From the NCBI GenBank assembly GCA_938743325.2, contig OW568881.1, positions 496,001-560,000 on the forward strand: a stretch of 64,000 nucleotides of DNA, written 5' to 3'. Numbering within the stretch: the stretch's first letter is position 1; each line of letters begins with the position of its first letter. This document shows, piece by piece, positions 1-64,000 of the stretch. The notes below the pieces were generated by a model that made no database searches, was not told the DNA's origin, and saw only the letters and a program-made list of their open reading frames with translations. Source of the DNA: Pycnococcus provasolii. Lineage: Eukaryota; Chlorophyta; Pseudoscourfieldiophyceae; Pseudoscourfieldiales; Pycnococcaceae. The position numbers and the translations under genes were made by a program.

Positions 1-181
1 CAAAAGCCAAACGGGAAATTTCAAATTCCGCGGCCGGGTGGGTCCCTCAGGTGTTGCCCTGTCTGTTGCCCTGCCACCTGACCTTGCGGCTTGCAAGAGG
101 TGTGGTGTCCCACTGTCCCGCCCCCCTGACCGAACGACAGCTCTCTCGTAGTTGGTAACTCGCATCAACCAACAACGTATC
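1..181 (+). promoter_or_regulatory. Upstream region of the coiled-coil gene
   Basis: No gene is visible in this stretch. A C6 run at 121-126 lies about 56-61 bp before the ATG at 182, on the sense strand of that gene. This matches the C-run pattern seen upstream of many other genes here. No TATA box is evident. Confidence 0.35.
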
Positions 182-2395
182 ATGTCCCTGGAGGAGTCCG
201 CGGCCGCTGACTCGACATCCATCTTTCCTTGCCTCGACGCAGTTCTCACCGCACGCTCTCACTCACTTAGCTTGGAGGCAAGCGCGCCGTTGGAGAATAC
301 GACATGTGTCTCGAAACATGGGAAGCAGCATACACATCAGACGTCAGCGTTAGCGGAGGAGCTTGTGGAGGTCTCCGAGGAAGTCACCGAGGAGGTCTCT
401 GAGGAGGTGGAAGTTGGGGGCTCGGAGTCTTGGCTCGGTCCATCTTCGAAGATGACGGACATAAAAACGAATCAAGTAGGGGGAAGGGACTTGGGAAGTG
501 TGGCGCCTCTGACGCCGCCGCAGGCTTCTTCGGAGCAGGAAAGGCCGAAGCCGCAAGCGTCGGTGTCGAGCGCGTCGACGTCGTTTATTTCAGAGTACGG
601 AGCGGTGCCGGCGGATGTGAGCGAAAACGACCTGTCCGCACAAAAGCTGGCAAGCATCATGAGCTTCCTCGACGGCGTGGAGAAAAACCAAGAAAGCGAA
701 GGATCGCAAATCGCAGACGCCGCTGCTCCGCCAGCGTCACAAGAGAACAATAAGGATGATGACACGTTCTCGGTGTCAAGCTTCTCCACTGCGCTCACGG
801 AGACCACCAACCGTGCACAACAGGGCGGCGGGGCCGCCGCTTCCGTGCGTCGAAAGATTGAGGCGCTGAGACACCAGCTTCGTCTAAGGACAGACGAGTG
901 CGAGGCTCTTCAGGAGCAGCTCAGGGTAGAAACCGAGCGTCGTGGTGCGCTCTTGGAGACTGCCGAGGCGGAACGCGACGCCGTCACATCCAGGCTCAAG
1001 GTGGAGCACGAGGAGGCGTCCAAGCGGCACCTCGCCTTTGTCGACCAGCTGCTCGCGGACAAGGCTGAGCTCGCCGAGAGGTGTACCGCGCTTGCGGAGG
1101 AGCTCAGGAAGGCGGAGGTGGCCGCGGCAGAGGCGGACCGCGAGGGGCGCGCTAGGCTGCACAAGGAACTCGCTAGCCAGAAGGACATGATCCTCGCGAG
1201 CGAGAAGAGGAGTCGTGAAAAGTGGATGGAGACGAAGGCCAAGGAAATCAAGGAGATGACCGTCAAGGGGCTCGAGCCTGAGATTCACAAGCTCATGGAG
1301 CGGCACCGCGCGGAAGTCGACCGCATCGAGCAGGCCAACTCGGACGCCCTTAAGCGACAGCACGCAGACATCACCGCGCAGCACGAGGCGCACATAAGGC
1401 AGCTGCGAGATCGCATGGCACAGGAACAGGCAGATGCGGTGGAGCGCGAGCGCTCCATGGGCGCTGCGAAGGCGCGCGAGGCGTGCGAACGTGCAGAGCA
1501 GCAAATGCAGCTTGGGCGCATGAGACTGCAGGCGGAGGCTGACTTGAGGCTGGAACGCGCCGAGCAATCGAAGCGAGAGGAGCGCGACCGACACGCTTCT
1601 GCGCTGGCAGCCGCGAAGGAGGAGCACGCCGCCGCGCTCGCCGCTGCCACAGCAGCGTCGAACGAGCGCATGGAAACCGCAGGGCGTCGCGCGGAGTCAG
1701 CGGCGGCATCAGCAAAGCAGGAGTTCGCCGCGGAGAAGGAGGCATTCCAGCGCGTCACGGTCGAGCGTGCGCGCAAGGAGCTCGCAGAGAAAGAGGCGCA
1801 CATCCGGCAGATGCTCACGGCGGAGCGCGACGCGGAGCTGAAGCGTGTCATCGCGAGGCTTGAGACAGAGGCGGAGGAACGCCTTCGGTCGGAGTTGCGC
1901 GAAAGGGAGGCGACGATGGAGACTCTGCGCACGCGTGGTGCTTCGGATCTGGCTGCCGAACGCGAGCGTGTGCACGCGCTTACGCTTCGGCTGAACGAGT
2001 GCCTCGAGACAACACGCCGCGCGGAGGAGACGGCTGCGCGGAGCGGAGAACGCGCGCATCAGCTGGACATGGAGCTGCAGCGGACAAAAGAAGCTGCAGA
2101 TTCCGCGCGCATGGAGGTTGCAACGATGCAGCTCCAGGTGCAAGGGTCTCACGGCGCCGCCGCCGCCGCTGAGGCGCAGGCGCAGGTGCAAGTGGACGAG
2201 CTGCGAACGGCACTTGCGTCGCGCGATGCGAGCCTCGCTGACATTTCGTCGCGGCATCGGCGCGAGCTTGAGGATGTCGAGGCGCGTGTGCGAGTTGCTC
2301 TGGCGCGGAAGGACGAGACCATCGCAAGCTTGAGAGAGCAGATGAGCGCGGTGATGCTGCAAGTGACCGAGGCGGCGACTTATCCCTTATCCTAA
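182..2395 (+). CDS. Long coiled-coil protein of unknown function
   Basis: The frame gives a 737-residue protein from the ATG at 182; a longer open frame upstream has no ATG. Residues 1 to about 210 are acidic, Ser/Glu-rich and probably disordered. From about residue 225 to the end the protein is almost continuous heptad-like sequence rich in Glu, Arg, Ala and Lys, predicting a very long coiled coil. There is no signal peptide, membrane segment or catalytic motif. Proteins of this composition are often centrosomal, basal-body or flagellar scaffolds, but that is inference from composition only; myosin-tail or SMC-like similarity would be non-specific. It ends 79 bp from the convergent vWA-like gene. 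The reading frame is long and uninterrupted, so the gene is secure while its role is unknown. Confidence 0.8.
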   Translation: MSLEESAAADSTSIFPCLDAVLTARSHSLSLEASAPLENTTCVSKHGKQHTHQTSALAEELVEVSEEVTEEVSEEVEVGGSESWLGPSSKMTDIKTNQVGGRDLGSVAPLTPPQASSEQERPKPQASVSSASTSFISEYGAVPADVSENDLSAQKLASIMSFLDGVEKNQESEGSQIADAAAPPASQENNKDDDTFSVSSFSTALTETTNRAQQGGGAAASVRRKIEALRHQLRLRTDECEALQEQLRVETERRGALLETAEAERDAVTSRLKVEHEEASKRHLAFVDQLLADKAELAERCTALAEELRKAEVAAAEADREGRARLHKELASQKDMILASEKRSREKWMETKAKEIKEMTVKGLEPEIHKLMERHRAEVDRIEQANSDALKRQHADITAQHEAHIRQLRDRMAQEQADAVERERSMGAAKAREACERAEQQMQLGRMRLQAEADLRLERAEQSKREERDRHASALAAAKEEHAAALAAATAASNERMETAGRRAESAAASAKQEFAAEKEAFQRVTVERARKELAEKEAHIRQMLTAERDAELKRVIARLETEAEERLRSELREREATMETLRTRGASDLAAERERVHALTLRLNECLETTRRAEETAARSGERAHQLDMELQRTKEAADSARMEVATMQLQVQGSHGAAAAAEAQAQVQVDELRTALASRDASLADISSRHRRELEDVEARVRVALARKDETIASLREQMSAVMLQVTEAATYPLS

Positions 2396-2473
2396 GATCG
2401 CTCATTCACTTAATTTTCATAAAAGTTTTGGTTACAGAAAACGCACAATTTAAATTTCGAAAAGGAATTGCTT

Positions 2474-4783
2474 TCACTTGCGCTGCACGATCGGTGTGGA
2501 GGCTGATACGCGGCTCGCGAAACGAGAGCCGAAGCGCGCCACATTGATCGACGTGTTCGTCGCCTCCGGTCGTGTGGTCACCTTCACATTGTCTAGGTGA
2601 CTATTCCGTGTTGCACTCCACGCCTTTTTGAGGTAGCGATATGCCTCCAAGTCGAGGCGAATCGCGCTTTCTTCGTGGCATAGCACAACCCACCGCGCAA
2701 TTGTGCGCATGGTTGCCCTCTGTGGCACGAGTCGGATGTGCGGAATTTTGATTGAATCGCGTACGTATACAGGCCCCTCGTTTTCCAAACCAGAGCCAGT
2801 TAAAGAACGCTCGAGTACAGCCTTTCGATCTCTAATCGAAAGGTCCAGAGACTCCTTGCAGACCACCATCTTTCGAACGTAGAGTCTCGAATTTGCCATT
2901 TTTGTTAGCAGAGCCTCCAGTACCTCGTTCGAATGCGACTCTAGCTGCCTGCTCGTCGTGTGCCACCTGCTGAAGTGCGCGTGTGTGGCAATACCCGCGG
3001 CAACTCCGCGCTTTCCAGCACCAACAAACTCGGGATCCAGCAGCGGACGGAGAATCTTTGTTCCCTCCGTGACAGTGTTCGCCACCACGCGTTCGTCGAG
3101 CGTGCTCAGGCTTGCGGCAACTATCACCGCGGGCACGAGGTTCATACTGGGCACTTTGACGAGATTCGCCTCGAAGTTGTTAAGCTGCTCAACAACATCA
3201 TCGACATCGTCGTCCTCGTTATCCAGGCACACGAGGTTGACGAGAACGTTCTGATCCGCCGTTTCCTGCGTGGGAAGCAACCACGATCCATGGCCAGTGG
3301 CGGGGCACCTTTCGGTAACGACGATGACAGAGTTGTGGGAATCCATGTCGAATCCTAAGCGATTCACCATGACCATCGCCTTTGCAAAGCTCGCTTCCAT
3401 CGTCGCCCGCGATGGATGTGCGTCGGCTTCTCTCCTCGAGGATGCCTGCCTCCTGTGAGCATCGCGCGCATCCTCGAGCGCCTTCTCGATCACCTTGCGG
3501 CTCGTGTCGTCCTGCCACAGCACGAAGGGCAGCAGCAGCATCGCCTCGCTAAAGGTTCCCACCGTCAACGTGCCGAAGCCGATGACGGCGATGCGCACCT
3601 GCGCGCGTCCTTCTCGCGAGATGATGTCGGACACCGCGCCGACGACAGCGGGGAGCGTGTCTGCGATGCAGTGCGTCGCGGCTTGACTCGAAACGTCTAC
3701 GACGACCACGATATCAACGGCCGTGACGTCTCGGTCTGCGCGTCGAGACATGCCAAGTGGTAGCTCTTCGACAACCACTTTGCCACCCGCCGCGTCGATC
3801 ACTTCGCAGCACGTTCCCTCTTTCTTCGGCTTGAGTGCGGCGGCTGCCGCCTCTTCCCTTTCCTTGCGTCTCCTCGCCTGCTCCATGGCAAGTTTGACGT
3901 CTGGCGCGTACGTTCCGTTCTTGTATATGCGCACTGGCGGGATGGCAGATTTTAGCTTAGTCTCTTCGTCGTACCATCCCTTTCTGTTGTCATAGTTGCC
4001 GCTAAGTCTGACATGCTGCGGCGGTTTGAGAGCCGACGGCCTTGCGTGCTGTATGGGAGTCTGATATAGCCTGCTGATGGTGTTGTTCAGCTCGTGGGCA
4101 CTTCGCAGGCGGCTGCGAAACGGCCCGTCGTCGGGCCACATCTCCAAGTCCTCCGCCTCGAGGTACGCGGCTATGTGCTTGGAGACGGTGCGCGTCGCAG
4201 GCTGTGCGAGTCGTTCGGCGGACCTCGCCGCTCGCTGGCTGAGAGGCCTGGCGACGAGCGCGCTTGCGAACGTGTTTGGCTCCGAGTTCTGCTCGAACAG
4301 CTTGTCGTCGATGCGCTTTTGCTCCCTGAGTTCGAGTGCCCTAGTTTGTTTGCTGAGTCGTGCCGCGCTATTTTGGCTGAACCTTGCCGAAGACGCGCGT
4401 GGTTTGTGCTCGTTCCAGTACACGTGCGACGTTCCGTATGATCTCGTTTGGCACGCCGACGCGACTCGGTCCATGACGGCGTCGTACCCTGAGGCTGGCG
4501 TCATCGGCCGGGACCGAGAGGTTGTTTGCGACCAAGAAGAGAAGTTCGTGCGTGCTGAGCGCGTGCTCATTCGCGACGAAGGTCGTCCTCCGGCCGACGA
4601 GCCAGAAGTTTGTGGGCGGCCGCCAACACTGACGTCGAGTGCAGCCGGCCGGCGCGACTTCGAAGGCTTCTTCCCTTGAGAGGACCCTTGCATTGATGGA
4701 GACACCCCTCCAGCATCAACAGGCAGTGACACGTCTCCAGGAATGTCACCAACCACGGCTCCTGATGCTGAGGCCGGCGCCAT
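2474..4783 (-). CDS. von Willebrand factor A-like domain protein, function unknown
   Basis: A 769-residue protein from the ATG at 4783. The first 120 residues are Ser/Pro-rich and low complexity, then comes a basic region. Around residues 357-520 is a Rossmann-like segment that reads as a vWA domain: a hydrophobic strand ending in DVSSQ (363-367), a later strand VRIAVIGFG, and a further strand SVIVVTERC. The first metal-binding motif of vWA domains is D-x-S-x-S; here the last Ser is Gln, so metal-dependent ligand binding may be lost. The C-terminal 200 residues have no recognised domain. There is no signal peptide, so it is probably intracellular. It is convergent with the coiled-coil gene and divergent from MSH2. 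The family assignment rests on pattern only. Confidence 0.75.
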   Translation of the reverse strand: MAPASASGAVVGDIPGDVSLPVDAGGVSPSMQGSSQGKKPSKSRRPAALDVSVGGRPQTSGSSAGGRPSSRMSTRSARTNFSSWSQTTSRSRPMTPASGYDAVMDRVASACQTRSYGTSHVYWNEHKPRASSARFSQNSAARLSKQTRALELREQKRIDDKLFEQNSEPNTFASALVARPLSQRAARSAERLAQPATRTVSKHIAAYLEAEDLEMWPDDGPFRSRLRSAHELNNTISRLYQTPIQHARPSALKPPQHVRLSGNYDNRKGWYDEETKLKSAIPPVRIYKNGTYAPDVKLAMEQARRRKEREEAAAAALKPKKEGTCCEVIDAAGGKVVVEELPLGMSRRADRDVTAVDIVVVVDVSSQAATHCIADTLPAVVGAVSDIISREGRAQVRIAVIGFGTLTVGTFSEAMLLLPFVLWQDDTSRKVIEKALEDARDAHRRQASSRREADAHPSRATMEASFAKAMVMVNRLGFDMDSHNSVIVVTERCPATGHGSWLLPTQETADQNVLVNLVCLDNEDDDVDDVVEQLNNFEANLVKVPSMNLVPAVIVAASLSTLDERVVANTVTEGTKILRPLLDPEFVGAGKRGVAAGIATHAHFSRWHTTSRQLESHSNEVLEALLTKMANSRLYVRKMVVCKESLDLSIRDRKAVLERSLTGSGLENEGPVYVRDSIKIPHIRLVPQRATMRTIARWVVLCHEESAIRLDLEAYRYLKKAWSATRNSHLDNVKVTTRPEATNTSINVARFGSRFASRVSASTPIVQRK

Positions 4784-5658
4784 TCCCAAACTTCCACGTG
4801 CAAGGTGCGAGTTGCCCGTTGCCAGGGGAGGAATAGGGACGAGATGCGGACTTGGAACTGCTAAAGGTATTGACTTCCTTCCACAGTTCCCCTTCAATCA
4901 GGACAACTTCAGGCATCAGGGGAACTTCAGGGTGATCTGAGGTGTTAAGGCCACTGTAGTACTACGTTAACAATCTACTGCATTTTACGTTATTGGTTAT
5001 TGGTTAACACAGGCTAACGTTGCCTAATGTGTCCTGTCCTGTTTGTACGGTTTGTACGGTTTGTACATACTGTACCTGTCCTGTTCACCTGTTGGGCTGT
5101 TCTGTTCTGTACTGGAATTCGTGTCCTTTCTCCCTTACAGTAGGTGTCCTTTCTCTTCCTTTTTTCAATGGCCAGGTAGGTGCCAGGTATCCAACTTCGT
5201 GATGTCAACTACTTTGGTATGTACTTCCTACTACTGTATGTATCAGTTATCACTTCAACTCTTCAAGGAGTATCCAGACAGCTTTGAGAAGCTGTCTGGA
5301 GACACTCGGAGACACGCGGTGACACACCATTACGATAGAGCACGCCCATGTCTACGCCCATGGGCCAACGGACCCTCCCCCGCTCAGGACACAGGTTCCC
5401 CACGGGCACGACCCAACCTCCCATGCCTAAAAGTAACCCCGAACCCCGAACCCCGAACCCTACCCCTAACCCCGAACCCCGAACCCCGAACCCCGAACCA
5501 CTCCCACTCCTACAGTCCTACCCCTCACTGACCCCTAACCCCTAATTGGGAGGTCCCCCCTTTTTTCCTTTTTTTTTGAACTTCTGGCGCGCTCCCTCCC
5601 CTCCCCCTGTTTTTGCGCGTGTGCTCATTTCCGCCTCCTCGGAGCTCGGGTGGCCACC
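4784..5658. repeat. Head-to-head intergenic region with simple and telomere-like repeats
   Basis: No gene is seen. The region holds tandem copies of a 9-bp unit TTTGTACGG near 5042-5068, a perfect 11-bp inverted repeat with a 4-base loop (5274-5299), and an array of degenerate CCCCGAA/CCCCTAA units at 5435-5545. C-runs at 5555-5560 and 5592-5608 follow, just before the MSH2 ATG. Confidence 0.6.
5435..5545 (+). repeat. Degenerate telomere-like CCCCGAA/CCCTAA array
   Basis: Consecutive units of AACCCCG, AACCCTACC and CCCTAA type run for about 110 bp on the + strand. They lie 114-224 bp upstream of the MSH2 start codon, C-rich strand in the sense direction. Confidence 0.75.
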
Positions 5659-8376
5659 ATGGCGACATCCACGGCAGCGATGGAGTCATCCCTTTCGGAT
5701 ACTCCCGGTTTCAACTCCTTCTACAAGCGTCTTGTCAGCTCGTCGTCGTCATCTTCATCATCTGATTCTGTGCTTCGTTTTTTTTGTCGAGGATCGGCGG
5801 GAGGATTCTACACCGTGCACGGCGCATCCGCGTTACTAATACATGCGAGGTACCTTGGTGCCTCTTCCTCGTCCATCAGGTACTTTGGAACAGGGGATCA
5901 AGCTTTAGCGTCCGTCTCACTCAACCAGTCGAAGTTCGCGGACGTGCTCAGAGACGTGCTCCTAGAAAGAGGAGAACATACCGTCGAACTGTACGAAGGG
6001 GCGGGAGATAAGTGGAAGTGCACCAAGTCGGCATCGCCGGGAAAACTTGACGCGTTCCAGGATGAACTCTTCAACAGCGGGGGAAGCGACAAAGGAGGAC
6101 TCGCGCCGCCGCCGTCTCTTGCCGTCGTCGTGCACAACAAGGACAACACGCGCACGGTCGGAGTCGCTTCCGTTGACGCGTACCGACGCGTCTTAAACGC
6201 GACGGCGTTCGTCGACACGTCGGAAAGCTTAGTCGCGCTGGAGCACGCCGTCATGCAGACGGGAGCGCGCGAGTGCGTCGTGCTGCGAACCGACGACGCG
6301 GGCGCAGGCGCGTCGAACGGCGACGCGCGAAGGGTCGAAGACGTGCTGCGCAGGTGCTCCGTGCTGCCCACACCTCGGCCGAAGTCGGACTTCGATGCGA
6401 GGGCGCTGCCGGATAACCTTGCGCGCCTGCTCCGCCGCCCGGACGGTGCTACGGACGGGTGGACACCAGCACTTGTGTCGGAACGACACAAGGCTGTTCT
6501 CGAATCTCCCGCAGCAGCCGCGGCGCTCGCGGGAGCAATGAAGTACGTCGAGGCGGTGGCTGACTCGTCTGGACATGCGCGCTACGAGCTTCGTGCGCTC
6601 GACACGCAGAGCTTCATGCGCATCGACAGCGCCGCGGCAAAGGCGTTGCACGTCCTGCCACTCGCTGGTGGGCGCTCAGGGCTCGCGGCGGAGGCGGAGG
6701 CGAATGGCGGCGGTACGTCCACCTCGTCATCCAACCGCGCTTGTACGAGCATCTACGCCCTGCTCTGCCACCAGCGCACGCCCATGGGAAAGCGCCTGCT
6801 TCGCACGTGGCTCAAGCAGCCTCTCGTGAACGAGTCTTTGATCGAGGCGCGCCACGACGTCGTCGAGCTCCTGTCAAACGCGCCGTCGGTGCTGTCGACG
6901 CTGCGTGACGCCGTGATGCGAGGCTTGCCGGACGCCGAGAGGCTCGCGCGCAAGCTCGAGAGGCAAAACGCCACGCTGCAGGACCTGTGCCTCCTCTACA
7001 AGGTTTCCAGCGCAATCCCGCTGCTCATCACCGCCCTGGGCTCGCTGGACACCTCGGCACCCGGAGCCAGGGGACGTGGCGCCGAAATCCTTGCCGATCG
7101 GTTCGCGAAGCCTTTTGAGGAGTTGCACACAGAAGATAAGCTGCGTCGCTTCGAGAGTCTTATTGAGGCTGCGATCGACCTTTCGCGTGTTCCCGAGGAG
7201 TACGCCGTCAACCCGTCGTACGATCAGAAGCTGCAGGATCTGCGCGAGGAGCGTGACGCAGTGGAGGCGAGGCTGGAGGCGATGGGCGTGAAGGCGGCGA
7301 AAGTGCTCGGCCTCGAGCTCGGCAAGTCGCTGAAGCTGGAGCGCACCACAGTTCATGGCTATCACTTCAGGATCACCAAGACAGAGGAGCAGAAGGTGCG
7401 CAAGAAGCTATCCGCGCACTACACTGTCTTCGACACGCGGAAGGATGGGTGCAAATTCCACAGCTCGGAGCTTCGCAACGCGGCAGCAGACTACGAGAGG
7501 CTCACGAAGAAGTACGAGGCATCGCAGCGCGAGCTCACGGCGCAGGTGGTCGAGGTTGCCAGCAGCTTTGTCGAGCTGTTCGATGGCGTGACGAACAAAA
7601 TTGCAGAGCTCGATGTCCTCTGCGGCTTTGCTCACGTCGTGGCGACGAGCCCGCGCCCGTACACGCGCCCGACGATGACGTACGGCGGCGACGGCGACGA
7701 GATCAGCCTGTACGATGCGCGCCATCCTCTTGTGGAGACGCTGGTCGCCGACTACGTCCCCAACGACGTGAAGATTGACGCCGAGGGGCGCCTTCTCGTC
7801 GTGACTGGCGCAAACATGGGAGGAAAGTCCACGCTGCTTCGAAGCGTCGGGTGCTGCGTGCTGCTCGCCCAGGTTGGCATGTTCGTGCCCGCGTCTGCGG
7901 CGACGATCTCGGTGCGTGATGCCATCTTCGCTCGCGTGGGTGCGGGAGATGCGCTGGGCAAGGGCCTTTCAACGTTCATGCTGGAGATGCTGGAGACAGG
8001 TGCGCTGCTGCGAAGTGCCACGCCGAGGAGCCTCGTGCTTATTGACGAGTTGGGGCGTGGCACAAGCACCACGGATGGCTTGGCACTCGCCGATGCTATC
8101 GCGCGGCACCTGCTCGAGGAGGTGCGTGCACCGACGATGTTTGCGACACACTTCTTCGAGCTTGCGCGGGGCTTGACCAACGTCGCGGGCGCAAGGAACG
8201 CGCATCTCTCCGCTTCGTGCGAAGGCAGCAGCGGATTAACCCTCCTTTACAAGGTAAAGGAGGGGCAAGCCGATGCCTCCTTTGGCGTTCGCGTTGCGCA
8301 GCATGCGCAGCTGCCCGCGGAGGTTGTGCAGTGGGCGGAGGAGAGGCTAGCAAAGCGCGCGCGCGTGTGCGTGTAG
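5659..8376 (+). CDS. MSH2: DNA mismatch repair protein MSH2
   Basis: A 905-residue MutS homologue that forms the common subunit of eukaryotic mismatch-recognition heterodimers (MutS-alpha and MutS-beta) in the nucleus. The ATG at 5659 sits in an excellent context (GCCACCATGG). The N-terminal mismatch-binding-like domain has the MSH2-type pattern (GFYTVHGASALL, then SPGKLDAFQDELF); it lacks the MutS/MSH6 Phe-x-Glu wedge, as expected for MSH2. The connector, lever and clamp follow. The ATPase domain has Walker A TGANMGGKST (about 716-725), the D-loop/Q-loop region GDALGKGLSTFMLEMLET, Walker B LVLIDELGRGTST (about 792) and the MFATHFFEL switch. The family nearly always has GPNMGGKS, so Pro to Ala is unusual. 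The length is close to human MSH2 (934). It is a single exon. Confidence 0.95.
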   Translation: MATSTAAMESSLSDTPGFNSFYKRLVSSSSSSSSSDSVLRFFCRGSAGGFYTVHGASALLIHARYLGASSSSIRYFGTGDQALASVSLNQSKFADVLRDVLLERGEHTVELYEGAGDKWKCTKSASPGKLDAFQDELFNSGGSDKGGLAPPPSLAVVVHNKDNTRTVGVASVDAYRRVLNATAFVDTSESLVALEHAVMQTGARECVVLRTDDAGAGASNGDARRVEDVLRRCSVLPTPRPKSDFDARALPDNLARLLRRPDGATDGWTPALVSERHKAVLESPAAAAALAGAMKYVEAVADSSGHARYELRALDTQSFMRIDSAAAKALHVLPLAGGRSGLAAEAEANGGGTSTSSSNRACTSIYALLCHQRTPMGKRLLRTWLKQPLVNESLIEARHDVVELLSNAPSVLSTLRDAVMRGLPDAERLARKLERQNATLQDLCLLYKVSSAIPLLITALGSLDTSAPGARGRGAEILADRFAKPFEELHTEDKLRRFESLIEAAIDLSRVPEEYAVNPSYDQKLQDLREERDAVEARLEAMGVKAAKVLGLELGKSLKLERTTVHGYHFRITKTEEQKVRKKLSAHYTVFDTRKDGCKFHSSELRNAAADYERLTKKYEASQRELTAQVVEVASSFVELFDGVTNKIAELDVLCGFAHVVATSPRPYTRPTMTYGGDGDEISLYDARHPLVETLVADYVPNDVKIDAEGRLLVVTGANMGGKSTLLRSVGCCVLLAQVGMFVPASAATISVRDAIFARVGAGDALGKGLSTFMLEMLETGALLRSATPRSLVLIDELGRGTSTTDGLALADAIARHLLEEVRAPTMFATHFFELARGLTNVAGARNAHLSASCEGSSGLTLLYKVKEGQADASFGVRVAQHAQLPAEVVQWAEERLAKRARVCV

Positions 8377-8450
8377 GGTAGCAGTTTGGATTTTACCTGA
8401 GATACTTCATTCAGTAATAAAGTTGCAATTTGGTTTGTCCAACGGTCGTC

Positions 8451-8507
8451 CATTCACACCATTCACTTTCACCATTCAGCCCATTCACAGGTGCCATTCA
8501 CTGCGCG
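8451..8507 (+). repeat. Short imperfect CCATTCAC repeats
   Basis: Five imperfect copies of CCATTCA(C/G) follow the MSH2 stop codon and lie between it and the convergent small gene. They may be part of the 3' processing region; no function is shown. Confidence 0.5.
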
Positions 8508-8543
8508 TTTTTGTACATGGCGCAGGTGATTTCGAATGTTAAA

Positions 8544-9131
8544 TCACCCTATCATGGCGCTTTCGTTGGCGTAGTGAGGGCTCCGATTGCGACTTGTTTT
8601 CGTTGATGTCGTTGCCATCGCCACCAACCGTGCATCAACACGATGTCGTCGAACCATTTCTGCGACGCACTTCGCGCTCAGTACCTTCTCCTTCTTGTTC
8701 TTCCTTCCCGCACGGCGCGCCGATTTCTGCGTTCCTTGTGTTGCTTGCGTTCCGTGCGTTCCTTGTGATGCACCCATGGAAGGACTTCCGACGTTTGCCG
8801 CCGCCACGTCTTGTTGCTCAAGTCGGTGTAAAAACAAAGACTTAGAACCTTTCTTGCGGAGCTTGTTCCGGACGATTTTTTCAGCTTGCTCCAGCGATTT
8901 GCGCTCACCAAGTTTCGCGTATTGTGCTCGTAGTTCATCAAAGTCTCGCTCCCTGCCGATCTCGATGATCTCCGAACGCCGATTGCGCCAATGCTTTGCT
9001 TGGTTCCAATTGCATGCGCACCCGATGCTTGAGCCTTGTTGCAGTTTGCTGACGCTCGTACTTGTCACCACTTGGCTGCATTCGAGACATCGTACCGACG
9101 GGCAGTACAAGCGACCGTTGCACTCCTGCAT
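8544..9131 (-). CDS. Small Cys-containing basic hypothetical protein
   Basis: A 195-residue open frame from the ATG at 9131. The N-terminus has a cluster of cysteines (C-x5-C-x4-C-x2-C, then C-x-C after about 20 residues), which could be a small zinc-binding region. A helical Glu/Arg segment follows (about residues 50-95), then a Gln/Gly/Thr repeat (GTHGTQATQGTQ) and a Lys/Arg-rich stretch (RRAGRKNKKEK) that could be a nuclear localisation signal. No family is recognised. A frame of similar length exists on the opposite strand, but its composition is less protein-like. G-rich, telomere-like sequence on the + strand at 9171-9262 sits where the promoter C-runs of this genome would be expected for this minus-strand gene. 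Confidence 0.5.
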   Translation of the reverse strand: MQECNGRLYCPSVRCLECSQVVTSTSVSKLQQGSSIGCACNWNQAKHWRNRRSEIIEIGRERDFDELRAQYAKLGERKSLEQAEKIVRNKLRKKGSKSLFLHRLEQQDVAAANVGSPSMGASQGTHGTQATQGTQKSARRAGRKNKKEKVLSAKCVAEMVRRHRVDARLVAMATTSTKTSRNRSPHYANESAMIG

Positions 9132-9667
9132 CCACACATTGAGCGAGGGCGTTTAGTTCTCGCAGGTTCTGTTTTGGGGTTTTGATGGATTAGGGTTTAT
9201 AGGTTTATGATCGGGTGCCTTGGAATCGGTTTTTGGGCTCCCGGACTGGGTTACTGTCTGGGGTTATGAAGCGTTGAACACAACGTTGTCGGGAGACGTA
9301 CGGCCGTTCGTCTCGCGAACGAGCTTCTGGCTTGAAGTGCACTCGTCTAATCTCCGCGGACGCCATTGGCGGCGCGGGAGACGCGGCGCGTCGTGGCGCG
9401 GGCGGCCGGATGCGCCAAGAGGCGCGGCGCCACGCTTACTAGTACTACTCATCAGGGGGTCTTTTGGCCCGACCTTGCCGAGTGCCGACCGGGATCCCCA
9501 CTGGACAAAAAGCTGAGGAAATGTGCCCTTGTTAGAAATAAGTTCTACAAAGGATCCCCGAAAGACAAACCCAAATACAGCATCCATCCTACTACTACGA
9601 GATCTCTCGCGTGTTCGTGGCCACAACTCCCTTGGCGCAAGGCGGGTGTCACAATCCGTCGTGCGTG
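9132..9667. other. Head-to-head intergenic region
   Basis: No gene is seen. The part nearest 9131 holds GGGGTTTT and TTAGGGTTT-like sequence (9171-9262), C-rich on the minus strand and so in the sense direction of the minus-strand gene. The remainder up to 9667 shows nothing clear. Confidence 0.4.
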
Positions 9668-11110
9668 ATGCCGATGCTAACCTTAAGAATGACTCCTCCT
9701 CTTGGTCAATGTGGTGGTGGTCGTATGCGTCCTGGTGGTTTGGTTGGTTTCGCTGGTTTGGCTGGTGCACCTTCCCGGCGCACCTTGCACTTGCGCACAG
9801 TGACGCCTTCCTTTTTGTGTCTTGCGTCGTCGTCGTCGTCGTCGTCGTCATCGGCGGATGCGTCGTCTCTTGCGCGTAAGCTCTACGAGCAGAAGAACGC
9901 TGGTGCTCTGCCGCGATTATTGGCGACAGGAGCGCTTGGACTCGCACTTGGCGCGGGATTCCCCACGGCTCTAGCAGATGTCCTCAGAAATCAAACAGGT
10001 GATGCTGCTGCGACGCTTGGACTCGACATCATTGGCACAGCCGCTTGCTTCCTCTTCTTGCAACGCGACTTGCGAAGGCGAGAGAACCAAATTGATACCA
10101 TCACGAAAGAACTGGAACTTGGCGCGTTCTCCGTCCGCGTCCCTCGCAGAGTGGGGGGCACGAAAGAGATTAAAATAAGTGCGTTCCAAGGTGCACGGCG
10201 CGTGGTGGTGTTGTACGGATGTGAAAAGTCGCTCGTCGAAGATTTGGAGAGAGCAGAGGTTTACCGCAAACGACTCATCGCAAGCCGAATCGTCATCGTT
10301 CCCGTGCCCTCAGACGCGGCAGCAGGGAAGAGGCACGACGCTCTCGAGGAGGCGTGCCGCTCGCGAAGGAAGTGGTGTGCGATGCCCGCTGCGCCGCGGG
10401 CGTTTGCAACGTGGCTCGAGCCAGTTGCTCAGGGGGGCACTGCTTACCTCACAGTAGGAACGAATGGCGCGGTGAGAGGAAGCGGCATCGGACGGCCACG
10501 TTTCGATATGTTGTTGAGCTCATTCCCACGCAACTTGATCAACACGCCGTTCGACGCGAGCGACCCTGTCGTCGACGACAACGACAGTGTGATGGATGAA
10601 GCGAGCGCCGACGATGCGGAATCGGAGCATCTGATCAGCATCTCGCGGAAATTCTACGATGCATTGCTCGAGGGTAACGGCGACGAGATGGCAGTCTTGT
10701 GGGATGATGCGCCTCCTTCGGAGTACTTGACGGGCGCAGTGCGAAAGGGTGCGCGGCAAGACCCGTGGAGTACGGTGCTTCGCGAGGACCGTCGGCCAAT
10801 TGGCATGCGCTTGAGCGAGTACGACGCCACCGTTCTAAATGAGACTCGTGCATTCGTCACAGTGCTTGAGACTGTGGCGAACGGCTCTACGCTTCTTGCG
10901 ACGCAGACATTTGAGCGGCGGCAAGACGGTGGTTGGCAGATCTGCGAGCACCGCACAGTTCCTTACGGAAAGGACATCGTGGCGAAGATCGCGCTTCGCT
11001 GCGATGCGCGTGGTTGCGTCGCCCTTCCTGTGAAGACTGTCGCGAGTTTCAAGAGCGACGAGCAGGTTCCGGTTGGCGACGAGACGGCGCGTATGTTAGC
11101 ACGCGACTAA
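9668..11110 (+). CDS. Chloroplast LPA1-like protein with C-terminal NTF2-like domain
   Basis: A 480-residue protein from the ATG at 9668. The first 60-70 residues are rich in Ser, Arg and Leu with few acids, like a plastid transit peptide. Two hydrophobic segments follow (LLATGALGLALGAGF and LGLDIIGTAACFLFL), then RDLRRRENQI, a conserved-looking SAFQGARRVVVLYG segment and the GTNGAVRGSGIGRP segment. This order matches plant LOW PSII ACCUMULATION 1-like proteins, thylakoid-associated factors for photosystem II assembly. Residues from about 335 (ISRKFYDALLEGN) to the end have the layout of an NTF2/SnoaL-like alpha+beta domain, which I do not associate with plant LPA1. The LPA1-like call is from remembered sequence patterns; the C-terminal domain is inferred from helix-then-strand layout. 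Confidence 0.65.
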   Translation: MPMLTLRMTPPLGQCGGGRMRPGGLVGFAGLAGAPSRRTLHLRTVTPSFLCLASSSSSSSSSADASSLARKLYEQKNAGALPRLLATGALGLALGAGFPTALADVLRNQTGDAAATLGLDIIGTAACFLFLQRDLRRRENQIDTITKELELGAFSVRVPRRVGGTKEIKISAFQGARRVVVLYGCEKSLVEDLERAEVYRKRLIASRIVIVPVPSDAAAGKRHDALEEACRSRRKWCAMPAAPRAFATWLEPVAQGGTAYLTVGTNGAVRGSGIGRPRFDMLLSSFPRNLINTPFDASDPVVDDNDSVMDEASADDAESEHLISISRKFYDALLEGNGDEMAVLWDDAPPSEYLTGAVRKGARQDPWSTVLREDRRPIGMRLSEYDATVLNETRAFVTVLETVANGSTLLATQTFERRQDGGWQICEHRTVPYGKDIVAKIALRCDARGCVALPVKTVASFKSDEQVPVGDETARMLARD

Positions 11111-11292
11111 CGTAGTCTATGACAGTAACATACATACATACATACATACTGTAAGAAGCTCTTTCTTCTTTTTTTGTCGGGGTGCTTGTCTGGCTGGTGG
11201 CGCGAGGCGCGAGCGCGCGCGGCGCGAGTGGCGCGACGTGTATATCCCCCCTCGGAAGTTGCAACTCTCGGTCCTCTCAGCTAGAAGCCAAA
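11111..11292. repeat. Tail-to-tail gap with (CATA)n microsatellite
   Basis: The gap holds five CATA units at about 11129-11148, bounded by complementary ACAGTA and TACTGT, so the whole could fold back on itself. No gene is seen. Confidence 0.55.
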
Positions 11293-12123
11293 CTAGCCCT
11301 CATCGCACACCCAAGCGCTTAAGAGGTCGTTGTACTTGGCGGCTCCGCAATTGGCACTGATGAGGCAGCGATCGAACTGCGTGCTGTCGTCGACGTACTG
11401 GTCGTCAATGCAGTACCAGCCTTCACCCATCGAGCACCCGTTGTCGTTGCAGCACTGCGAGTCGCAGTAGCCGGCGCCGTTGTTGCATCCACTGTGGATG
11501 TAGCACTCGCCTACTGACTGGATGGCGGCGGTGGCGGCGGTGGCTGGGATTGTGGCGACGGTGGTGGCGGCGGCGGTGGCGGCGTCGGTGACGGCGGCGG
11601 TGATTCCCAATCCCCCGTCGCCCTCGTGACCGCACACCCACATGCGCAGCACCTCGTCGAACTTGGCGTACTTGCAATTGCGGTGGATCTCGCACCTGTC
11701 GAAGACCGTGGAGGCGTCGATGGCTCCGCCGTCGTTGCAGAACCACGCCGGTCCTCCTCCCCAGCACCCGCCGTTGTTGTTGCAGCAGTCCCAGTCGCAG
11801 TACGCTGCCACAGGTCTCTTGTAGCCTGTCCAGAGCAGGTCTTCCGCGCCGCCGTTGCAGCCCGCGTGGATGTAGCACGCGTCGTGCAGGATCCCACCGC
11901 CGTTCCCGTCGTCCCGGAGGAGACCGCCGGCGTTCTCCTTGACCTGCTCGACGACGCCGTCTACGCCGTCCCGTACCACCTTCGACGGGTCCGGGACAAC
12001 AAGCGCGTTGGCAACAAAGAGCGCCTGGTGCGTCGCGGCAGAAAGACACAGCATCAGAAAGACGGGCAGCATGGCGGCAAGCGTAATGACGGACATCTTC
12101 GTCTTCTTCGAAGCTGCCACCAT
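11293..12123 (-). CDS. Secreted protein with two Cys-rich tandem domains
   Basis: From the ATG at 12123 (276 residues) the protein begins with basic residues and a strong hydrophobic stretch (MSVITLAAMLPVFLMLCL...), a signal peptide or anchor. An upstream in-frame ATG at 12225 would give 310 residues with a non-hydrophobic leader; an ATG at 12096 is also possible. Two homologous domains follow, at about 11620-11886 and 11296-11512, joined by an Ala/Thr/Val-rich linker. Each begins CYIH-x-GC, contains C-x3-CC-x(4-5)-C, then W(F/Y)C-x14-C-x5-C-x13-C and ends WVC. Each has ten cysteines with the same spacing in the second half, predicting five disulfides per domain. I recognise no named domain with this spacing. 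It is divergent from the RlmN-type gene. Confidence 0.8.
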   Translation of the reverse strand: MVAASKKTKMSVITLAAMLPVFLMLCLSAATHQALFVANALVVPDPSKVVRDGVDGVVEQVKENAGGLLRDDGNGGGILHDACYIHAGCNGGAEDLLWTGYKRPVAAYCDWDCCNNNGGCWGGGPAWFCNDGGAIDASTVFDRCEIHRNCKYAKFDEVLRMWVCGHEGDGGLGITAAVTDAATAAATTVATIPATAATAAIQSVGECYIHSGCNNGAGYCDSQCCNDNGCSMGEGWYCIDDQYVDDSTQFDRCLISANCGAAKYNDLLSAWVCDEG

Positions 12124-12252
12124 CGATCGCTGCCGGACGTCGACCTGTTGTGGTGACCTGTTGTGGACTTGTGGTGATGCTGTGTCACTGTGTGCCAAAG
12201 TGACGAAACCCAACCCCGAACTCATGAAAAAAAATTAAAAATTCCATTCTCT

Positions 12253-12282
12253 CCCCCCCCCCCAGTCCCCCCCCCCCCCCCC
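12253..12282 (+). promoter_or_regulatory. Poly-C tracts between divergent genes
   Basis: An 11-base C run (12253-12263) and a 16-base C run (12267-12282) lie about 94-123 bp upstream of the RlmN-type ATG, C on its sense strand. This is the extreme example of the upstream C-run pattern. Run length could be affected by sequencing error. Confidence 0.5.
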
Positions 12283-12375
12283 TTGACCCTTGAGGCCGCC
12301 CCGCCCGGCTGCCTGTTCTCCCTCCCCTGTCACCTGTCTCCTCCGCCGCCATTGACCTCCTCCCTAGACGACTTT

Positions 12376-13920
12376 ATGTTCGTCGCTTCGGTGCGCATGC
12401 GTGGTGGTATCCTGGGAGGAGCACGTTCATGTCGCCTTCGCGTTTCTTCGCGGTATCGTTCTTGTTTCTTTCGTCATAACAATTCTTCCCCCAGGCGTAT
12501 TCTTTTGTGGCGTGGAGTGGCTGGCGTGGGTGGGTTACCTGGTTACGGGGGTGCATTACCTGGTGGTTACGGGGGTTGCCGTGGGTTGGCGAATGAACTC
12601 GCTGGCGTCGGCGTGGGTGGTAATGATGATGAACATGAAGACTTGCTCGGTACTGGCGAATCCTTGTTGGAACAGGCGAGCGGTAGTACTATGGTGGATA
12701 AAGAGTCCGCCTTGGAGCACAGCATTTCTGAGAATTCTGCGCCCCTCGAAATCCCTCGAGCGAAAGGTGTGCGAGATGGCGTGTGGACGAAGAGAGATGC
12801 GGAAGTTGTCGAACAAGCGCTCGACGCACCGCCGAAACTGAAGAAGGATGCGACGTACCTGCTGGGACTGAGCGAGGAGGCGGTTGCAGACGCAATCATG
12901 GCGGCAATGCCTGACGCAAACTTGCCCGCGTACAGGGCGAAGCAGGTTCACAAGGCGCTGTACGCGCAGCACGTGCGCGACGTGCGCGACATCACGACGC
13001 TCTCGAAGCAGCTGCGCCAGGATATGCACGAAGCGGGAATACGCATTGGACGTTCGCCCGTGCACAAGACGGTAGTGGCGGCGGACGGAACGACCAAGTT
13101 CCTCGTCAGACTTCACGACGACCGGCTCGTGGAGACGGTTGGAATACCCGCGCTAAACAAGTCAGAGAAGGAGAGATTGACGGTGTGCGTGTCGTCGCAG
13201 GTGGGCTGTCCGCTGAGGTGTACGTTCTGCGCGACGGGCAAGGGCGGTTTTGCGAGAAACCTGGCCACGCACGAGATTGTCGACCAGCTGCTCACGGTGG
13301 AGGAGCACTTTGGCCAGCGCGTCACGAACGTCGTCTTCATGGGCATGGGAGAACCGCTGCTGAACCTACGCAACGTCTTGCCGGCGCTGCGGTCGATGAA
13401 CAAGGATGTCGGAATTGGTGCACGTCATCTCACGCTCAGCACTGTCGGCGTGCCAAACACGCTGAAACGCCTTGCGGAGCGCAATCTGCAGAGCACGCTC
13501 GCGGTTTCGCTGCACGCGCCCAACCAAAAGCTTCGTGAGCAGCTCGTACCTTCGGCCAAGGCGTACCCGATCGAAGCTCTTCTGGACGACTGCGCAAAGT
13601 ACTTCGCAGTCACTCGTCGTCGTGTGAGTTTCGAATACGCGCTACTTGGCGGCGTGAATGATCAGATGGAGCACGCCGATGAACTGGTCTCCACATTGCG
13701 TAAGCATGGTCACGGAGGCGCGCACGTGAACCTGATCCCTTGGAATTCCGTCGAGGGTGCTGAATTCAGGCGTCCCTCCGCAGCCGCTGTGCGTTCATTC
13801 AAGCATCGCCTCGAGACTGCCAATGTGCAGTGCACGATCCGCATCAGCCGAGGGCTGGATGCCGCGGCAGCATGTGGCCAGCTGAGAAACGCCAACCAGA
13901 AAATTCCGCTAACAACATGA
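12376..13920 (+). CDS. Organellar RlmN-type radical SAM RNA methyltransferase
   Basis: A 514-residue protein from the ATG at 12376. Bacterial RlmN methylates C2 of adenosine 2503 in 23S rRNA and A37 of some tRNAs. The first 100 or so residues are Arg/Ser/Gly-rich and resemble a mitochondrial or plastid presequence. The core begins near residue 150 and contains the radical SAM cluster motif CPLRCTFC (Cys278, 282, 285), the GMGEPLLN segment, HLTLSTVG, and SLHAPN. The catalytic methyl-carrying Cys is Cys500 in the C-terminal AAACGQL segment. Plant and algal genomes carry plastid-targeted versions of this bacterial enzyme. Whether the product goes to plastid or mitochondrion cannot be decided from sequence. 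Confidence 0.9.
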   Translation: MFVASVRMRGGILGGARSCRLRVSSRYRSCFFRHNNSSPRRILLWRGVAGVGGLPGYGGALPGGYGGCRGLANELAGVGVGGNDDEHEDLLGTGESLLEQASGSTMVDKESALEHSISENSAPLEIPRAKGVRDGVWTKRDAEVVEQALDAPPKLKKDATYLLGLSEEAVADAIMAAMPDANLPAYRAKQVHKALYAQHVRDVRDITTLSKQLRQDMHEAGIRIGRSPVHKTVVAADGTTKFLVRLHDDRLVETVGIPALNKSEKERLTVCVSSQVGCPLRCTFCATGKGGFARNLATHEIVDQLLTVEEHFGQRVTNVVFMGMGEPLLNLRNVLPALRSMNKDVGIGARHLTLSTVGVPNTLKRLAERNLQSTLAVSLHAPNQKLREQLVPSAKAYPIEALLDDCAKYFAVTRRRVSFEYALLGGVNDQMEHADELVSTLRKHGHGGAHVNLIPWNSVEGAEFRRPSAAAVRSFKHRLETANVQCTIRISRGLDAAAACGQLRNANQKIPLTT

Positions 13921-14079
13921 ATAAAAATAAATTTGACATTTTTTTGTGAAACTGCAGTGTAAAATTACTGGATTGATTTCTTTTTCTCTCTCTCTCAAAA
14001 AAAAAGCACCGCGCCTTGCTGTCAATCACGTCCACGCTCGCGCACGAAAGAGAAGCACTGGCGACATGTCGCGTCTTTT

Positions 14080-14406
14080 TCATCCCACGATTCCTAGTCC
14101 TTGTGCCGCCAAGTCCGCCTGCGTGGTGATGACGGCACCTCCGGGCGAATTTGTCACAGCCACCGCGCCCACGCCTGGCATGGTCGAGTCCAGGAATACG
14201 GGTGGTGCAGGTGGAGGAGGTGGTGGTGGTGGCGGCGCCATGATGATGTTCGTGGTGGACCTGCCTCCCCACCATCCTCCGTAGTATCCCCCCCCATAGT
14301 AGTACCTGCCGGGCAGCAGGAGGGCGTCGCATGGTGTTACTGCCGTGAGCCCCAGTGCTCCTAGTACCATGCCGACGACGAGCGTGAGGAGGGGGAGCAT
14401 CTTCAT
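14080..14406 (-). CDS. Small secreted Tyr/Gly/Pro-rich protein
   Basis: A 108-residue protein from the ATG at 14406. A hydrophobic signal peptide (MKMLPLLTLVVGMVLGALGL) is followed by PGRYYYGGGYYGGWWGG, then STTNIIMAPPP and a run of nine prolines. The C-terminus is small and neutral. The segment PGRYY...STT-N-I...APPP recurs in the secreted protein at 22789-23652, which argues for a real paralogous family despite the short length. It is probably an extracellular matrix or cell-covering component; this is inference from signal peptide and composition. Upstream, G-runs at 14517-14520 and 14552-14556 are C-runs on its sense strand. Confidence 0.65.
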   Translation of the reverse strand: MKMLPLLTLVVGMVLGALGLTAVTPCDALLLPGRYYYGGGYYGGWWGGRSTTNIIMAPPPPPPPPPAPPVFLDSTMPGVGAVAVTNSPGGAVITTQADLAAQGLGIVG

Positions 14407-14653
14407 CACGTATGTGACGACTGATGTGACTAAATGATCGGGGAAGGAAACTGATTGAAAGTCCAACAAGAAATTCGCCAAGACTCCTCCAAGAAAGAGC
14501 GAATGATCGATTATTCGGGGTTGGTTCACTTCACTTCATTTTGTTTTGTTTGGGGGTTACACCTGGAGGTTTTAGGGTTTTGCTTATTTCGTTCCGTCGC
14601 GCCGTTACTTCTGGCTGGACATTTTGAATTTCTTGTCAGTTACAACAAAAAGT

Positions 14654-17395
14654 ATGCGTCTGCGCGCTGTCCACCATGCCGCCACCGCCGCAGATTCTGC
14701 AGAAGTAGGAGGATGTGGAGCACCTGCTGCAACTGTAACGGCCGAGTCGTCGGTGGTCAACAAAAGAAGCGTGCACGACGACGAAGCTGAGAAGGAGAAG
14801 GGGTGGGAAGAGCAGGAGAAGGATCAGGATGACGACGAGTCTGAGAAGAAGAAGAAGAAGAAGCATACAAATGCCAGGATGAGCCACCTGGTGCGCGCAG
14901 CTTTGCAGGTGCTGTGCGTGTGCTTCACCCTCGCAGTCTTGGTCGTCGCTGTGCCATCCTCCAGGAGGAAGAATCATCGTCATAATCATCATGATCATGA
15001 CGTCGCGAACAAGAATGAAGGAGGACCGCCCGAGGAGGCAGCAGCAGCAGCAGCAGCACCGCCACCGCCGTGGATACCTCAGCAGCCTCACGACGACATC
15101 GTCATCAACAGCAATAACAACAACACCCTCAGAAACATCGGAATCGTCTCATTGTACACGTCAAACATCGCGGAGTACGCCAAACCGAGCGCGTTTCTCA
15201 TGAGAGAATACTGCAAACGACACGGGTACGCCTTCTTCGAGATGACGGAACGCATGAGCAGCAGCGCACGATCGGCACCATGGGACAAACTCCTGGCGGT
15301 GGCGATGCACCTTGACGCAGTGCAGGATGTCGTGCTGTGGATGGATGCTGATGTATTCATTACCAACCCAGATGTGCGCATGGAGGATATCCTCGGTCTC
15401 AGCAGCACTGCCAACAGCAAACAGCAGCGGCACACCACGCATATGTGGTTCTCATACGATGCTGGTCCATGGGACTTTCGTTATTACACCGAGGAATGGC
15501 TGCCACGGCAGGGTGGTGACGAGTTCAAAAGATGGGACGCTAACATGCTTCCCAATACAGGCGTGATGGCGTTCCGCGGCGAAGGAAAACAACAACGCAA
15601 AAACGACGACAGTACCACAATAATATCTCCGTCACGGCGTCTACTCGCGGATGCGTGGGATGCGCCCAGCGACCTTTACCTGAAGCTTGATCCGCAGGCG
15701 CTGACCAAGGACGACGACGACCCATATCGAGGCTGGCCTTGGGAGCAGGGCGGCATATGGTACGCACTCAACACGAAGGAGGAGCACAAGCGAAGTTCGA
15801 AGATGCTGCCAAACCGAGCCATGAACAGCTTCCCGGAGCAGATCTACGGCACCAGCGACCTTGCAGTTCACATGGTGGGCATGACCAAGACGCGAAAAAC
15901 CAACTTTGCTTGGTTTTCCGTGGGACTTTGGGCAACGCCTCCACTGGCAAAGAATACCTCGTACAATCGTGCGCTTTGCTGCGTCGTCACTGAGGAATTT
16001 GAGGAGGACGATAAGGTCGATGCATCACCACCACCACCACCGCTAGAAGAGGCGGTGCGCACGCAGGAGGAGGAGAAAAGGTACGTGGCAGAGTGCATGA
16101 AGATGAGCAATTCCGAGGAGGAACAAGAAGAAGAAGAGAAGAAGGAGCGTGTGGTTGACGTGGTTTTTGTTGACGACGGGAGACGTCCGAATGCAATAAT
16201 GTACGAGGCAGCCTTGCTAAGATCATTCGCTGCACGCCGTGGCTACGGCTTTCGATACCACCGCCACATTAGCACCAACGACGACACAGCAGCAGATCAA
16301 TCGTCGAACGCGTGCATCCGCGACGACGACAACGAGAACGAGAGCGAAGAAGATTCATCCGTGCTTGTTTCCGCCGCACTGCTTCGTGCGGCGGTGGATG
16401 AAATGACTTCTAATGCTGCCAGTGGCGGCGCGAGCAACATCGTTTTATTTGCACCCGGTGTCACAGTGGCCGACGTTACAACCAGCCTCTTGGACGATCT
16501 CGTCGATGTTCCAGGTGATGCGGCAGTAGCCTTTACCATACCGCACGAGGGTTTGCTGTGCGACTTGGAGAATGCCCTGGCATCGTGTGCGACTCCAGTC
16601 CTACTGGTACGACGACGCGAAGAGGCGGCGATTCTTTTGCAAGGGCACAACGCAATTCCATGCGAGGAGGACAAGAACGTTGTGCGCCTCACTGCCTCCG
16701 ATGGCATTACGGTGCTTCGTGGTTCGCCGGCTGGTGCATGGCCATTCTTTCGTAAGGACAACGCTCCCGGCGGAACTTTCCGCCCGCCCCTTTTGAGCAC
16801 AGCAGCCTTACCATGGACGGTGGGTGCGCGGCTGTGGCGCCCGCACCACGCAGCGGCGTGCGCAAGTGATATGATGGCTGGCGAAGGACGGGGCTTTGAT
16901 CGGCTTTCTTTGTTGAATGCCGCGGCTGACGGACTTCGCGACATGGCGGTGGCATCGCGCAGCAACATCGTGTCTGCCAATCATCAAGACGGCGACGAGG
17001 TTGCTGTTTGGCGCGCGGATGGATTTGCGGCTGGCATGCTTGCGCTTGCAAACGAGCGGCGCAATCCCACGCTCGTTTCACCCGAGGATGATGGAGGTTC
17101 GGGCGGTGCGGCATTGACGACGTGGGCTTGCGAGCTTGCTCAGGAAGGTGGCCAGCTCGCCGCAGCCTATCTTCGCGCAAGTTGGGCGCTCGCAATTGCA
17201 GGCTACGCGAGTGCTCAAGCTGAGGTGGGTTATCTGCTCTTGAATGGCCTTGTTGACGAGAACGGCTCGATCTTAGTTGCGCCGCTCCCGATGGCCACTT
17301 GTGCGGCGCACATGCCCCCCAGCGAACGTCACAAGGAATTAGCAGAGTCCGCGAGTGCCGCCGCCGTATCGCTCGCGGCAACGATGCTTACATAA
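14654..17395 (+). CDS. Type II membrane GT34-like glycosyltransferase with degenerate second domain
   Basis: A 913-residue protein from the ATG at 14654. The N-terminal cytosolic tail is acidic then Lys-rich, followed by one membrane segment (about 79-101), typical of Golgi glycosyltransferases. Residues about 165-410 match the GMA12/MNN10 (GT34) pattern: NIGIVSLYTSN, a REYCKRHGYAFFE segment, and LWMDADVFI with the metal-binding DAD at 231-233, then NTGVMAFRGEG. Residues about 500-740 repeat the same layout (LLRSFAARRGYGFRYHR, then NIVLFAPGVTV), but the DxD is missing. Near the C-terminus YASAQAEVGYLLLNGL resembles one Sel1-like repeat. GT34 enzymes transfer galactose or xylose onto glycans. 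The acceptor cannot be inferred. Confidence 0.8.
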   Translation: MRLRAVHHAATAADSAEVGGCGAPAATVTAESSVVNKRSVHDDEAEKEKGWEEQEKDQDDDESEKKKKKKHTNARMSHLVRAALQVLCVCFTLAVLVVAVPSSRRKNHRHNHHDHDVANKNEGGPPEEAAAAAAAPPPPWIPQQPHDDIVINSNNNNTLRNIGIVSLYTSNIAEYAKPSAFLMREYCKRHGYAFFEMTERMSSSARSAPWDKLLAVAMHLDAVQDVVLWMDADVFITNPDVRMEDILGLSSTANSKQQRHTTHMWFSYDAGPWDFRYYTEEWLPRQGGDEFKRWDANMLPNTGVMAFRGEGKQQRKNDDSTTIISPSRRLLADAWDAPSDLYLKLDPQALTKDDDDPYRGWPWEQGGIWYALNTKEEHKRSSKMLPNRAMNSFPEQIYGTSDLAVHMVGMTKTRKTNFAWFSVGLWATPPLAKNTSYNRALCCVVTEEFEEDDKVDASPPPPPLEEAVRTQEEEKRYVAECMKMSNSEEEQEEEEKKERVVDVVFVDDGRRPNAIMYEAALLRSFAARRGYGFRYHRHISTNDDTAADQSSNACIRDDDNENESEEDSSVLVSAALLRAAVDEMTSNAASGGASNIVLFAPGVTVADVTTSLLDDLVDVPGDAAVAFTIPHEGLLCDLENALASCATPVLLVRRREEAAILLQGHNAIPCEEDKNVVRLTASDGITVLRGSPAGAWPFFRKDNAPGGTFRPPLLSTAALPWTVGARLWRPHHAAACASDMMAGEGRGFDRLSLLNAAADGLRDMAVASRSNIVSANHQDGDEVAVWRADGFAAGMLALANERRNPTLVSPEDDGGSGGAALTTWACELAQEGGQLAAAYLRASWALAIAGYASAQAEVGYLLLNGLVDENGSILVAPLPMATCAAHMPPSERHKELAESASAAAVSLAATMLT

Positions 17396-17540
17396 TAGAA
17401 GATGGTGGTAGTTACCTACTTGCTTGTGTAGCCGATAAACTTGCTTTTTTTTGTGAAACCCCAAGGGAAACCCGCATTTTCTCGTAACCGAACTTTCGGA
17501 GAATCCGACCTACGTTTTCGTTTCGGAGCTGTCGCTTTTT

Positions 17541-17556
17541 CCCCACCCCCACCCCA
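17541..17556 (+). promoter_or_regulatory. C-rich tract upstream of the hydrolase
   Basis: A C4-A-C5-A-C4 run lies 69-84 bp before the ATG at 17625, on the sense strand. It fits the upstream C-run pattern described under findings. Confidence 0.4.
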
Positions 17557-17624
17557 GCTTCACATATTGAATCAATAACTTCACATCCTGCCCTTTCTGT
17601 CGTGAAATCATCGTCTTCGTGATC

Positions 17625-18841
17625 ATGATGGCGTCGTCGTCGTGGACTGGACTTCTGATGCTGTTGACGACTACACTCATGCTGCTGCTGCCTCTTCTCG
17701 TCGACGTGTCCTCCGTAGTAGTAAGTGCGATGTCCATCAAACCTGCACTTCTCCCGCAATACGTGCGTTGCCAAGAATCCAACGGACCCTTCTGCAAACG
17801 TGGCTCCGTTGGCGATGGAGTCGTCGAGTACGCGTTCAAGACCAGAGAAAACGAAGACACGAGAATCTGGCTTCCAATTGACACCTCTACCAACACGATC
17901 GTCAACAACAACAAGACGCTTCCCATCGTGCTGTGGATCCATCCGATGTACGACAAGACGCTCCCTGTTTGGATTGCTCACAACCGGCGCAATATCGACC
18001 ACCTCGTGTCGCACGGCTTCGCAGTTGTCGCTACATATCGAGTGACGCCGATGGGGCTCCGGCCGACATTCGAGGCGGCGTACGCGCCTCAATTGTTTTG
18101 GAACATTGGCGACCACACTCTGGAGGCACTGCAGCTGCTCGTTCGCTCGAAGGCTGCAAGCAACAACGGCAACAGAATTCCGAGCGACATCAAGCCTTTT
18201 GTTCGGTACATCGATCCGTCTCGTGCTGGCGTTACTGGGTACTCCGTGGGTGCAGCGCTGAGCGTTCGACTTGTCGATCGTGCTGCCGAGGCGTCGTGGG
18301 ATGGACTTTCGAAGCTGCGCACTTCTTCTGTCAAGCAGCCCGTGTTAGGTGCAGTTTCCCTCGGACCAACCATCGGTCTACCGCGCAATCGAGGTGGTAG
18401 CGGAGCTCGTGACGCGCTTCTTGACGTGAAGAACCGGACAGCGCCTCTGCTCCTCATTGCGGGCACGAGCGACAGGCGAAATGCCCTCAAAGATGTCAAT
18501 ACGCTCTACGACGAGTCGCCGAACTCGCAATTGCGAGTTCGCATGTTGCTACAGTCAGGAACACACTGCTTCCTGAATGTGCGAGGCGGCGAATGCCGAG
18601 GAGGTGGATGTTCTGACTGCGAGGCTCGTGGAAGTTGCTACGGTCGTTGCTCAAGCCGAGATTTTGAACAACAAGCGAGCGCACAAGCAGCGCAGGCAGC
18701 GTGGTTTACGTACCTTCTTCAGGGAGATACAGGAGCCCTTCGCCAACTAATGAAAGCTGAGTCTTATCCCATGCGCGTCGCATCACTTGATGTTGACGGC
18801 GATCTTCCTCGACGACGACGACGACCACCACCTCCTCCACC

Positions 18842-18901
<60 letters not shown>

Positions 18902-19004
18902 GCCGCCGCCAGCTCTACCGCCATCGATGACGGTCTCGAATAGCGGTCCACCATCCTCTCGTTGGTTTTGGTGGGCTCCTAGTCGAGATCTCCTCGTCGG
19001 GTAA
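17625..19004 (+). CDS. Secreted alpha/beta hydrolase with C-terminal polyproline run
   Basis: A 459-residue protein from the ATG at 17625. A long hydrophobic N-terminus (LLMLLTTTLMLLLPLLV) predicts a signal peptide. The fold pattern is alpha/beta hydrolase: strand LPIVLWIHP, nucleophile elbow G-Y-S-V-G with Ser207, candidate acid Asp283 in LLLIAGTSDRR and candidate His314 in LLQSGTHCF. The order suits dienelactone hydrolase, chlorophyllase or polyester-hydrolase-like families, but none can be chosen. A Cys-rich insert (about 325-345) could carry disulfides. From about residue 400 there is an Arg5 block and about 30 consecutive prolines encoded by CCG/CCA repeats, then 25 residues ending in a Trp/Arg-rich tail. 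The polyproline may tether the enzyme to the cell covering; this is inference. Confidence 0.8.
18826..18912 (+). repeat. (CCG)n/(CCA)n repeat coding for polyproline
   Basis: An in-frame trinucleotide repeat inside the hydrolase gene encodes about 30 prolines. Its length is likely to vary between strains. Confidence 0.9.
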
Positions 19005-19137
19005 GAAGGGTAATCATCGAGTGAAAAAGTTGATGGCTGAGACAAACATACATCGTCGTGCCATGAGAATTGGGAAGGCTTAATAAGATTGGGTTTTAAA
19101 AACACGAAAGGAAAACATTTTAGAGTTTAGTGGAAGA

Positions 19138-20943
19138 TTAAACATTGGTGTAAAACATATTTGAAAACTTTTGACGTTGTTGTGGATATGTTTCTGTAAA
19201 TCTCTTGGCGCACCTCTGGGTCTCCGACGCGAAGCGTTCGCAAAAGGCATCTGTAGCATTGCTGCTGTCATCGTCGTTGGATGTTGGTGTCGTGGTGGAG
19301 CACATGCTGATGGGCATGTGCATGGAAACTACCGCCTCCGGGCCACCGATGGCATAGACATAGTGCATGTGATCGACAGGCACGAGCAGTGTATCCCCGG
19401 GATGTAACGTCACGTCAGTCACATGTTTGTTGTTAATCGCGTCATTGCGAAGGAAGTGGGGTAGTATGTCAAGCTCTCTCTCCGTCAGCATTGGCAGCAG
19501 GAACATCACAGGGTCAGGAACTTCCGTGGCTGCGGAGGAGTTGGTTGAGGAGTTGGAAATGGTGGGAGGTGGGAGCAGCATTTCGCGTGGGAATGAGATG
19601 ACCCGCTTTGAGCCAGCGAGCATCATGATCATGTTGTCAAAGCAGTCAAAGTGGAATGGAAATGCCCAACCACGCGCCCCGGGATATCTGAGCCGTTTGT
19701 CTGGTGACTCAACTTCAAGCGTTTTGAAGGCGTCAGGCAAGGCGATCCGAAGTGTCGCTCTTTCGATCACAGGAGCCACGCACGGGTGCTCCTTTCGCAT
19801 GTGCTCAGCAACCGCGCGTGCCGTTTTCCGAAGAAGATTGTCGATGTGTTGCGAGCCTGTCATGTTGAGGGCTTGAGTATCGTCGCTGCTGGTGGTGGTT
19901 GTGTTCCAATCATAGCCCAGCTCTCGTTTGAAGCTGTAGCGATCAGACTTCCAATTGCGCCTTGATGGCAACGAGGTGAAGTAGTCTGAGTCCCTGAAGT
20001 GCCACGCATGCTGACCACTCAGAAAGTCGGAGAGTGCAACTTCAATGCGCTCCTCTTCGTGAAAGCCAGGCAAGTTGACGTCAATGTTAGTTGAAAGCAA
20101 TTGTTCAGGCACCGCGCCGATCCCAAGTCCAAATAGAAGTCCCGGAAGCGCCTCCAAGAGAACAGAATCGAGATTGCTCGAACGACGATTATCATCCCAT
20201 CCGAGCTCCTGTTGTCTCTTGACGTGTCGTAGAGTAGCAGCAGCAGCATCACCACCACCGATCTTGCGAATTGATCTGGTCACGGACATCGACGGTGCGA
20301 CGAAGCGCCCCACCTTCACACCGGCGGTCCCAAACGGTGGCAGTTGCATAACCTTGGGTGCAAATTTGGAGAGATCCACACCTGCGTTCTCGCACAGGCC
20401 TGACCACAGTGTCGCACGTCTCGGTACATGTTTTCGCTTTTCTTTCCACCCGCCGAATGGTTGGCATACCGCACGCACGCGCGGTGCCACACGTGCAAAT
20501 GACAAAATGTTGTTGTCTTCGTCGAGATAGGCTGAATTGTCAACCATGTCGAATTCTCTACTACTAATATCTCTTCTACTATCTCCATTTTTTTCTAGAA
20601 ACGCGTTCCATCGCACGGCTAGGTTGCTGCATGACAGGATGAACGTGCCGATCAGCAAAAGGAGAAGCAGGATGCGCATTGCGGATTGCCGTCGTCGTCG
20701 TCGACCGCCAGTGGCAAACAACTGTGGAAGAAGAGAGTTGTTTGATGACGATGATTTGACGAAGAGGGGACGAAGAGGCGACCACGCCCACGCCCACGCC
20801 CACGCCGAAGAAGAGGAGGAGTCCCCACCAGCAGAAGAGTCATGCTTATTATTAACCTCATCATCAACCTCAGAGGTGAAGGTGAGACGACGCGGCTGCA
20901 TCATGAAATACCTACCTGTAGTAAGACGCTTCGACGACTCCAT
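19138..20943 (-). CDS. Membrane-anchored JmjC/cupin-8-like oxygenase
   Basis: A 601-residue protein from the ATG at 20943. After an approximately 85-residue basic and Ser-rich cytosolic tail comes one hydrophobic segment (ILLLLLLIGTFILSC, about 90-105), so it is probably a type II membrane protein with a lumenal catalytic region. The C-terminal third has the cupin/JmjC pattern of Fe(II)- and 2-oxoglutarate-dependent oxygenases: H431-F-D433 as the first two iron ligands, then MIMMLAGSKRVISF, and a distal His in the DTLLVPVDHMHYVY segment (His525 or His527). Related proteins hydroxylate proteins or RNA or act as lumenal hydroxylases. The substrate is unknown. It is convergent with the hydrolase gene (134 bp apart). 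Confidence 0.75.
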   Translation of the reverse strand: MESSKRLTTGRYFMMQPRRLTFTSEVDDEVNNKHDSSAGGDSSSSSAWAWAWAWSPLRPLFVKSSSSNNSLLPQLFATGGRRRRRQSAMRILLLLLLIGTFILSCSNLAVRWNAFLEKNGDSRRDISSREFDMVDNSAYLDEDNNILSFARVAPRVRAVCQPFGGWKEKRKHVPRRATLWSGLCENAGVDLSKFAPKVMQLPPFGTAGVKVGRFVAPSMSVTRSIRKIGGGDAAAATLRHVKRQQELGWDDNRRSSNLDSVLLEALPGLLFGLGIGAVPEQLLSTNIDVNLPGFHEEERIEVALSDFLSGQHAWHFRDSDYFTSLPSRRNWKSDRYSFKRELGYDWNTTTTSSDDTQALNMTGSQHIDNLLRKTARAVAEHMRKEHPCVAPVIERATLRIALPDAFKTLEVESPDKRLRYPGARGWAFPFHFDCFDNMIMMLAGSKRVISFPREMLLPPPTISNSSTNSSAATEVPDPVMFLLPMLTERELDILPHFLRNDAINNKHVTDVTLHPGDTLLVPVDHMHYVYAIGGPEAVVSMHMPISMCSTTTPTSNDDDSSNATDAFCERFASETQRCAKRFTETYPQQRQKFSNMFYTNV

Positions 20944-21787
20944 GGATGGATCCCACCCAGAGATAGATGACGCGATGCGATGCGATGCGAGCGATGGAAC
21001 CTCAAAATCAATCCCTGGGTGACTGGGTCCACCTGAGAGAGAGAGAGAGAGAAAAAGGGAAAAAATTTCAGTTCTCGGAAAAACGTCTTGTTCGATTGAT
21101 TGATTCCCAGATTCTCAGCCAGAAGAAAGGTTCGGAAATGGGATAGAAGGTTACCAACCCCGAAACCGAACGCACACGGCACAGAGGTAACGCACTGTGG
21201 GGATAACCCCTAATACGCTCCCCTGGGAACAGGAAACCCCTAGAGGTAGAGGGGAACAACAGGGTAAGGCTTTTATATTTTTCCTACCCTGTAACCATTC
21301 TCTACTCTTTACCTTACCTTCCCTTAAGCCTGCCTGGCGGTCTTAAGGTGAAGTGAGTTGGGCTACTACTTGCGCAGCCCGCCACACAACGTTGTGTTAG
21401 GAACTACCTAACTCTTAGGAGAGAGCAGCTGACGTCATGGCCGCAGTCTACTTGGCCGGACAAGAGGACGCCTTTGGCTTTGTATGGCCTTTTGACTGTA
21501 CTCGAGTTACCGACGACATGTTGAACCCCCCAAACGCCCCCTGAGTGAGGTCCCAGAGTGAGGGAACCCCCAAACGCCCCCAGCCAGACTGAGTGAACAG
21601 TGAGTGAACCCCCAAACGCCCCCTGAGTGAGTGAACCCCCAAACCAGAGCCCCCAACCCCCAATCAACTCGTTGGACCCCTCTGAGGAGGCTCTGCCTGC
21701 AGGAATATCTCTCTCCTTATCCACAACCAGCCCCCCTTGTGTTTTTTGGCGACGCCATACGCCATAGAACCCCAGGGGTCGTCCGCC
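20944..21787. repeat. Head-to-head intergenic region with C-rich repeats
   Basis: No gene is seen. It holds a (GA)n tract at 21034-21052, and at 21533-21664 imperfect repeats of AACCCCCAAACGCCCC with CTGAGTGAGTGAACC between them, C-rich on the + strand. A C6 run at 21731-21736 lies about 52-57 bp before the RRF start. Confidence 0.65.
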
Positions 21788-22713
21788 ATGCTCTGCTCTC
21801 GTCCGTGTTCATGTTCCCAAGGGCTCTCTCGTCAGGCTTGTGGGTCAGGGTCACTTTCAGGGTCACGTCGTCGTCCTGACTCGTCACGTTCGGTGGTTGC
21901 GTTCGGTAAGAAAGGCAAGAAGAAAGGGGGTGGTGGTGGTGGGGGTTCGCAGGCGGCGACAACCGAAGCGGCTCCACCGGATGAACCTGTGGTGGCGTCG
22001 TCAGGAGATGGCGAACTTGACGTCACGAACGCAATCAAAGCGTGCAAGGATAAAATGACCAAGGTGCGTACATTGCATTGTGGTGAGCGCTTGTTGCGTT
22101 TGCGAAGTGTTTCTATTGCAAATAATGAACAAAAATAAAAACACGAAAAAAAGACGACATGCGACTTACTTACTTACTTACCCTCCCACCTCAACCTCAG
22201 GCGATCGCCAACGTGCAGAGCAACTTCGACAGCGTGCGAACGGGACGCGCAAATCCAGCGATGCTGGACAACATCGAAGTGGAGTACTACGGATCAATGG
22301 CGCCGCTCAATACCGTCGCGGGCATCTCCGTGCCAGAAGCATCGACGCTCGTCGTGAAGCCGTTCGACACAAGCGCGCTGGGAGACATTGAAAAGGCGAT
22401 TCTCGCGAGCGACCTGGGAATCACGCCAAACAACGACGGACAGCAAATCAGACTCTCCATACCCGACATGACAGAGGAGAGGCGCAAGGAGCTCACCAAG
22501 ACTGTGGGGAAGTATGCGGAGGAGGGGAAGGTTGCGATACGCAACGTGCGACGCGACGCGATGAAGGTTGCACAGAGGTGCGAAAAGGACGGACTCATCA
22601 GCAAGGACAGACTCAAGGAGGCTGAGGACGAGGTGCAGAAGATCACAGATGGTTCCATCAAGAAGCTCGAAGACGCGGCAGCTGCGAAGGATAAGGATGT
22701 GATGACACTGTAG
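21788..22713 (+). CDS. RRF: Plastid ribosome recycling factor (two exons)
   Basis: Exon 1 is 21788-22063 and exon 2 is 22201-22713, giving 262 residues. RRF works with EF-G to split post-termination 70S ribosomes in plastids and bacteria. The N-terminal 50 residues (Cys/Ser/Arg-rich) are a likely plastid transit peptide, followed by a Lys/Gly-rich linker. The mature part matches RRF throughout: SNFDSVRTGRANPAMLDNI at the exon 2 start, VEYYGSMAPLNTVAGI, then PFDTSALGDIEKAI and the C-terminal helix with RRDAMK. An upstream in-frame ATG at 21737 is possible. The splice junction joins KDKMTK to AIANVQ in phase 0, restoring the family's first helix exactly. It is the only clearly intron-containing gene here. 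It could be mitochondrial instead, but the linker suits plastid. Confidence 0.93.
22064..22200 (+). other. Spliceosomal intron of the RRF gene
   Basis: A 137-bp intron with GTGCGT at the 5' end and a pyrimidine-rich CTCAACCTCAG at the 3' end, preceded by TTAC repeats. Frame and homology both break across it and are restored by its removal. Confidence 0.9.
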
Positions 22714-22788
22714 ATCATTGTCCTTCATTCATGGTCATCGTTGTGATTACACAAGTCAAAATAGACGTCCCGGTGCGGTGGAAACAAT

Positions 22789-23652
22789 TCACAGCGGCCC
22801 GCTCCCTGAGCGGCGCACGCAGCGTTGCCCCTGCTGAGTGGCGTCGAAGCACGATCCGTCGTCGTGGAGCACGACACGCGAACGGTAACGTAGGCCTTCC
22901 TGACCGACCGCTGGGGCTGAGCACGAAGACCACGCGCCCCACGGTCCGTAGCGGCATGACGATGACGATGAGGCGTACACCTCTTGCTGCTGTGGCGAAG
23001 TGACGTAAGCGCCGCTGGTCATCGCTGGTCCCTGCGCGGCAACGAGGGCTGGAGGCGGTCCGACTGGCGCAGGTGGCGGCGCGACGACGATATTCGATGT
23101 CGTAGAGATGCCAGACGTCCACGCACGTCCGTACCCATAGCCGTAGTAGCGGCCAGGAACACGGCGGCCCGTGCGCCGATTTGGCCCACCACGCGAAGCG
23201 GCGAGCTCGAATTCATTCGAGTATTCTTCATCGTCCATTTCAGGCGTTGGCGCCAATGCTGCTTGCTGCGCAAGTGGACTGTTGACTGTTGAATTGGTTG
23301 TTGACACCCCCCGCATTCGCCAGTCCATGCCCAAAATTTCGCCATTTTCCGACATCGTCTCCGTCGACGACGAGGTAGGATGGTTCGTAAAAAAAGGCAA
23401 TCCGACGCCCTCATCGTCGTCATTCGTCACATTATTGTTGGCGGTATTCATGGGAGGATCATCATTTTTAGCACGAGCAAAGGTGTTAGGAGGCAGCAGC
23501 ATGGAGAAAAACACCATCATCATGGCGATCGAGGAGAATATTGTTGTTGTGACGTTCTTCTTCACCTTATTATGATGTTGAGCGCTCATCCTGTTGTTGG
23601 GACGAACGCGTGGCATCGAAAAAGTCCTTTTCGTGCGCGTCGGCGTAGCCAT
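22789..23652 (-). CDS. Secreted or membrane protein with Tyr/Gly/Pro segment and TSP1-like C-terminus
   Basis: A 287-residue protein from the ATG at 23652. A basic N-terminal tail of about 35 residues precedes a hydrophobic stretch (TTTIFSSIAMMMVFFSMLL), a signal peptide or anchor. A polar, acidic middle follows, then PGRYYGYGYG...STTSNIVVAPPP, which aligns with the small secreted protein at 14080-14406. The C-terminal 55 residues (YGPWGAWSSCS, then RYRSR, then two Cys) resemble a thrombospondin type 1 repeat with W-x-x-W-x-x-C and R-x-R, though the usual CSxTCG core is altered. It is probably an extracellular adhesive or matrix protein. It is convergent with RRF, 76 bp apart. G-runs at 23743-23755 are C-runs on its sense strand, about 90-103 bp upstream. 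Confidence 0.75.
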   Translation of the reverse strand: MATPTRTKRTFSMPRVRPNNRMSAQHHNKVKKNVTTTIFSSIAMMMVFFSMLLPPNTFARAKNDDPPMNTANNNVTNDDDEGVGLPFFTNHPTSSSTETMSENGEILGMDWRMRGVSTTNSTVNSPLAQQAALAPTPEMDDEEYSNEFELAASRGGPNRRTGRRVPGRYYGYGYGRAWTSGISTTSNIVVAPPPAPVGPPPALVAAQGPAMTSGAYVTSPQQQEVYASSSSSCRYGPWGAWSSCSAPAVGQEGLRYRSRVVLHDDGSCFDATQQGQRCVRRSGSGPL

Positions 23653-23931
23653 TCTTTGGAACTGAACCACACAATACGGTTTCAACAACTCGTAATTTTT
23701 TACTATTTTCTAGGAAGGAAGCCGGTACCAACCGTACCAAACGGGGAGTTGGGGGTTTGGACCCTAAAGTCGATATTTTTAGATCATTTTTTGTATGTCA
23801 TCAGCAGCTGCAGCGGCGTTGTTGGCGTACGAGGCGCTTCGTGCAGGTCGGAAACGGTGCGGTCTGTGAGGAGAAATATATAACTTTGTAAAGAAATGAT
23901 CAAAGAGCTTCTGTTACATAAATACATTCTT
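23653..23931. other. Intergenic region between co-directional minus genes
   Basis: Under 300 bp. It holds the G4/G5 runs (23743-23755) upstream of the TSP1-like gene and otherwise nothing recognisable. Confidence 0.35.
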
Positions 23932-25896
23932 TCAAGCTTGCTTTTCAGAAAGCTTGCTCTCTGACGCGCGCACGGCGAACGCGAGAGCTGCGACGATGTT
24001 CACGCCGCCGAGCATGGCAAGACTCGACACGGCTCCCATGCTGTCAGCAACTACGCCCGCGATGATGGGACCGGCGAGCTGTCCCACGTCGCCGGACGTG
24101 CGCGTGATGGAAAGAACTTTACCTCGCTCCTCCGGGGTGCGCGCGATGTCCGCGGCATATGCGGAGTTTGCGGGAAGAAAGCTGCCCAGTGCGACACTGC
24201 GCACAAGCATGCTCCCGACGAAAAGCGTGGGATCCGAGCCGGCGGAGGCCATCGCCAACGTCGCAAGGCCTTGAATGATCATCGTCGGCACAATCACAGT
24301 CTTACGTCCGTGCTTGTCAGCGACATACGAACCGAGCAGCGACCCAAGTAGCGAGGCTACCGCCTGCGTCGTAAATGTGATTCCAATTTCTCCCGGTGTG
24401 TACTCGTACATGTTGGACAGCAGGTGTGGTGTTAGCACGAACCCGCCACCCATGGTCCAGCTCGCGGCGAGCTGTGATAGCGCAGCACCTTGCACATCCG
24501 GACGAGACAGAACATCGCGGTAATCGGCAGAAGATGATGCTGCAGAGGATGCTGTTCTCATGTCGGACGTGGAGGAGGAGGAGGAGGTGGTGGTGGTGGT
24601 GTCGGTTTCTTGATTGTCAGTATGCCCTGAAGTAGCAGCACCTTCACCTTCGCTGCCTGAGGATACCTTGGTGATTTTCATCTGCGGCATCGGCTTCGTC
24701 TCCTTGAGCAAGGCGTTGAGAGCCGCGCACGTCGCACATCCAGCCGCCACGGCGTAGAAAGCGGAGGCTGGCCCGTACTGTTCCGCAAGCCAACCACCCA
24801 TTCCAGGCCCAATCGCGAAGCCCGCCAAGAAAGCAATCTGCGTCGCTCCCATGACGCGTGCTCGAGTATTCGGCGACGTCGACGTGAGATCTGCCAGAAG
24901 CATCTGACCCGCGGTGCCCTGCATCGACTGGCCTGCTCCGAGCAGTAGACGCCACGGAAGAACCTCCGCAACGGTGGTGACGCACGCCGTGCCAATCTGT
25001 GACAGCGACACCGCGAGCGGTCCAATCACCATCAGAGGCACGCGTCCGTATTTGTCCGCCAGCGCCGCCGTAGGCGCGTTGAAGAAGGCGCGAGTCAGCG
25101 ACGGTGCAGCCATTGCAAAACCTACCGCGGTGTTGACTCCCCGGTCGGTACCTTCGACTGATGTGATGGCAGCATCTCTGACAAAGAGCGGAAGGACTGG
25201 AACCACCGCGCCGATGCCGAGTGCGAGGACGCCCGTGCTGAGCGTGACGATGGCATATTCGCGGTACGGTATTGGCGCGGCGGCGGCGGCGGCGGCGTCG
25301 CTTTCTTCGGTTTTGTTGCGTTCGGTTGACGTGGCAGCGACAGTGGCAGTCCCCGAGCTCGCTTTGACGTCGTCACCGAGCTCTTCTGACGACGACGACG
25401 ACGACGACTCGGGTGCTTGCGCTGCTTGCACATCCGCCGCGGAAGTTTTCGGCGTCGGCGTCGGCGTCGGCGATGATGCGAAGGTTCGGAACGGCAACAC
25501 TGAATGGTGTTCTGCAACATGGTGCCGCCGTCGACCGGAAGGAACACCTGCATGCATCCCTTGGTGAAAATAACCACCAAAAGCAGTGCCACGAGTTGAC
25601 TCAGCAGAATTCAAACATCGAAATGATGAAACCTGAAACCGAAACCTGAAATGCGAAGAAACACGATGCTGCGGTGATTCCACATGAAAGGCACCTTGAG
25701 ACGAGGCGCTTCTTCTCAACGGTGCAGATGCAGACGGAAAACCAACATATGATGATGATGATGATGCAGGATAAGAAGAAGCAGAAGAGCGAATGGAAAT
25801 GGAAGCTTTCTCAAAGGAACTTATAAAACGAGCACAAGTACTGGCACTGGCACAAGCACTGGCACTACTGGCGCAGGCGTTGCGCGCGGACGCCAT
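23932..25896 (-). CDS. Major facilitator superfamily transporter with long N-terminal extension
   Basis: A 654-residue protein from the ATG at 25896. Residues 1 to about 215 are Ser/Ala/Arg-rich with few hydrophobic segments and could include an organellar presequence; a shorter product from Met113 is possible. The remainder has about 12 membrane segments in two bundles separated by a Thr/Ser-rich acidic loop. Motif A of the DHA1/TetA-like group occurs twice: DKYGRVPLM after the second helix and DKHGRKTVI in the second half. It is probably a proton-linked exporter of small molecules. The substrate cannot be inferred. Confidence 0.85.
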   Translation of the reverse strand: MASARNACASSASACASASTCARFISSFEKASISIRSSASSYPASSSSSYVGFPSASAPLRRSASSQGAFHVESPQHRVSSHFRFRFQVSSFRCLNSAESTRGTAFGGYFHQGMHAGVPSGRRRHHVAEHHSVLPFRTFASSPTPTPTPKTSAADVQAAQAPESSSSSSSEELGDDVKASSGTATVAATSTERNKTEESDAAAAAAAPIPYREYAIVTLSTGVLALGIGAVVPVLPLFVRDAAITSVEGTDRGVNTAVGFAMAAPSLTRAFFNAPTAALADKYGRVPLMVIGPLAVSLSQIGTACVTTVAEVLPWRLLLGAGQSMQGTAGQMLLADLTSTSPNTRARVMGATQIAFLAGFAIGPGMGGWLAEQYGPASAFYAVAAGCATCAALNALLKETKPMPQMKITKVSSGSEGEGAATSGHTDNQETDTTTTTSSSSSTSDMRTASSAASSSADYRDVLSRPDVQGAALSQLAASWTMGGGFVLTPHLLSNMYEYTPGEIGITFTTQAVASLLGSLLGSYVADKHGRKTVIVPTMIIQGLATLAMASAGSDPTLFVGSMLVRSVALGSFLPANSAYAADIARTPEERGKVLSITRTSGDVGQLAGPIIAGVVADSMGAVSSLAMLGGVNIVAALAFAVRASESKLSEKQA

Positions 25897-26115
25897 AAGG
25901 TACGGTACCTTGGAAAGCGTTCTTTTCTTTCAGCCACAGAAAATATTAGGGACGCAAATGGGGATGATCCGCCACCCGTTCCGGCCCCCCGCCGGGATTG
26001 CGAATTTCGCGTCAGGGGGGGATACGTCGTTGGTTGCCATTTTGTAACCGACCGGGCGGGCCAACGGGCCCGGGCCCGCGGCGGGCCCGGCAAACAGGAC
26101 GCCATTGACTACGCC

Positions 26116-26833
26116 ATGGAGGAGATCAAGCAAGACAACCGACGTGTACATATCATCGCGGACTTCAAGATGAAGATTCTTCAACGCTACTCATTTGACA
26201 GCACGACTGCACGAGTACCTTGTGAAACACCAGAATGTGCTAAGACGCATCAGGCTGCTCGACGTCGCGGGCAGTCACCTCAATGTCAATGGTGTGCACA
26301 TCCCGTACGACAAGAGGCGCAGGGACGACGACAAGCAGCAGGGGGACGACAAGCAGCCGATGAATATCATACACGAGCGGAAGGAGACGTGCGAGCAGGA
26401 GCTGCGAGCAGAATGGGAGCTTGCGGTGGCGAACAGAGAAAAGCTGCTCGCCGCTTTGGCTGCGTATGTCGTAGCCGAGCTGGACGAGCGCGATGACCAC
26501 GAGCAGCCCCTGCACGACGAGGAGGAGCAGCAGGACCAGCACCATGACCACGGCGGCGACATGAACGTCGACGACGGCGCTGCCCCCGCCGACGACAGCG
26601 TCACGCAAGGCACGCAGGGTTCGGACAACGACATCGTCGGCGACAGCTGGCTGCCAATCGAGTGGGACGCCTGGCTCGCGTATGGGACGCCAGCGCCGAA
26701 CGGCGCGCATCCGAATCTGCAGCTGTCGCCGTCTGGGAGCGCCCACGGCGAAGGCCGTGACGAGCAGCGCGCTGAGGCGCGCCGTGCTGCGCAGGCGGCT
26801 GCGCAGGCGCGTCTCCATAGCACGCGCAGGTAG
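26116..26833 (+). pseudogene. Broken acidic open frame, possibly mobile-element derived
   Basis: An ATG at 26116 opens a short protein-like stretch (MEEIKQDNRRVHIIADFKMK...), and near 26195-26205 protein-like sequence continues in another frame (ARLHEYLVKHQNVLRRIRLL), followed by acidic, Gln/His/Asp-rich sequence to 26833. The second frame has no upstream ATG after its stop at 26171, so either a frameshift or an unseen intron would be needed. It lies next to a transposase fragment on the other strand. No family is recognised. Confidence 0.3.
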
Positions 26834-27024
26834 CCCAGCACTTTAAGCTCCAGCGGAACACCAGGCCGACCTGTAATGTCGTACGCGTCAGGCATGTGCG
26901 GCTTCAGCACCGAGCACACCAAGCGGAACACGCAGGGCGGCATGCGGAACCTGCGCCTGAACAGGTTCCACTGGTACGAGCCCTCGTCGAAGAGGCCATC
27001 ATGTTGCAGCATGCGCCACCAAGT
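26811..27024 (-). pseudogene. PIF/Harbinger-type transposase fragment
   Basis: About 71 codons on the minus strand match the N-terminal part of plant-transposon/HARBI1-like DDE transposases: TWWRMLQHDGLFDEG, then FRRRFRMPPCVFRLV, then PLELKVLGYLRVL. In intact members the last segment continues into a catalytic region; here it breaks off into unrelated low-complexity sequence, and no DDE core is visible. The match is from memory of the family, not a search. It marks the island as old transposon debris. Confidence 0.55.
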
Positions 27025-27473
27025 GCCGTGGTGTCCTGCCAAGCGCCGTCTTGCTGGACGCGTGAGCTGCGAGGGAGCGCGTACGCTTCGGGCGCCATGA
27101 GGCCGAGGCGACGGTGCACCTCACGCCGGTCGAGGACCTCGCCAAAGAGACGCTGGCAAGCCTCGGCGCGGGCACGCGCTTTGCGCCAGCTGCCTGTGCA
27201 GTCCTGGCAGGCAGTGCGGGTGTCGTCGTTCTGGTGCGCGCGCCGTTTGCGCACGGCGCGGACAACGTGCGCCAAGACATGGGGCGGCAACATCTGTCAA
27301 GTAAAGGTTCGAAAACAGCTGTGTGTTGACTGTTGTTCCCCCGACCTGTGAAGACCCGTTGCGTTGGAATAGCCGGTTGGAATAGTGCGTTGGAAACGGA
27401 CCTGTATTTGGGATCCTTCTCTGAACTATACCAACTGTACCGGGGGAGTTTTGTGGGAGACCTTTTCCCACTT

Positions 27474-27608
27474 CCACAAAACTCGCGAGTTTTGTGGGAC
27501 TGGAAACGTTTTTCGGGAGCTCCCGAAAAACGAAAACCAATTTGGGGCCGTTTTATGGTTCCCTAAGGTGGCCCCATCCCACAAAACTTCCCATAGAACG
27601 GCCCCAAA
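27474..27608. repeat. Cluster of perfect palindromes and a large inverted repeat
   Basis: Three fold-back units lie in 135 bp: a perfect 24-bp palindrome at 27474-27497 centred on CGCG, a perfect 26-bp palindrome at 27507-27532 centred on GAGCTC, and an inverted repeat with arms 27541-27558 and 27591-27608 (17 of 18 matching). The words TTTTGTGGGA and TTTTTCGGGA recur around them. Confidence 0.8.
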
Positions 27609-27782
27609 AAGTTTTTCGGGACTGGAAATGGGACCCTATAAGGTCCTGCCTAAGGTTGGTTTCGTTTGGAAGAAGACGACGAGTCTTGAAAGTTGAACCA
27701 GACCAGGTGTTGACTTTTTGTTCACCCCGTGTTCATTCCGGTCTTAAGGCCTTAAGTTCTGTTTTTCCCCACATTGAGAACT

Positions 27783-30700
27783 ATGGCTCCTGTCGACGAC
27801 TGCATAACTCTCAGTGACAAGATAAGAGAGCTGCAGGTGCAACTCTCCAGTCGTGCGGCGGCCGCTAAGCTGCTTCGTGTCGAGAGAGATCGTGCTCTCG
27901 CGTCGCTTTCTACTTTGCAGAAAAAACTTGTGCTGTTAGAAACAAACAAGGCGTCCACAGCAGGAGGTACGCCCGCAATACGTGCGCTCAAAGAATCTGT
28001 CAAACAGCAAAAAGCATCGCAAGGTAAACTTGAAAGAATGGCCAAGTCCGCCGTTGCAGAAAAGGAACAAGCTGTGTCGAAGATGGCGGAAGCGGAGCGA
28101 AAACTCAACGAAACGTCCGCCATCGTCAACAGGGCGAACGAAGAGAGAGTCGCCGCGGCGAACGAAAGGAGGAAACTCGAGGAAATGGTCGCGGAGCAGG
28201 ATGCGCACTTGAGCGACGCGAAGAAAAAAAAGACGGACGCAGAAGCGAACCTCGATAACGTCAGCAAGATGCTTGGCAAGGCGAAAACAAAACTTGCGTC
28301 TCTCGCGACGCAGACGTCGGGAACGCCGCAAGGGTGGACGCACGAAGCTCTGCTCGGACCACTCGCGGACGTGGACGCCGCCGACGCGCCGATTGGCGTG
28401 GAGGGCGATCGCCAGCTCGACTTGAATGGACTCAACGCCGTTGAGCTGCACGTGGGCACCGTGCACAAACAGGTGGGATCCATGCGATACCCCGTCGCGG
28501 ACGCTTTGACGTTCGCGGTCATCACGAGCCTGAACTCGAATGCAGAGGCTGTGGGAACGTCCGGCGTGTCACGTCTGGCCAGTGACGGGAAAATCATGCA
28601 CCGCACAGTCGTCGCGCCGGAAAATGCCGCCGAACTGTACGAAAGGCTGAGCAGCGACGACGACAAAAGCGCGATCCAATGCGTGTTCTTCGCCGCGTCG
28701 GTGTCAAGCACCTCAGAAGACGTCAGCAGCACGAGCAGCCAACTTCCCGCACCTCTGTCGCACACAATCACCATGGAGGGTAATCGAGCCGCCGGATTTG
28801 TGGGATGCTCACACGCGTCGGGCGCGAATGCTGTTGCAATCTTCGCGGCGGCACCTGGCGACGAAAACGGCGGCGACGACGACGAGAGCGGCGACGTCCC
28901 GCACGTGGCCACGATGCTTTCGTACGATCCAGGTTCTGCTGGAGCTGCAAGGCTGCAAGAAATGGCAACCAACGGCGGGTTCGGCACATCCGCTCGCCCT
29001 TTCGCGGTGTTCCCTGAAACGATCAACGCAAAAGTGCTCCATGCCGCGAAGAGATCTGGCGTCTTCGAGGAGTCGAACATCACGCTGCCTCACCCCGACC
29101 CCGATGCCGCAGAAGCTGGCGTGAGCCTCGTCGTTTGGACAATCAAGGATGCGACAAAATGCCCGACGGCCACGCCGCTCGGTTCCATGTCCATGCCATG
29201 CGCGAGTGCCTTGAAGTCAAGCGAGCTTGCATCCCACAACCTCGAGGCGAGCGTGCGCGGAACGTCCTTCGTTGCGGATCTAGCATGCCGCCTGCGACGG
29301 CCTGTGGGAGCGCTCGTGGCTGTTTCGGCGGCGGAGCGTGCAAGAGGTGCCAAGGCTTCTGAGCAGTTCCGCGCGGATCTCGATGCCTTGAAACAGAAGC
29401 TCGCGGAGGTGGAGGCGGCGCGCGACGCCGCCATCTCCGCCGCGCAAGTCGAGGCAACTTCGAAATCCGATCTTGAGTCGCGCTTCTCAGATCTGGAGAA
29501 GAAGGAGGCAGAAGCACGTGCGAAGCTTGAGGAAGAGCGAGTGGCGCACGCGGGTGCATCCAAGCTCGCCGAAAATCTACGCGAGACAGAGCATGAGCTT
29601 GCAACTGAAATGGCCGACAACATCGTCAATGGCATCGTACAGCGTGCTATGCAGTCGGTCACCATCGAGGACACTCCACCGACACTCGCCGCGACACCTG
29701 TGAGCGAGAATGTCTATGGTGATGTGGCACCGCCCGCCCCAGCACAGCAAGGCGAGAGAGAACGTACTTTAGTGACCACAGCAGAGATGGGCATTCAGAC
29801 AGACGAGGTCGGAGCATCGACCCCAATCGCAACGGATGCCCTCCAGGGCGAAACGAGCGTCGCAGCTCAGGGACCAGATAACGACGATACCTCGTCAAAT
29901 GCCATCAAGCTCACGCCCGAAGAACTTTCCGCTCTCAAGGCGGATGTCGAGAAGGAGGCTTTCTCTCGCGGGCGCCGCGAGGCTCTCGACGAGGCTGCAG
30001 TACAAGTCGATGACGACGCCTCGTCAAATGTCATCAAGCTCACGCCCGAAGAACTTTCCGCTCTCAAGGCGGATGTCGAGAAGGAGGCTTTCTCTCGCGG
30101 GCGCCACGAGGCTCTCGACGAGTCTGCGGCGCGAGAGGCTGCCGTGGCTTCCGCAGCAGCAGCTGAGGCACTTGAGAAGGCGGCAGCTGAAAATGCTGCA
30201 CGTGACGCGAAGGTGTCAGCAGCGGCGGCCGCGGCAACTTCCTCCGCGGCAACTTCCAAAAGGAAGACCAAGTCGAAATTCGCAGCATCGCCAATCGCAA
30301 ATCGCAATTTCTGCGCTCTGCTCAAGTCAACCTTGAAATATCAAAGCTCGCGCGCTGAGGCGGTATTCGGTGAATACGCCACGGGGGGATCGCGTGGCGT
30401 GGAGATTCGACCCCTTTCCAAATCAGCGGGCTTTGCTGCTGACGTTCTACCCGACTTGACTGACGCCGAGGCACACCTGTACGTGGCACTGCTCAGCCTT
30501 GGCCCAACGGATGGAGTGACAATGGCAGAACTCAAGTCAGGTACCAAGGAAGGCAAGCTTGCTTTGGATGCGGCGGCAGGGTCGGAAATATCGTCGAGTC
30601 CAGAGTTTACTTCACTCCATCGCGCTCTCATGTCTGCACATGGAAGGATGGAGCTAATGCGTGGCGGCAAGCGAGGATCTTCGCTCGTATCGCTTGCGGA

Positions 30701-31229
30701 GTTCGCCAAGGCGCTGCGAAGGCTCTTTCCCAGCCTGCCCACACTAGGAAGTCGCACTCAGCTCGCCATCGCATACCGCGCGCACGCCACTATGCTCGGC
30801 GAGCCTCACGACGGCATGCTCGACGTGGACGCGATCGTTGAGAATGTTGCGGCGCTTGCGAAACCAATTCGCGCCGATGACTCGCTTGCAGCGGCGTCGA
30901 GCTCGGCGAGCGAGCCGCCGGCGCCGACTAATTTCGTCATGAGCACGCCGGCTGACGTACTTGACGAAATCAGCTCCGTTTCGACGGATGGCGATGTCGG
31001 CGCGGCTGCTCACTCGCTCAAGCCACGTTCGCGACTCCGAAACGGCGGTGGTTTGGACGGATTCCTCCACGGCGGCGGCACGGACGCTGGACGCGAACGG
31101 CAAACGACAACGCGCACGAGGCGTCGACCGCCTGTGGTTGCCACGCTGGGCGACGATGAGACGACGAGCGACGAGTCGGAGTCTGTGCCGGTTGCCTCCA
31201 CCACGCGAAGGCGGAGACCTCTACGGTGA
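27783..31229 (+). CDS. Large coiled-coil protein, function unknown
   Basis: A 1148-residue protein from the ATG at 27783. Residues 5-180 form a coiled coil. A mixed globular region with beta-strand character follows (about 185-510), perhaps C2-like as in some ciliary scaffolds but not certain. A second coiled coil covers about 525-620. A central region has MGIQTDE (near residue 670), a short motif that recurs in many coiled-coil ciliary and cytoskeletal proteins, then two nearly identical copies of a Leu/Glu/Lys/Arg segment (nucleotide period 129 bp). A helical domain at about 840-1040 and a basic, disordered C-terminus close the protein. There is no membrane segment. A ciliary role is only a guess. 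Confidence 0.8.
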   Translation: MAPVDDCITLSDKIRELQVQLSSRAAAAKLLRVERDRALASLSTLQKKLVLLETNKASTAGGTPAIRALKESVKQQKASQGKLERMAKSAVAEKEQAVSKMAEAERKLNETSAIVNRANEERVAAANERRKLEEMVAEQDAHLSDAKKKKTDAEANLDNVSKMLGKAKTKLASLATQTSGTPQGWTHEALLGPLADVDAADAPIGVEGDRQLDLNGLNAVELHVGTVHKQVGSMRYPVADALTFAVITSLNSNAEAVGTSGVSRLASDGKIMHRTVVAPENAAELYERLSSDDDKSAIQCVFFAASVSSTSEDVSSTSSQLPAPLSHTITMEGNRAAGFVGCSHASGANAVAIFAAAPGDENGGDDDESGDVPHVATMLSYDPGSAGAARLQEMATNGGFGTSARPFAVFPETINAKVLHAAKRSGVFEESNITLPHPDPDAAEAGVSLVVWTIKDATKCPTATPLGSMSMPCASALKSSELASHNLEASVRGTSFVADLACRLRRPVGALVAVSAAERARGAKASEQFRADLDALKQKLAEVEAARDAAISAAQVEATSKSDLESRFSDLEKKEAEARAKLEEERVAHAGASKLAENLRETEHELATEMADNIVNGIVQRAMQSVTIEDTPPTLAATPVSENVYGDVAPPAPAQQGERERTLVTTAEMGIQTDEVGASTPIATDALQGETSVAAQGPDNDDTSSNAIKLTPEELSALKADVEKEAFSRGRREALDEAAVQVDDDASSNVIKLTPEELSALKADVEKEAFSRGRHEALDESAAREAAVASAAAAEALEKAAAENAARDAKVSAAAAAATSSAATSKRKTKSKFAASPIANRNFCALLKSTLKYQSSRAEAVFGEYATGGSRGVEIRPLSKSAGFAADVLPDLTDAEAHLYVALLSLGPTDGVTMAELKSGTKEGKLALDAAAGSEISSSPEFTSLHRALMSAHGRMELMRGGKRGSSLVSLAEFAKALRRLFPSLPTLGSRTQLAIAYRAHATMLGEPHDGMLDVDAIVENVAALAKPIRADDSLAAASSSASEPPAPTNFVMSTPADVLDEISSVSTDGDVGAAAHSLKPRSRLRNGGGLDGFLHGGGTDAGRERQTTTRTRRRPPVVATLGDDETTSDESESVPVASTTRRRRPLR
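29891..30122 (+). repeat. In-frame tandem duplication, period 129 bp
   Basis: The segments 29891-29993 and 30020-30122 differ by about two bases over 103 bp. The period is 43 codons, so the reading frame is kept. The near-identity implies a recent duplication or conversion. Confidence 0.9.
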
Positions 31230-31375
31230 TTTTCGAAGATTCCCTGCTGTCGACAGTAACTTTTGTTCACCACCAACCCTCTCTGTTCGACTTGACTTTG
31301 TTGCAAGGGAGGGGATACATTCAACCATTCAACAAGAGGTGATAAAATCTACTACTAATCTACGAAGATATTCTG

Positions 31376-33175
31376 TTACTGCGATAGCCAAGTTTCCACC
31401 AATTCAGAGATCGCCGCTCGTGCTTTGACGAGCGACGGTGAATCGCCCGGCCGTGATGGGTGAGTCCACGCGTGGTGACTCGCTCCTGGCACCATAAATG
31501 CAGGTTCGTAATCATCAGGACCGGGCGGGAAGATACCTTGAGCCTTCCACGGATCAATGCCACCGTTTGGAAATGCAATTCGAGTACTTTGAATGTCTCG
31601 CCCCCCTGTGATCTGGTTTGTCTGGTTCACATTGACGTAGACGTCGTCTTTGCTGATATTGAATAAATCTGCGCACAATTCGAGGCTCAATTCGAGACTT
31701 CCGTACCACGGTAAAGTTCCGTGAGGATGGAATGGACACCCTGTATCAGCGCTGCACGTCTGGTAGAACCCAAACTCACTACATGTTTGCCAGATCCAGC
31801 TGCGATCGCCCGACAGGGGCATGCTGCCACTTGGATCAGCCAATCCAGCGACGCCAAGCGCGTAGTTTACTTCCATACATCCCGAGGAAGGATCGACGAG
31901 AAGTGCTCGCGCCAATGTCACGAGCTGATTGTACGAGGCGCTCTGTGTTTGTTGATCTTGTCGAAGCGCTCGTCGTGCGACTGCCGTGTTCGCAGCAGCT
32001 TTCGTCGTTGTTGTTGCCGTCGTCATGTGTTCACAGATCTTAGCAATGTTGCATAGGTCCTCGGTGCACAGCGGGTCGTTCGACTGTGCGGGAAAGAGCA
32101 GAGTGAGATCGTCGATGAGTTGGCTGACGTTCTTTCTGTCGGCAAGCGTCTCAGCCGCGTTGCACACCATGAGGTCCTCGCCCACGGACGCCGGATCACA
32201 CGAAAGTCTGTTGCCAAGCTCATTGAAGGCATCTTGCACCGCCTTGAGACATTCCGCACTACCTCCCACGAGCGGCTCTGCGATCGCCTCACCGACGACT
32301 GCGTTATATCCGGCGTTATCAACGATCGCTTGCACGGGTGCGCTCGAAGCGACGCTCGCATGAATCAGATGTGGCAGTTTTGCCCTCGCCCAGCCCGCCA
32401 TCATGCCAGGGTACGATCCCCCAAATGTGACCCACTTCGTCTTGGTATCGTCGAGTTGAAACTTCTGATTGATGAAAGTGACGAATCGTGCGATATCGGC
32501 AATTGCCTGGCGGTGCGAGAGCACGGACAGATTTTCGGTGGACAGGTCTTTCGTCGGCAGGCTGTACCCATAGAACCTGTGTTCCAGCGCGACGACGAGC
32601 GCGTTATGTTTCGGCGCGAGTTCTTCGACAGCAAGTGCGCAGTGCACCGATCCTGTGACTACGACGTCTGGTGTCAGCGGCGGACCTTCCCCTCCGACGC
32701 ACAGAAACACCACTGGGTGGTTCACATCCGCGTCACCACTGTCGGAAGGAGAACTTCTCTTGAAGAACGTGTCGTTGACGAAGTACCTCTGTTTCCAAAA
32801 CTGAGAAGCAGGTCGCGGGGAAAAGTGGTCGACGAGCTGAGAGGAGAAGAAGAGAAATGAGTCGGTTGAAGAATCGAGATCACCCTTAAGGGCAACACGA
32901 GAGGGGGTGGAGGAACTTCGAGACTTGCCATGCAGAGAGCTGAAGGAGAGATCTTTGTGATTGCGCGACATTGATGTTAGGACACCCACGTGAGGCATGC
33001 CACCACAGGACTGAGGCAAAGTCGTGCAAAGGAAAGCAATGCACCACACCACAGGTATTAACCCAATTCTTTCTGAAGTAGTCTTCGAGAGACTTAAGAG
33101 AGGAGGAGGAGCCATATCCACATGGGAGGAGGAGGAGCCATAGGAGTGAGAGGAGATACGCCAAGCCACCGCCAT
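31376..33175 (-). CDS. Secreted serine carboxypeptidase, family S28
   Basis: A 599-residue protein from the ATG at 33175; an internal ATG at 33115 places a hydrophobic stretch (LIPVVWCIAFLCTTL) nearer the N-terminus and could be the true start. S28 enzymes (lysosomal Pro-X carboxypeptidase, DPP7, thymus-specific serine protease) cleave after proline or process peptides. Characteristic segments are in order: HFSPRPASQFWKQRYFVND, VFLCVGGEGP, ALEHRFYGYSLP, and the nucleophile motif GGSYPG with Ser254, then LPHLIHASVASSAP. The candidate catalytic His is 567 or 568 in GASHHAWTHP; an Asp lies in the FPNGGIDPW segment. It probably resides in a vacuole or outside the cell. Confidence 0.92.
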   Translation of the reverse strand: MAVAWRISSHSYGSSSSHVDMAPPPLLSLSKTTSERIGLIPVVWCIAFLCTTLPQSCGGMPHVGVLTSMSRNHKDLSFSSLHGKSRSSSTPSRVALKGDLDSSTDSFLFFSSQLVDHFSPRPASQFWKQRYFVNDTFFKRSSPSDSGDADVNHPVVFLCVGGEGPPLTPDVVVTGSVHCALAVEELAPKHNALVVALEHRFYGYSLPTKDLSTENLSVLSHRQAIADIARFVTFINQKFQLDDTKTKWVTFGGSYPGMMAGWARAKLPHLIHASVASSAPVQAIVDNAGYNAVVGEAIAEPLVGGSAECLKAVQDAFNELGNRLSCDPASVGEDLMVCNAAETLADRKNVSQLIDDLTLLFPAQSNDPLCTEDLCNIAKICEHMTTATTTTKAAANTAVARRALRQDQQTQSASYNQLVTLARALLVDPSSGCMEVNYALGVAGLADPSGSMPLSGDRSWIWQTCSEFGFYQTCSADTGCPFHPHGTLPWYGSLELSLELCADLFNISKDDVYVNVNQTNQITGGRDIQSTRIAFPNGGIDPWKAQGIFPPGPDDYEPAFMVPGASHHAWTHPSRPGDSPSLVKARAAISELVETWLSQ

Positions 33176-33259
33176 GGACACACGCCGTTATTCGTCTGGT
33201 ATTTTTTGGGAGAATGCAGAATAACAATAACGGCTGACGAGCTAAGATACCTTATTAGG

Positions 33260-33660
33260 GAAGAAAAGAGTCTGGCATTGGAATTCGGGGTTCGTCCGTC
33301 ACGTCGCGCTGATGTCTTGATGATTGGGGGTTGGTGTGTCTCGCTAATAAGGGTACCCTTCACCTGCTCATCATACCTTTGCTGCTTTCGCCTTTCGGAA
33401 ACTTGTTTCTTCAGCAGCTGGGTCTCTGCCTCACGGCGAGTATCCCTTTCTCGCAACAACTCAAGTTCGAGATCCTTGTTGCGATTAGCTAAGTCGGCAA
33501 CGTCTTTCGTGTGCCGAACAGTAAGCTCTGCAATCTGCCGCTGCAGCTCCTCCAGCGTCAGCGTAGCAGGCACAGCAGTCGGCGGTTCAGTGGGAGGGTC
33601 CTCTTGGACTTCCTCCACTGCGGATACTTCGTTCGGTATCCGAGTCAGCTGCAGACAGAC
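33260..33660 (-). pseudogene. Coiled-coil open frame without a start codon
   Basis: About 130 codons on the minus strand have strong protein-like composition: an acidic Pro-rich stretch (EEVQEDPPTEPPTAVP), then a helical Glu/Arg/Leu segment (LEELQRQIAELTVRH and onward), then basic residues. There is no ATG before the helical segment, and the frame runs into the upstream part of the peptidase gene. It could be an exon of an unannotated gene or a gag-like mobile-element remnant. Neither is proven. Confidence 0.3.
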
Positions 33661-33967
33661 ATATTATGTCACGTCAACTGCTTCTCTGTCAGCACAGAGG
33701 ATTAATGACCTACTCAAGGTAGTGTGCGTCCCAACCGTACGAATTAATTCGTCGGAGGCTTCGTGTGCGTTAGCTCACGAAAGCCGGAATGGCGGTGCCT
33801 GTAGGGGGCATCCCTGCGGTAGCGGCCTGCTTGTAATGCTGTGAGCTGGATCAACGGTGGGTCCCAGCCGAGGGGCTGCAAGCCACCGAGCCCAGCTAGC
33901 AAGGTTCATCCTGCTCTCTGGACAACCAACTTTACTCCGAAATATCCAGTACTCGAGCATGATGCGA

Positions 33968-34140
33968 CAGCTTGCATGAAGGAATGATATCAGGTGCTTG
34001 CATCCGGTGCTTGCAAGTTGAACAGCTTGCATGAATGATATCAGGTGCTTGAATGAACAGCTTGCATGAAAGTGGAATCCGGTGCTTGAATCATCTGCGG
34101 TGCTTGAAATCAAGTTGCATCCATCCGGTACTCGACCAGC
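33968..34140 (+). repeat. Imperfect GCTTGCATGAA / GGTGCTTG repeats
   Basis: The words CAGCTTGCATGAA, ATGATATCAGGTGCTTG and TCCGGTGCTTG recur several times with irregular spacing across about 170 bp. No coding meaning is visible. Confidence 0.65.
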
Positions 34141-34520
34141 TAGCTGCTTGTGAACTTACATACTCTTGCATTTATTTTGGAAGCTTGTTTTGTTTTGGGA
34201 AGGAAGCTTGGGAAGTACGCGCGCGCGTCCTCTTATTAGAAGTATCACGAGTGTCACCACCCTCTCGACGGGCCCCACCCCAGCGTTTGTTTGTTTGGTT
34301 CATTTCCAACTTCGGCTCCAGGAGGCATTCGAATCCAGGAGCTTGCTTACATACGTGTACCTTGCAGCCTTGGATCCTGACCTTGCATCGTATCGTTTTC
34401 TTCTTTAAGTCAAGTTGCTCTCTTGGTCTCTCGGTAACCTGAAAAAAACTCGTCAAGATTCCGTGCTGCGCTTCAGGAGAAGATCAGGGAGGGGACGGCC
34501 TTAAATCTGGCTCAAACAAC

Positions 34521-36302
34521 ATGGTGTTTGGATTTCTTCGTGGACGTGGAAAGAAAAATAAGTCATCGGACAAACCTCCGTCGTCGTCGTCGTCGTCGTC
34601 GTCGTCAGGGTCAGGGTCAGGGTCAGTTGTCCAAGCTCTGGCGGAGAAGAAAAATAACAACACGTCCTCACATAACGCCTCATCAGGATCAGGTGGTGGT
34701 GGTGGTCTCAGTCTTCCTAGTCAGAGAGGATCCGCATCAGCATCGACGAAAAGCCATGAAAACACTTCAAAGAACGAAAAGGAGAACAACCACGGCGCGT
34801 CCAATAACGGTGAAAAGAAACGAGGAGGGGGCTTCTCGCTGTCTCGTGTCATGTCGCGCGGCGGTGCGGACAAAGAACCGGCCATCACCTTCAAGGAAGG
34901 CGAGTGCGCGTGCGCCGTAGACAAAGACGGCGACCTGAAGAAAAAAGCGCTCGACGCCTTCTGCAAACAAAACAGATTCAAGCAGTGGGGAACCAACTTC
35001 GTCGTGATCGGAACGCTGGGAAAGCAGCAGATCGGAAAGTCGTCCTTCCTCAACGCGTGCTTTGGGAGCGAATTTCAAGTGCGATCAGGTCTGCGCAAGG
35101 AACTGACAACAGAGGGTGTCTGGCTAAGCGCCGTGCAGGATAAGGACACCGCAAAGCGCGCGCTCGTCCTCGACGTCGAAGGGTGCGACGGCAAGGAACG
35201 TGGAAGCGACAAACTCATGGAGAGGAGGCTTGGCCTGCTCAGCCTGGTTGTGTGCAACGTCCTCGTCATCCACGTGCCCGAGGTGGACGTCGGATGCGAG
35301 GATGCCGCGAACAGAACGCTGCTGCGCATCATCATCGAGGAAAAGCTCGCCAACTTCCCCTCGACTCGCAAGATCATCCTGCGCTTCGTCATCCGCGACT
35401 TCCTCGCGCAGGCGAACGACCTCGCCGCGCTCAAGACGGACATGGTGGCCATGTTCGAGGGGGTGTGGAGCGAAGCACGCAAGCCGAGCCGGTACGCGAA
35501 CACCAAGTGGCAGGAGGTGTTCGAGGTTGGCGTCTCCGCCTTCCCCGACCTGCGCACGTCGAAGGACACCGAGGACTGCCAGGAGCTGATGAAGCAGTTT
35601 CGCGCAGAACTTCTCGGCGGCGCTGGCTCGGGCGTGAGCCCCATCTGCGCCACGCCGGTGAGTGCATTCTCCGACTGGCTCGCGAGCGTCTGGACGAAGG
35701 TGAAGGAGGACGGCGCGCTCGACTTGCCCGGCACGATCGCCCTGTTCGCGACGGCTCGCGGCCACCGTGCGGCACGCCGTGCGCTCGCCGACTTTGACGC
35801 GGCCTGGTCGGCGGCGGGCAAGGAGCTCGAAAAGTCGGACGCGACAAAGTACGGCGACTTTACGACTAGCCTGCTAGACGTGCACCTCCACTCGTTCGAC
35901 ACGCAGGCTGGCGAGCTCGGCCTCGGAACGGATGACTACGACGAGGTGCTAAAGACGCACCGCGGGGAGCTCCGCGAGCGCATTGTATCGCGTCTGCGCG
36001 ACGCGTACTTAGAAAAGGCGTCGGCGCTCAAGCTAGCTGCACTATCGGCGTTCGACGAGCACGTCAGCGCGTACAATGCGAAGAAGCACGGCGACATCGG
36101 TGAATACCTGGCTCGCGGCGAGAGCCGCTGCTATAATGGCCTACGCGCTGACCTGTCTTCCGCGACGGTGGCTGACGAGAACTGGGACGAGAATCCTCAG
36201 GTCAAGGCAATCGCGGAAAGTCTGGCGCAGGAGATGACTGTGATCAAGACGATCGAAAGTCTTCGCATGTCCTCAGTCGAGGAGGACGGCAATCGAGTGT
36301 AA
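34521..36302 (+). CDS. RHD3/Sey1-like dynamin-related GTPase without visible membrane hairpin
   Basis: A 593-residue protein from the ATG at 34521. RHD3/Sey1/atlastin GTPases fuse ER tubules. Residues 1-125 are Ser/Gly/Lys-rich and disordered. The GTPase domain follows: P-loop G167-K-Q-Q-I-G-K-S174, then LDVEGCDGKERGSD matching the RHD3 switch/G3 region (usually EGTDGRERG), and FVIRD as the G4 RD motif. Helical sequence continues to the C-terminus. Canonical members are about 750-850 residues and have two adjacent membrane helices near the C-terminus; none is seen here. So this protein may be soluble, or membrane-bound through a partner or lipid. It ends 36 bp from the convergent neighbour. 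Confidence 0.85.
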   Translation: MVFGFLRGRGKKNKSSDKPPSSSSSSSSSGSGSGSVVQALAEKKNNNTSSHNASSGSGGGGGLSLPSQRGSASASTKSHENTSKNEKENNHGASNNGEKKRGGGFSLSRVMSRGGADKEPAITFKEGECACAVDKDGDLKKKALDAFCKQNRFKQWGTNFVVIGTLGKQQIGKSSFLNACFGSEFQVRSGLRKELTTEGVWLSAVQDKDTAKRALVLDVEGCDGKERGSDKLMERRLGLLSLVVCNVLVIHVPEVDVGCEDAANRTLLRIIIEEKLANFPSTRKIILRFVIRDFLAQANDLAALKTDMVAMFEGVWSEARKPSRYANTKWQEVFEVGVSAFPDLRTSKDTEDCQELMKQFRAELLGGAGSGVSPICATPVSAFSDWLASVWTKVKEDGALDLPGTIALFATARGHRAARRALADFDAAWSAAGKELEKSDATKYGDFTTSLLDVHLHSFDTQAGELGLGTDDYDEVLKTHRGELRERIVSRLRDAYLEKASALKLAALSAFDEHVSAYNAKKHGDIGEYLARGESRCYNGLRADLSSATVADENWDENPQVKAIAESLAQEMTVIKTIESLRMSSVEEDGNRV

Positions 36303-36337
36303 CGAAAGTGCTTCACCCACCTATTACAAGAGTAACA

Positions 36338-37192
36338 TCAAGCGACAGGTTGCGAGTCAGCCATTGCGAGAAGCGCGGCGATGTCCCACTTGGCAGGGTC
36401 GTCGCCGTCGAACGCGGAAGACGCGTCGCTCCCGAACGAAAACGTCGACATCGAGGGAGAGTCTGGCGCACCAAGGTTAGCAGACTCTGTCTCCTGCACG
36501 ACGCCAGCCTCGTCCGAGTTTGCCGGCGGTGATGCGGTTACGGGTGCTGACGGGCTCACCGGCTTCGACTTGGGTGGAGAGTTCGCCTTCTTCTTCTCTG
36601 CCGGATTCGTCGTCGCCTTTGGCTGCGTCGTCGCGGCCTTTCGCTGCGTCAGAGAAGTCGTGCTCTTCGCCTTGCTCGCAGGCGCTGTTCTAATACGCGT
36701 TTGAAGACTCGGGGGCACCTTTGGAGGCGGGCGTGCGGTAGGCACAGGCTTTGAAGTCGCGCGTGCGGTAGGCATAGTCTTCTTCGCGGCAGGCACCGCA
36801 GATGTCGTGCTTGCAGTCTTGTTTGCAGCTTCTTCTTCTTCACCTTTCTTCATCTGCTCCGTCTTTTGATAATCCGTGAATCCCGTCTGAGCTTTGGCGA
36901 TGGCGTCGTGCACATCATCGAGTTGTCCCGACGCTTGTTTCTTTAGTTGCCACGCGATAGCTGGCGGCAGCTTGTGCGAGTGAAGAGTAATCAGCTCGGA
37001 GGAGATAGAATCAGAATGGGAAATAGAAGATTCAGGGGGACCCGAACCACCACCCCCCAACCCCAAGGAGAGGGATCCGAACTTAAGGGAGTGTTTGATG
37101 GCCGCAAGTTCACCAGCGAGTTGAGTTTCCTTAGATGAGACTTGCCAGGCGACGAAACCAGGAACATCTCTAGGAGATGAGGCCATGGCCAT
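36338..37192 (-). CDS. Lys/Pro/Ala-rich hypothetical protein
   Basis: A 284-residue protein from the ATG at 37192. The first 100 residues include predicted helices (FVAWQVSSKETQLAGELAAIKHSL, shown in part as VSSKETQLAGELAA); the middle is basic and rich in Pro, Lys, Ala, Thr with loose repeats of PTARAT-like words; the C-terminal 35 residues are acidic with a short helix (WDIAALLAMA). The overall pattern is of a disordered basic linker between two small modules. No family is recognised. G-runs at 37231-37236 and 37312-37346 are C-runs on its sense strand upstream of the start. Confidence 0.65.
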   Translation of the reverse strand: MAMASSPRDVPGFVAWQVSSKETQLAGELAAIKHSLKFGSLSLGLGGGGSGPPESSISHSDSISSELITLHSHKLPPAIAWQLKKQASGQLDDVHDAIAKAQTGFTDYQKTEQMKKGEEEEAANKTASTTSAVPAAKKTMPTARATSKPVPTARPPPKVPPSLQTRIRTAPASKAKSTTSLTQRKAATTQPKATTNPAEKKKANSPPKSKPVSPSAPVTASPPANSDEAGVVQETESANLGAPDSPSMSTFSFGSDASSAFDGDDPAKWDIAALLAMADSQPVA

Positions 37193-37311
37193 GATAAGCC
37201 AGGTAGTGAAGTGCCACGTGGTTTGGAACAGGGGGGCTGTGCTGTGGCCTGTGGGTCCGTCCCCTGGAGGGGGAGGCCACTTAAACTTTAATTTAACAAC
37301 AGGACCCTTTA

Positions 37312-37346
37312 AAGGGAGGGGGTAGGGTAGGGTAGGGGTAGGGTAG
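37312..37346 (-). repeat. GGGTA repeats (telomere-like)
   Basis: Five or six GGGTAGGGTA-type units occur on the + strand, 120-154 bp upstream of the minus-strand gene ending at 36338, with C-rich strand in its sense direction. Confidence 0.6.
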
Positions 37347-37426
37347 CCAAAAAGTCAGATGTTTATTACTGTGTCCAAAACCCGAAAGTCACGTTTGGCC
37401 CCCCTCGACAAGGGAGGGTGGGTTGG

Positions 37427-37554
37427 GATGTCGACGCAAGGTGCGGCGACAAAAGCACAGGATGCCACGCCCAGGCCGCGGCAGGAGAAGGGAGCCCGCC
37501 CGCCCGCCCGAAGGAAGGAAGGGAAGAACCCAACCCTGCTAACGCCTGATTAGG
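37427..37554. repeat. 128-bp direct repeat, copy 1
   Basis: It begins GATGTCGACGCAAGG and ends CGCCTGATTAGG, and includes a (GCCC)n stretch and a GAAGGAAGG stretch. It matches copy 2 over the full length by eye. Confidence 0.9.
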
Positions 37555-37915
37555 AGGGGAAGTCAAGTGCCATGTTATCGGCGAGCGGTAAGATCAGCCA
37601 GTCGAAGAAAAAGCGGCCTGCGAAAGTAGGCGGCGTGGCTCGGCTGATGTAGTGCTGCGATAAGCGTTTCGAGTCCACGGCCCATCCGCCGAGGAACTCG
37701 ATTTTGCTGCGCGGAAGGGGAACCATTTCCGCAGCAGACGCGCCACCAGAGCGAAGAGAGCGCGCCGTGTACACGCGCCCCTCTGGCGGCTGCAGGCTGA
37801 CAGTGGTCAGCGCTGTACCGAGCATGCGGCCGATACAGTGACCTCTGCGCGTAACTCCGACGCGCGAGTGCTTGATGTCGACGCAAGGTGCGGCGACAAA
37901 AGCACAGGATGCCAC
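37550..37915 (-). pseudogene. Tyrosine recombinase C-terminal fragment
   Basis: About 121 codons without an ATG start. The segment YTARSLRSGGASAAEMVP, then FLGGWAVDSKRLSQHYI, matches the catalytic box 2 of tyrosine recombinases, which usually reads H-S-L-R-x-G-G-A-(S/T)-A with a later G-G-W and the nucleophile Tyr. Arg and Tyr are present; the His of H-x-x-R is Arg here. The upstream catalytic Arg and Lys and the N-terminal core are missing, so it is a fragment unlikely to act alone. Confidence 0.6.
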
Positions 37916-38001
37916 GCCCAGGCCGCGGCAGGAGAAGGGAGCCCGCCCGCCCGCCCGAAGGAAGGAAGGGAAGAACCCAACCCTGCTAACGCCTGATTAG
38001 G
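37874..38001. repeat. 128-bp direct repeat, copy 2
   Basis: This is the same sequence and orientation as copy 1. Its outer edge runs directly into TTAGGG-like repeats. Confidence 0.9.
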
Positions 38002-38100
38002 GTTAGGGTTACGGTTAGGGGTTTCGGTTAGGGGTTTCGGTTAGGGGTTTCAAGAGGTTGGGGTTGAGGGTAAAGGGTAGGGGTGAAGGGTAGGGGTGAT
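37996..38100 (+). repeat. Degenerate TTAGGG/GGGTTTCGGTTA array
   Basis: Two TTAGGG units are followed by three GGTTAGGGGTTTC units, then GGGTAGGGGTGA units. The array lies directly beside the recombinase remnant. From 38101 to 38349 nothing else is recognisable. Confidence 0.75.
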
Positions 38101-38349
38101 GACCAGAAGTGCCTTTGTGGGGAAACAAGGCCTTCAATAATGACTGATGGTTGAATTGAATTCACAATCTTGACTCAAGTCCAATAAGTAGGGAACATAC
38201 TTACGATTCATGCTATAATGCTGTATTAACAATCGTTTTAACGATGTAAAACCTTTTTAGGACTTACTTAAGGTATCCAATGATGGTAACTTTACAAACA
38301 CATAATCACTAATAATTTATTATACAACGACGCTGACGCTGACGCTAAC

Positions 38350-39741
38350 TCACCGCGATACGTATGCAAGAAATACGCTGAGATTCGCCGTTAGCGTGAA
38401 GGGAGCGAGGCAATACTGCGTGAACATCGCAGCCGCTATTGCGGTAGCCACCTCCTCGTCAGCATAGATGGTGGCGATGATGATGATGTTATTCGCCGTT
38501 GGCGTGCACGATTGCAGGAGAAATACGAAGCGGTACGTGGGGTCGGAAGGTACAACATTGGGAAAGAGATTTTCGATGGTGACGAGTATGCCAAGCGCAA
38601 TCATCGGAAGCACGATCAGGCGGGCGACGGCGATGCAGATGCAAGTCGACAACTTAATGACGCGAAATGTAGGTCCTTTCGCGAGGCCAGCTCCCAGCAG
38701 CATGACGCTTGTTGGAATCGCCGCTTGGCCGATCGTGGTGACGGCGGCGAAGAAGACGTGCAGCTCGCCGCCATTTGCGATGACGTGCTTGTGAAATGCG
38801 GGGATGAGGCCACATGCGACGGCGAATAGCACAGACAGAACAGGTGGCGCAAACGCCTGTCCAACCCACGGCGGTAACTTAGGCAGTCTCGAGCGGCACG
38901 ATGCCGCCCATGACGAAGTTGCGTTGAATGACGGAGACAGCCCAGTTGATGTGATGTCGGCAGAAGGGCGGCGTGTTGACGTTGGCAGAAGCTCGCGTTG
39001 GCTGCGTTCCTCGTCGGTATCGTTTATCGGTGAGCGCGTCGCCGTCGTCGTTTGGCGCTCCATGTCCGCCAGAGCACCCGTGGACGCGACAGTTGCCAGT
39101 TCGACTTCTGCCGCCGCCGCCACCGCCTCGCCTGTGCTCGTCGCCGCCGCGTCGTCGTCGTCGTTGTTGTCGTCGTCGTCGACGCGATGGTATTCGTCCT
39201 TCGCCCTGAGTGCGACGGGCGCGGCCGACCAGAGCAGGAACGAGAAAGCGCTGAGATACGCGCCAACGTACGCGACGCACTGTCTTTCAATTTGTTCTGA
39301 GTCGTCGCTTCCCAGGAGTTGCGGTGCGTACTGCGCGATGGCCTGTGCAAGCACGACGGGTAGATTATTGCTGTTTCCGAGCGCGGAGCTGACGATAACT
39401 GCGGCGGCGACATCCTTGCGTCTCACGTTGGTAATTTTCGCTACGAGGTACCCGAGTGACGCGCCTGTGAGAACGAACGCGAATGCCGCGAGGGGTAGCG
39501 GTGCAAGTCTCGCGACGGCGGACGTGGATGAGTTGATGGCGGCTGCGATGCTGACGAAGAGGAAGCACGGCAGAGTGACTCTGAATGTTAAAGCGGATAG
39601 CGTTTTGCGTGAAGCAGCGGAGTCGAGAATACCGGATCGACGCGCGTACATGCCCGCCGCGGCTATGAGGGCGACTTTGCAGACTGCGACTATACTTGCC
39701 TCAAGCACGCGCGTTATCACTAAAGTGGTGATGGGCGCCAT
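38350..39741 (-). CDS. Auxin efflux carrier family (PIN/PILS-like) membrane transporter
   Basis: A 463-residue protein from the ATG at 39741. The pattern is five N-terminal membrane helices, a hydrophilic loop (about residues 180-285) and about five C-terminal helices, as in the Mem_trans family. The first half has ALTFRVTLPCFLFVSI and SSALGNSNNLPVVL, the latter corresponding to the conserved N-N-P region; the second half has TTIGQAAIPTSVMLLGAGL and FVFLLQSCTPTANN. PILS proteins sit in the ER and move auxin in plants; algal members may transport other organic anions. The repeated half-structure is typical of the inverted-repeat fold. Confidence 0.88.
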   Translation of the reverse strand: MAPITTLVITRVLEASIVAVCKVALIAAAGMYARRSGILDSAASRKTLSALTFRVTLPCFLFVSIAAAINSSTSAVARLAPLPLAAFAFVLTGASLGYLVAKITNVRRKDVAAAVIVSSALGNSNNLPVVLAQAIAQYAPQLLGSDDSEQIERQCVAYVGAYLSAFSFLLWSAAPVALRAKDEYHRVDDDDNNDDDDAAATSTGEAVAAAAEVELATVASTGALADMERQTTTATRSPINDTDEERSQRELLPTSTRRPSADITSTGLSPSFNATSSWAASCRSRLPKLPPWVGQAFAPPVLSVLFAVACGLIPAFHKHVIANGGELHVFFAAVTTIGQAAIPTSVMLLGAGLAKGPTFRVIKLSTCICIAVARLIVLPMIALGILVTIENLFPNVVPSDPTYRFVFLLQSCTPTANNIIIIATIYADEEVATAIAAAMFTQYCLAPFTLTANLSVFLAYVSR

Positions 39742-40241
39742 CCTATTATACCACTTCAATTCAGTAGTCTATTTGACCAGAGGGGATGCCAAAAAGCCGT
39801 TATTAGGAAATCACATCACGCAAAGAAAAATCAAGGCACCGAAACCCCGAACCTCCAAACCCCTAACCTACTCCAAACCCCTAACCTACCCAAACCCCTA
39901 ACCAACGCCAAACCCAACCCCGAAACTCCAAACCCCTAACCAACGCCAAACCCCTAACCACGCCAAACTCCAAACCCCGAAACTCCAAACCCCTAACCCC
40001 CACCAATAGAAATGCCCATTCAAGCCCAGGGTGGTTCGACGACGGATCCCCCCGGCAGGCACCCGGCATCCACCTGGGAGCAGCGTGGCGTTGATAGACT
40101 ATCAAACAAACCCCCCCCTCCCTCCTCCTTTTTTGGCTTTTTAGTTTCCAACGGGTTCGGTTCGGAGACTTCGGTTGGTTGCCTCGAGGGTGGGTTGAAG
40201 AATAATGTGTTCATTTTTCGTGTTCGTTTGTTCCGGGGGCG
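39742..40241. repeat. Head-to-head intergenic region with AAACCCCTAACC array
   Basis: From about 39840 to 40002 the + strand consists of AAACCCCTAACC, AAACCCCGAAACTCC and related units, a degenerate telomere-like array. A C8 run at 40111-40118 followed by CTCCCTCC lies about 124-131 bp before the next ATG. No gene is seen. Confidence 0.75.
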
Positions 40242-41087
40242 ATGGACGCGATGCTCATGGCGTCAGGCTCTCAGCTTGCAGGGGGTGGCTCTGGTGGCTC
40301 TGGTGGGGGGGGTAGCGCAGAAGCCTCAGGAAGTCCGTTTCCTCCGATGGCGGACCACGCAGACTTGTTGGCAGCGACTCATCATGGACCTTCGTCGTCG
40401 GGGCAAATGGGATCCCACGACGCTTTCTTAGCACCAGGGGGACACCAGCCTCCGGGACCCTCGTCAGGATCAAGTGGGCGTACGCTCAACGCACCACTCC
40501 TCGCGGGACTGCTCGCGTGCCTCCTCGCTCAACTCCTTAAGCCGTTCATGGCGTACCGACACGACCAAGGCTTGAATCTACACAAAATTATCGGATCGGG
40601 GGGCATGCCCTCCTCTCACTCGTCACTCGTGTGCGCAATGACCGCGGCGTCAGCCATCGTCGACGGGTTCTCTTCCACGCAGTTTGCGATTGGAGTCGTC
40701 CTTTCTTTGATTGTCATGTACGACGCAACGGGCGTGCGACGACAGGCTGGTTACCACGCCATGGCTATAAACACCATCTTACGCAAAAGTGCGGCGTCGT
40801 CAAGCCACGGAGGGATCGTACACCGCGCTGCGTCAGCAAACTCCATGTCCAGCGCCGCAGCACCTTCCGTAGATCGGGACACCACGTCGTTGGTCGGTGG
40901 AATGCAGGCGCTATTCTCGTCAAGCCTTCAGGTGGACCTAGAGGCGGGTGAATATTCTGTACTGCACGGAGAACGCACGTGGCCAATCCCGCTCAACGAA
41001 AGTGTTGGACACACACCTCCGCAGGTGGCTACGGGCGCCGCGCTTGGTGTGCTAACTGGCTTGATTGTTGGTCTCGCCGCACGCTGA
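40242..41087 (+). CDS. DUF212/PAP2-like membrane phosphatase family protein
   Basis: A 281-residue protein from the ATG at 40242. The N-terminal 80 residues are Gly/Ser/Pro-rich. The rest matches the family called acid phosphatase/vanadium-dependent haloperoxidase-related (DivPAP2, DUF212; YuiD in Bacillus): helix LLAGLLACLLAQLLKPF, the GGMPSSHSS motif, MYDATGVRRQAG, and GHTPPQVATGAALG near the C-terminus. In PAP2 enzymes the SSH-type motif is catalytic. The usual protein is about 150-170 residues; here a Ser/Ala-rich insert of about 60 residues separates the last two motifs. Several membrane helices are expected. Plant homologues are often plastid-located, but the biochemical role is not established. 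Confidence 0.9.
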   Translation: MDAMLMASGSQLAGGGSGGSGGGGSAEASGSPFPPMADHADLLAATHHGPSSSGQMGSHDAFLAPGGHQPPGPSSGSSGRTLNAPLLAGLLACLLAQLLKPFMAYRHDQGLNLHKIIGSGGMPSSHSSLVCAMTAASAIVDGFSSTQFAIGVVLSLIVMYDATGVRRQAGYHAMAINTILRKSAASSSHGGIVHRAASANSMSSAAAPSVDRDTTSLVGGMQALFSSSLQVDLEAGEYSVLHGERTWPIPLNESVGHTPPQVATGAALGVLTGLIVGLAAR

Positions 41088-41212
41088 GTTGAGATATCGA
41101 AGAAAAGAAAAGAGCAAAAGAAGAAGCAAAGGCTTTGCACCAAGTTTTATAGCAAAGTAAAAAGTATTGTTCCTAAGAAATAAATAAATACTAACATGGA
41201 GCGGTCTCGACT

Positions 41213-42064
41213 TCACCACCTCGCCGTGTGCTTGTGGTACAGAACGACCACGTGCCTTCTCACGGGGTCTGTGATGAGGTAGCAGAAGCTCTGCGGGTGC
41301 GCTTCCGCGCCGCCGGGGAAGAGCCACGGCGGCGGAATGTCGCCCTTCAGCCCCGTCACGCGAAACACGCCGGACGTGATTTCCACGCAGTCGTTCGCGC
41401 CGCGACGTACGCTCAGAAGGCTTTTGTACATCGCGCGCGTCGTGTCGACGATGCTGTCCACCTTGTCCTCGTATTGGTTCAGCGCGCCGCCGATAGCGAG
41501 GTGTGTGAACAGTCTCACGAGGAACTCGTCGCGGTCTTTATCGGACCACCCAACCTCGTCGATGACCTCGGACTCTTCGTTCAGCATCATGTCGCGCAGC
41601 ACGTCCGAGGCCACGATGCCGTGGTACTCCGCGTCAATCTGCTTGTTGATGTACCCGTCTTCGCGCACTGCGGGCGTCCCTCGCAGTCGTTCGAGGACAT
41701 CCACCGACGTCAGCGACGCCGGAACAGCCTTCGCCGTGACGCCGTCCGTTTCCGAGGCTGGTGAAAATCGACCTGCTATGGGCGTCCACGTCGCGTTCTT
41801 TTCATCCAGCACGGCGAACGTGCTCTGCACGTGCGCGTCCGCGAAGAAGTCGCGCGCGAACGTCTCAGCGTCAAGGCGGTGGTAGTGCTTGTTGTATCTG
41901 TATCTCGTCATGCGCAGTCCACTAGCGAACACGTCCCACTTCGCTAAGTTGGACGCGACGTTTCCGTCGTCCAAAAACGTCGCGCCTCGAGGGATGAACG
42001 TGAATAACAACGACGACGACGACGACGGATCATTCTCGTGAGTGGTATCGTCTAACCCGCTCAT
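41213..42064 (-). CDS. CFAP300: Cilia- and flagella-associated protein 300
   Basis: A 283-residue protein from the ATG at 42064. CFAP300 (C11orf70 in humans) is a cytosolic factor needed to assemble outer and inner dynein arms. The C-terminal half matches the family closely by memory: DEFLVRLFTHLAIGGALNQYED, shown here in shorter parts as FLVRLFTHLAIGG and LNQYED, then TTRAMYKSLLSVRR, FRVTG, and the ending ITDPVRRHVVVLYH. The length is close to the usual 265-ish residues. There is no signal peptide or membrane segment. Its presence implies motile cilia in some life stage, even if the usual cell is coccoid. The TTAGGG array at 42251-42280 lies about 190 bp upstream. Confidence 0.9.
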   Translation of the reverse strand: MSGLDDTTHENDPSSSSSLLFTFIPRGATFLDDGNVASNLAKWDVFASGLRMTRYRYNKHYHRLDAETFARDFFADAHVQSTFAVLDEKNATWTPIAGRFSPASETDGVTAKAVPASLTSVDVLERLRGTPAVREDGYINKQIDAEYHGIVASDVLRDMMLNEESEVIDEVGWSDKDRDEFLVRLFTHLAIGGALNQYEDKVDSIVDTTRAMYKSLLSVRRGANDCVEITSGVFRVTGLKGDIPPPWLFPGGAEAHPQSFCYLITDPVRRHVVVLYHKHTARW

Positions 42065-42250
42065 TATTATTATTATTAGCAGGACAAACGACACACACTT
42101 CTAGAATGACGAATCCACTTGTGCGATCAGGATCAGAGAGGCTTGTGATGGAGCTACGATAGTTCTGGTTGGGAGGGGAAACCAATGGACGGACCCGCGC
42201 CTCTTTTTGGCCCTCCAACCCCGATCCAACCCCCAAACCGAATCAAGGGG

Positions 42251-42280
42251 TTAGGGTTAGGGTTAGGGTTAGGGTTAGGG
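42251..42280 (+). repeat. Interstitial telomeric repeat (TTAGGG)5
   Basis: Five uninterrupted TTAGGG units are preceded by GGGG. This is the only perfect telomere-type array in the window. It lies between CFAP300 and the PHD-finger gene. Confidence 0.95.
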
Positions 42281-42499
42281 CTGAGTTTTTTCCTGTGCTT
42301 TCGCGGCTCGGGATCCTTTTTTCCTTCTGTTTTTCCTTTTGGGGGATGTTTCGTGTTTTTTTGCCGGAAGAGAGACGACGGACGCCACGGGGAGGGTGAA
42401 TAATGAAGTCTCTCCTTCCTAAATTTTTTAATGTGTGTGTGTGTCCAAGGTGTGTGTGTCCAAAGTTGCTTTCCCAACGAACCTTAAGGTAGCAGAGAG

Positions 42500-42800
42500 C
42501 AATGCGTGAAGAACCAAGGAAACGATGCGAGTTAAAACGAAGAGAAAACATGAGAGAGAAGAACGCGAGAAACAACCAAACAAGAAAAACAAAGAAAAAA
42601 CTCAAAGAAAAAACTCAAACAAAAAACCCAGAGAACGACAAACCAAAGCCACCAAAACCAAACGCAAACGCAAACCCAACCAACGAATAAGAACTATTAA
42701 GAACGAACGCCTCGAACTACCAAGAATAAGAAAAACGACCCCAAAAACGACCCAAAAACGACCCCTTAAAAAGGGAAGTCTGACCAAACCTCCCCTATAA
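42500..42800 (+). repeat. T-poor, strand-asymmetric low-complexity block
   Basis: The + strand is dominated by A with interspersed C and G (AAAACCAAA-like words) and holds very few T. It gives an open frame of Lys/Arg/Asn/Pro-rich low complexity (42525-42800), which I do not regard as a gene. Confidence 0.6.
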
Positions 42801-43050
42801 GTTAACGAATTTCCCGCAAGTAACGACCAGAACCAACGACCAACCTGGAAAGAAAACTAAGGTTAGGAAAAGCAGGGAGGGGAGGGGGGGAGGTTCCGAA
42901 CCGAAACGGGAACCTAGGGCAGCCGGGGCCCGCAGATGCTCCCTGGAGTCCTTTCTCCCGATGGAAAACAACAAACCAAAACAATCGCAATGAGGGAAAA
43001 GCCCAAGGGGGATCCCCTCCCCCTAACGAACGACGCGGCAGCGTCTTTTG

Positions 43051-43059
43051 CCCCCCCCC
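43051..43059 (+). promoter_or_regulatory. C9 run upstream of the PHD-finger gene
   Basis: Nine consecutive C lie 38-46 bp before the ATG at 43097, on the sense strand, with further C-runs at 43015-43024. Confidence 0.4.
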
Positions 43060-43096
43060 TGCCGACAACTCTCTGCTCATTTCCCCGGAGGCAGCC

Positions 43097-45070
43097 ATGG
43101 CCTCCCCCTTGGGCTCAGACCGCCCTTATGGTGCCGCTCCTATGGAGGAACCCTTCCATCTTCCATCCCCACCCCCCTCCCCGGGTGGGTGGATCGTCGA
43201 CTGTCCGGGATGTGGGGTCACGTACGACGATGGCGAGGAAATGGTCGAGTGTGAAGCTTGCAACGTATGGGCGCACGTCTCGTGTCTCAAAGCGAGATTC
43301 GCAGATAAACTCAACCTCGACCAGTACGTCTGCCCATCGTGCCAGACTGCGAAGAACGAAAGAAACAGCGCGGGGAAGAAAAGTGCGGAACACGATGCAG
43401 CGGACGACTCGGCTAGGCGGAACAACAACGCACAAGGTGGTGGCGCCGACGACCAGAACAACAACGACCACGCCGGGGCTCGTGCGAAACATATGCAGAA
43501 CAAGGGTTCCATACCGGGACGAAGATTCTTCAAGGTGCAGCAGAAGATGGGCATCTCCGACGAGGAGCTCGTGCGGAGACAACGCGCCTTCTTCGCAAAG
43601 GGGGCACCGTGCTTCATCAAGGCGGGGCTGTGGAACGCGCGCGCGCTCGAGCCGAAGCTCCTCGGCGAACGGCGCGACGCCTTTCTGCGAACGCTCGACG
43701 ATGAGGCGGAGGCTTGGCAAGAGAAGCGGCGCGAGGAGGCGGAGAAAAGGCAGCAGGAGCGAGCTGAGCGTGCTCGCTTGCGGGACATGCGCACGCCGTA
43801 CTCGATGCGACTGGAGGCTTGCCAGCGCTTCGATGAGGAGGAGGAAGAACGCCGGGAGGAGGAGGAGGCTGCTCGACGCGCGGAGGCTGGCGAGGACGAG
43901 CAGATGGAGGACGAGCAGGAGGAGCAGGTGGTGGACGAGGAACAGCGGAGGCTAGACGAGGAGCAGCGGAAACTTCAAGAGCAGCAGGAAGAGGAGGAGA
44001 AGCAGCGGCGACTCGAGGAGAGAAGGAAGAGACGGCAGCCGCAACAGCAAAAGGAGAAGGAGAAGGCGGAGAAGGAGAAGAGAGAAGAGGAGAAGAAGGT
44101 GGAGAAAACAGAAAAGAGAGAAGACGAGAATAAGGTGGATTCGGCGTCGAATGGAAATGCACATGGCGACAAGGAGAAGGCTGCCGCATCAGAGCCAAAG
44201 ACGAACGGCGCACCAGCAAATGGAGAAGCTGTTATGGAGGACGTGCCAGCGTCGGAGCAGGTGAAGGCTGCGGGTGACAAGAAGATGCCCTCGTCACCTG
44301 GACCTCAAGATTCGCCCGTCGACGTCTTGCAGTCGCCGGCAGACGTTCCACATTCGCCTTCCACACCACACGGCGCCTCGGAAAGGCAAGGCGACGGCGG
44401 CGAAGGCGTAACGAGCCCGAAGCCGGCGGAGAAGCCTAAGGAGGATGCAGCAGATGCGACTGCCAATATCAAAGAGCCTTCACGAGCAAACAGCGCGGCG
44501 GCGGCGTCGCCCGCGCCTCGCAGTGCGGCGAAGAAGGCTCTGGAGAAAATGGCATCACCCGCACCTGCTGCACCGTCGCCAGCACGAGAGGAGGGCGCTG
44601 CCACGACTCCAGTGAGACAACGCAAGGAGAAGGCGTCTGCCAAGTCTTCAGCCGCGGCAGAACCTCCGCCGCCCGCGAACGGCCCGGGCGACGCGTCAGA
44701 GGGTGGCAGCGGCGCACCCGGCGCGGGATCGAAGCGGCCTCGCGGCGCAGTGGAGGAGGAGCCTGCTGAGGTGGGAACTACGCCGAAGCCATCTCCACGC
44801 ACGCCGCGGAATGCAAGGCGCACGCGTGGACCTGGCGAGGCGACAACACCGGCGTCGGCGGCAGCGGCGGCAGCGGCGGCAGCAGAAGCAGGCGATGCTA
44901 CAGCACAGGAAGCTCCGCCCGCGACGCCAGCTGACGAAAAGCTGACTCCTGCGGCGACAGCGCCGGGCGTGACGGATGCGGCGGTGACGGACGAGGAGTA
45001 TGCCTTGCGTCTCCATCAAATGCTGAACGCCGTGCCAACGCGCGAACGGAAAACCCGTCGACTCCAATAG
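43097..45070 (+). CDS. PHD-finger nuclear protein with long charged tail
   Basis: A 657-residue protein from the ATG at 43097 (context GCAGCCATGG). A PHD finger occupies about residues 35-82, with the C4-H-C3 order C-x2-C, C-x2-C, H-x2-C and C-x2-C, including EMVECEACNVWAHVSC. PHD fingers usually read histone H3 tails by lysine methylation state; an aromatic cage Trp is present in the NVWAH segment. A conserved-looking stretch at about 145-195 (FFKVQQKMGISDEEL) follows, then a Glu/Arg/Gln coiled or single alpha helix (about 210-340) and a Lys/Ala/Pro/Ser-rich disordered tail. A role as a chromatin reader is likely; the complex is unknown. Confidence 0.88.
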   Translation: MASPLGSDRPYGAAPMEEPFHLPSPPPSPGGWIVDCPGCGVTYDDGEEMVECEACNVWAHVSCLKARFADKLNLDQYVCPSCQTAKNERNSAGKKSAEHDAADDSARRNNNAQGGGADDQNNNDHAGARAKHMQNKGSIPGRRFFKVQQKMGISDEELVRRQRAFFAKGAPCFIKAGLWNARALEPKLLGERRDAFLRTLDDEAEAWQEKRREEAEKRQQERAERARLRDMRTPYSMRLEACQRFDEEEEERREEEEAARRAEAGEDEQMEDEQEEQVVDEEQRRLDEEQRKLQEQQEEEEKQRRLEERRKRRQPQQQKEKEKAEKEKREEEKKVEKTEKREDENKVDSASNGNAHGDKEKAAASEPKTNGAPANGEAVMEDVPASEQVKAAGDKKMPSSPGPQDSPVDVLQSPADVPHSPSTPHGASERQGDGGEGVTSPKPAEKPKEDAADATANIKEPSRANSAAAASPAPRSAAKKALEKMASPAPAAPSPAREEGAATTPVRQRKEKASAKSSAAAEPPPPANGPGDASEGGSGAPGAGSKRPRGAVEEEPAEVGTTPKPSPRTPRNARRTRGPGEATTPASAAAAAAAAAEAGDATAQEAPPATPADEKLTPAATAPGVTDAAVTDEEYALRLHQMLNAVPTRERKTRRLQ

Positions 45071-45282
45071 CTACCCGTAGCATACTACATAAAGTACGTA
45101 AGGTTGCTCATTCAGTAATGGAATTGGGTTTACTTCGTTCCTTTCAAGGTCGTCTAGTCACACCCACATCCATGAGTTCTAAGTGTGGATAGTTTTGGAC
45201 CAGATATTATTAACTAACTGACTCACATCCGCGTCAGCCGTCAGTCACACCTCTCCCGAACCAATTTCAACGCCCGTCTGAA

Positions 45283-46161
45283 TCACTCACCTCCCGGCGC
45301 CGCAGCCAGCTCAAGCATGGCGAGCGCAGTCTCCGTGAAGCGCGTGCGCCAGTCTGATTTCGCCGCCGGTGCACCACCGGGTGGTGGCGGCGCCGTTGAC
45401 CGACGAGGGACGCCCTTGAGTGGTGGTGGCGGCGGCGTTGGCACTGCGATCGTCGTGTTCGTGCGGTTCTTCCGAGCGCTTAACGATGCAACCGTGAGCT
45501 TGGGAGCATGCACGTTGCGATACTTGCGGAGCGAGGCGACCGCCGAACGCGGCGGGCGATTCACCTGCCGGATGACGTTAATTGGTCGGCGTCCGCGATA
45601 CCCACGCCTGCCCCAGCAGCACGCCCACGTGCGTCCGTCCCACCAGAAGCCGCCGAGGAAGTAGCCAGAGTCATCGGGGTTGTAGTCGATGTAGTCGTCG
45701 AGGATGTTGTCGATCATCTCGTCGTCATACGCATCGATCAAGTCCCCGTAATCGATCTCGCCTTCGCCTCCTCCGTCAGGCGGCGTGACGTCGATCGGCG
45801 GTGTGATGTCGATTGGAGGTGGTGACGGCGGCTCAGGCAGCACCTCCGCATCTGGCAGAGCGGGGAGTTGTACTGGTTCGTTTTCGCTCTCGCCGCCACC
45901 ATCACTGCCATCTCCTCCGTATTCGCCACCACCTCCACCACCACCTCCTCCTTCTCCTCCGTATTCGCCACCACCACCTCCTCCTCCGTATTCGCCACCA
46001 CCACCTCCTCCTTCTCCTCCGTATTCGCCACCTCCTCCTCCTCCTCCGTATTCGCCACCACCACCTCCGTCGCCGTAGTCTTGTGCACGCGCGGTGAATG
46101 CCGACACTGCGGTGAAGAATGCGATGAGGAGGAGCAAGAGCAGCGGGCGCATCATCGCCAT
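45283..46161 (-). CDS. Secreted Gly/Tyr-rich repeat protein
   Basis: A 292-residue protein from the ATG at 46161, where MAMMRPLLLLLLIAFF forms a signal peptide; an in-frame ATG at 46402-46404 would add a non-hydrophobic leader that looks like 5' UTR. Directly after the signal comes a repeat of G(5-9)-EYGG(E/G) units (about residues 28-75), then an acidic Pro/Asp stretch with ITPPIDVTPP, an Asp/Ile-rich helix-like segment, and a Trp/Gly/Arg module (GGFWWDGRTWACCWGRRGYRG). The basic C-terminal 90 residues include prolines. The pattern is of a structural wall or matrix protein. A loose resemblance to the Tyr/Gly proteins at 14080 and 22789 exists but is weak. Confidence 0.72.
   Translation of the reverse strand: MAMMRPLLLLLLIAFFTAVSAFTARAQDYGDGGGGGEYGGGGGGGEYGGEGGGGGGEYGGGGGGGEYGGEGGGGGGGGGEYGGDGSDGGGESENEPVQLPALPDAEVLPEPPSPPPIDITPPIDVTPPDGGGEGEIDYGDLIDAYDDEMIDNILDDYIDYNPDDSGYFLGGFWWDGRTWACCWGRRGYRGRRPINVIRQVNRPPRSAVASLRKYRNVHAPKLTVASLSARKNRTNTTIAVPTPPPPPLKGVPRRSTAPPPPGGAPAAKSDWRTRFTETALAMLELAAAPGGE
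45905..46075 (-). repeat. In-frame Gly-Glu-Tyr repeats
   Basis: CCACCACCTCC and CCGTATTCGCC words alternate on the + strand, coding for Gly-rich and EYGG units in the secreted protein on the minus strand. Confidence 0.85.
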
Positions 46162-46227
46162 TGATTGTGCGTACCGGTATGCGTGAGAAGTGAAAAAAGC
46201 CGGGGAATGCAGATTTATCCTCGGACT

Positions 46228-46255
46228 GGGGGGAAGGGGACTTGGGAAGTGGGGG
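46228..46255 (-). promoter_or_regulatory. G-runs (sense-strand C-runs) upstream of the Gly-rich gene
   Basis: G6, G4 and G5 runs on the + strand (46228-46255) lie 67-94 bp upstream of the minus-strand ATG at 46161. Confidence 0.4.
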
Positions 46256-46440
46256 CGAGTCCTCCTCGAATCGAAAAAAATGGAAATCCATCCCCGAATC
46301 GCAGCATCGCCTCCACCTTTTTTCCTGCTTTTGCAGAGGTTCTTCCCTCCCCCTCTGCTTCGTCGGCACTTTCTTTCACACTCTCCCTGCGTGCGTGCGC
46401 TCATTTGCTTACTGATCTTCTTCTCTCGACAACTCTGACG

Positions 46441-46671
46441 ATGACGACGACAATGCTGACCGTACTTTTAGCGCTCCTCCTCATGACGACCTTGTTCACG
46501 ATGACGACGACGATGGCACAACAACCTCCTTGCGGATTTGACTTGCGTGATTTGACTGCTTGTGAACCAAATAAACGCCGCCCCCCTCGCGGCCTCGCCC
46601 CGATATATCTTATCAATATCAATATCTTATTGGGTTTTCTAAGGGTTTTGACACGTTGTTTCCACGTCTGA
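46441..46671 (+). CDS. Possible short secreted protein
   Basis: A 76-residue frame from the ATG at 46441. It begins MTTTMLTVLLALLLMTTLF, a signal-peptide-like sequence, then AQQPPCGFDLRDLTACEP and a hydrophobic C-terminal part. The signal peptide is convincing, but the rest is short and could be a first exon of a spliced gene. It is divergent from the Gly-rich secreted protein and upstream of the SHPRH-like gene. No family is recognised. Confidence 0.35.
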   Translation: MTTTMLTVLLALLLMTTLFTMTTTMAQQPPCGFDLRDLTACEPNKRRPPRGLAPIYLININILLGFLRVLTRCFHV

Positions 46672-46899
46672 AACGTAAACTTGATGCGTGCGCAACAGAA
46701 TCCGACGATCAATGCACTTGCGAGAGCATTCACGCGTCTCTGGCTGGCGAGTTGAACTTTGTTGTCTGACTTGTCTGACTGGAGGAGTCACACATCTATC
46801 TACCACTAAGGACTACTTAAATAGACTAAGGAGGAGAGAGAGAGCAGGAGCAGGAAGATGACACAAGTAAGCTTAACTGACTGAAAGGAAAAGAAAAGA

Positions 46900-49800
46900 A
46901 TGGCGGTTTATTTCGGCCATTCGGGGGTTTCTTCTTCCCAAGGCATTTCACTTTGGCCAAATAAACACCTGGGTGTGAAAGGTTCCCGAAGCAGATCCGA
47001 TCAATCAACATCCGTTTTTTTTCTCTTCATGCCGGGAGTTGCCTTGGAGGAGTTCTACACCAAGGCGAAGAGGCGCCGTGGTGCTCCAGGTGGTGGTGGT
47101 GCGGGTGGTGGTGGTGCTCCAGGTGGTGGTGGTGCGGGTGGTGGTGGTGCTCCAGGTGGTGGTGGTGCGGGTGGTGGTGGTGCTCCAAGTGGTGGTGGTG
47201 GTGGTGGTGCGTCATCGTCGTCGTCGTCTCACAGTCGTAATAAGCGTGCGCGTTCGTCAGCCGCCGCCGCTCATGATCCTCCTCCGCCGCCGCCGCCGTA
47301 CATACACCTCCACGACGCGTCGGTGCCGTGTTCCGTACCACCCGTGGTGGCCACGGACCTTGCCGGACGTTCTTCGTTTGACTGGAAATCCAAGGAGTAC
47401 GCGAAGATGGTCGCGGAAAGGCACGAAAACTGTGATGTGCTACGATATCTTGGAAGGATAGATATTCAAGTGAGAACGACGTCGAAAACAACAATCAGCA
47501 GCCTCGTCGGAGAAGTCGTGCCGCCGTACCGACGCGTACTCGCACACCCGCGTGGTCGAATGCCTCGCATCGTCGAGACATGGCACACTGAAACGGGAGA
47601 GACGTGCACGAATCAAAAAAGTCTCGTGTCAATACCACTACTTCACCAAGCCATAGAAAGCTTCAAAATCAACGTTGCAGAAGAAGCGGCGAAAACCGTC
47701 GACTCACTCGACGCATTAATGCGACCAGCCGCAAGCCCGTGGCACATGCCGCTCGTGCGTGTACTCGGGAATCTTCCCGACGACCCTCTCGCAGTGGAGG
47801 ACACGCTGCACCTGCAAGTCTACGCGTCAAGACTCCTTTTCGAGCTTGTCGCGGACGACGCGGTGCGAACAGTTCTTGCAGCACTTGGTGACGAGCATAT
47901 CGCTACGCCGCTCACAGACCCAAACGCAGGAGCTGGCGCAGAAGTGTACACAGCTGGCGTAGACGACGCGTCTGGCAACTCGTCGTCATCATCAATTGAC
48001 CCAGATTCTCTCCTCTCCTCTGCAATAATGACAAAATCATACGGTGGTAACACGTCTTCATCGACGTCGTCGTCACTGCTGTCAGTGTCACTGCTTCCAT
48101 ATCAGCAACATGCCGTCGCTTGGATGGAGCAACAGGAAGCTGCGACAGGACTCGGGCTCAACGCGCTCTTCTGGGAAACGCGACGATTTCCGCACACCGA
48201 TGACGTCTATTATGCGATGCCCGCGAGTGGCGACCTGCGTCTTTCTCCTGTGCCGGCATGCCGAGGTGGCATGCTCTGCGAGGAAATGGGAATGGGTAAG
48301 ACGGTTGAGGTGCTTGCACTTGCGACGAATGACATCCAAAGAAACACAAATGTTAAGCCAACATTGATTGTCGCACCACCAACGCTGCTATTCCAGTGGA
48401 AAAGTGAGGCGGAGAAGTGCGCGCCATCTCTCAGGCTCGTCATGCATCACGTCGATGGAGGCACGGCGGATCGAGCAACTAGCACAGCCTCCGCGAAGGC
48501 ACTGCGCAACGCGCAAATCGTGCTCACCACGTATCGAACAATCGAAACGGAAGGACGAGTTCGGGTGACCCAGCAAAAAGGAGGAAAGCGAAAGCCTGAC
48601 AACCTCCTGAAGCACGTCGAATGGCGACGCGTGGTTCTTGACGAGTGCCAGGAAGTACGGAGCTCTACCACGCAGTTGGCTCGCAACTGCCAAGAGCTCG
48701 AGTCGGATTTCAGATGGATGGTAAGTGGTACGCCACTCCATACGGGTCTAGACGATCTAAACGGCGAGCTCGCATTTCTGCAGGTATACCCGTTCTGCTT
48801 ACTGGATGCCACCGACGGGTTCTGGAAGCTCCGTGTGAAGGATCCTATCGCATGTGGGAATCCGCAGGCACGCAAGCTCGTCGTCGACCTCCTCCGAGCC
48901 GTGCTGTGCCGTCACGTCAAGTCGCAGCGCCTGCTAACAGATGGATCGTCCATCCTATCGCTGAATGAATCGAGTCTGGTGCACTCACCAGTTCTTTTCA
49001 ATCAAGTCGAAGACGCATCGCATCGCTTCGTTGCTTCGTTTTTGAACCACCATGCGTCGTCGGAAGCTGCTTTGGCGAGAGATGCGGCAGCCACCTCAGT
49101 CACCACGTCGTCGACAGCGACCGCTGCAAACAAGCTCGCATCCGGGCTTCTTCGACTCGTCAAGCAGTCCGTAACATCACCGCGACTGGTGCAACATGCG
49201 GAGGCGGAGAAGCTGCTTCGACGAACCCTGCGACCCAAACATCGACATGGGACGGCGACGACAGATGCAACAAATTCACGACTCCAAGCCATGGATGCAC
49301 GAAGCGCTATGGTGCATCTTCTCCAGCCTCGCGAAGCCGCGGGTGCCGGACGATTTGCTGCGGAGGGGTTCGTGAGCTTTCAGGGCACCGCTTCGGCATG
49401 GCGAGGAGCTTCACGCACGTATGGGTCTGTGCCGGTGGAGCAGAGACTAGAGACGGCACTCCGAGAGGCTCTCGCGGCATTGTCAAAGGCTATTGGTTCT
49501 ACACCACCCGAGAAGAAGACGAATGGCTCCGACGACTCCGACGCCGTCAACTTGCAGCGCACCGCGCACGCATCGATTGTTGCTCAACGCAAAGCTCTCG
49601 ACGAGATCGGAGGGCATCGCGAGCGTTCTGAGACGCCCGCACGCATGCCGCGTGATTTCGCTGGCAGCAAGGATCAAAAACGGGCTGAGCGGGATCGCCT
49701 CGAGGCGGATCGCATCGTATCTCAGCCCGCGATGAAGCTCGAGAGGAAGCGAATGCTGTTGAACGTGAACGCTGCCATGCCCTCAACAATCGAAGCGGCT

Positions 49801-51009
49801 ATAGAGGCTGCTAATGCGATCGCCGAATCTGCGAGGAGGGAAGCAAATGCTGAGGCAAGTAAGCGCAAGGGGAAAGGTAGTGCCATCGCATCGTCTAAGA
49901 CAGTTCGTCAGAAGGAAGCGGATGCAGCTTTATCGATCGCGGCGACGCTCGCCGCGACGTCCGACGCGAAGCTCAGCTACTGCAATCTGCTTGCCGACGT
50001 TCTCGCAGGACTTGGAGATCAGATTTCCGACGGTTCCAATCTGGCCATTGAGGCGGTGACACAATCCGGATTTGAAGCTCTCCATGCTCTCGCGAAGGGT
50101 GAAGAGCAGCAGTGCTCGATTTGCCTGCGAAACATGAAGGACCCGTGCGTAACCCCATGCGTGCACATGTCTTGCACTTCGTGCTTTCTCAAGTGGTTTG
50201 ACGCCGAGCAAGGTGCAACTGCGCGCTGTGTGCTGTGCCGACAACCCGTTTCGCTTGGCGAGGTTGTGCGCATCATCCCACAGAAGGAGACTGATCGTGT
50301 GGTGGCGGCGGCAGCGGCGGGAGCAGCTGCGTCCACCTCCCAAGTGGCGGCAGCGGCACCAGAAGCTTCTTGGCAAGGCGTTCGAGCCACGTTGGATGAA
50401 GAGCCACTCGACATAGCGAAGTTCCCTCCCCTGATGCACATGTGTGCTCGCTTTCCTGCGCTCAGCAACGACGGTGGAACATACCTGGCACATCATGCAT
50501 CGGCTACCACATCACGCGATGTGAGCGACGACCCGAAGTTCCGTGCCATGCTTCGCGAGGTGAGTGATGCGGGTGATGAAGATGCGAAGGTGGTCATCTT
50601 CTCTCAGAGCAAGGAAACTCTGCAGCTTGCGCAGCTCGCCCTTTTCGAGAAGTCCGTCACGCAAGCAATTGTGATGAGCGGCATGGCTGCAACCGCAAGG
50701 CAAGAGAGCGTGGTATCCTTCGTTGACGGCGACGCTCGCGTGCTTCTTCTGCAAGCTGGCGTGGCCGCGGCTGGTTTGACGCTGACGGTGGCATCTAAAA
50801 TCATCTTCCTGGAGCCTTTCGAGGTGGAGGGTGACGTCAAGCAAGCACTTGGACGTGTTCACCGCATTGGTCAAACGAAGGCGGTGCGTGCGAGTGTTCT
50901 CTACGTCAAGGGGAGTGTTGAAGAGCGTCTTCTCGCACAAGCAAACACGCAGGCATTTGCCACACTACCGGTGGCTGAGCGAGTCGCTCGTTTGCTGGGA
51001 GCGACGTAA
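46900..51009 (+). CDS. SHPRH/Rad5-like SNF2 ATPase with RING finger
   Basis: A 1369-residue protein from the ATG at 46900; a later ATG at 47029 (1326 residues) is an alternative. Rad5/HLTF/SHPRH proteins are DNA translocases and PCNA ubiquitin ligases in damage tolerance. In order: a Gly/Ala repeat (about 60-105), LLPYQQHAVAWM, Walker A EEMGMGKT, motif Ia PTLIVAPPTLLFQW, motif II VLDECQ, and MVSGTPLHTGLDDLNGELAFL. DECQ recalls the DEAQ box of SHPRH rather than the DEGH/DEAH of Rad5 or HLTF. A RING finger CSICLRNMKDPC...CVLCRQP follows (around residues 1070-1115), then the HELICc motifs ALGRVHRIGQTK. The long Ala/Ser/Lys-rich insert between the lobes is typical of SHPRH. It has no N-terminal PHD or H1/H5 domain as human SHPRH has. 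Confidence 0.88.
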   Translation: MAVYFGHSGVSSSQGISLWPNKHLGVKGSRSRSDQSTSVFFLFMPGVALEEFYTKAKRRRGAPGGGGAGGGGAPGGGGAGGGGAPGGGGAGGGGAPSGGGGGGASSSSSSHSRNKRARSSAAAAHDPPPPPPPYIHLHDASVPCSVPPVVATDLAGRSSFDWKSKEYAKMVAERHENCDVLRYLGRIDIQVRTTSKTTISSLVGEVVPPYRRVLAHPRGRMPRIVETWHTETGETCTNQKSLVSIPLLHQAIESFKINVAEEAAKTVDSLDALMRPAASPWHMPLVRVLGNLPDDPLAVEDTLHLQVYASRLLFELVADDAVRTVLAALGDEHIATPLTDPNAGAGAEVYTAGVDDASGNSSSSSIDPDSLLSSAIMTKSYGGNTSSSTSSSLLSVSLLPYQQHAVAWMEQQEAATGLGLNALFWETRRFPHTDDVYYAMPASGDLRLSPVPACRGGMLCEEMGMGKTVEVLALATNDIQRNTNVKPTLIVAPPTLLFQWKSEAEKCAPSLRLVMHHVDGGTADRATSTASAKALRNAQIVLTTYRTIETEGRVRVTQQKGGKRKPDNLLKHVEWRRVVLDECQEVRSSTTQLARNCQELESDFRWMVSGTPLHTGLDDLNGELAFLQVYPFCLLDATDGFWKLRVKDPIACGNPQARKLVVDLLRAVLCRHVKSQRLLTDGSSILSLNESSLVHSPVLFNQVEDASHRFVASFLNHHASSEAALARDAAATSVTTSSTATAANKLASGLLRLVKQSVTSPRLVQHAEAEKLLRRTLRPKHRHGTATTDATNSRLQAMDARSAMVHLLQPREAAGAGRFAAEGFVSFQGTASAWRGASRTYGSVPVEQRLETALREALAALSKAIGSTPPEKKTNGSDDSDAVNLQRTAHASIVAQRKALDEIGGHRERSETPARMPRDFAGSKDQKRAERDRLEADRIVSQPAMKLERKRMLLNVNAAMPSTIEAAIEAANAIAESARREANAEASKRKGKGSAIASSKTVRQKEADAALSIAATLAATSDAKLSYCNLLADVLAGLGDQISDGSNLAIEAVTQSGFEALHALAKGEEQQCSICLRNMKDPCVTPCVHMSCTSCFLKWFDAEQGATARCVLCRQPVSLGEVVRIIPQKETDRVVAAAAAGAAASTSQVAAAAPEASWQGVRATLDEEPLDIAKFPPLMHMCARFPALSNDGGTYLAHHASATTSRDVSDDPKFRAMLREVSDAGDEDAKVVIFSQSKETLQLAQLALFEKSVTQAIVMSGMAATARQESVVSFVDGDARVLLLQAGVAAAGLTLTVASKIIFLEPFEVEGDVKQALGRVHRIGQTKAVRASVLYVKGSVEERLLAQANTQAFATLPVAERVARLLGAT
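47080..47206 (+). repeat. 33-bp tandem repeat coding for GAPGGGGAGGG
   Basis: Three full copies and one altered copy of an 11-codon unit lie near the N-terminus of the SHPRH-like protein. The copies are nearly identical, indicating recent expansion. Confidence 0.9.
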
Positions 51010-51166
51010 GGGATCATTCTTTTGTATGAAAAGTGTATCATCGAGAAACAGAAAAAAATCAAAATCAAAAACCTGAAAAAAAAAAGTCTCATCCGAGACT
51101 CCCATCCAGCTCGCATGTCACGCCTTCGAGTATAGAAATTAAAAACAGAAAAACAAAAAACAACAA
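51010..51166. other. Short co-directional gap
   Basis: The 157-bp gap holds A-rich sequence (AAAAACAGAAAAACAAAA) just before the OGDH ATG and no C-run. Nothing else is seen. Confidence 0.4.
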
Positions 51167-54100
51167 ATGGCGCGTCGGTGCCTGGCATCAACCTTTACGG
51201 TGATGCCTCGTCTTCGTGGTGGCTTACTCTTCTCGTCATCGTCGTCGTCGAGTGCCACTCCTCCAGTTGGTGGTACGACGAATTTTGCGCCTGCCCCGTC
51301 TTCGTCTGGTTCGTCGCGTGTTCTTGTCGGCGGTGGTGACAAAAATCCAACCGCGCCTACGAATTGGTCAGAGATGCGTGACGACTTCCTCTCGCCGACG
51401 TCCATGCACTATCTGGAGTATCTCGCCATGACTAATCAGACGTCAGCAGCAGCCTCGGATTTATCATCATCAAATCGTGATTCGGGGACGCGCAATCCCA
51501 AAACAGCAGCAGCAACATCGGCGGCGGCGAAGTTAGTAGGGCACGAATCGTGGCGTGACTACTTTGCGAAGTTAGATGCAGCGCCACTAACGAAGGATCG
51601 CGCGGCGCTCGCGGAGCCTGTACTAGCAGATGTGCAAATGGCGCGTACGCGCCAGCACGGTGCACACGGCACGCAACAATCCACGGCGGCACTACTCTCC
51701 TCGGACGACTTCTCTGCGCGTGTGCTGATGCTGACGCGCGCGTATCAGGTGATTGGGCATCACAGGGCGAAATTAGATCCGTTACAACTGTACGATGCGC
51801 CAACGACGCCGGAGCTCGAGCTGTCCACTTATGGACTCACGCCGTCAGATCTCGACCGTCCTGTACCGTGGGTACCAGGCGAAGGTGTGAAGATGCCAGT
51901 GGCGGGACACGCTCTAATGTGCAGTACGGATGACTGCGCGGTGGCAGCACCCGAGTCAACCGAATCCATCACGCTGCGACAGGCGATTGATCACCTCGAG
52001 GATGTGTACTGCGGCAGCATCGGATACGAGTTCATGCACATCTCCGACAAGCGCAAGTGCGACTGGATTCGACGTCGCATCGAGGCGTGGCCACCGTCGA
52101 AGCTAGCGACATCCGCGGATGGCGGCGCGTACACGCGCGAGGAGAAACTGAGAACGCTCGATCGCTTGCTTTGGAGCGAGCTGTTCGAGACGTTCTGCTC
52201 CACGAAGTACGGCGCCGCCAAGCGCTTTGGTCTAGAAGGTGGAGAGAGCTTCACCCCAGGGCTCAAGGCTCTGATTGATCGTGCAGTGGAGAATGGCGTC
52301 GAGTCCGTGACGCTTGGCATGGCGCATCGCGGCCGGCTGAACGTGCTTGCAAACGTCGTGCGCAAGCCACTTCGTCAGATCTTTGCGGAATTCCAAGGAA
52401 CGAAGCCGGAGAGCAGCAACGGGGACGATGATAAGCTGTTTATGGGAAGCGGCGACGTCAAGTACCACCTCGGCACATCGTACGACAGGCCAACGACCCA
52501 CGGCGGGCACGTGCACCTGTGCCTGCTCGCGAACCCGTCACATCTCGAGGCGGTGGACCCCGTCGTTCTAGGGAAGGTGCGCGCTAAGCAACACTACGCG
52601 AGCCATGTGACGCCATCGGGAGGCACGCTGCCCGTGACAGCGTTTAATGGGCGGCTATACGACAACGAGGTGGATCAGATCCCAAACGGCGACGCGGCAC
52701 AACCGCAACAACAAGAAGTGCGTGGACATCACAGTCCGAAGCGCGCTCACTTGCCCATTCTTATCCACGGCGACGGATCGTTCGCAGGACAAGGGGTGGT
52801 GTACGAGACGCTCGACATGTCGTGCCTTAAAGGCTACGAAGTCGGAGGAACGATCCACGTCGTTCTGAACAATCAGGTGGCATTTACCACAGATCCTAAG
52901 CAGAGCAGGAGCACGTACTACTGCACTGACGTCGCGAAGACGATTGATGCTCCTATCATTCACGTCAACGGCGACGATGTTTTCGCCGTGCAATTTGCCA
53001 TGGAGTTCGCGGCGGAGTACCGCCAGGAATTTGGGCGCGACATCGTCGTTGACGTGTGGTGTTACCGCCGGCAGGGTCACAACGAGATTGACGAGCCGTC
53101 GTTCACGCAGCCGGGCATGTACCAGGCTATTGCGAAGCACCCGCTCGTGACGGAGACGTTCGCGAGGCAGCTGGTGAAAATCGGCCTCGTGACGGACGAC
53201 GAGGTGGAAGAAATGAAGGCGCGCATCTTTCGACTGCTCGACGCCGAGCTGCAAGCAAGCAAGACGCACGTCAGCGTTGCGCGCGAGTGGCTAGCAAGCT
53301 TGTGGGAGGGCTTCAAGTCGCCGGACAGCCTCTCGAAGATTCGCAATACAGGCGTGCCCATTGAAATTCTACGAGAAATTGGCAAAAGGGCGGCGCACAT
53401 ACCCAGCCACGTTACGCCGCACCGTGGCGTGCGTCGTGTGTATGCAAATCGCCTGAAGATGGTGTCCGGCAAGGAGGGATCAGAAGATGAAGATACCAGC
53501 TGCACACCTGTCGATTGGAGCTTTGCGGAGACGCTCGCGTTCGCGTCTCTGCTCATGGAAGGGTACCACGTGCGCCTCAGTGGTCAGGATGTCGAGCGTG
53601 GGACATTCAGCCAGCGGCATCTCGTCGTTCACGAGCAGAAGCCCGAGCTTGTGGGCGATAAGTACGTCCCCCTGTGTCACATGTACGAACATCAGCCTCG
53701 CGATCACTTCACTGTGGTGAACAGCAGCCTAAGCGAATTTGGCGTTCTAGGCTTTGAGCTTGGCTACTCATTAGAGAATCCAAACGCACTCGTCCTCTGG
53801 GAGGCACAATTTGGCGACTTTGCGAATTCCGCACAGATCATTTTCGACCAGTTTCTTAGCTCCGGCGAGGCGAAGTGGCTGCGCATGAGTGGCCTGACAG
53901 TCTTGCTCCCTCATGGCTACGACGGCCAAGGTCCCGAGCATAGCAGCGCACGGATCGAGCGATTTCTCCAAATGGTTGACGAGGACCCTCGCGTCATGCC
54001 GGAGATGGAGGAGCAGCACTGGTTCCACGGAGGGCATCTCGGCTGTCAGACTCAGTCTGTGAATTGGCAGATTGCCAACGTTTCCACTCCCGCGAATTAC

Positions 54101-54715
54101 TTCCATCTACTGCGTAGGCAGGTGCACCGCGAGTTCCGCAAGCCGCTCATCGTGTTCACGCCCAAGAGCTTGCTGCGTCATCCCAAGTGCGTGAGCCCAC
54201 TGCTGGAGTTTGATGACCAGGACGATCCGCACGAGCTGCAGGGACCGCGCTTTCGCAGGTTGATCATGGACAACAGGATGCTTGACAAGGGTCCAGATCC
54301 GCTGCCGAAGCTCGACCACGTCGAGCGGCTGATCTTCTGCTCGGGCAAAGTTTACTACGACCTTGCCGCACTTCGCGAAAAGGAGTTTGAGCACGCGGAC
54401 GATCCGCACCAGTGCAAGATTGCTATTTGTCGCATCGAGCAGCTTGCACCCTTCCCCTTCGACCTCGTGCGCCGCGAGCTTCGCCGATACCCCAATGCTC
54501 AGATTGTGTTCTGCCAAGAGGAGTCGCTTAACATGGGCCCGTACTGGTATGCGGTGCCACGCATCGAGACGTGCATGAAGGCTGCTTTGGTAAGCAAGAA
54601 CGAGGTGTTGTACGCGGGTAGAGCGCCGTCCGCCAGCCCCGCCACGGGATTTGCTTCAGTGCACCAGCATGAGCAGAGCATGCTCTGCCACAAGGCGCTT
54701 GGGCTTGTTGAATGA
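51167..54715 (+). CDS. OGDH: 2-Oxoglutarate dehydrogenase E1 component
   Basis: An 1182-residue protein from the ATG at 51167. With E2 and E3 it converts 2-oxoglutarate to succinyl-CoA in the mitochondrial citric acid cycle. The N-terminus (MARRCLASTFTVMPRLRGG) is a typical mitochondrial presequence. Then come the E1 N-terminal segment DDFLSPTSMHYLEYL, the substrate region MAHRGRLNVLANV, SGDVKYHLGTSYDR, LLANPSHLEAVDP, and the thiamine diphosphate motif from GDGSFAGQG (535 onward) to LNNQ. The transketolase-like domain contains QFGDFANSAQIIFDQF and the C-terminal domain ICRIEQLAPFPFD, ending YAGRAPSASPATGF. Usual length is about 1000-1030; the excess lies in Ser/Ala-rich N-terminal inserts. 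Confidence 0.97.
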   Translation: MARRCLASTFTVMPRLRGGLLFSSSSSSSATPPVGGTTNFAPAPSSSGSSRVLVGGGDKNPTAPTNWSEMRDDFLSPTSMHYLEYLAMTNQTSAAASDLSSSNRDSGTRNPKTAAATSAAAKLVGHESWRDYFAKLDAAPLTKDRAALAEPVLADVQMARTRQHGAHGTQQSTAALLSSDDFSARVLMLTRAYQVIGHHRAKLDPLQLYDAPTTPELELSTYGLTPSDLDRPVPWVPGEGVKMPVAGHALMCSTDDCAVAAPESTESITLRQAIDHLEDVYCGSIGYEFMHISDKRKCDWIRRRIEAWPPSKLATSADGGAYTREEKLRTLDRLLWSELFETFCSTKYGAAKRFGLEGGESFTPGLKALIDRAVENGVESVTLGMAHRGRLNVLANVVRKPLRQIFAEFQGTKPESSNGDDDKLFMGSGDVKYHLGTSYDRPTTHGGHVHLCLLANPSHLEAVDPVVLGKVRAKQHYASHVTPSGGTLPVTAFNGRLYDNEVDQIPNGDAAQPQQQEVRGHHSPKRAHLPILIHGDGSFAGQGVVYETLDMSCLKGYEVGGTIHVVLNNQVAFTTDPKQSRSTYYCTDVAKTIDAPIIHVNGDDVFAVQFAMEFAAEYRQEFGRDIVVDVWCYRRQGHNEIDEPSFTQPGMYQAIAKHPLVTETFARQLVKIGLVTDDEVEEMKARIFRLLDAELQASKTHVSVAREWLASLWEGFKSPDSLSKIRNTGVPIEILREIGKRAAHIPSHVTPHRGVRRVYANRLKMVSGKEGSEDEDTSCTPVDWSFAETLAFASLLMEGYHVRLSGQDVERGTFSQRHLVVHEQKPELVGDKYVPLCHMYEHQPRDHFTVVNSSLSEFGVLGFELGYSLENPNALVLWEAQFGDFANSAQIIFDQFLSSGEAKWLRMSGLTVLLPHGYDGQGPEHSSARIERFLQMVDEDPRVMPEMEEQHWFHGGHLGCQTQSVNWQIANVSTPANYFHLLRRQVHREFRKPLIVFTPKSLLRHPKCVSPLLEFDDQDDPHELQGPRFRRLIMDNRMLDKGPDPLPKLDHVERLIFCSGKVYYDLAALREKEFEHADDPHQCKIAICRIEQLAPFPFDLVRRELRRYPNAQIVFCQEESLNMGPYWYAVPRIETCMKAALVSKNEVLYAGRAPSASPATGFASVHQHEQSMLCHKALGLVE

Positions 54716-54736
54716 ATGAATGAATGAATGAATGCA
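54711..54736 (+). repeat. (GAAT)n microsatellite at the OGDH stop codon
   Basis: Six GAAT units run across and beyond the TGA stop, so the stop codon itself lies inside the repeat. Slippage would move or recreate stops in the 3' end. Confidence 0.85.
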
Positions 54737-54882
54737 TTGTGAGCGAAGAGTGGGTGAACAAACAAATTTGTTGCGAATCATCAATTCAGTTGTTGCTGCA
54801 GTAATTACATACAACAAAATTTCACTCTCCCTCCGGCTGCCGCCGCCGATCCCATCAATATGCAACAATGAGCTGGCAATGC

Positions 54883-56733
54883 TCAATTTCCATTGACGAT
54901 AAGATTGGCCAATGCCGGCGGCACAGCACCCGCCGCACCAGCAGCCGCACGACGCGCTGCTCCGGGGAGACGATTCCCCAACGCCACTGCGGCACCCACC
55001 GGCCCAGCGAGCATGCCTGTTGCCTCAGCCGACTCGCCCACCACCAATCGCGGCAGCACGAGCTGCGCCACGGGCGGTCCTACGGTAGATGCGAGTGTCG
55101 AGTACGCGCGTTCCCACACCGAAAGCGTCGCATCAAGTGGTGCACTGGGCCAACCCGTGCTGGGAACCTGTACACATTGCAACGCCGTGTTCATCCTCGA
55201 GCAGTCTCGAGCAACAAGGACTGCATACAAGCTCGGAAGCGCTCGCGTGACATCCGCTGGCAACGATAGTCCAAGCACGTCGACGAGCGCGCTCGCTCCA
55301 CCTAGATTCGACGCGCCGGCAATTCCAAGTCGTCGGCTGACATCGTTGACGACAATATTGCTGTACACTGCGTTGCCCGTCTCCTCGTGGCTCACGCCAA
55401 GCACAAGCACGGCGCTGCTATTGTTTGGCAAGCGAAAGAATGGCGCGGCAATCGCGTAGCTCGTGTCGCGATTTCCTAGACCACAGTTGCTCTGCGAGGT
55501 GATGCATGCCATGCCCGCCGGTCGACTCTGTGCCATTGATCTTGCGTAGGTCGACACTCTTCGTCGTCGTAGCGTCGGTCGCGCCGCCGAGAAGATGCTC
55601 ATAAACGACGACGGAGGGGAGGCAGCGGCGGCGGCGGCAGGACTTGTCGAGTGCGTCCTCGCGTACTCGCTCATTTCAAATCCGGACAATGCGGGAACTC
55701 CTCGCGAATCTGCGCGAAGTGCACGAGCAGCCGCCTCGGTGAGCGAGTCCAGGGCCCTCGCAAGGTACCTCTCATCGAATCCGCGCGCCTCGATACGATT
55801 TGGTGGAGAAAAGGGTACTTCAACTTGCGGTGAATTGGGCGCCGTCACGGAGAACACCGACCATGGCGGCGAATTTTCGTATGCCAAGTACGCCATTGCA
55901 TCGCGAGGCAGCGCATTGCGCAGGTACACGGAGAATTCCCCACCTGGATTTGAGGATGTCGCAAGCTGACTTCCAAGCTCGCTGACGGCGATGCCAACTG
56001 TGTTGATGGCAGTGGGGGGAAAACCGACGTCGATGAGCGCATTTGCGACACGCCGTGTTGCCGTAGGGCTTGCGGAAATGAGAATTGCCGTATCCTCGTT
56101 CCACGCGTTTCCCACACTCCCAAGACCGAGGTTCTCGTCCGATGGTTCGTGGTTGATGCGTCGTTCGTGTGGAACCGTGACACCTGACGTGTTCAAACGC
56201 GTGAAGCGTCGCAGCGTTCGTCCTGGCGAGCTGTCTCCGACGAATCCTGTCGATCCGGCGGACAGAGGATCTGCGATTGCCGCGAGCGTTCGTGCCCCTG
56301 ATGATGTCTGCATGAGGTACGGCGTGACGCTGAAGTACCTGCTTGGTGGAGGTGTGCATCCTAAGAGCACGACCACCTCGTTTGGTGAGAGAGTCCACTG
56401 CGCGATGTCAGCGAGTTGTCCTTCCCACGGTACTTCGGGCGTGTTGTTTCGTGGGTAGAGCAGTGTGATTCCGTAAGGTTGAGCGGCATTATTGTAGTTG
56501 TAGTCAGCGTTCGGGTCTTCCGAAGGCTTTGCGCGCCAGAATCCGAGAAAACCGTCACGAAACGTGTACGAGTCTTCCGTGGCTAGTGAGCGTGCGATGT
56601 GCAGCTTGAGCGCATCACGCGTGGGTGGGTCGAGGCAGTTTGGTGAAGACGTTGGTGCTGCTGTTGTTGTTGTAGCGGCAGCCACTAGCAGAGTAAATAA
56701 TAGGACAGCCCTGCTGAAAAGACTTGTTGGCAT
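54883..56733 (-). CDS. Secreted protein of unrecognised family
   Basis: A 616-residue protein from the ATG at 56733, where MPTSLFSRAVLLFTLLVAAATTTTAAP is a textbook signal peptide (first part MPTSLFSRAVLLFTLLVAAA); an in-frame ATG at 56833-56835 would add a polar leader. The mature part has VVVLLGCTPPPSRYFSVTPYL at about 120-140 (key part GCTPPPSRYFS), a PHERRINHEP segment, VGFPPTAINTVGI, and LARALDSLTEAA. A Thr/Arg/Ser-rich middle separates it from a second globular part with ITSQSNCGLGNRD and AVLVLGVSHEETGNAVYSN. The His-Glu pair in the last segment and the PPP-x-RYF segment are likely conserved features, but I cannot name the family. It is co-directional with the OPR-RAP genes upstream. 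Confidence 0.8.
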   Translation of the reverse strand: MPTSLFSRAVLLFTLLVAAATTTTAAPTSSPNCLDPPTRDALKLHIARSLATEDSYTFRDGFLGFWRAKPSEDPNADYNYNNAAQPYGITLLYPRNNTPEVPWEGQLADIAQWTLSPNEVVVLLGCTPPPSRYFSVTPYLMQTSSGARTLAAIADPLSAGSTGFVGDSSPGRTLRRFTRLNTSGVTVPHERRINHEPSDENLGLGSVGNAWNEDTAILISASPTATRRVANALIDVGFPPTAINTVGIAVSELGSQLATSSNPGGEFSVYLRNALPRDAMAYLAYENSPPWSVFSVTAPNSPQVEVPFSPPNRIEARGFDERYLARALDSLTEAAARALRADSRGVPALSGFEMSEYARTHSTSPAAAAAASPPSSFMSIFSAARPTLRRRRVSTYARSMAQSRPAGMACITSQSNCGLGNRDTSYAIAAPFFRLPNNSSAVLVLGVSHEETGNAVYSNIVVNDVSRRLGIAGASNLGGASALVDVLGLSLPADVTRALPSLYAVLVARDCSRMNTALQCVQVPSTGWPSAPLDATLSVWERAYSTLASTVGPPVAQLVLPRLVVGESAEATGMLAGPVGAAVALGNRLPGAARRAAAGAAGAVPPALANLIVNGN

Positions 56734-57296
56734 GATTATCAAATTCTTCTTCTTATTTGTCCTACTACTGTAATTGTTGCAGGATGTTTTTGTCTTGTTG
56801 TTGTTGACAACGATGATACTTTGATGACGAAGCATCGTCGTCACTATCTATCTATTATTATTATCTGCGTTCGTGATGAATGACTGGTCTGAGTGAGTGA
56901 GCGAATGACCTAAGGTTAAATACCTCCCTCTTACTACGGAATACGGACGCCGGAGCCGCCTGTGATGACAGTGTGGCAGCGCCGACGACGACACCCATTC
57001 CACCCACCCACTTGGCGAGACTTCATTGCAACAGTGACGACGCACGCTTGCAAACATTTTTTAATAGTATGTGAAGTGCTAAAAATTGTCACGTTATTTA
57101 TCAACGTTCAGTTCGAGGGACCCCCGGCCCCAACTCCCCGGCCCCGGGTTTGGGGGTTTACGTTTCGGAAAAGTCGGGGTTTGGTTCGATCATTACAAAA
57201 ATTTGTCTAGCTAAGTTTAGCTAGACCTATGGCGTCGCATTTTACATCGCCAGTAAAAAGTAAACTGATGCTGTTATTTTTTCCTCATTTATTTTC
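56734..57296. other. Intergenic region that is part of the tandem duplication
   Basis: From 56853 onward the sequence is nearly identical to 59155 onward (offset 2302). It holds C/G-rich sequence at 57120-57175 and an inverted repeat at 57205-57226, but no gene. Small open frames here are duplicated along with it and have no codon-level sign of being genes. Confidence 0.6.
57205..57226 (-). terminator. Inverted repeat downstream of OPR-RAP gene 1
   Basis: An 8-bp perfect stem (GTCTAGCT / AGCTAGAC) with a 6-base loop lies about 70 bp after the stop codon. On the minus strand it is followed by A/T-rich sequence. It may be a 3'-end element; function unproven. The same hairpin is at 59507-59528. 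Confidence 0.35.
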
Positions 57297-59033
57297 CTAC
57301 TCTGTTCGCCTCTTCTTTGCATTATTCGTCTCCTCGACAATGATGCCACGCTCCCGCAGCTCGCTCAGGTAATCGATGTAAGGATGTGGCGGTACGTACG
57401 CGCTGGCGGATGCTTGCGGTGTTGGTCTGGTGAGTGCGCCTCCTTCGGCGGCGTGCCCGCCCACCTCGCACAGACGGTGGACTCGTCGACGCGCCTCTAT
57501 GTCTCGGTGGTGGTCTCGGGTTTCGACGGGCACGTTGTCACATTTGAAGGAATGCTTTGAGTCGCGCTCCTGCAGCTCCCTACGCAGGTAAGCGTCGCGC
57601 TCGTCCTCCTTCGTCAGACTTGTCCACTCGTGCCCCGTTACGCACAATACGTCCAGGCCAAGCTTGCGCAAGTCGCAATTGCGCGCGTACGTCGATCCGT
57701 CAATGCGGTACGTGCCATCAGAGGATCGCAAGAAGTGCGTGGGACCGTCGCATTCGATCACAAGCAGCCTCTCGCCACCGTCGTCGGTACGACCACGCAC
57801 GAGCATGTCGACGCGGTGCATGCCATCCTCAGTAAGCGCTTCAACGTCGTAAGTGATGCCGAGACGATCGAGGCATGCGGCGACTTCCCTCTCTAAGGAT
57901 GACTGAGGTGACGACGAACGACTCGCGAGCTGCTTTGCCCATGCCTCGCGTGCCTGATCGAGCAAGGCTGCTGATGGCTTGAAGCGATCGCCGAGCAGGT
58001 GATGCGCCTGGAGGATTTGCTGGAAGGCTTGCTCTTCAAGCGACCTCAATTGTGCGGCATGTTCCAATCGATGCAGTAGCCGATCCAAGACGTTCTGATC
58101 GATCGCCGTCGTCCCCCACAACCGCATCACTCGTCGCGTTGGGCGACAAGTGATGCTATCGCCCTCGATGCTGTTTATAAGCATCGCAATCGCCCATACC
58201 GTGTTCGCGAGATTCTGCGGCTTGAAGACGTCGACGCACGCGAGCATGCGGCGCTCCAGTGCAGCAATAGCATCAGCTGACGGCTGGTGTCGCATCGTCG
58301 CCCACGCCCACAGCGTGTTCGCGATATTCTGCGGGATGAAGTCGTCGGCGCAAGCGAGCATGCGGCGCTCCAAAGCAGCAAGCGCATCAGCTGGCGGCTG
58401 GTGTCGCATATTTGCCCACGCCCACAGCGTGTTCGCGATATTCCGCGGGATGAAGTCGTCGACGCACGCGAGCATGCGGCGCTCAAGAGCAGCAAACGCA
58501 TCAACTGACGGCAGGTGGCGCATCGTCGCCCACGCCCACAGCGTGTTCGCGAGATGCTGCGGCTCGAAGTCGTCGACGCACGCGAGCATGCGGCGCTCAA
58601 GAGCAGCAAACGCATCAACTGACGGCAGGTGGCGCATCGTCGCCCACGCCCACAGCGTGTTCGCGAGATGCTGCGGCTCGAAGTCGTCGACGGTCACCGT
58701 AGGTACCTGGTCACTCAAGTGACGCACAATTGAATGATTCCCGTGGTATCCTAATTTGGCATAAGACCACAGGAGATTGGCAATCTGACGTGCACGAATC
58801 ATGTTGAAGCCTCGCAGGCGCTCGTCTAGCAAAAGAAGCACGCTGTCACACTGACTCTTGCCAAGCGTTCTCGTGCCACTCCTCGCCATCAGCTTCGCGA
58901 GTTTGCTCAGTGCCGTACTCACGTGAATCTCATTGAATTCGCCGACATGCTGCTTGACGATGTCCGCGACTTCACCATCACTTTGCGCCTTCACGATGCG
59001 CGAGGTGAGTCTTGCTGCGGACAATCCGGACAT
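57297..59033 (-). CDS. OPR-RAP organellar RNA-binding protein 1
   Basis: A 578-residue protein from the ATG at 59033. OPR and RAP proteins act in chloroplasts and mitochondria of algae, where helical repeats bind RNA and control stability, splicing or translation. Four full 38-residue repeats (unit beginning DDF-x-P, then LANTLWAWATMRH, then ALERRMLAC) and one partial lie at about residues 113-285; the first two are identical. The RAP domain (about 385-490) has VECDGPTHF, then DLRKLGLDVLCVTGHEW. Before it, HRVDM and VIECD resemble a PD-(D/E)xK-type arrangement. A Gly/Pro/basic tail ends KKRRTE. No clear presequence is seen at this start, so a longer spliced N-terminus or cytosolic role is possible. 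Confidence 0.88.
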   Translation of the reverse strand: MSGLSAARLTSRIVKAQSDGEVADIVKQHVGEFNEIHVSTALSKLAKLMARSGTRTLGKSQCDSVLLLLDERLRGFNMIRARQIANLLWSYAKLGYHGNHSIVRHLSDQVPTVTVDDFEPQHLANTLWAWATMRHLPSVDAFAALERRMLACVDDFEPQHLANTLWAWATMRHLPSVDAFAALERRMLACVDDFIPRNIANTLWAWANMRHQPPADALAALERRMLACADDFIPQNIANTLWAWATMRHQPSADAIAALERRMLACVDVFKPQNLANTVWAIAMLINSIEGDSITCRPTRRVMRLWGTTAIDQNVLDRLLHRLEHAAQLRSLEEQAFQQILQAHHLLGDRFKPSAALLDQAREAWAKQLASRSSSPQSSLEREVAACLDRLGITYDVEALTEDGMHRVDMLVRGRTDDGGERLLVIECDGPTHFLRSSDGTYRIDGSTYARNCDLRKLGLDVLCVTGHEWTSLTKEDERDAYLRRELQERDSKHSFKCDNVPVETRDHHRDIEARRRVHRLCEVGGHAAEGGALTRPTPQASASAYVPPHPYIDYLSELRERGIIVEETNNAKKRRTE

Positions 59034-59081
59034 GCTGAGCTTGTTGACAACAAAATAAGTGGCGACGTGGCGTTATTGGGT

Positions 59082-59125
59082 GGGGGAGGGGGTCAGGGGA
59101 AGCTTCTTGGTCCGCGATACTGTAT
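59082..59125 (-). promoter_or_regulatory. G-runs (sense-strand C-runs) upstream of OPR-RAP gene 1
   Basis: G5 at 59082-59086 and 59088-59092, with GGGG following, lie about 50-100 bp upstream of the minus-strand ATG. The same sequence recurs upstream of gene 2 at 61503-61580. Confidence 0.4.
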
Positions 59126-59506
59126 TGGGGGAATCCGAACTGGATCTGGAAAGATATTATTATTATCTGCGTTCGTGATGAATGACTGGTCTGAGTGAGT
59201 GAGCGAATGACCTAAGGTTAAATACCTCTCTCTTACTACGGAATACGGACGCCGGAGCCGCCTGTGATGACAGTGTGGCAGCGCCGACGACGACACCCAT
59301 TCCACCCACCCACTTGGCGAGACTTCATTGCAACAGTGACGACGCACGCTTGCAAACATTTTTTAATAGTATGTGAAGTGCTAAAAATTGTCACGTTATT
59401 TATCAACGTTCAGTTCGAGGGACCCCCGGCCCCAACTCCCCGGCCCCGGGTTTGGGGGTTTACGTTTCGGAAAAGTCGGGGTTTGGTTCGATCATTACAA
59501 AAATTT

Positions 59507-59528
59507 GTCTAGCTAAGTTTAGCTAGAC
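59507..59528 (-). terminator. Inverted repeat downstream of OPR-RAP gene 2
   Basis: This is the duplicate of the hairpin at 57205-57226, in the same position relative to the stop codon. Conservation here may only reflect the recent duplication. Confidence 0.35.
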
Positions 59529-59598
59529 CTATGGCGTCGCATTTTACATCGCCAGTAAAAAGTAAACTGATGCTGTTATTTTTTCCTCATTTATTTTC

Positions 59599-61449
59599 CT
59601 ACTCTGTTCGCCTCTTCTTTGCATTATTCGTCTCCTCGACAATGATGCCACGCTCCCGCAGCTCGCTCAGGTAATCAATGTAAGGAGGCGGCGGTACGTA
59701 CGCGCTGGCGGATGCTTGCGGTGTTGGTCTGGTGAGTGCGCCTCCTTCGGCGGCGTGCCCGCCCACCTCGCACAGACGGTGGACTCGTCGACGCGCCTCT
59801 ATGTCTCGGTGGTGGTCTCGGGTTTCGACGGGCACGTTGTCACATTTGAAGGAATGCTTTGAGTCGCGCTCCTGCAGCTCCCTACGCAGGTAAGCGTCGC
59901 GCTCGTCGTCCTTCGTCAGACTTGTCCACTCGTGCCCCGTTACGCACAATACGTCCAGGCCAAGCTTGCGCAAGTCGCAATTGCGCGCGTACGTCGATCC
60001 GTCAATGCGGTACGTGCCATCAGAGGATCGCAAGAAGTGCGTGGGACCGTCGCATTCGATCACAAGCAGCCTCTCGCCACCGTCGTCGGTACGACCACGC
60101 ACGAGCATGTCGACGCGGTGCATGCCATCCTCAGTAAGCACTTCAACGTCGTAAGTGATGCCGAGACGATCGAGGCATGCGGCGACTTCCCTCTCTAAGG
60201 ATGACTGAGGTGACGACGAAGAACGACTCGCGAGCTGCTTCGCCCATTCCTCGCGTGCCTGATCGAGCAAGGCTGCTGATGGCTTGAAGCGATCGCCGAG
60301 CAGGTGATGCGCCTGGAAGATTTGCTGGAAGTGTTGCTCTTCAAGTGTGCTGAATTCTGTGGCCTCTAATTGATGCAGAAGTTGATCCAAGACGTTCTGG
60401 TTGATAGTGATCTTATCGCCCTCGATGTTGTTCATTAGCATCGCAACCGCCCATACCGTGTTCGCGAGAGCCTGCGAGTTGAAGTCGTCGACGCAAGCGA
60501 GCATGCGGCGCTCCAGTGCAGCAAGCGCATCAGCTGACGGCTGGTGTCGCATCGTCGCCCACGCCCATACCGTGTTCGCGAGCTCCTGCGGCTTGAAGTC
60601 GTCGACGCACGCGAGCATGCGGCGCTCAAGAGCAGCAAGTGCGGCAGCGGACGGCTGGTGTCGCATCGTCGCCCACGCCCATACCGTGTTCGCGAGTGCC
60701 TGCGGCTTGAAGTCGTCGACGCACACGAGCATGCGACGCTCCAAAGCAGTCAGCACCTCAGCTGACGGCTGGTGTCCCATCGTCGCCCACGACCACACCG
60801 TATTCGCGAGTGCCTGCGGCTTGAAGTCGTCGACGCAAGCGAGCATGCGGCGCTCCAGTGCATCTAGCACCTTGTCTGACGGCTGGTGTCCCATCGTCGC
60901 CCACGCCCATACCGTGTTCGTGACATCCTGCGGATCGAAGTCGTCGACGCAAGCGAGCATGCGGCGCTCAAGAGCAGCAAGCGTATTAGATGAAGGCTGG
61001 TGTCGCATCGTCGCCCACGCCCACACCGTGTTCGCGAGCTCCTGCGGCTTGAAGTCGTCCACCACCCTAGGTACCTGGTCGCTCAAGTAATGCACCATGG
61101 AATGATTCCCGTCGTCGTATCCTAGTTTGGCACAAGACCATAGGAGATTGGCAACAGGACGTGCACTTATACTCTCAAAGTCGTGCAGGCGCTCCTCTAG
61201 CAGAAGAAGCACGCTGTCACGCTGACTCTTGCTGAGCGTTATCGTGTGACGCCTCGCCGTGAGCTTTGCGAGTTTGTTTGCTGCTGTACTCACGTGAATC
61301 TCGTCGAATTTGCCGACGTGCTGTTCGACAAAGTCCGCGAGTGCACCGTCACTTTGCGCGTTCACGATGCGCGAGTTGAGCATTCTCGCGCATTCCTCCG
61401 CGGACCTCCGCGGATTGTACCTCCTCGTATGTCCGGACAATCCGGACAT
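59599..61449 (-). CDS. OPR-RAP organellar RNA-binding protein 2
   Basis: A 616-residue protein from the ATG at 61449. It is the tandem paralogue of the gene at 57297-59033. The RAP domain and C-terminal 190 residues are almost identical to it. The repeat part differs: five full 38-residue repeats (unit DDFKPQ, then LANTVWAWATM, then ALERRMLACV) plus one partial, against four full in the first gene. The N-terminal 110 residues are similar but diverged. The difference in repeat number and in the variable positions after DDF and after the Met of each unit suggests that the two proteins recognise different RNA targets. The family role is established; the targets are unknown. Confidence 0.88.
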   Translation of the reverse strand: MSGLSGHTRRYNPRRSAEECARMLNSRIVNAQSDGALADFVEQHVGKFDEIHVSTAANKLAKLTARRHTITLSKSQRDSVLLLLEERLHDFESISARPVANLLWSCAKLGYDDGNHSMVHYLSDQVPRVVDDFKPQELANTVWAWATMRHQPSSNTLAALERRMLACVDDFDPQDVTNTVWAWATMGHQPSDKVLDALERRMLACVDDFKPQALANTVWSWATMGHQPSAEVLTALERRMLVCVDDFKPQALANTVWAWATMRHQPSAAALAALERRMLACVDDFKPQELANTVWAWATMRHQPSADALAALERRMLACVDDFNSQALANTVWAVAMLMNNIEGDKITINQNVLDQLLHQLEATEFSTLEEQHFQQIFQAHHLLGDRFKPSAALLDQAREEWAKQLASRSSSSPQSSLEREVAACLDRLGITYDVEVLTEDGMHRVDMLVRGRTDDGGERLLVIECDGPTHFLRSSDGTYRIDGSTYARNCDLRKLGLDVLCVTGHEWTSLTKDDERDAYLRRELQERDSKHSFKCDNVPVETRDHHRDIEARRRVHRLCEVGGHAAEGGALTRPTPQASASAYVPPPPYIDYLSELRERGIIVEETNNAKKRRTE

Positions 61450-61834
61450 GCTGAGCTTGTTGACAACAAAATAAGTGGCCAGGTGGGGTGGCGTTATTGG
61501 GTGGGGGAGGGGATCAGCCGATCAGGGGAAGCTTCTTGGTCCGCGGATATTGGGGGAATCCGAACTGGATCTGGAGGAGGGGATTTCCTAAACCCCAAAT
61601 GCAGCAAGACGCGGCCGGCGTAACCCGTCATCTCATTTCGCCCAACGCAACGCAAAAACAATGTCCTCTCCACGATGATTTCTGCGCGCCGTTCCCTCCT
61701 TAGTCAAATTTTACTTCTTTTCACGATGAAGAAAATGAAGAGTATGGTTACAAGGAGGTCGTCCGGAGTTTGTGTGCGTCCTAGCTGCCTAGTGGATGAC
61801 TGGATTTGATGCATGGATGGCGCCTGCTGATGGC
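61450..61834. other. Intergenic region upstream of OPR-RAP gene 2
   Basis: It has G-runs at 61503-61507 and around 61509-61580 (sense-strand C-runs for the minus-strand gene). The rest up to the acyltransferase stop shows nothing clear. Confidence 0.4.
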
Positions 61835-62884
61835 TTACGCCTCGCTGCCGCCAACGAGATAGCCGTGCTCCTTCATGTCAGAGGGCGCAAGGATCGTGCG
61901 CCCGTCCCAGCTTACCTTGACGCCCTTCTGCATCAGCTGGAACTGCGTCGCCAAGTCCTGGTTGCTCGGCTCCGCGCCCAGCTCGGACGCGAAGAGACGC
62001 TGAACGTTGTTCGCGTACAGTTCTGCGTCGTCACGCTCGGCGGCATTCGGCGCGTACTCAGGAAGCACCGTTACGCTGACGTAGTTTCGAAACTGGCACA
62101 TCATGCGCACGAGCGCAAACAGGTCGTTGCGGAGCGTCCACGCGACGTTGTGGTGTCGGCATGGGTACCTGATGACGATGGGAAGCACGGGCGCGCCAGG
62201 AACGAACGCGCCGCGTTTGAATTTCACCACGGTCCTTCCGTTCGTCGTCGTTCCCTCCGGAGCGACCGCCATGTTCGGGTACCGTTTGTCATTCACGCGT
62301 TCTGCGATAAGTTTGGTTTTGTTCGACGCCCTGGCGCCGACGTTGACGAGGTTCGCTCCCTCGCTTCCCGCCTCGACGCGTTCGACAAGAACGTTCTGAA
62401 AACCGCGTATGGCTGTTCCCAAGATGGGTATGCGTGCGATGGATTTCTTGGTGACCCCGCACGGCTGAAAGAAGTAGAGCATGAGCATGGAGTCAACAAA
62501 GCTCACGTGGTTGAAGACGTACACGATTCTTTTCTGTCCTTTGTGCATATCTCGCGTACAGTTTTCGCGGTACCCTCGCACGTCGAGTGTGATGTATCCG
62601 AGTAGCAATAGGATTATGCGTACGTAGTGTCTTGACGACGTCACGATGGCCCGTCTATGAGCGGGCAGAGGTAAGTTCATGTCGTCAAAGAAGAGCGTCG
62701 CTGCGAATCCGTGCATGGCGACCATGAATAAAAGCAATATGATAATAGGTACTCTGATGAAGATGGTTGGACCTAAAAGGAACATCTTACCTGATTCGTA
62801 ACTTGTAAGACCATAGTGCGTCTCGAGGAACGGGGAGGCATTTAATTGACAGGAAGAGGAGGAGGAGGAGGAAGAAGGTGACAT
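61835..62884 (-). CDS. Membrane glycerolipid acyltransferase (PlsC/LPLAT, LPCAT-like)
   Basis: A 349-residue protein from the ATG at 62884. It transfers an acyl group from acyl-CoA to a lysophospholipid at the ER. A membrane segment (IFIRVPIIILLLFMVAMHGF, about 42-62) is followed by a second hydrophobic stretch (VRIILLLLGYITL). Motif I is NHVSFVDSM, with the catalytic H-x4-D; motif II region PILGTAIRGFQNVLVER; motif III PEGTTTNG; and a Pro-containing motif IV VLPIVIRYP. The GTT after Glu in EGTT and the LVER segment resemble LPCAT1/2 and GPAT9-like enzymes rather than plastid LPAAT. The C-terminal EF-hands of animal LPCAT1 are absent. It is divergent from GRP170. Confidence 0.92.
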   Translation of the reverse strand: MSPSSSSSSSSCQLNASPFLETHYGLTSYESGKMFLLGPTIFIRVPIIILLLFMVAMHGFAATLFFDDMNLPLPAHRRAIVTSSRHYVRIILLLLGYITLDVRGYRENCTRDMHKGQKRIVYVFNHVSFVDSMLMLYFFQPCGVTKKSIARIPILGTAIRGFQNVLVERVEAGSEGANLVNVGARASNKTKLIAERVNDKRYPNMAVAPEGTTTNGRTVVKFKRGAFVPGAPVLPIVIRYPCRHHNVAWTLRNDLFALVRMMCQFRNYVSVTVLPEYAPNAAERDDAELYANNVQRLFASELGAEPSNQDLATQFQLMQKGVKVSWDGRTILAPSDMKEHGYLVGGSEA

Positions 62885-63580
62885 TATTGTCGTACTTTTA
62901 ACAACAAAGGCACTACTAACAACGCCTTCCCTTTTAAAAAAGACAAATATTTGATGGATAAAACTCTGCTGTGATGTTGTGATGCGGATGATGATGCTGA
63001 CAGAGATGATAAACTTCAGTACAGTACAGGGATTTCACGTGTGTCTCCTAATCTTAGGTGGAATCCTTCTTCGCTCGGGTATTTCGTTCCCTTGGGCCTG
63101 GCAGCCTGGGGAGTGGCAAGATCCCCCAATCCCAAACCCCCAATCCCTATGAGTAACCCCCAATCCCAAACCCCCAATCCCAAACCCCCCATGTCGTGAC
63201 TTTTTGTTCCCCTTCTAACCTTAATCCCAATGAGACAGTTGAATCAAGGGGAAATGAGAGGAGTGCATTTCCCCTTGGTTGAATCGTCCCACTGCGGATC
63301 CCCAAACAAACAACTAATAATGGGTTGGTTTGGTCCGCCCTTCCAAAGGAAGGTTCTTCCAGAACAGGGGAAACCCGGGAGAGGAAATGACGAATCGCCC
63401 TGCGAATGCTTCGGGAAGCCCGCCCGCCCGCGGGAAAGGAACTTCTTCCCTCGCGGGGACCCGTGATAGGTGGTTCGTCCCCCCCTCCTGCCCTCTCCCT
63501 AACTGCCCTCCCCCGGGGCTTTTTGCGACATCCAATCCATCTCGATCACAACACACACACCTGAAAGGTTTCCTACCGTA
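62885..63580. repeat. Head-to-head intergenic region with CCCAATCCC repeats
   Basis: At 63123-63190 the + strand has repeated CCCCCAATCCCAAACC units. C-runs at 63479-63485 and near 63510-63514 lie about 65-102 bp before the GRP170 ATG. No gene is seen. Confidence 0.65.
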
Positions 63581-64000
63581 ATGGCGGCTCGTCAGGCTAT
63601 GTCTCCTCACACTCGGGGCTGCTATGGTGGTGGTTGGCTCCTTTTATTGGTATTTCTTTTATTGGGTGCGTGTGTGTCTGTTTGTGATGCGTGCGTGTTC
63701 AGTGTTGACCTTGGCCACGAGTCTTTGAAAGTTTCCCTGGTGAAACCGGGACGTACCCCCATCGCGATCGTCAGCAACGAATTCTCCAAGAGAAAGTCGC
63801 CGGCTTTGGTGGGATTCTCACCGCAGGGTGACCTACTTTTAGGGGAAGATGCGAACGCGGTCATCACGCGTTTCCCGGAACGCATCTTTAACCGCGTCAT
63901 GGCAACCGTCGGAATCAAGCACGACTCGGCTCTCCTCGCGAAGACACTCGAACAACACCGCCTGCCCTACAAAGTCGTCCCAGACCCCAACGGAAGAGAA
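63581..64000 (+). CDS. ER Hsp70-family chaperone GRP170/HYOU1 (partial, runs off the window)
   Basis: The ATG at 63581 opens 140 codons to the window end with no stop. A signal peptide (about residues 15-35, WLLLLVFLLLGACVSV) is followed by FSVDLGHESLKVSLVKPG, the phosphate-1 loop of the Hsp70 ATPase with the GRP170/Lhs1 variant (SVDLGSEW in animals), then IVSNEFSKRKSPALVGF and LLLGEDANAV, where GRP170 family members have a similar order. Ordinary BiP would read GIDLGTTYS. GRP170 is an ER nucleotide exchange factor for BiP and a holdase. The rest of the gene, including any KDEL-like retrieval signal, lies beyond the window. Confidence 0.85.
   Translation, partial: MAARQAMSPHTRGCYGGGWLLLLVFLLLGACVSVCDACVFSVDLGHESLKVSLVKPGRTPIAIVSNEFSKRKSPALVGFSPQGDLLLGEDANAVITRFPERIFNRVMATVGIKHDSALLAKTLEQHRLPYKVVPDPNGRE

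Follow-up and report, generated by a model that had tools for sequence, protein, structure and literature searches.

Runs of C upstream of gene starts belong to a directional C/T-rich patch in an algal genome

The stretch of DNA analyzed here (64,000 nucleotides; hereafter the window) raises the question of why runs of C recur on the coding strand ahead of its genes. An earlier note on this sequence had reported runs of five or more C (C5+) 40-250 bp before the start codons of more than half of the genes, in both orientations, and had read them as a directional core-promoter, R-loop or G-quadruplex element. We analyzed the window together with 20 further 10-kb stretches from elsewhere in this genome, roughly regularly spaced on contigs C1, C2, C3, C5 and C6 only (264 kb in all, 94 ORFs); 51 matches to the LHC family mark it as the genome of a photosynthetic eukaryote. 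A codon-score gene caller proved too weak (84 ORFs, 21 of them in the window), so the longest ORFs of at least 220 aa were used instead and shorter ones were dropped. The starts of the ORFs were assigned mechanically, some of them wrongly, and all positions are measured from the ATG and not from the transcription start site (TSS). Flanks were clipped where a neighboring ORF begins, and those shorter than 40-60 bp were left out, which gave 90 of the 94 ORFs for the gene-level test and 88 for the shuffle test. The C/G statistics were computed without 12 telomere-array loci and without L001-L008. An Rfam search of the window yielded no match at gathering scores.

All 16 runs listed in the earlier note are present in the sequence. 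Three of them are composite, namely the tracts at 12253-12282 and 17541-17556 (Table 1) and that at 59082-59092, which reads G5-A-G5, and two do not fit as described. The run at 14552-14556, attributed to a minus-strand gene, precedes a plus-strand gene and has the wrong polarity, while that at 46228-46233 lies inside a called ORF (45283-46404, minus strand) and would be placed upstream only if an internal ATG were the true start. The observation that the polarity of the tract between the divergent genes at 12225 and 12376 suits just one side holds. The start at 21788, which is preceded by eight C5+ runs on the sense strand between -40 and -250, was adopted from the earlier note; it is the ORF at 22159 that contains the RRF domain. 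A sense C5+ run at -40 to -250 was found for 14 of the 29 window starts, slightly fewer than the "more than half" proposed, and a sense G5+ run, which had gone unmentioned except at the divergent pair, for 9 of the 29 (21788 included).

Table 1. Homopolymer runs and C-rich tracts upstream of gene starts in the window
Feature	Position	Strand	Context
C6	121-126	+	sense, 56 bp before ATG 182
C6 (5555-5560) and C5 (5603-5607)	5555-5607	+	before ATG 5659
C11-AGT-C16	12253-12282	+	sense for gene 12376, antisense for divergent gene starting at 12225
G5, sense (counter-example)	14552-14556	+	98 bp before plus-strand ATG 14654
C-rich tract CCCCACCCCCACCCCA, single true C5	17541-17556	+	before ATG 17625
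C6	21731-21736	+	52 bp before ATG 21788
C5, sense	23751-23755	-	99 bp before ATG 23652
C7, sense	26015-26021	-	119 bp before ATG 25896
C5, sense	33326-33330	-	151 bp before ATG 33175
C6, C5, C5, sense	37231-37322	-	before ATG 37192
C8	40111-40118	+	124 bp before ATG 40242
C5 and C9	43019-43059	+	before ATG 43097
three C5, sense	59082-59131	-	before ATG 59033; gene is tandem paralogue of next gene
two C5, sense	61503-61556	-	before ATG 61449
C7 and C5	63479-63514	+	before ATG 63581

The bias towards C over G before gene starts is real and directional. On the sense strand, 25-150 bp before the ATG of the 94 ORFs, C5+ runs outnumber G5+ runs 44:12 (25:7 outside the window), and T5 outnumbers A5 43:25. 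The asymmetry is largely missing from the corresponding 3′ flanks, which contain 9 C5+ and 5 G5+ runs 25-150 bp after the stop codons; in terms of density, 44 C5+ runs fall in 11.1 kb upstream versus 9 in 10.6 kb downstream. Counted by gene at -20 to -150, C5 exceeds G5 in 24 flanks and the reverse is true of 6, with 60 ties (n = 90, p 0.0014). The zone of 40-250 bp given in the earlier note can be drawn closer in, since at -20 to -150 the window genes alone divide into 10 with more C5 and 2 with more G5 (15 ties); the genes outside the window divide 14 to 4 (45 ties). Pyrimidines exceed purines (Y>R) in 69 of the 90 flanks, versus 20 with the opposite excess. At -150 to -300 the orientation bias is gone: Y>R was recorded in 36 flanks versus 40, and the gene-level C5/G5 comparison (10 versus 16) is not significant. 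As C5 equals G5 in 60 of the 90 flanks, the C-run itself is not obligatory.

The same directional signal is tied to gene starts throughout the genome (32.3 Mb), where start-like ANNATGGCG sites served as a proxy; of the 91 such sites that the sample contains, 8 coincide with called starts, 53 fall within coding sequence and 30 are located elsewhere. These counts, which take in some repeat copies, gave 275 C5 versus 133 G5 at 29-59 bases upstream of ANNATGGCG (p 2e-12) and 183 versus 214 at 204-234 bases (p 0.13), i.e. a Fisher odds ratio of 2.4 for near versus far (p 1e-9). CTCTCT is likewise commoner than AGAGAG beside the anchor (95 versus 64, p 0.017). The asymmetry also survives removal of the telomere-array promoters, one tandem paralogue and the 12225/12376 pair, with 30:9 runs and 17 versus 5 genes of 74 (p 0.017).

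Inspection of the base composition revealed that the C-runs are the visible part of a directional C/T-rich patch (TTCCC, TCCCC, CCCTC), and it is because this upstream stretch is C/T-rich on the coding strand that C-runs outnumber G-runs there. The strongest directional 5-mers are TCCCC, CCCCC, TTCCC, CTCCC and CCCTC, and of the ten with the greatest sense/antisense asymmetry seven consist of C and T only and three contain A. The skew (C-G)/(C+G) is 0.093 at 0-25 bp upstream, peaks at 0.196 at 25-75 bp and declines to 0.080 (75-125 bp) and -0.013 (125-200 bp), the coding-sequence average being -0.021. The 45 C5 runs observed at -20 to -150 (88 flanks) exceed the expectation from mononucleotide shuffles (23.8; maximum 34 in 200 shuffles) and equal that from dinucleotide shuffles (44.5). 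The idea of the C-run as a distinct element or motif of its own is thus not supported, since the dinucleotide make-up predicts the runs, and T-runs and mixed C/T words share the bias. Purine tracts, too, are above dinucleotide-shuffle expectation in this zone (R10+, 20 versus 10.5; A5, 26 versus 17.1), so low-complexity tracts are favored generally, not pyrimidines alone.

Where the patch lies relative to the transcript was approached through upstream ATGs in the 48 genes with a run of at least four C (C4+). Between the run and the start there are 15 ATGs versus 239 permuted-triplet matches, and the 100 nt preceding the run contain 47 versus 302; this depletion (p 0.0026) is partly built in, the first ATG of each ORF having been taken as the start, and distance from the start is a confounder. 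In genes lacking a C4+ run the ATG ratio at -220 to -100 is 0.60, fairly close to the 0.78 recorded ahead of the run where there is one. A distance-matched test (12 versus 101 in near-patch genes, 0 versus 33 in far-patch genes) pointed in the same direction and was not significant (p 0.07). The best 25-nt C/T window within -200 to -20 has a median center at 95, compared with 139.5 for the mirror purine window (80 of the 94 ORFs, those with flanks of at least 200 bp). The lower frequency of upstream ATGs on the gene-proximal side of the patch than on its distal side suggests that the patch sits close to the TSS or within the 5′UTR, and that it may mark the upstream edge of an ATG-depleted leader.

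A sense-strand C bias of this kind has already been described for plants and fungi. For both groups a GC-skew at the TSS is reported, with C exceeding G on the sense strand (PMC555766, PMC3315797), and printed values are 0.184 for Neurospora and 0.222 for Filobasidiella (PMC555766); it is not universal, since the same table lists no more than 0.032 for the green alga Chlamydomonas and -0.012 for budding yeast (PMC555766). The skew found here has the same sign and likewise peaks locally, with position taken from the ATG, and its value of 0.196 (-25 to -75) is within the range of some fungi, although the published values were computed over different windows and on annotated gene sets. A second counterpart is the Y Patch of plant core promoters, which comprises direction-sensitive C/T words within ~100 bp upstream of the TSS, is present in many promoters with words of the TCCCTC and CTCTTC type and an inexact motif, and was suggested by its authors to be plant-specific (PMC1832190). 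The algal patch also consists of orientation-sensitive C/T words of this type, found before many genes and with no exact motif; however, it is C-heavier, with C homopolymers, and it is placed only from the ATG (~-25 to -150), whereas the Y Patch is placed from the TSS. The start region of oomycetes (INR, FPR) resembles it in being pyrimidine-rich. Among the matches listed there was no direct report of C-rich or CT-rich algal core promoters, which does not prove their absence.

It is probable that the C-runs are the most conspicuous portion of a pyrimidine patch, directional and rich in C, over the likely TSS/5′UTR zone, approximately -25 to -150 from the ATG. RNA polymerase II would initiate in or near the patch, and the sense-strand excess of C over G and of Y over R would be kept by transcription-linked, strand-specific mutation together with selection that favors a pyrimidine-rich strand which is open and competent for initiation. 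The C homopolymers may be born by replication slippage inside the patch, in which case no dedicated reader protein would be required.

The most serious rival is a pure mutational skew, in which initiation exposes one strand, producing the sense-strand C>G and Y>R, and the patch is functionless. We consider this possible, though the less likely reading: the run counts follow dinucleotide composition, the patch varies in position and presence, and a mutational origin is one of two causes proposed for fungi (PMC3315797) and figures among the causes considered for plants and fungi (PMC555766), but the zone is narrow and the words TTCCC and CCCTC are biased, not C alone. It is unlikely that the patch acts instead as a C/U-rich leader read in the mRNA, through translation control or the binding of a poly-C protein; it falls largely within the zone poor in upstream ATGs, yet neither its distance to the ATG nor its motif is fixed.

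The proposal of the earlier note, in which a G-rich template strand gives an R-loop or G-quadruplex element, is very unlikely to hold. R-loops form preferentially where the non-template strand and the RNA are G-rich. The RNA here would be C-rich and the skew of the non-template strand has the opposite sign, so the R-loop has the wrong polarity and the patch is probably not a DNA-RNA hybrid element. Motifs of four G3 tracts at -20 to -150 occur on the template strand of 9 of the 90 flanks and on the sense strand of 6; telomere-type repeats account for 5 of the 6 sense and 1 of the 9 template motifs, and without them the template strand has 8 versus 1. This remainder speaks for a quadruplex, but a template bias is expected anyway from the C-richness of the sense strand. 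With four-tract motifs in so few flanks, the G-quadruplex is not supported as a general element and would concern a minority of genes.

A 3′ splice site, whether of a 5′UTR intron or of spliced-leader trans-splicing, would also place a polypyrimidine tract ahead of the coding start; we reject it as highly improbable, because AG follows within 10 nt of only 38% of 111 sense Y8+ tracts, compared with 52% of 48 antisense controls. Chance or uneven base composition of a single 64-kb window, to which the sense G5 runs in 9 of its 29 genes might point, can safely be dismissed, given that the bias recurs in the other stretches and genome-wide near the anchor and not far from it.

The patch provides an easily computed signal of where genes start, and in which direction, in an alga with a compact genome, to which it extends the sense-strand C bias of plants and fungi. 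An R-loop interpretation would have had the polarity wrong. The telomere-array promoters would matter more, if functional.

TTAGGG arrays occur throughout the genome and are concentrated in promoters. The 264-kb sample contains 9 arrays. Of these, 8 are found no more than 260 bp ahead of a called start, a zone that takes up 23% of non-coding sequence (p 6e-5), and 6 no more than 150 bp ahead, where the corresponding share is 14% (p 5e-4), both cut-offs having been chosen after the distances were seen; none of the 9 lies inside a called ORF of at least 220 aa. A hand count of arrays no farther than 130 bp from a start (without L037, whose ORF is doubtful) placed TTAGGG on the sense strand in 10 cases versus 3. 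This preference was not borne out genome-wide (32 versus 41, ATGGC anchor).

Promoter factors that bind telomere repeats include Rap1/Tbf1 in yeasts, and the telo-box/TRB is the counterpart in plants. Among the matches listed there was no direct report of interstitial telomere repeats in algae or in promoters, absence not being proven thereby. By analogy, we tentatively suggest that many promoters could be two-part, combining a telomere-type module with the C/T patch, and that a telomere-repeat-binding protein might act as a general promoter factor. In this layout TTAGGG/CCCTAA, single or in arrays of 3-10, may lie at approximately -60 to -260, with the patch between the module and the ATG. 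The lack of a genome-wide orientation preference speaks against this idea in its strongest version, as does the finding that some arrays abut a mobile-looking repeated segment.

In the window, all 16 runs of C or G recorded in the earlier note are present, including those of at least five C (C5+) on the sense strand before start codons. Of these, 14552-14556 precedes a plus gene, for which its polarity is wrong, and 46228-46233 is located within a called ORF. The pattern, said to apply to more than half of the genes, is slightly weaker: a sense C5+ run occurs at -40 to -250 (counted upstream from the ATG) in 14 of 29 starts, and a sense G5+ run in 9. At -20 to -150, C5 runs outnumber G5 runs in 10 window genes, the reverse is true of 2, and 15 are tied.

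The asymmetry was also analyzed in a sample comprised of the window and twenty 10-kb stretches of the same genome, in which ORFs of 220 aa or more number 94 and account for 65% of the sequence. The region 25-150 bp upstream of these ORFs contains 44 C5+ and 12 G5+ runs (25 and 7 outside the window), as well as 43 T5+ and 25 A5+ runs (29 and 14 outside the window). The earlier note had named the 3′ flanks as a control, and these differ as it anticipated, since 25-150 bp past the stop codons there are 9 C5+ and 5 G5+ runs, versus 44:12 upstream. At -25 to -75, C makes up 31-34% of the sense strand and G 22%. Expressed as (C-G)/(C+G), the skew is 0.093 at 0-25 bp, 0.196 at 25-75 bp and 0.080 at 75-125 bp; farther upstream it is -0.013 (125-200 bp), 0.014 (200-300 bp) and 0.046 (300-600 bp), and in coding sequence -0.021. 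At the level of genes, sign tests at -20 to -150 favored C5 over G5 by 24:6 (60 ties, p 0.0014), and by 14:4 outside the window (45 ties, p 0.031). Over the whole sample, C outnumbers G in 64 genes vs 25, and pyrimidines outnumber purines in 69 vs 20. None of the five comparisons at -150 to -300 was significant. The C/T asymmetry stands when promoters carrying telomere-type arrays are left out (77 genes; 34 C5 and 11 G5 runs; genes 19:6, p 0.015). The first 100 bp past stop codons in this sample have an A+T content of about 56-61% and plentiful A5 and T5 runs, with three C5 runs altogether.

For the whole genome, the start-like context ANNATGGCG was used as an anchor. With 29-59 bases between the run and the ATG of ANNATGGCG, 275 C5 and 133 G5 runs were counted (binomial p 2e-12), in agreement with the predicted genome-wide strand asymmetry; at 204-234 bases the counts were 183 and 214 (p 0.13), and the near and far counts differ with an odds ratio of 2.4 (Fisher p 1e-9). 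The words CTCTCT and AGAGAG occurred 95 and 64 times, respectively (p 0.017), all of these anchor counts taking in some duplicated or repetitive copies and some overlapping matches. The signal is diluted: of the 91 ANNATGGCG sites in the sample, 8 coincide with called starts, 53 fall within coding sequence and the remaining 30 are found elsewhere.

The C-runs were compared with shuffled sequence in 88 flanks (-20 to -150). The 45 observed C5+ runs exceed the mononucleotide expectation (23.8; maximum of 200 shuffles, 34), but equal that of the dinucleotide shuffle (44.5). The C5 runs therefore result from CC- and pyrimidine-rich local composition, and the C-run was rejected as a separate element. 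Against the same dinucleotide expectation, G5+ runs numbered 12 (18.3 expected), T5+ runs 42 (34.9) and pyrimidine tracts of at least ten bases 53 (43.8); A5+ runs (26 vs 17.1) and purine tracts of at least ten bases (20 vs 10.5) are rarer, yet somewhat above expectation. The words most unequal between sense strand and complement include TCCCC (58:9), CCCCC (104:34), TTCCC (47:6), CTCCC (46:9) and CCCTC (50:12). If there is an element, it is the C/T-rich patch.

Upstream ATG triplets, gauged against the five remaining triplets made of one A, one T and one G, are scarce out to about -130 to -160, in all three frames within 90 bp of the start and in two of three at 90-130 bp. In 48 genes with a run of at least four C (C4+) at 25-170 bp, the interval from the outermost of these runs to the start contains ATG 15 times (permuted triplets 239, ratio 0.31), and the 100 nt upstream of that run 47 times (permuted triplets 302, ratio 0.78); distance to the start is a confounder of this difference (p 0.0026). 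A distance-matched check gave the same direction without reaching significance (12 vs 101 and 0 vs 33, p 0.07), and in genes lacking a C4+ run the ratio at -220 to -100 is 0.60. Since ATG is scarcer between run and start than upstream of the run, the likelier case is that the patch is positioned where the transcribed leader begins or slightly within it.

The data show the direction of the patch, its place relative to the ATG, its composition and its presence across the genome. We propose that transcription may initiate in or near it, that transcription-linked mutation together with selection favoring a pyrimidine strand that opens easily would maintain the skew, and that the C homopolymers would arise by slippage. 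Within this explanation, the best one, function and mutation are weighted about equally on sequence evidence; its chief rival attributes the skew to mutation alone. The G-quadruplex proposed in the earlier note fares less well. Of 90 flanks, 9 carry a four-tract G motif at -20 to -150 on the template strand and 6 on the sense strand; one and five of these motifs, respectively, are telomere-type. The remainder (8 template, 1 sense, the latter being the poly-C common to the divergent pair 12225/12376) fit the proposed direction, but they concern less than a tenth of flanks and are expected from C-richness. R-loops, also proposed, are favored by G-rich transcripts, and their polarity is wrong here because C on the sense strand gives a C-rich transcript. 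A splice acceptor finds no support, as AG follows within 10 nt of 38% of 111 sense tracts vs 52% of 48 control tracts.

The algal patch is a further case of a known kind of signal. Plant promoters contain the Y Patch (PMC1832190), direction-sensitive C/T words located no more than 100 bp from the TSS; the algal patch is C-heavier and its position is known from the ATG. An excess of C over G around the TSS is described for several plants and filamentous fungi, with tabulated skews of 0.184 (Neurospora) and 0.222 (Filobasidiella), but just 0.032 in Chlamydomonas and -0.012 in budding yeast (PMC555766). C-biased 5′ gene ends are reported for almost all unicellular fungi (PMC3315797), and a CG-skew peak at the TSS in a eukaryotic promoter study including rice data (PMC5687710).

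Interstitial TTAGGG/CCCTAA arrays of 3-10 units occur throughout the genome. Three TTAGGG units gave 5,217 overlapping matches (2,626 + 2,591) vs 2 for the reversed control, and 423 sites where the array starts after a non-G base; among the matches listed, many are far from contig ends. The 264-kb sample contains 9 arrays (at least 3 units, one mismatch per unit tolerated), none in a called ORF, which scales roughly, from this one sample, to about 1,100 genome-wide. Eight of the 9 lie at most 260 bp upstream of a start, a cut-off chosen post hoc, vs 23% of non-coding sequence (p 6e-5). Orientation showed no bias in the genome-wide test (32 vs 41). Twelve further loci were picked from match lists for holding arrays; in several, the array falls within a short mechanical ORF judged spurious, and 5 of the 7 neighboring ORFs scanned have a Pfam family, 2 having none. 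A known parallel is the telo-box of plant promoters, bound by TRB proteins (PMC10167121).

Coordinates of arrays, repeats and gene clusters (L, stretches sampled from the genome or chosen for arrays; C, contigs of the assembly G000)
Feature	Location	Details
Telomere-type arrays	window 42251-42280, 37997-38020	
Telomere-type arrays	L013, L020, L023, L024, L026, L027, L029-L040	
ORF next to array, CLN3		113 bp from array
ORF next to array, COG7		96 bp from array
ORF next to array, LSM		74 bp from array
ORF next to array, Bap31		77 bp from array
ORF next to array, aldehyde dehydrogenase		146 bp from array
Near-identical repeated segment	L029:406-1029, L040:420-1043	approximate
Same repeat end next to an array	C13:249018	
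Outward-facing TTAGGG array pairs	G000:C3:177626-177888, C7:234710-234972	244 bp spacing in both
LHC-family gene clusters	G000:C31:133072-142609, 360395-366434	
FAST_1 + RAP genes	window 57297-59033, 59599-61449	adjoining
GTTAGGGGTTTGG-type repeats	window about 39867-39997	upstream of gene with start 39741(-)

The shared end of the near-identical segment adjoins a TTAGGG array in both loci, and the segment may target or carry telomere repeats; the ORF beside it in L040 weakly matches the N-terminal domain of an integrase (E 0.00094, below the Pfam cut-off). Every array of the outward-facing pairs is preceded by C, and the pairs possibly represent a small element with telomere-type inverted ends.

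The window (G000:C21:496001-560000, 57% G+C) carries long ORFs without interruption, and we infer that the genome (32,333,900 bp, 46 contigs) is poor in introns. Several window ORFs encode clear domains: MutS, radical SAM, RRF, S28 peptidase, RHD3/Sey1 GTPase, CFAP300 and 2-oxoglutarate dehydrogenase E1. The 51 genome-wide matches to the light-harvesting family PF00504 indicate a photosynthetic eukaryote. Twelve matches in the two light-harvesting (LHC) clusters have scores identical to the digit, which suggests recent duplication or gene conversion. The adjoining FAST_1/RAP genes, with their similar N-termini, are apparently tandem paralogues, and G-rich plus-strand words are common to both upstream flanks. 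The GTTAGGGGTTTGG-type repeats are minisatellite-like.
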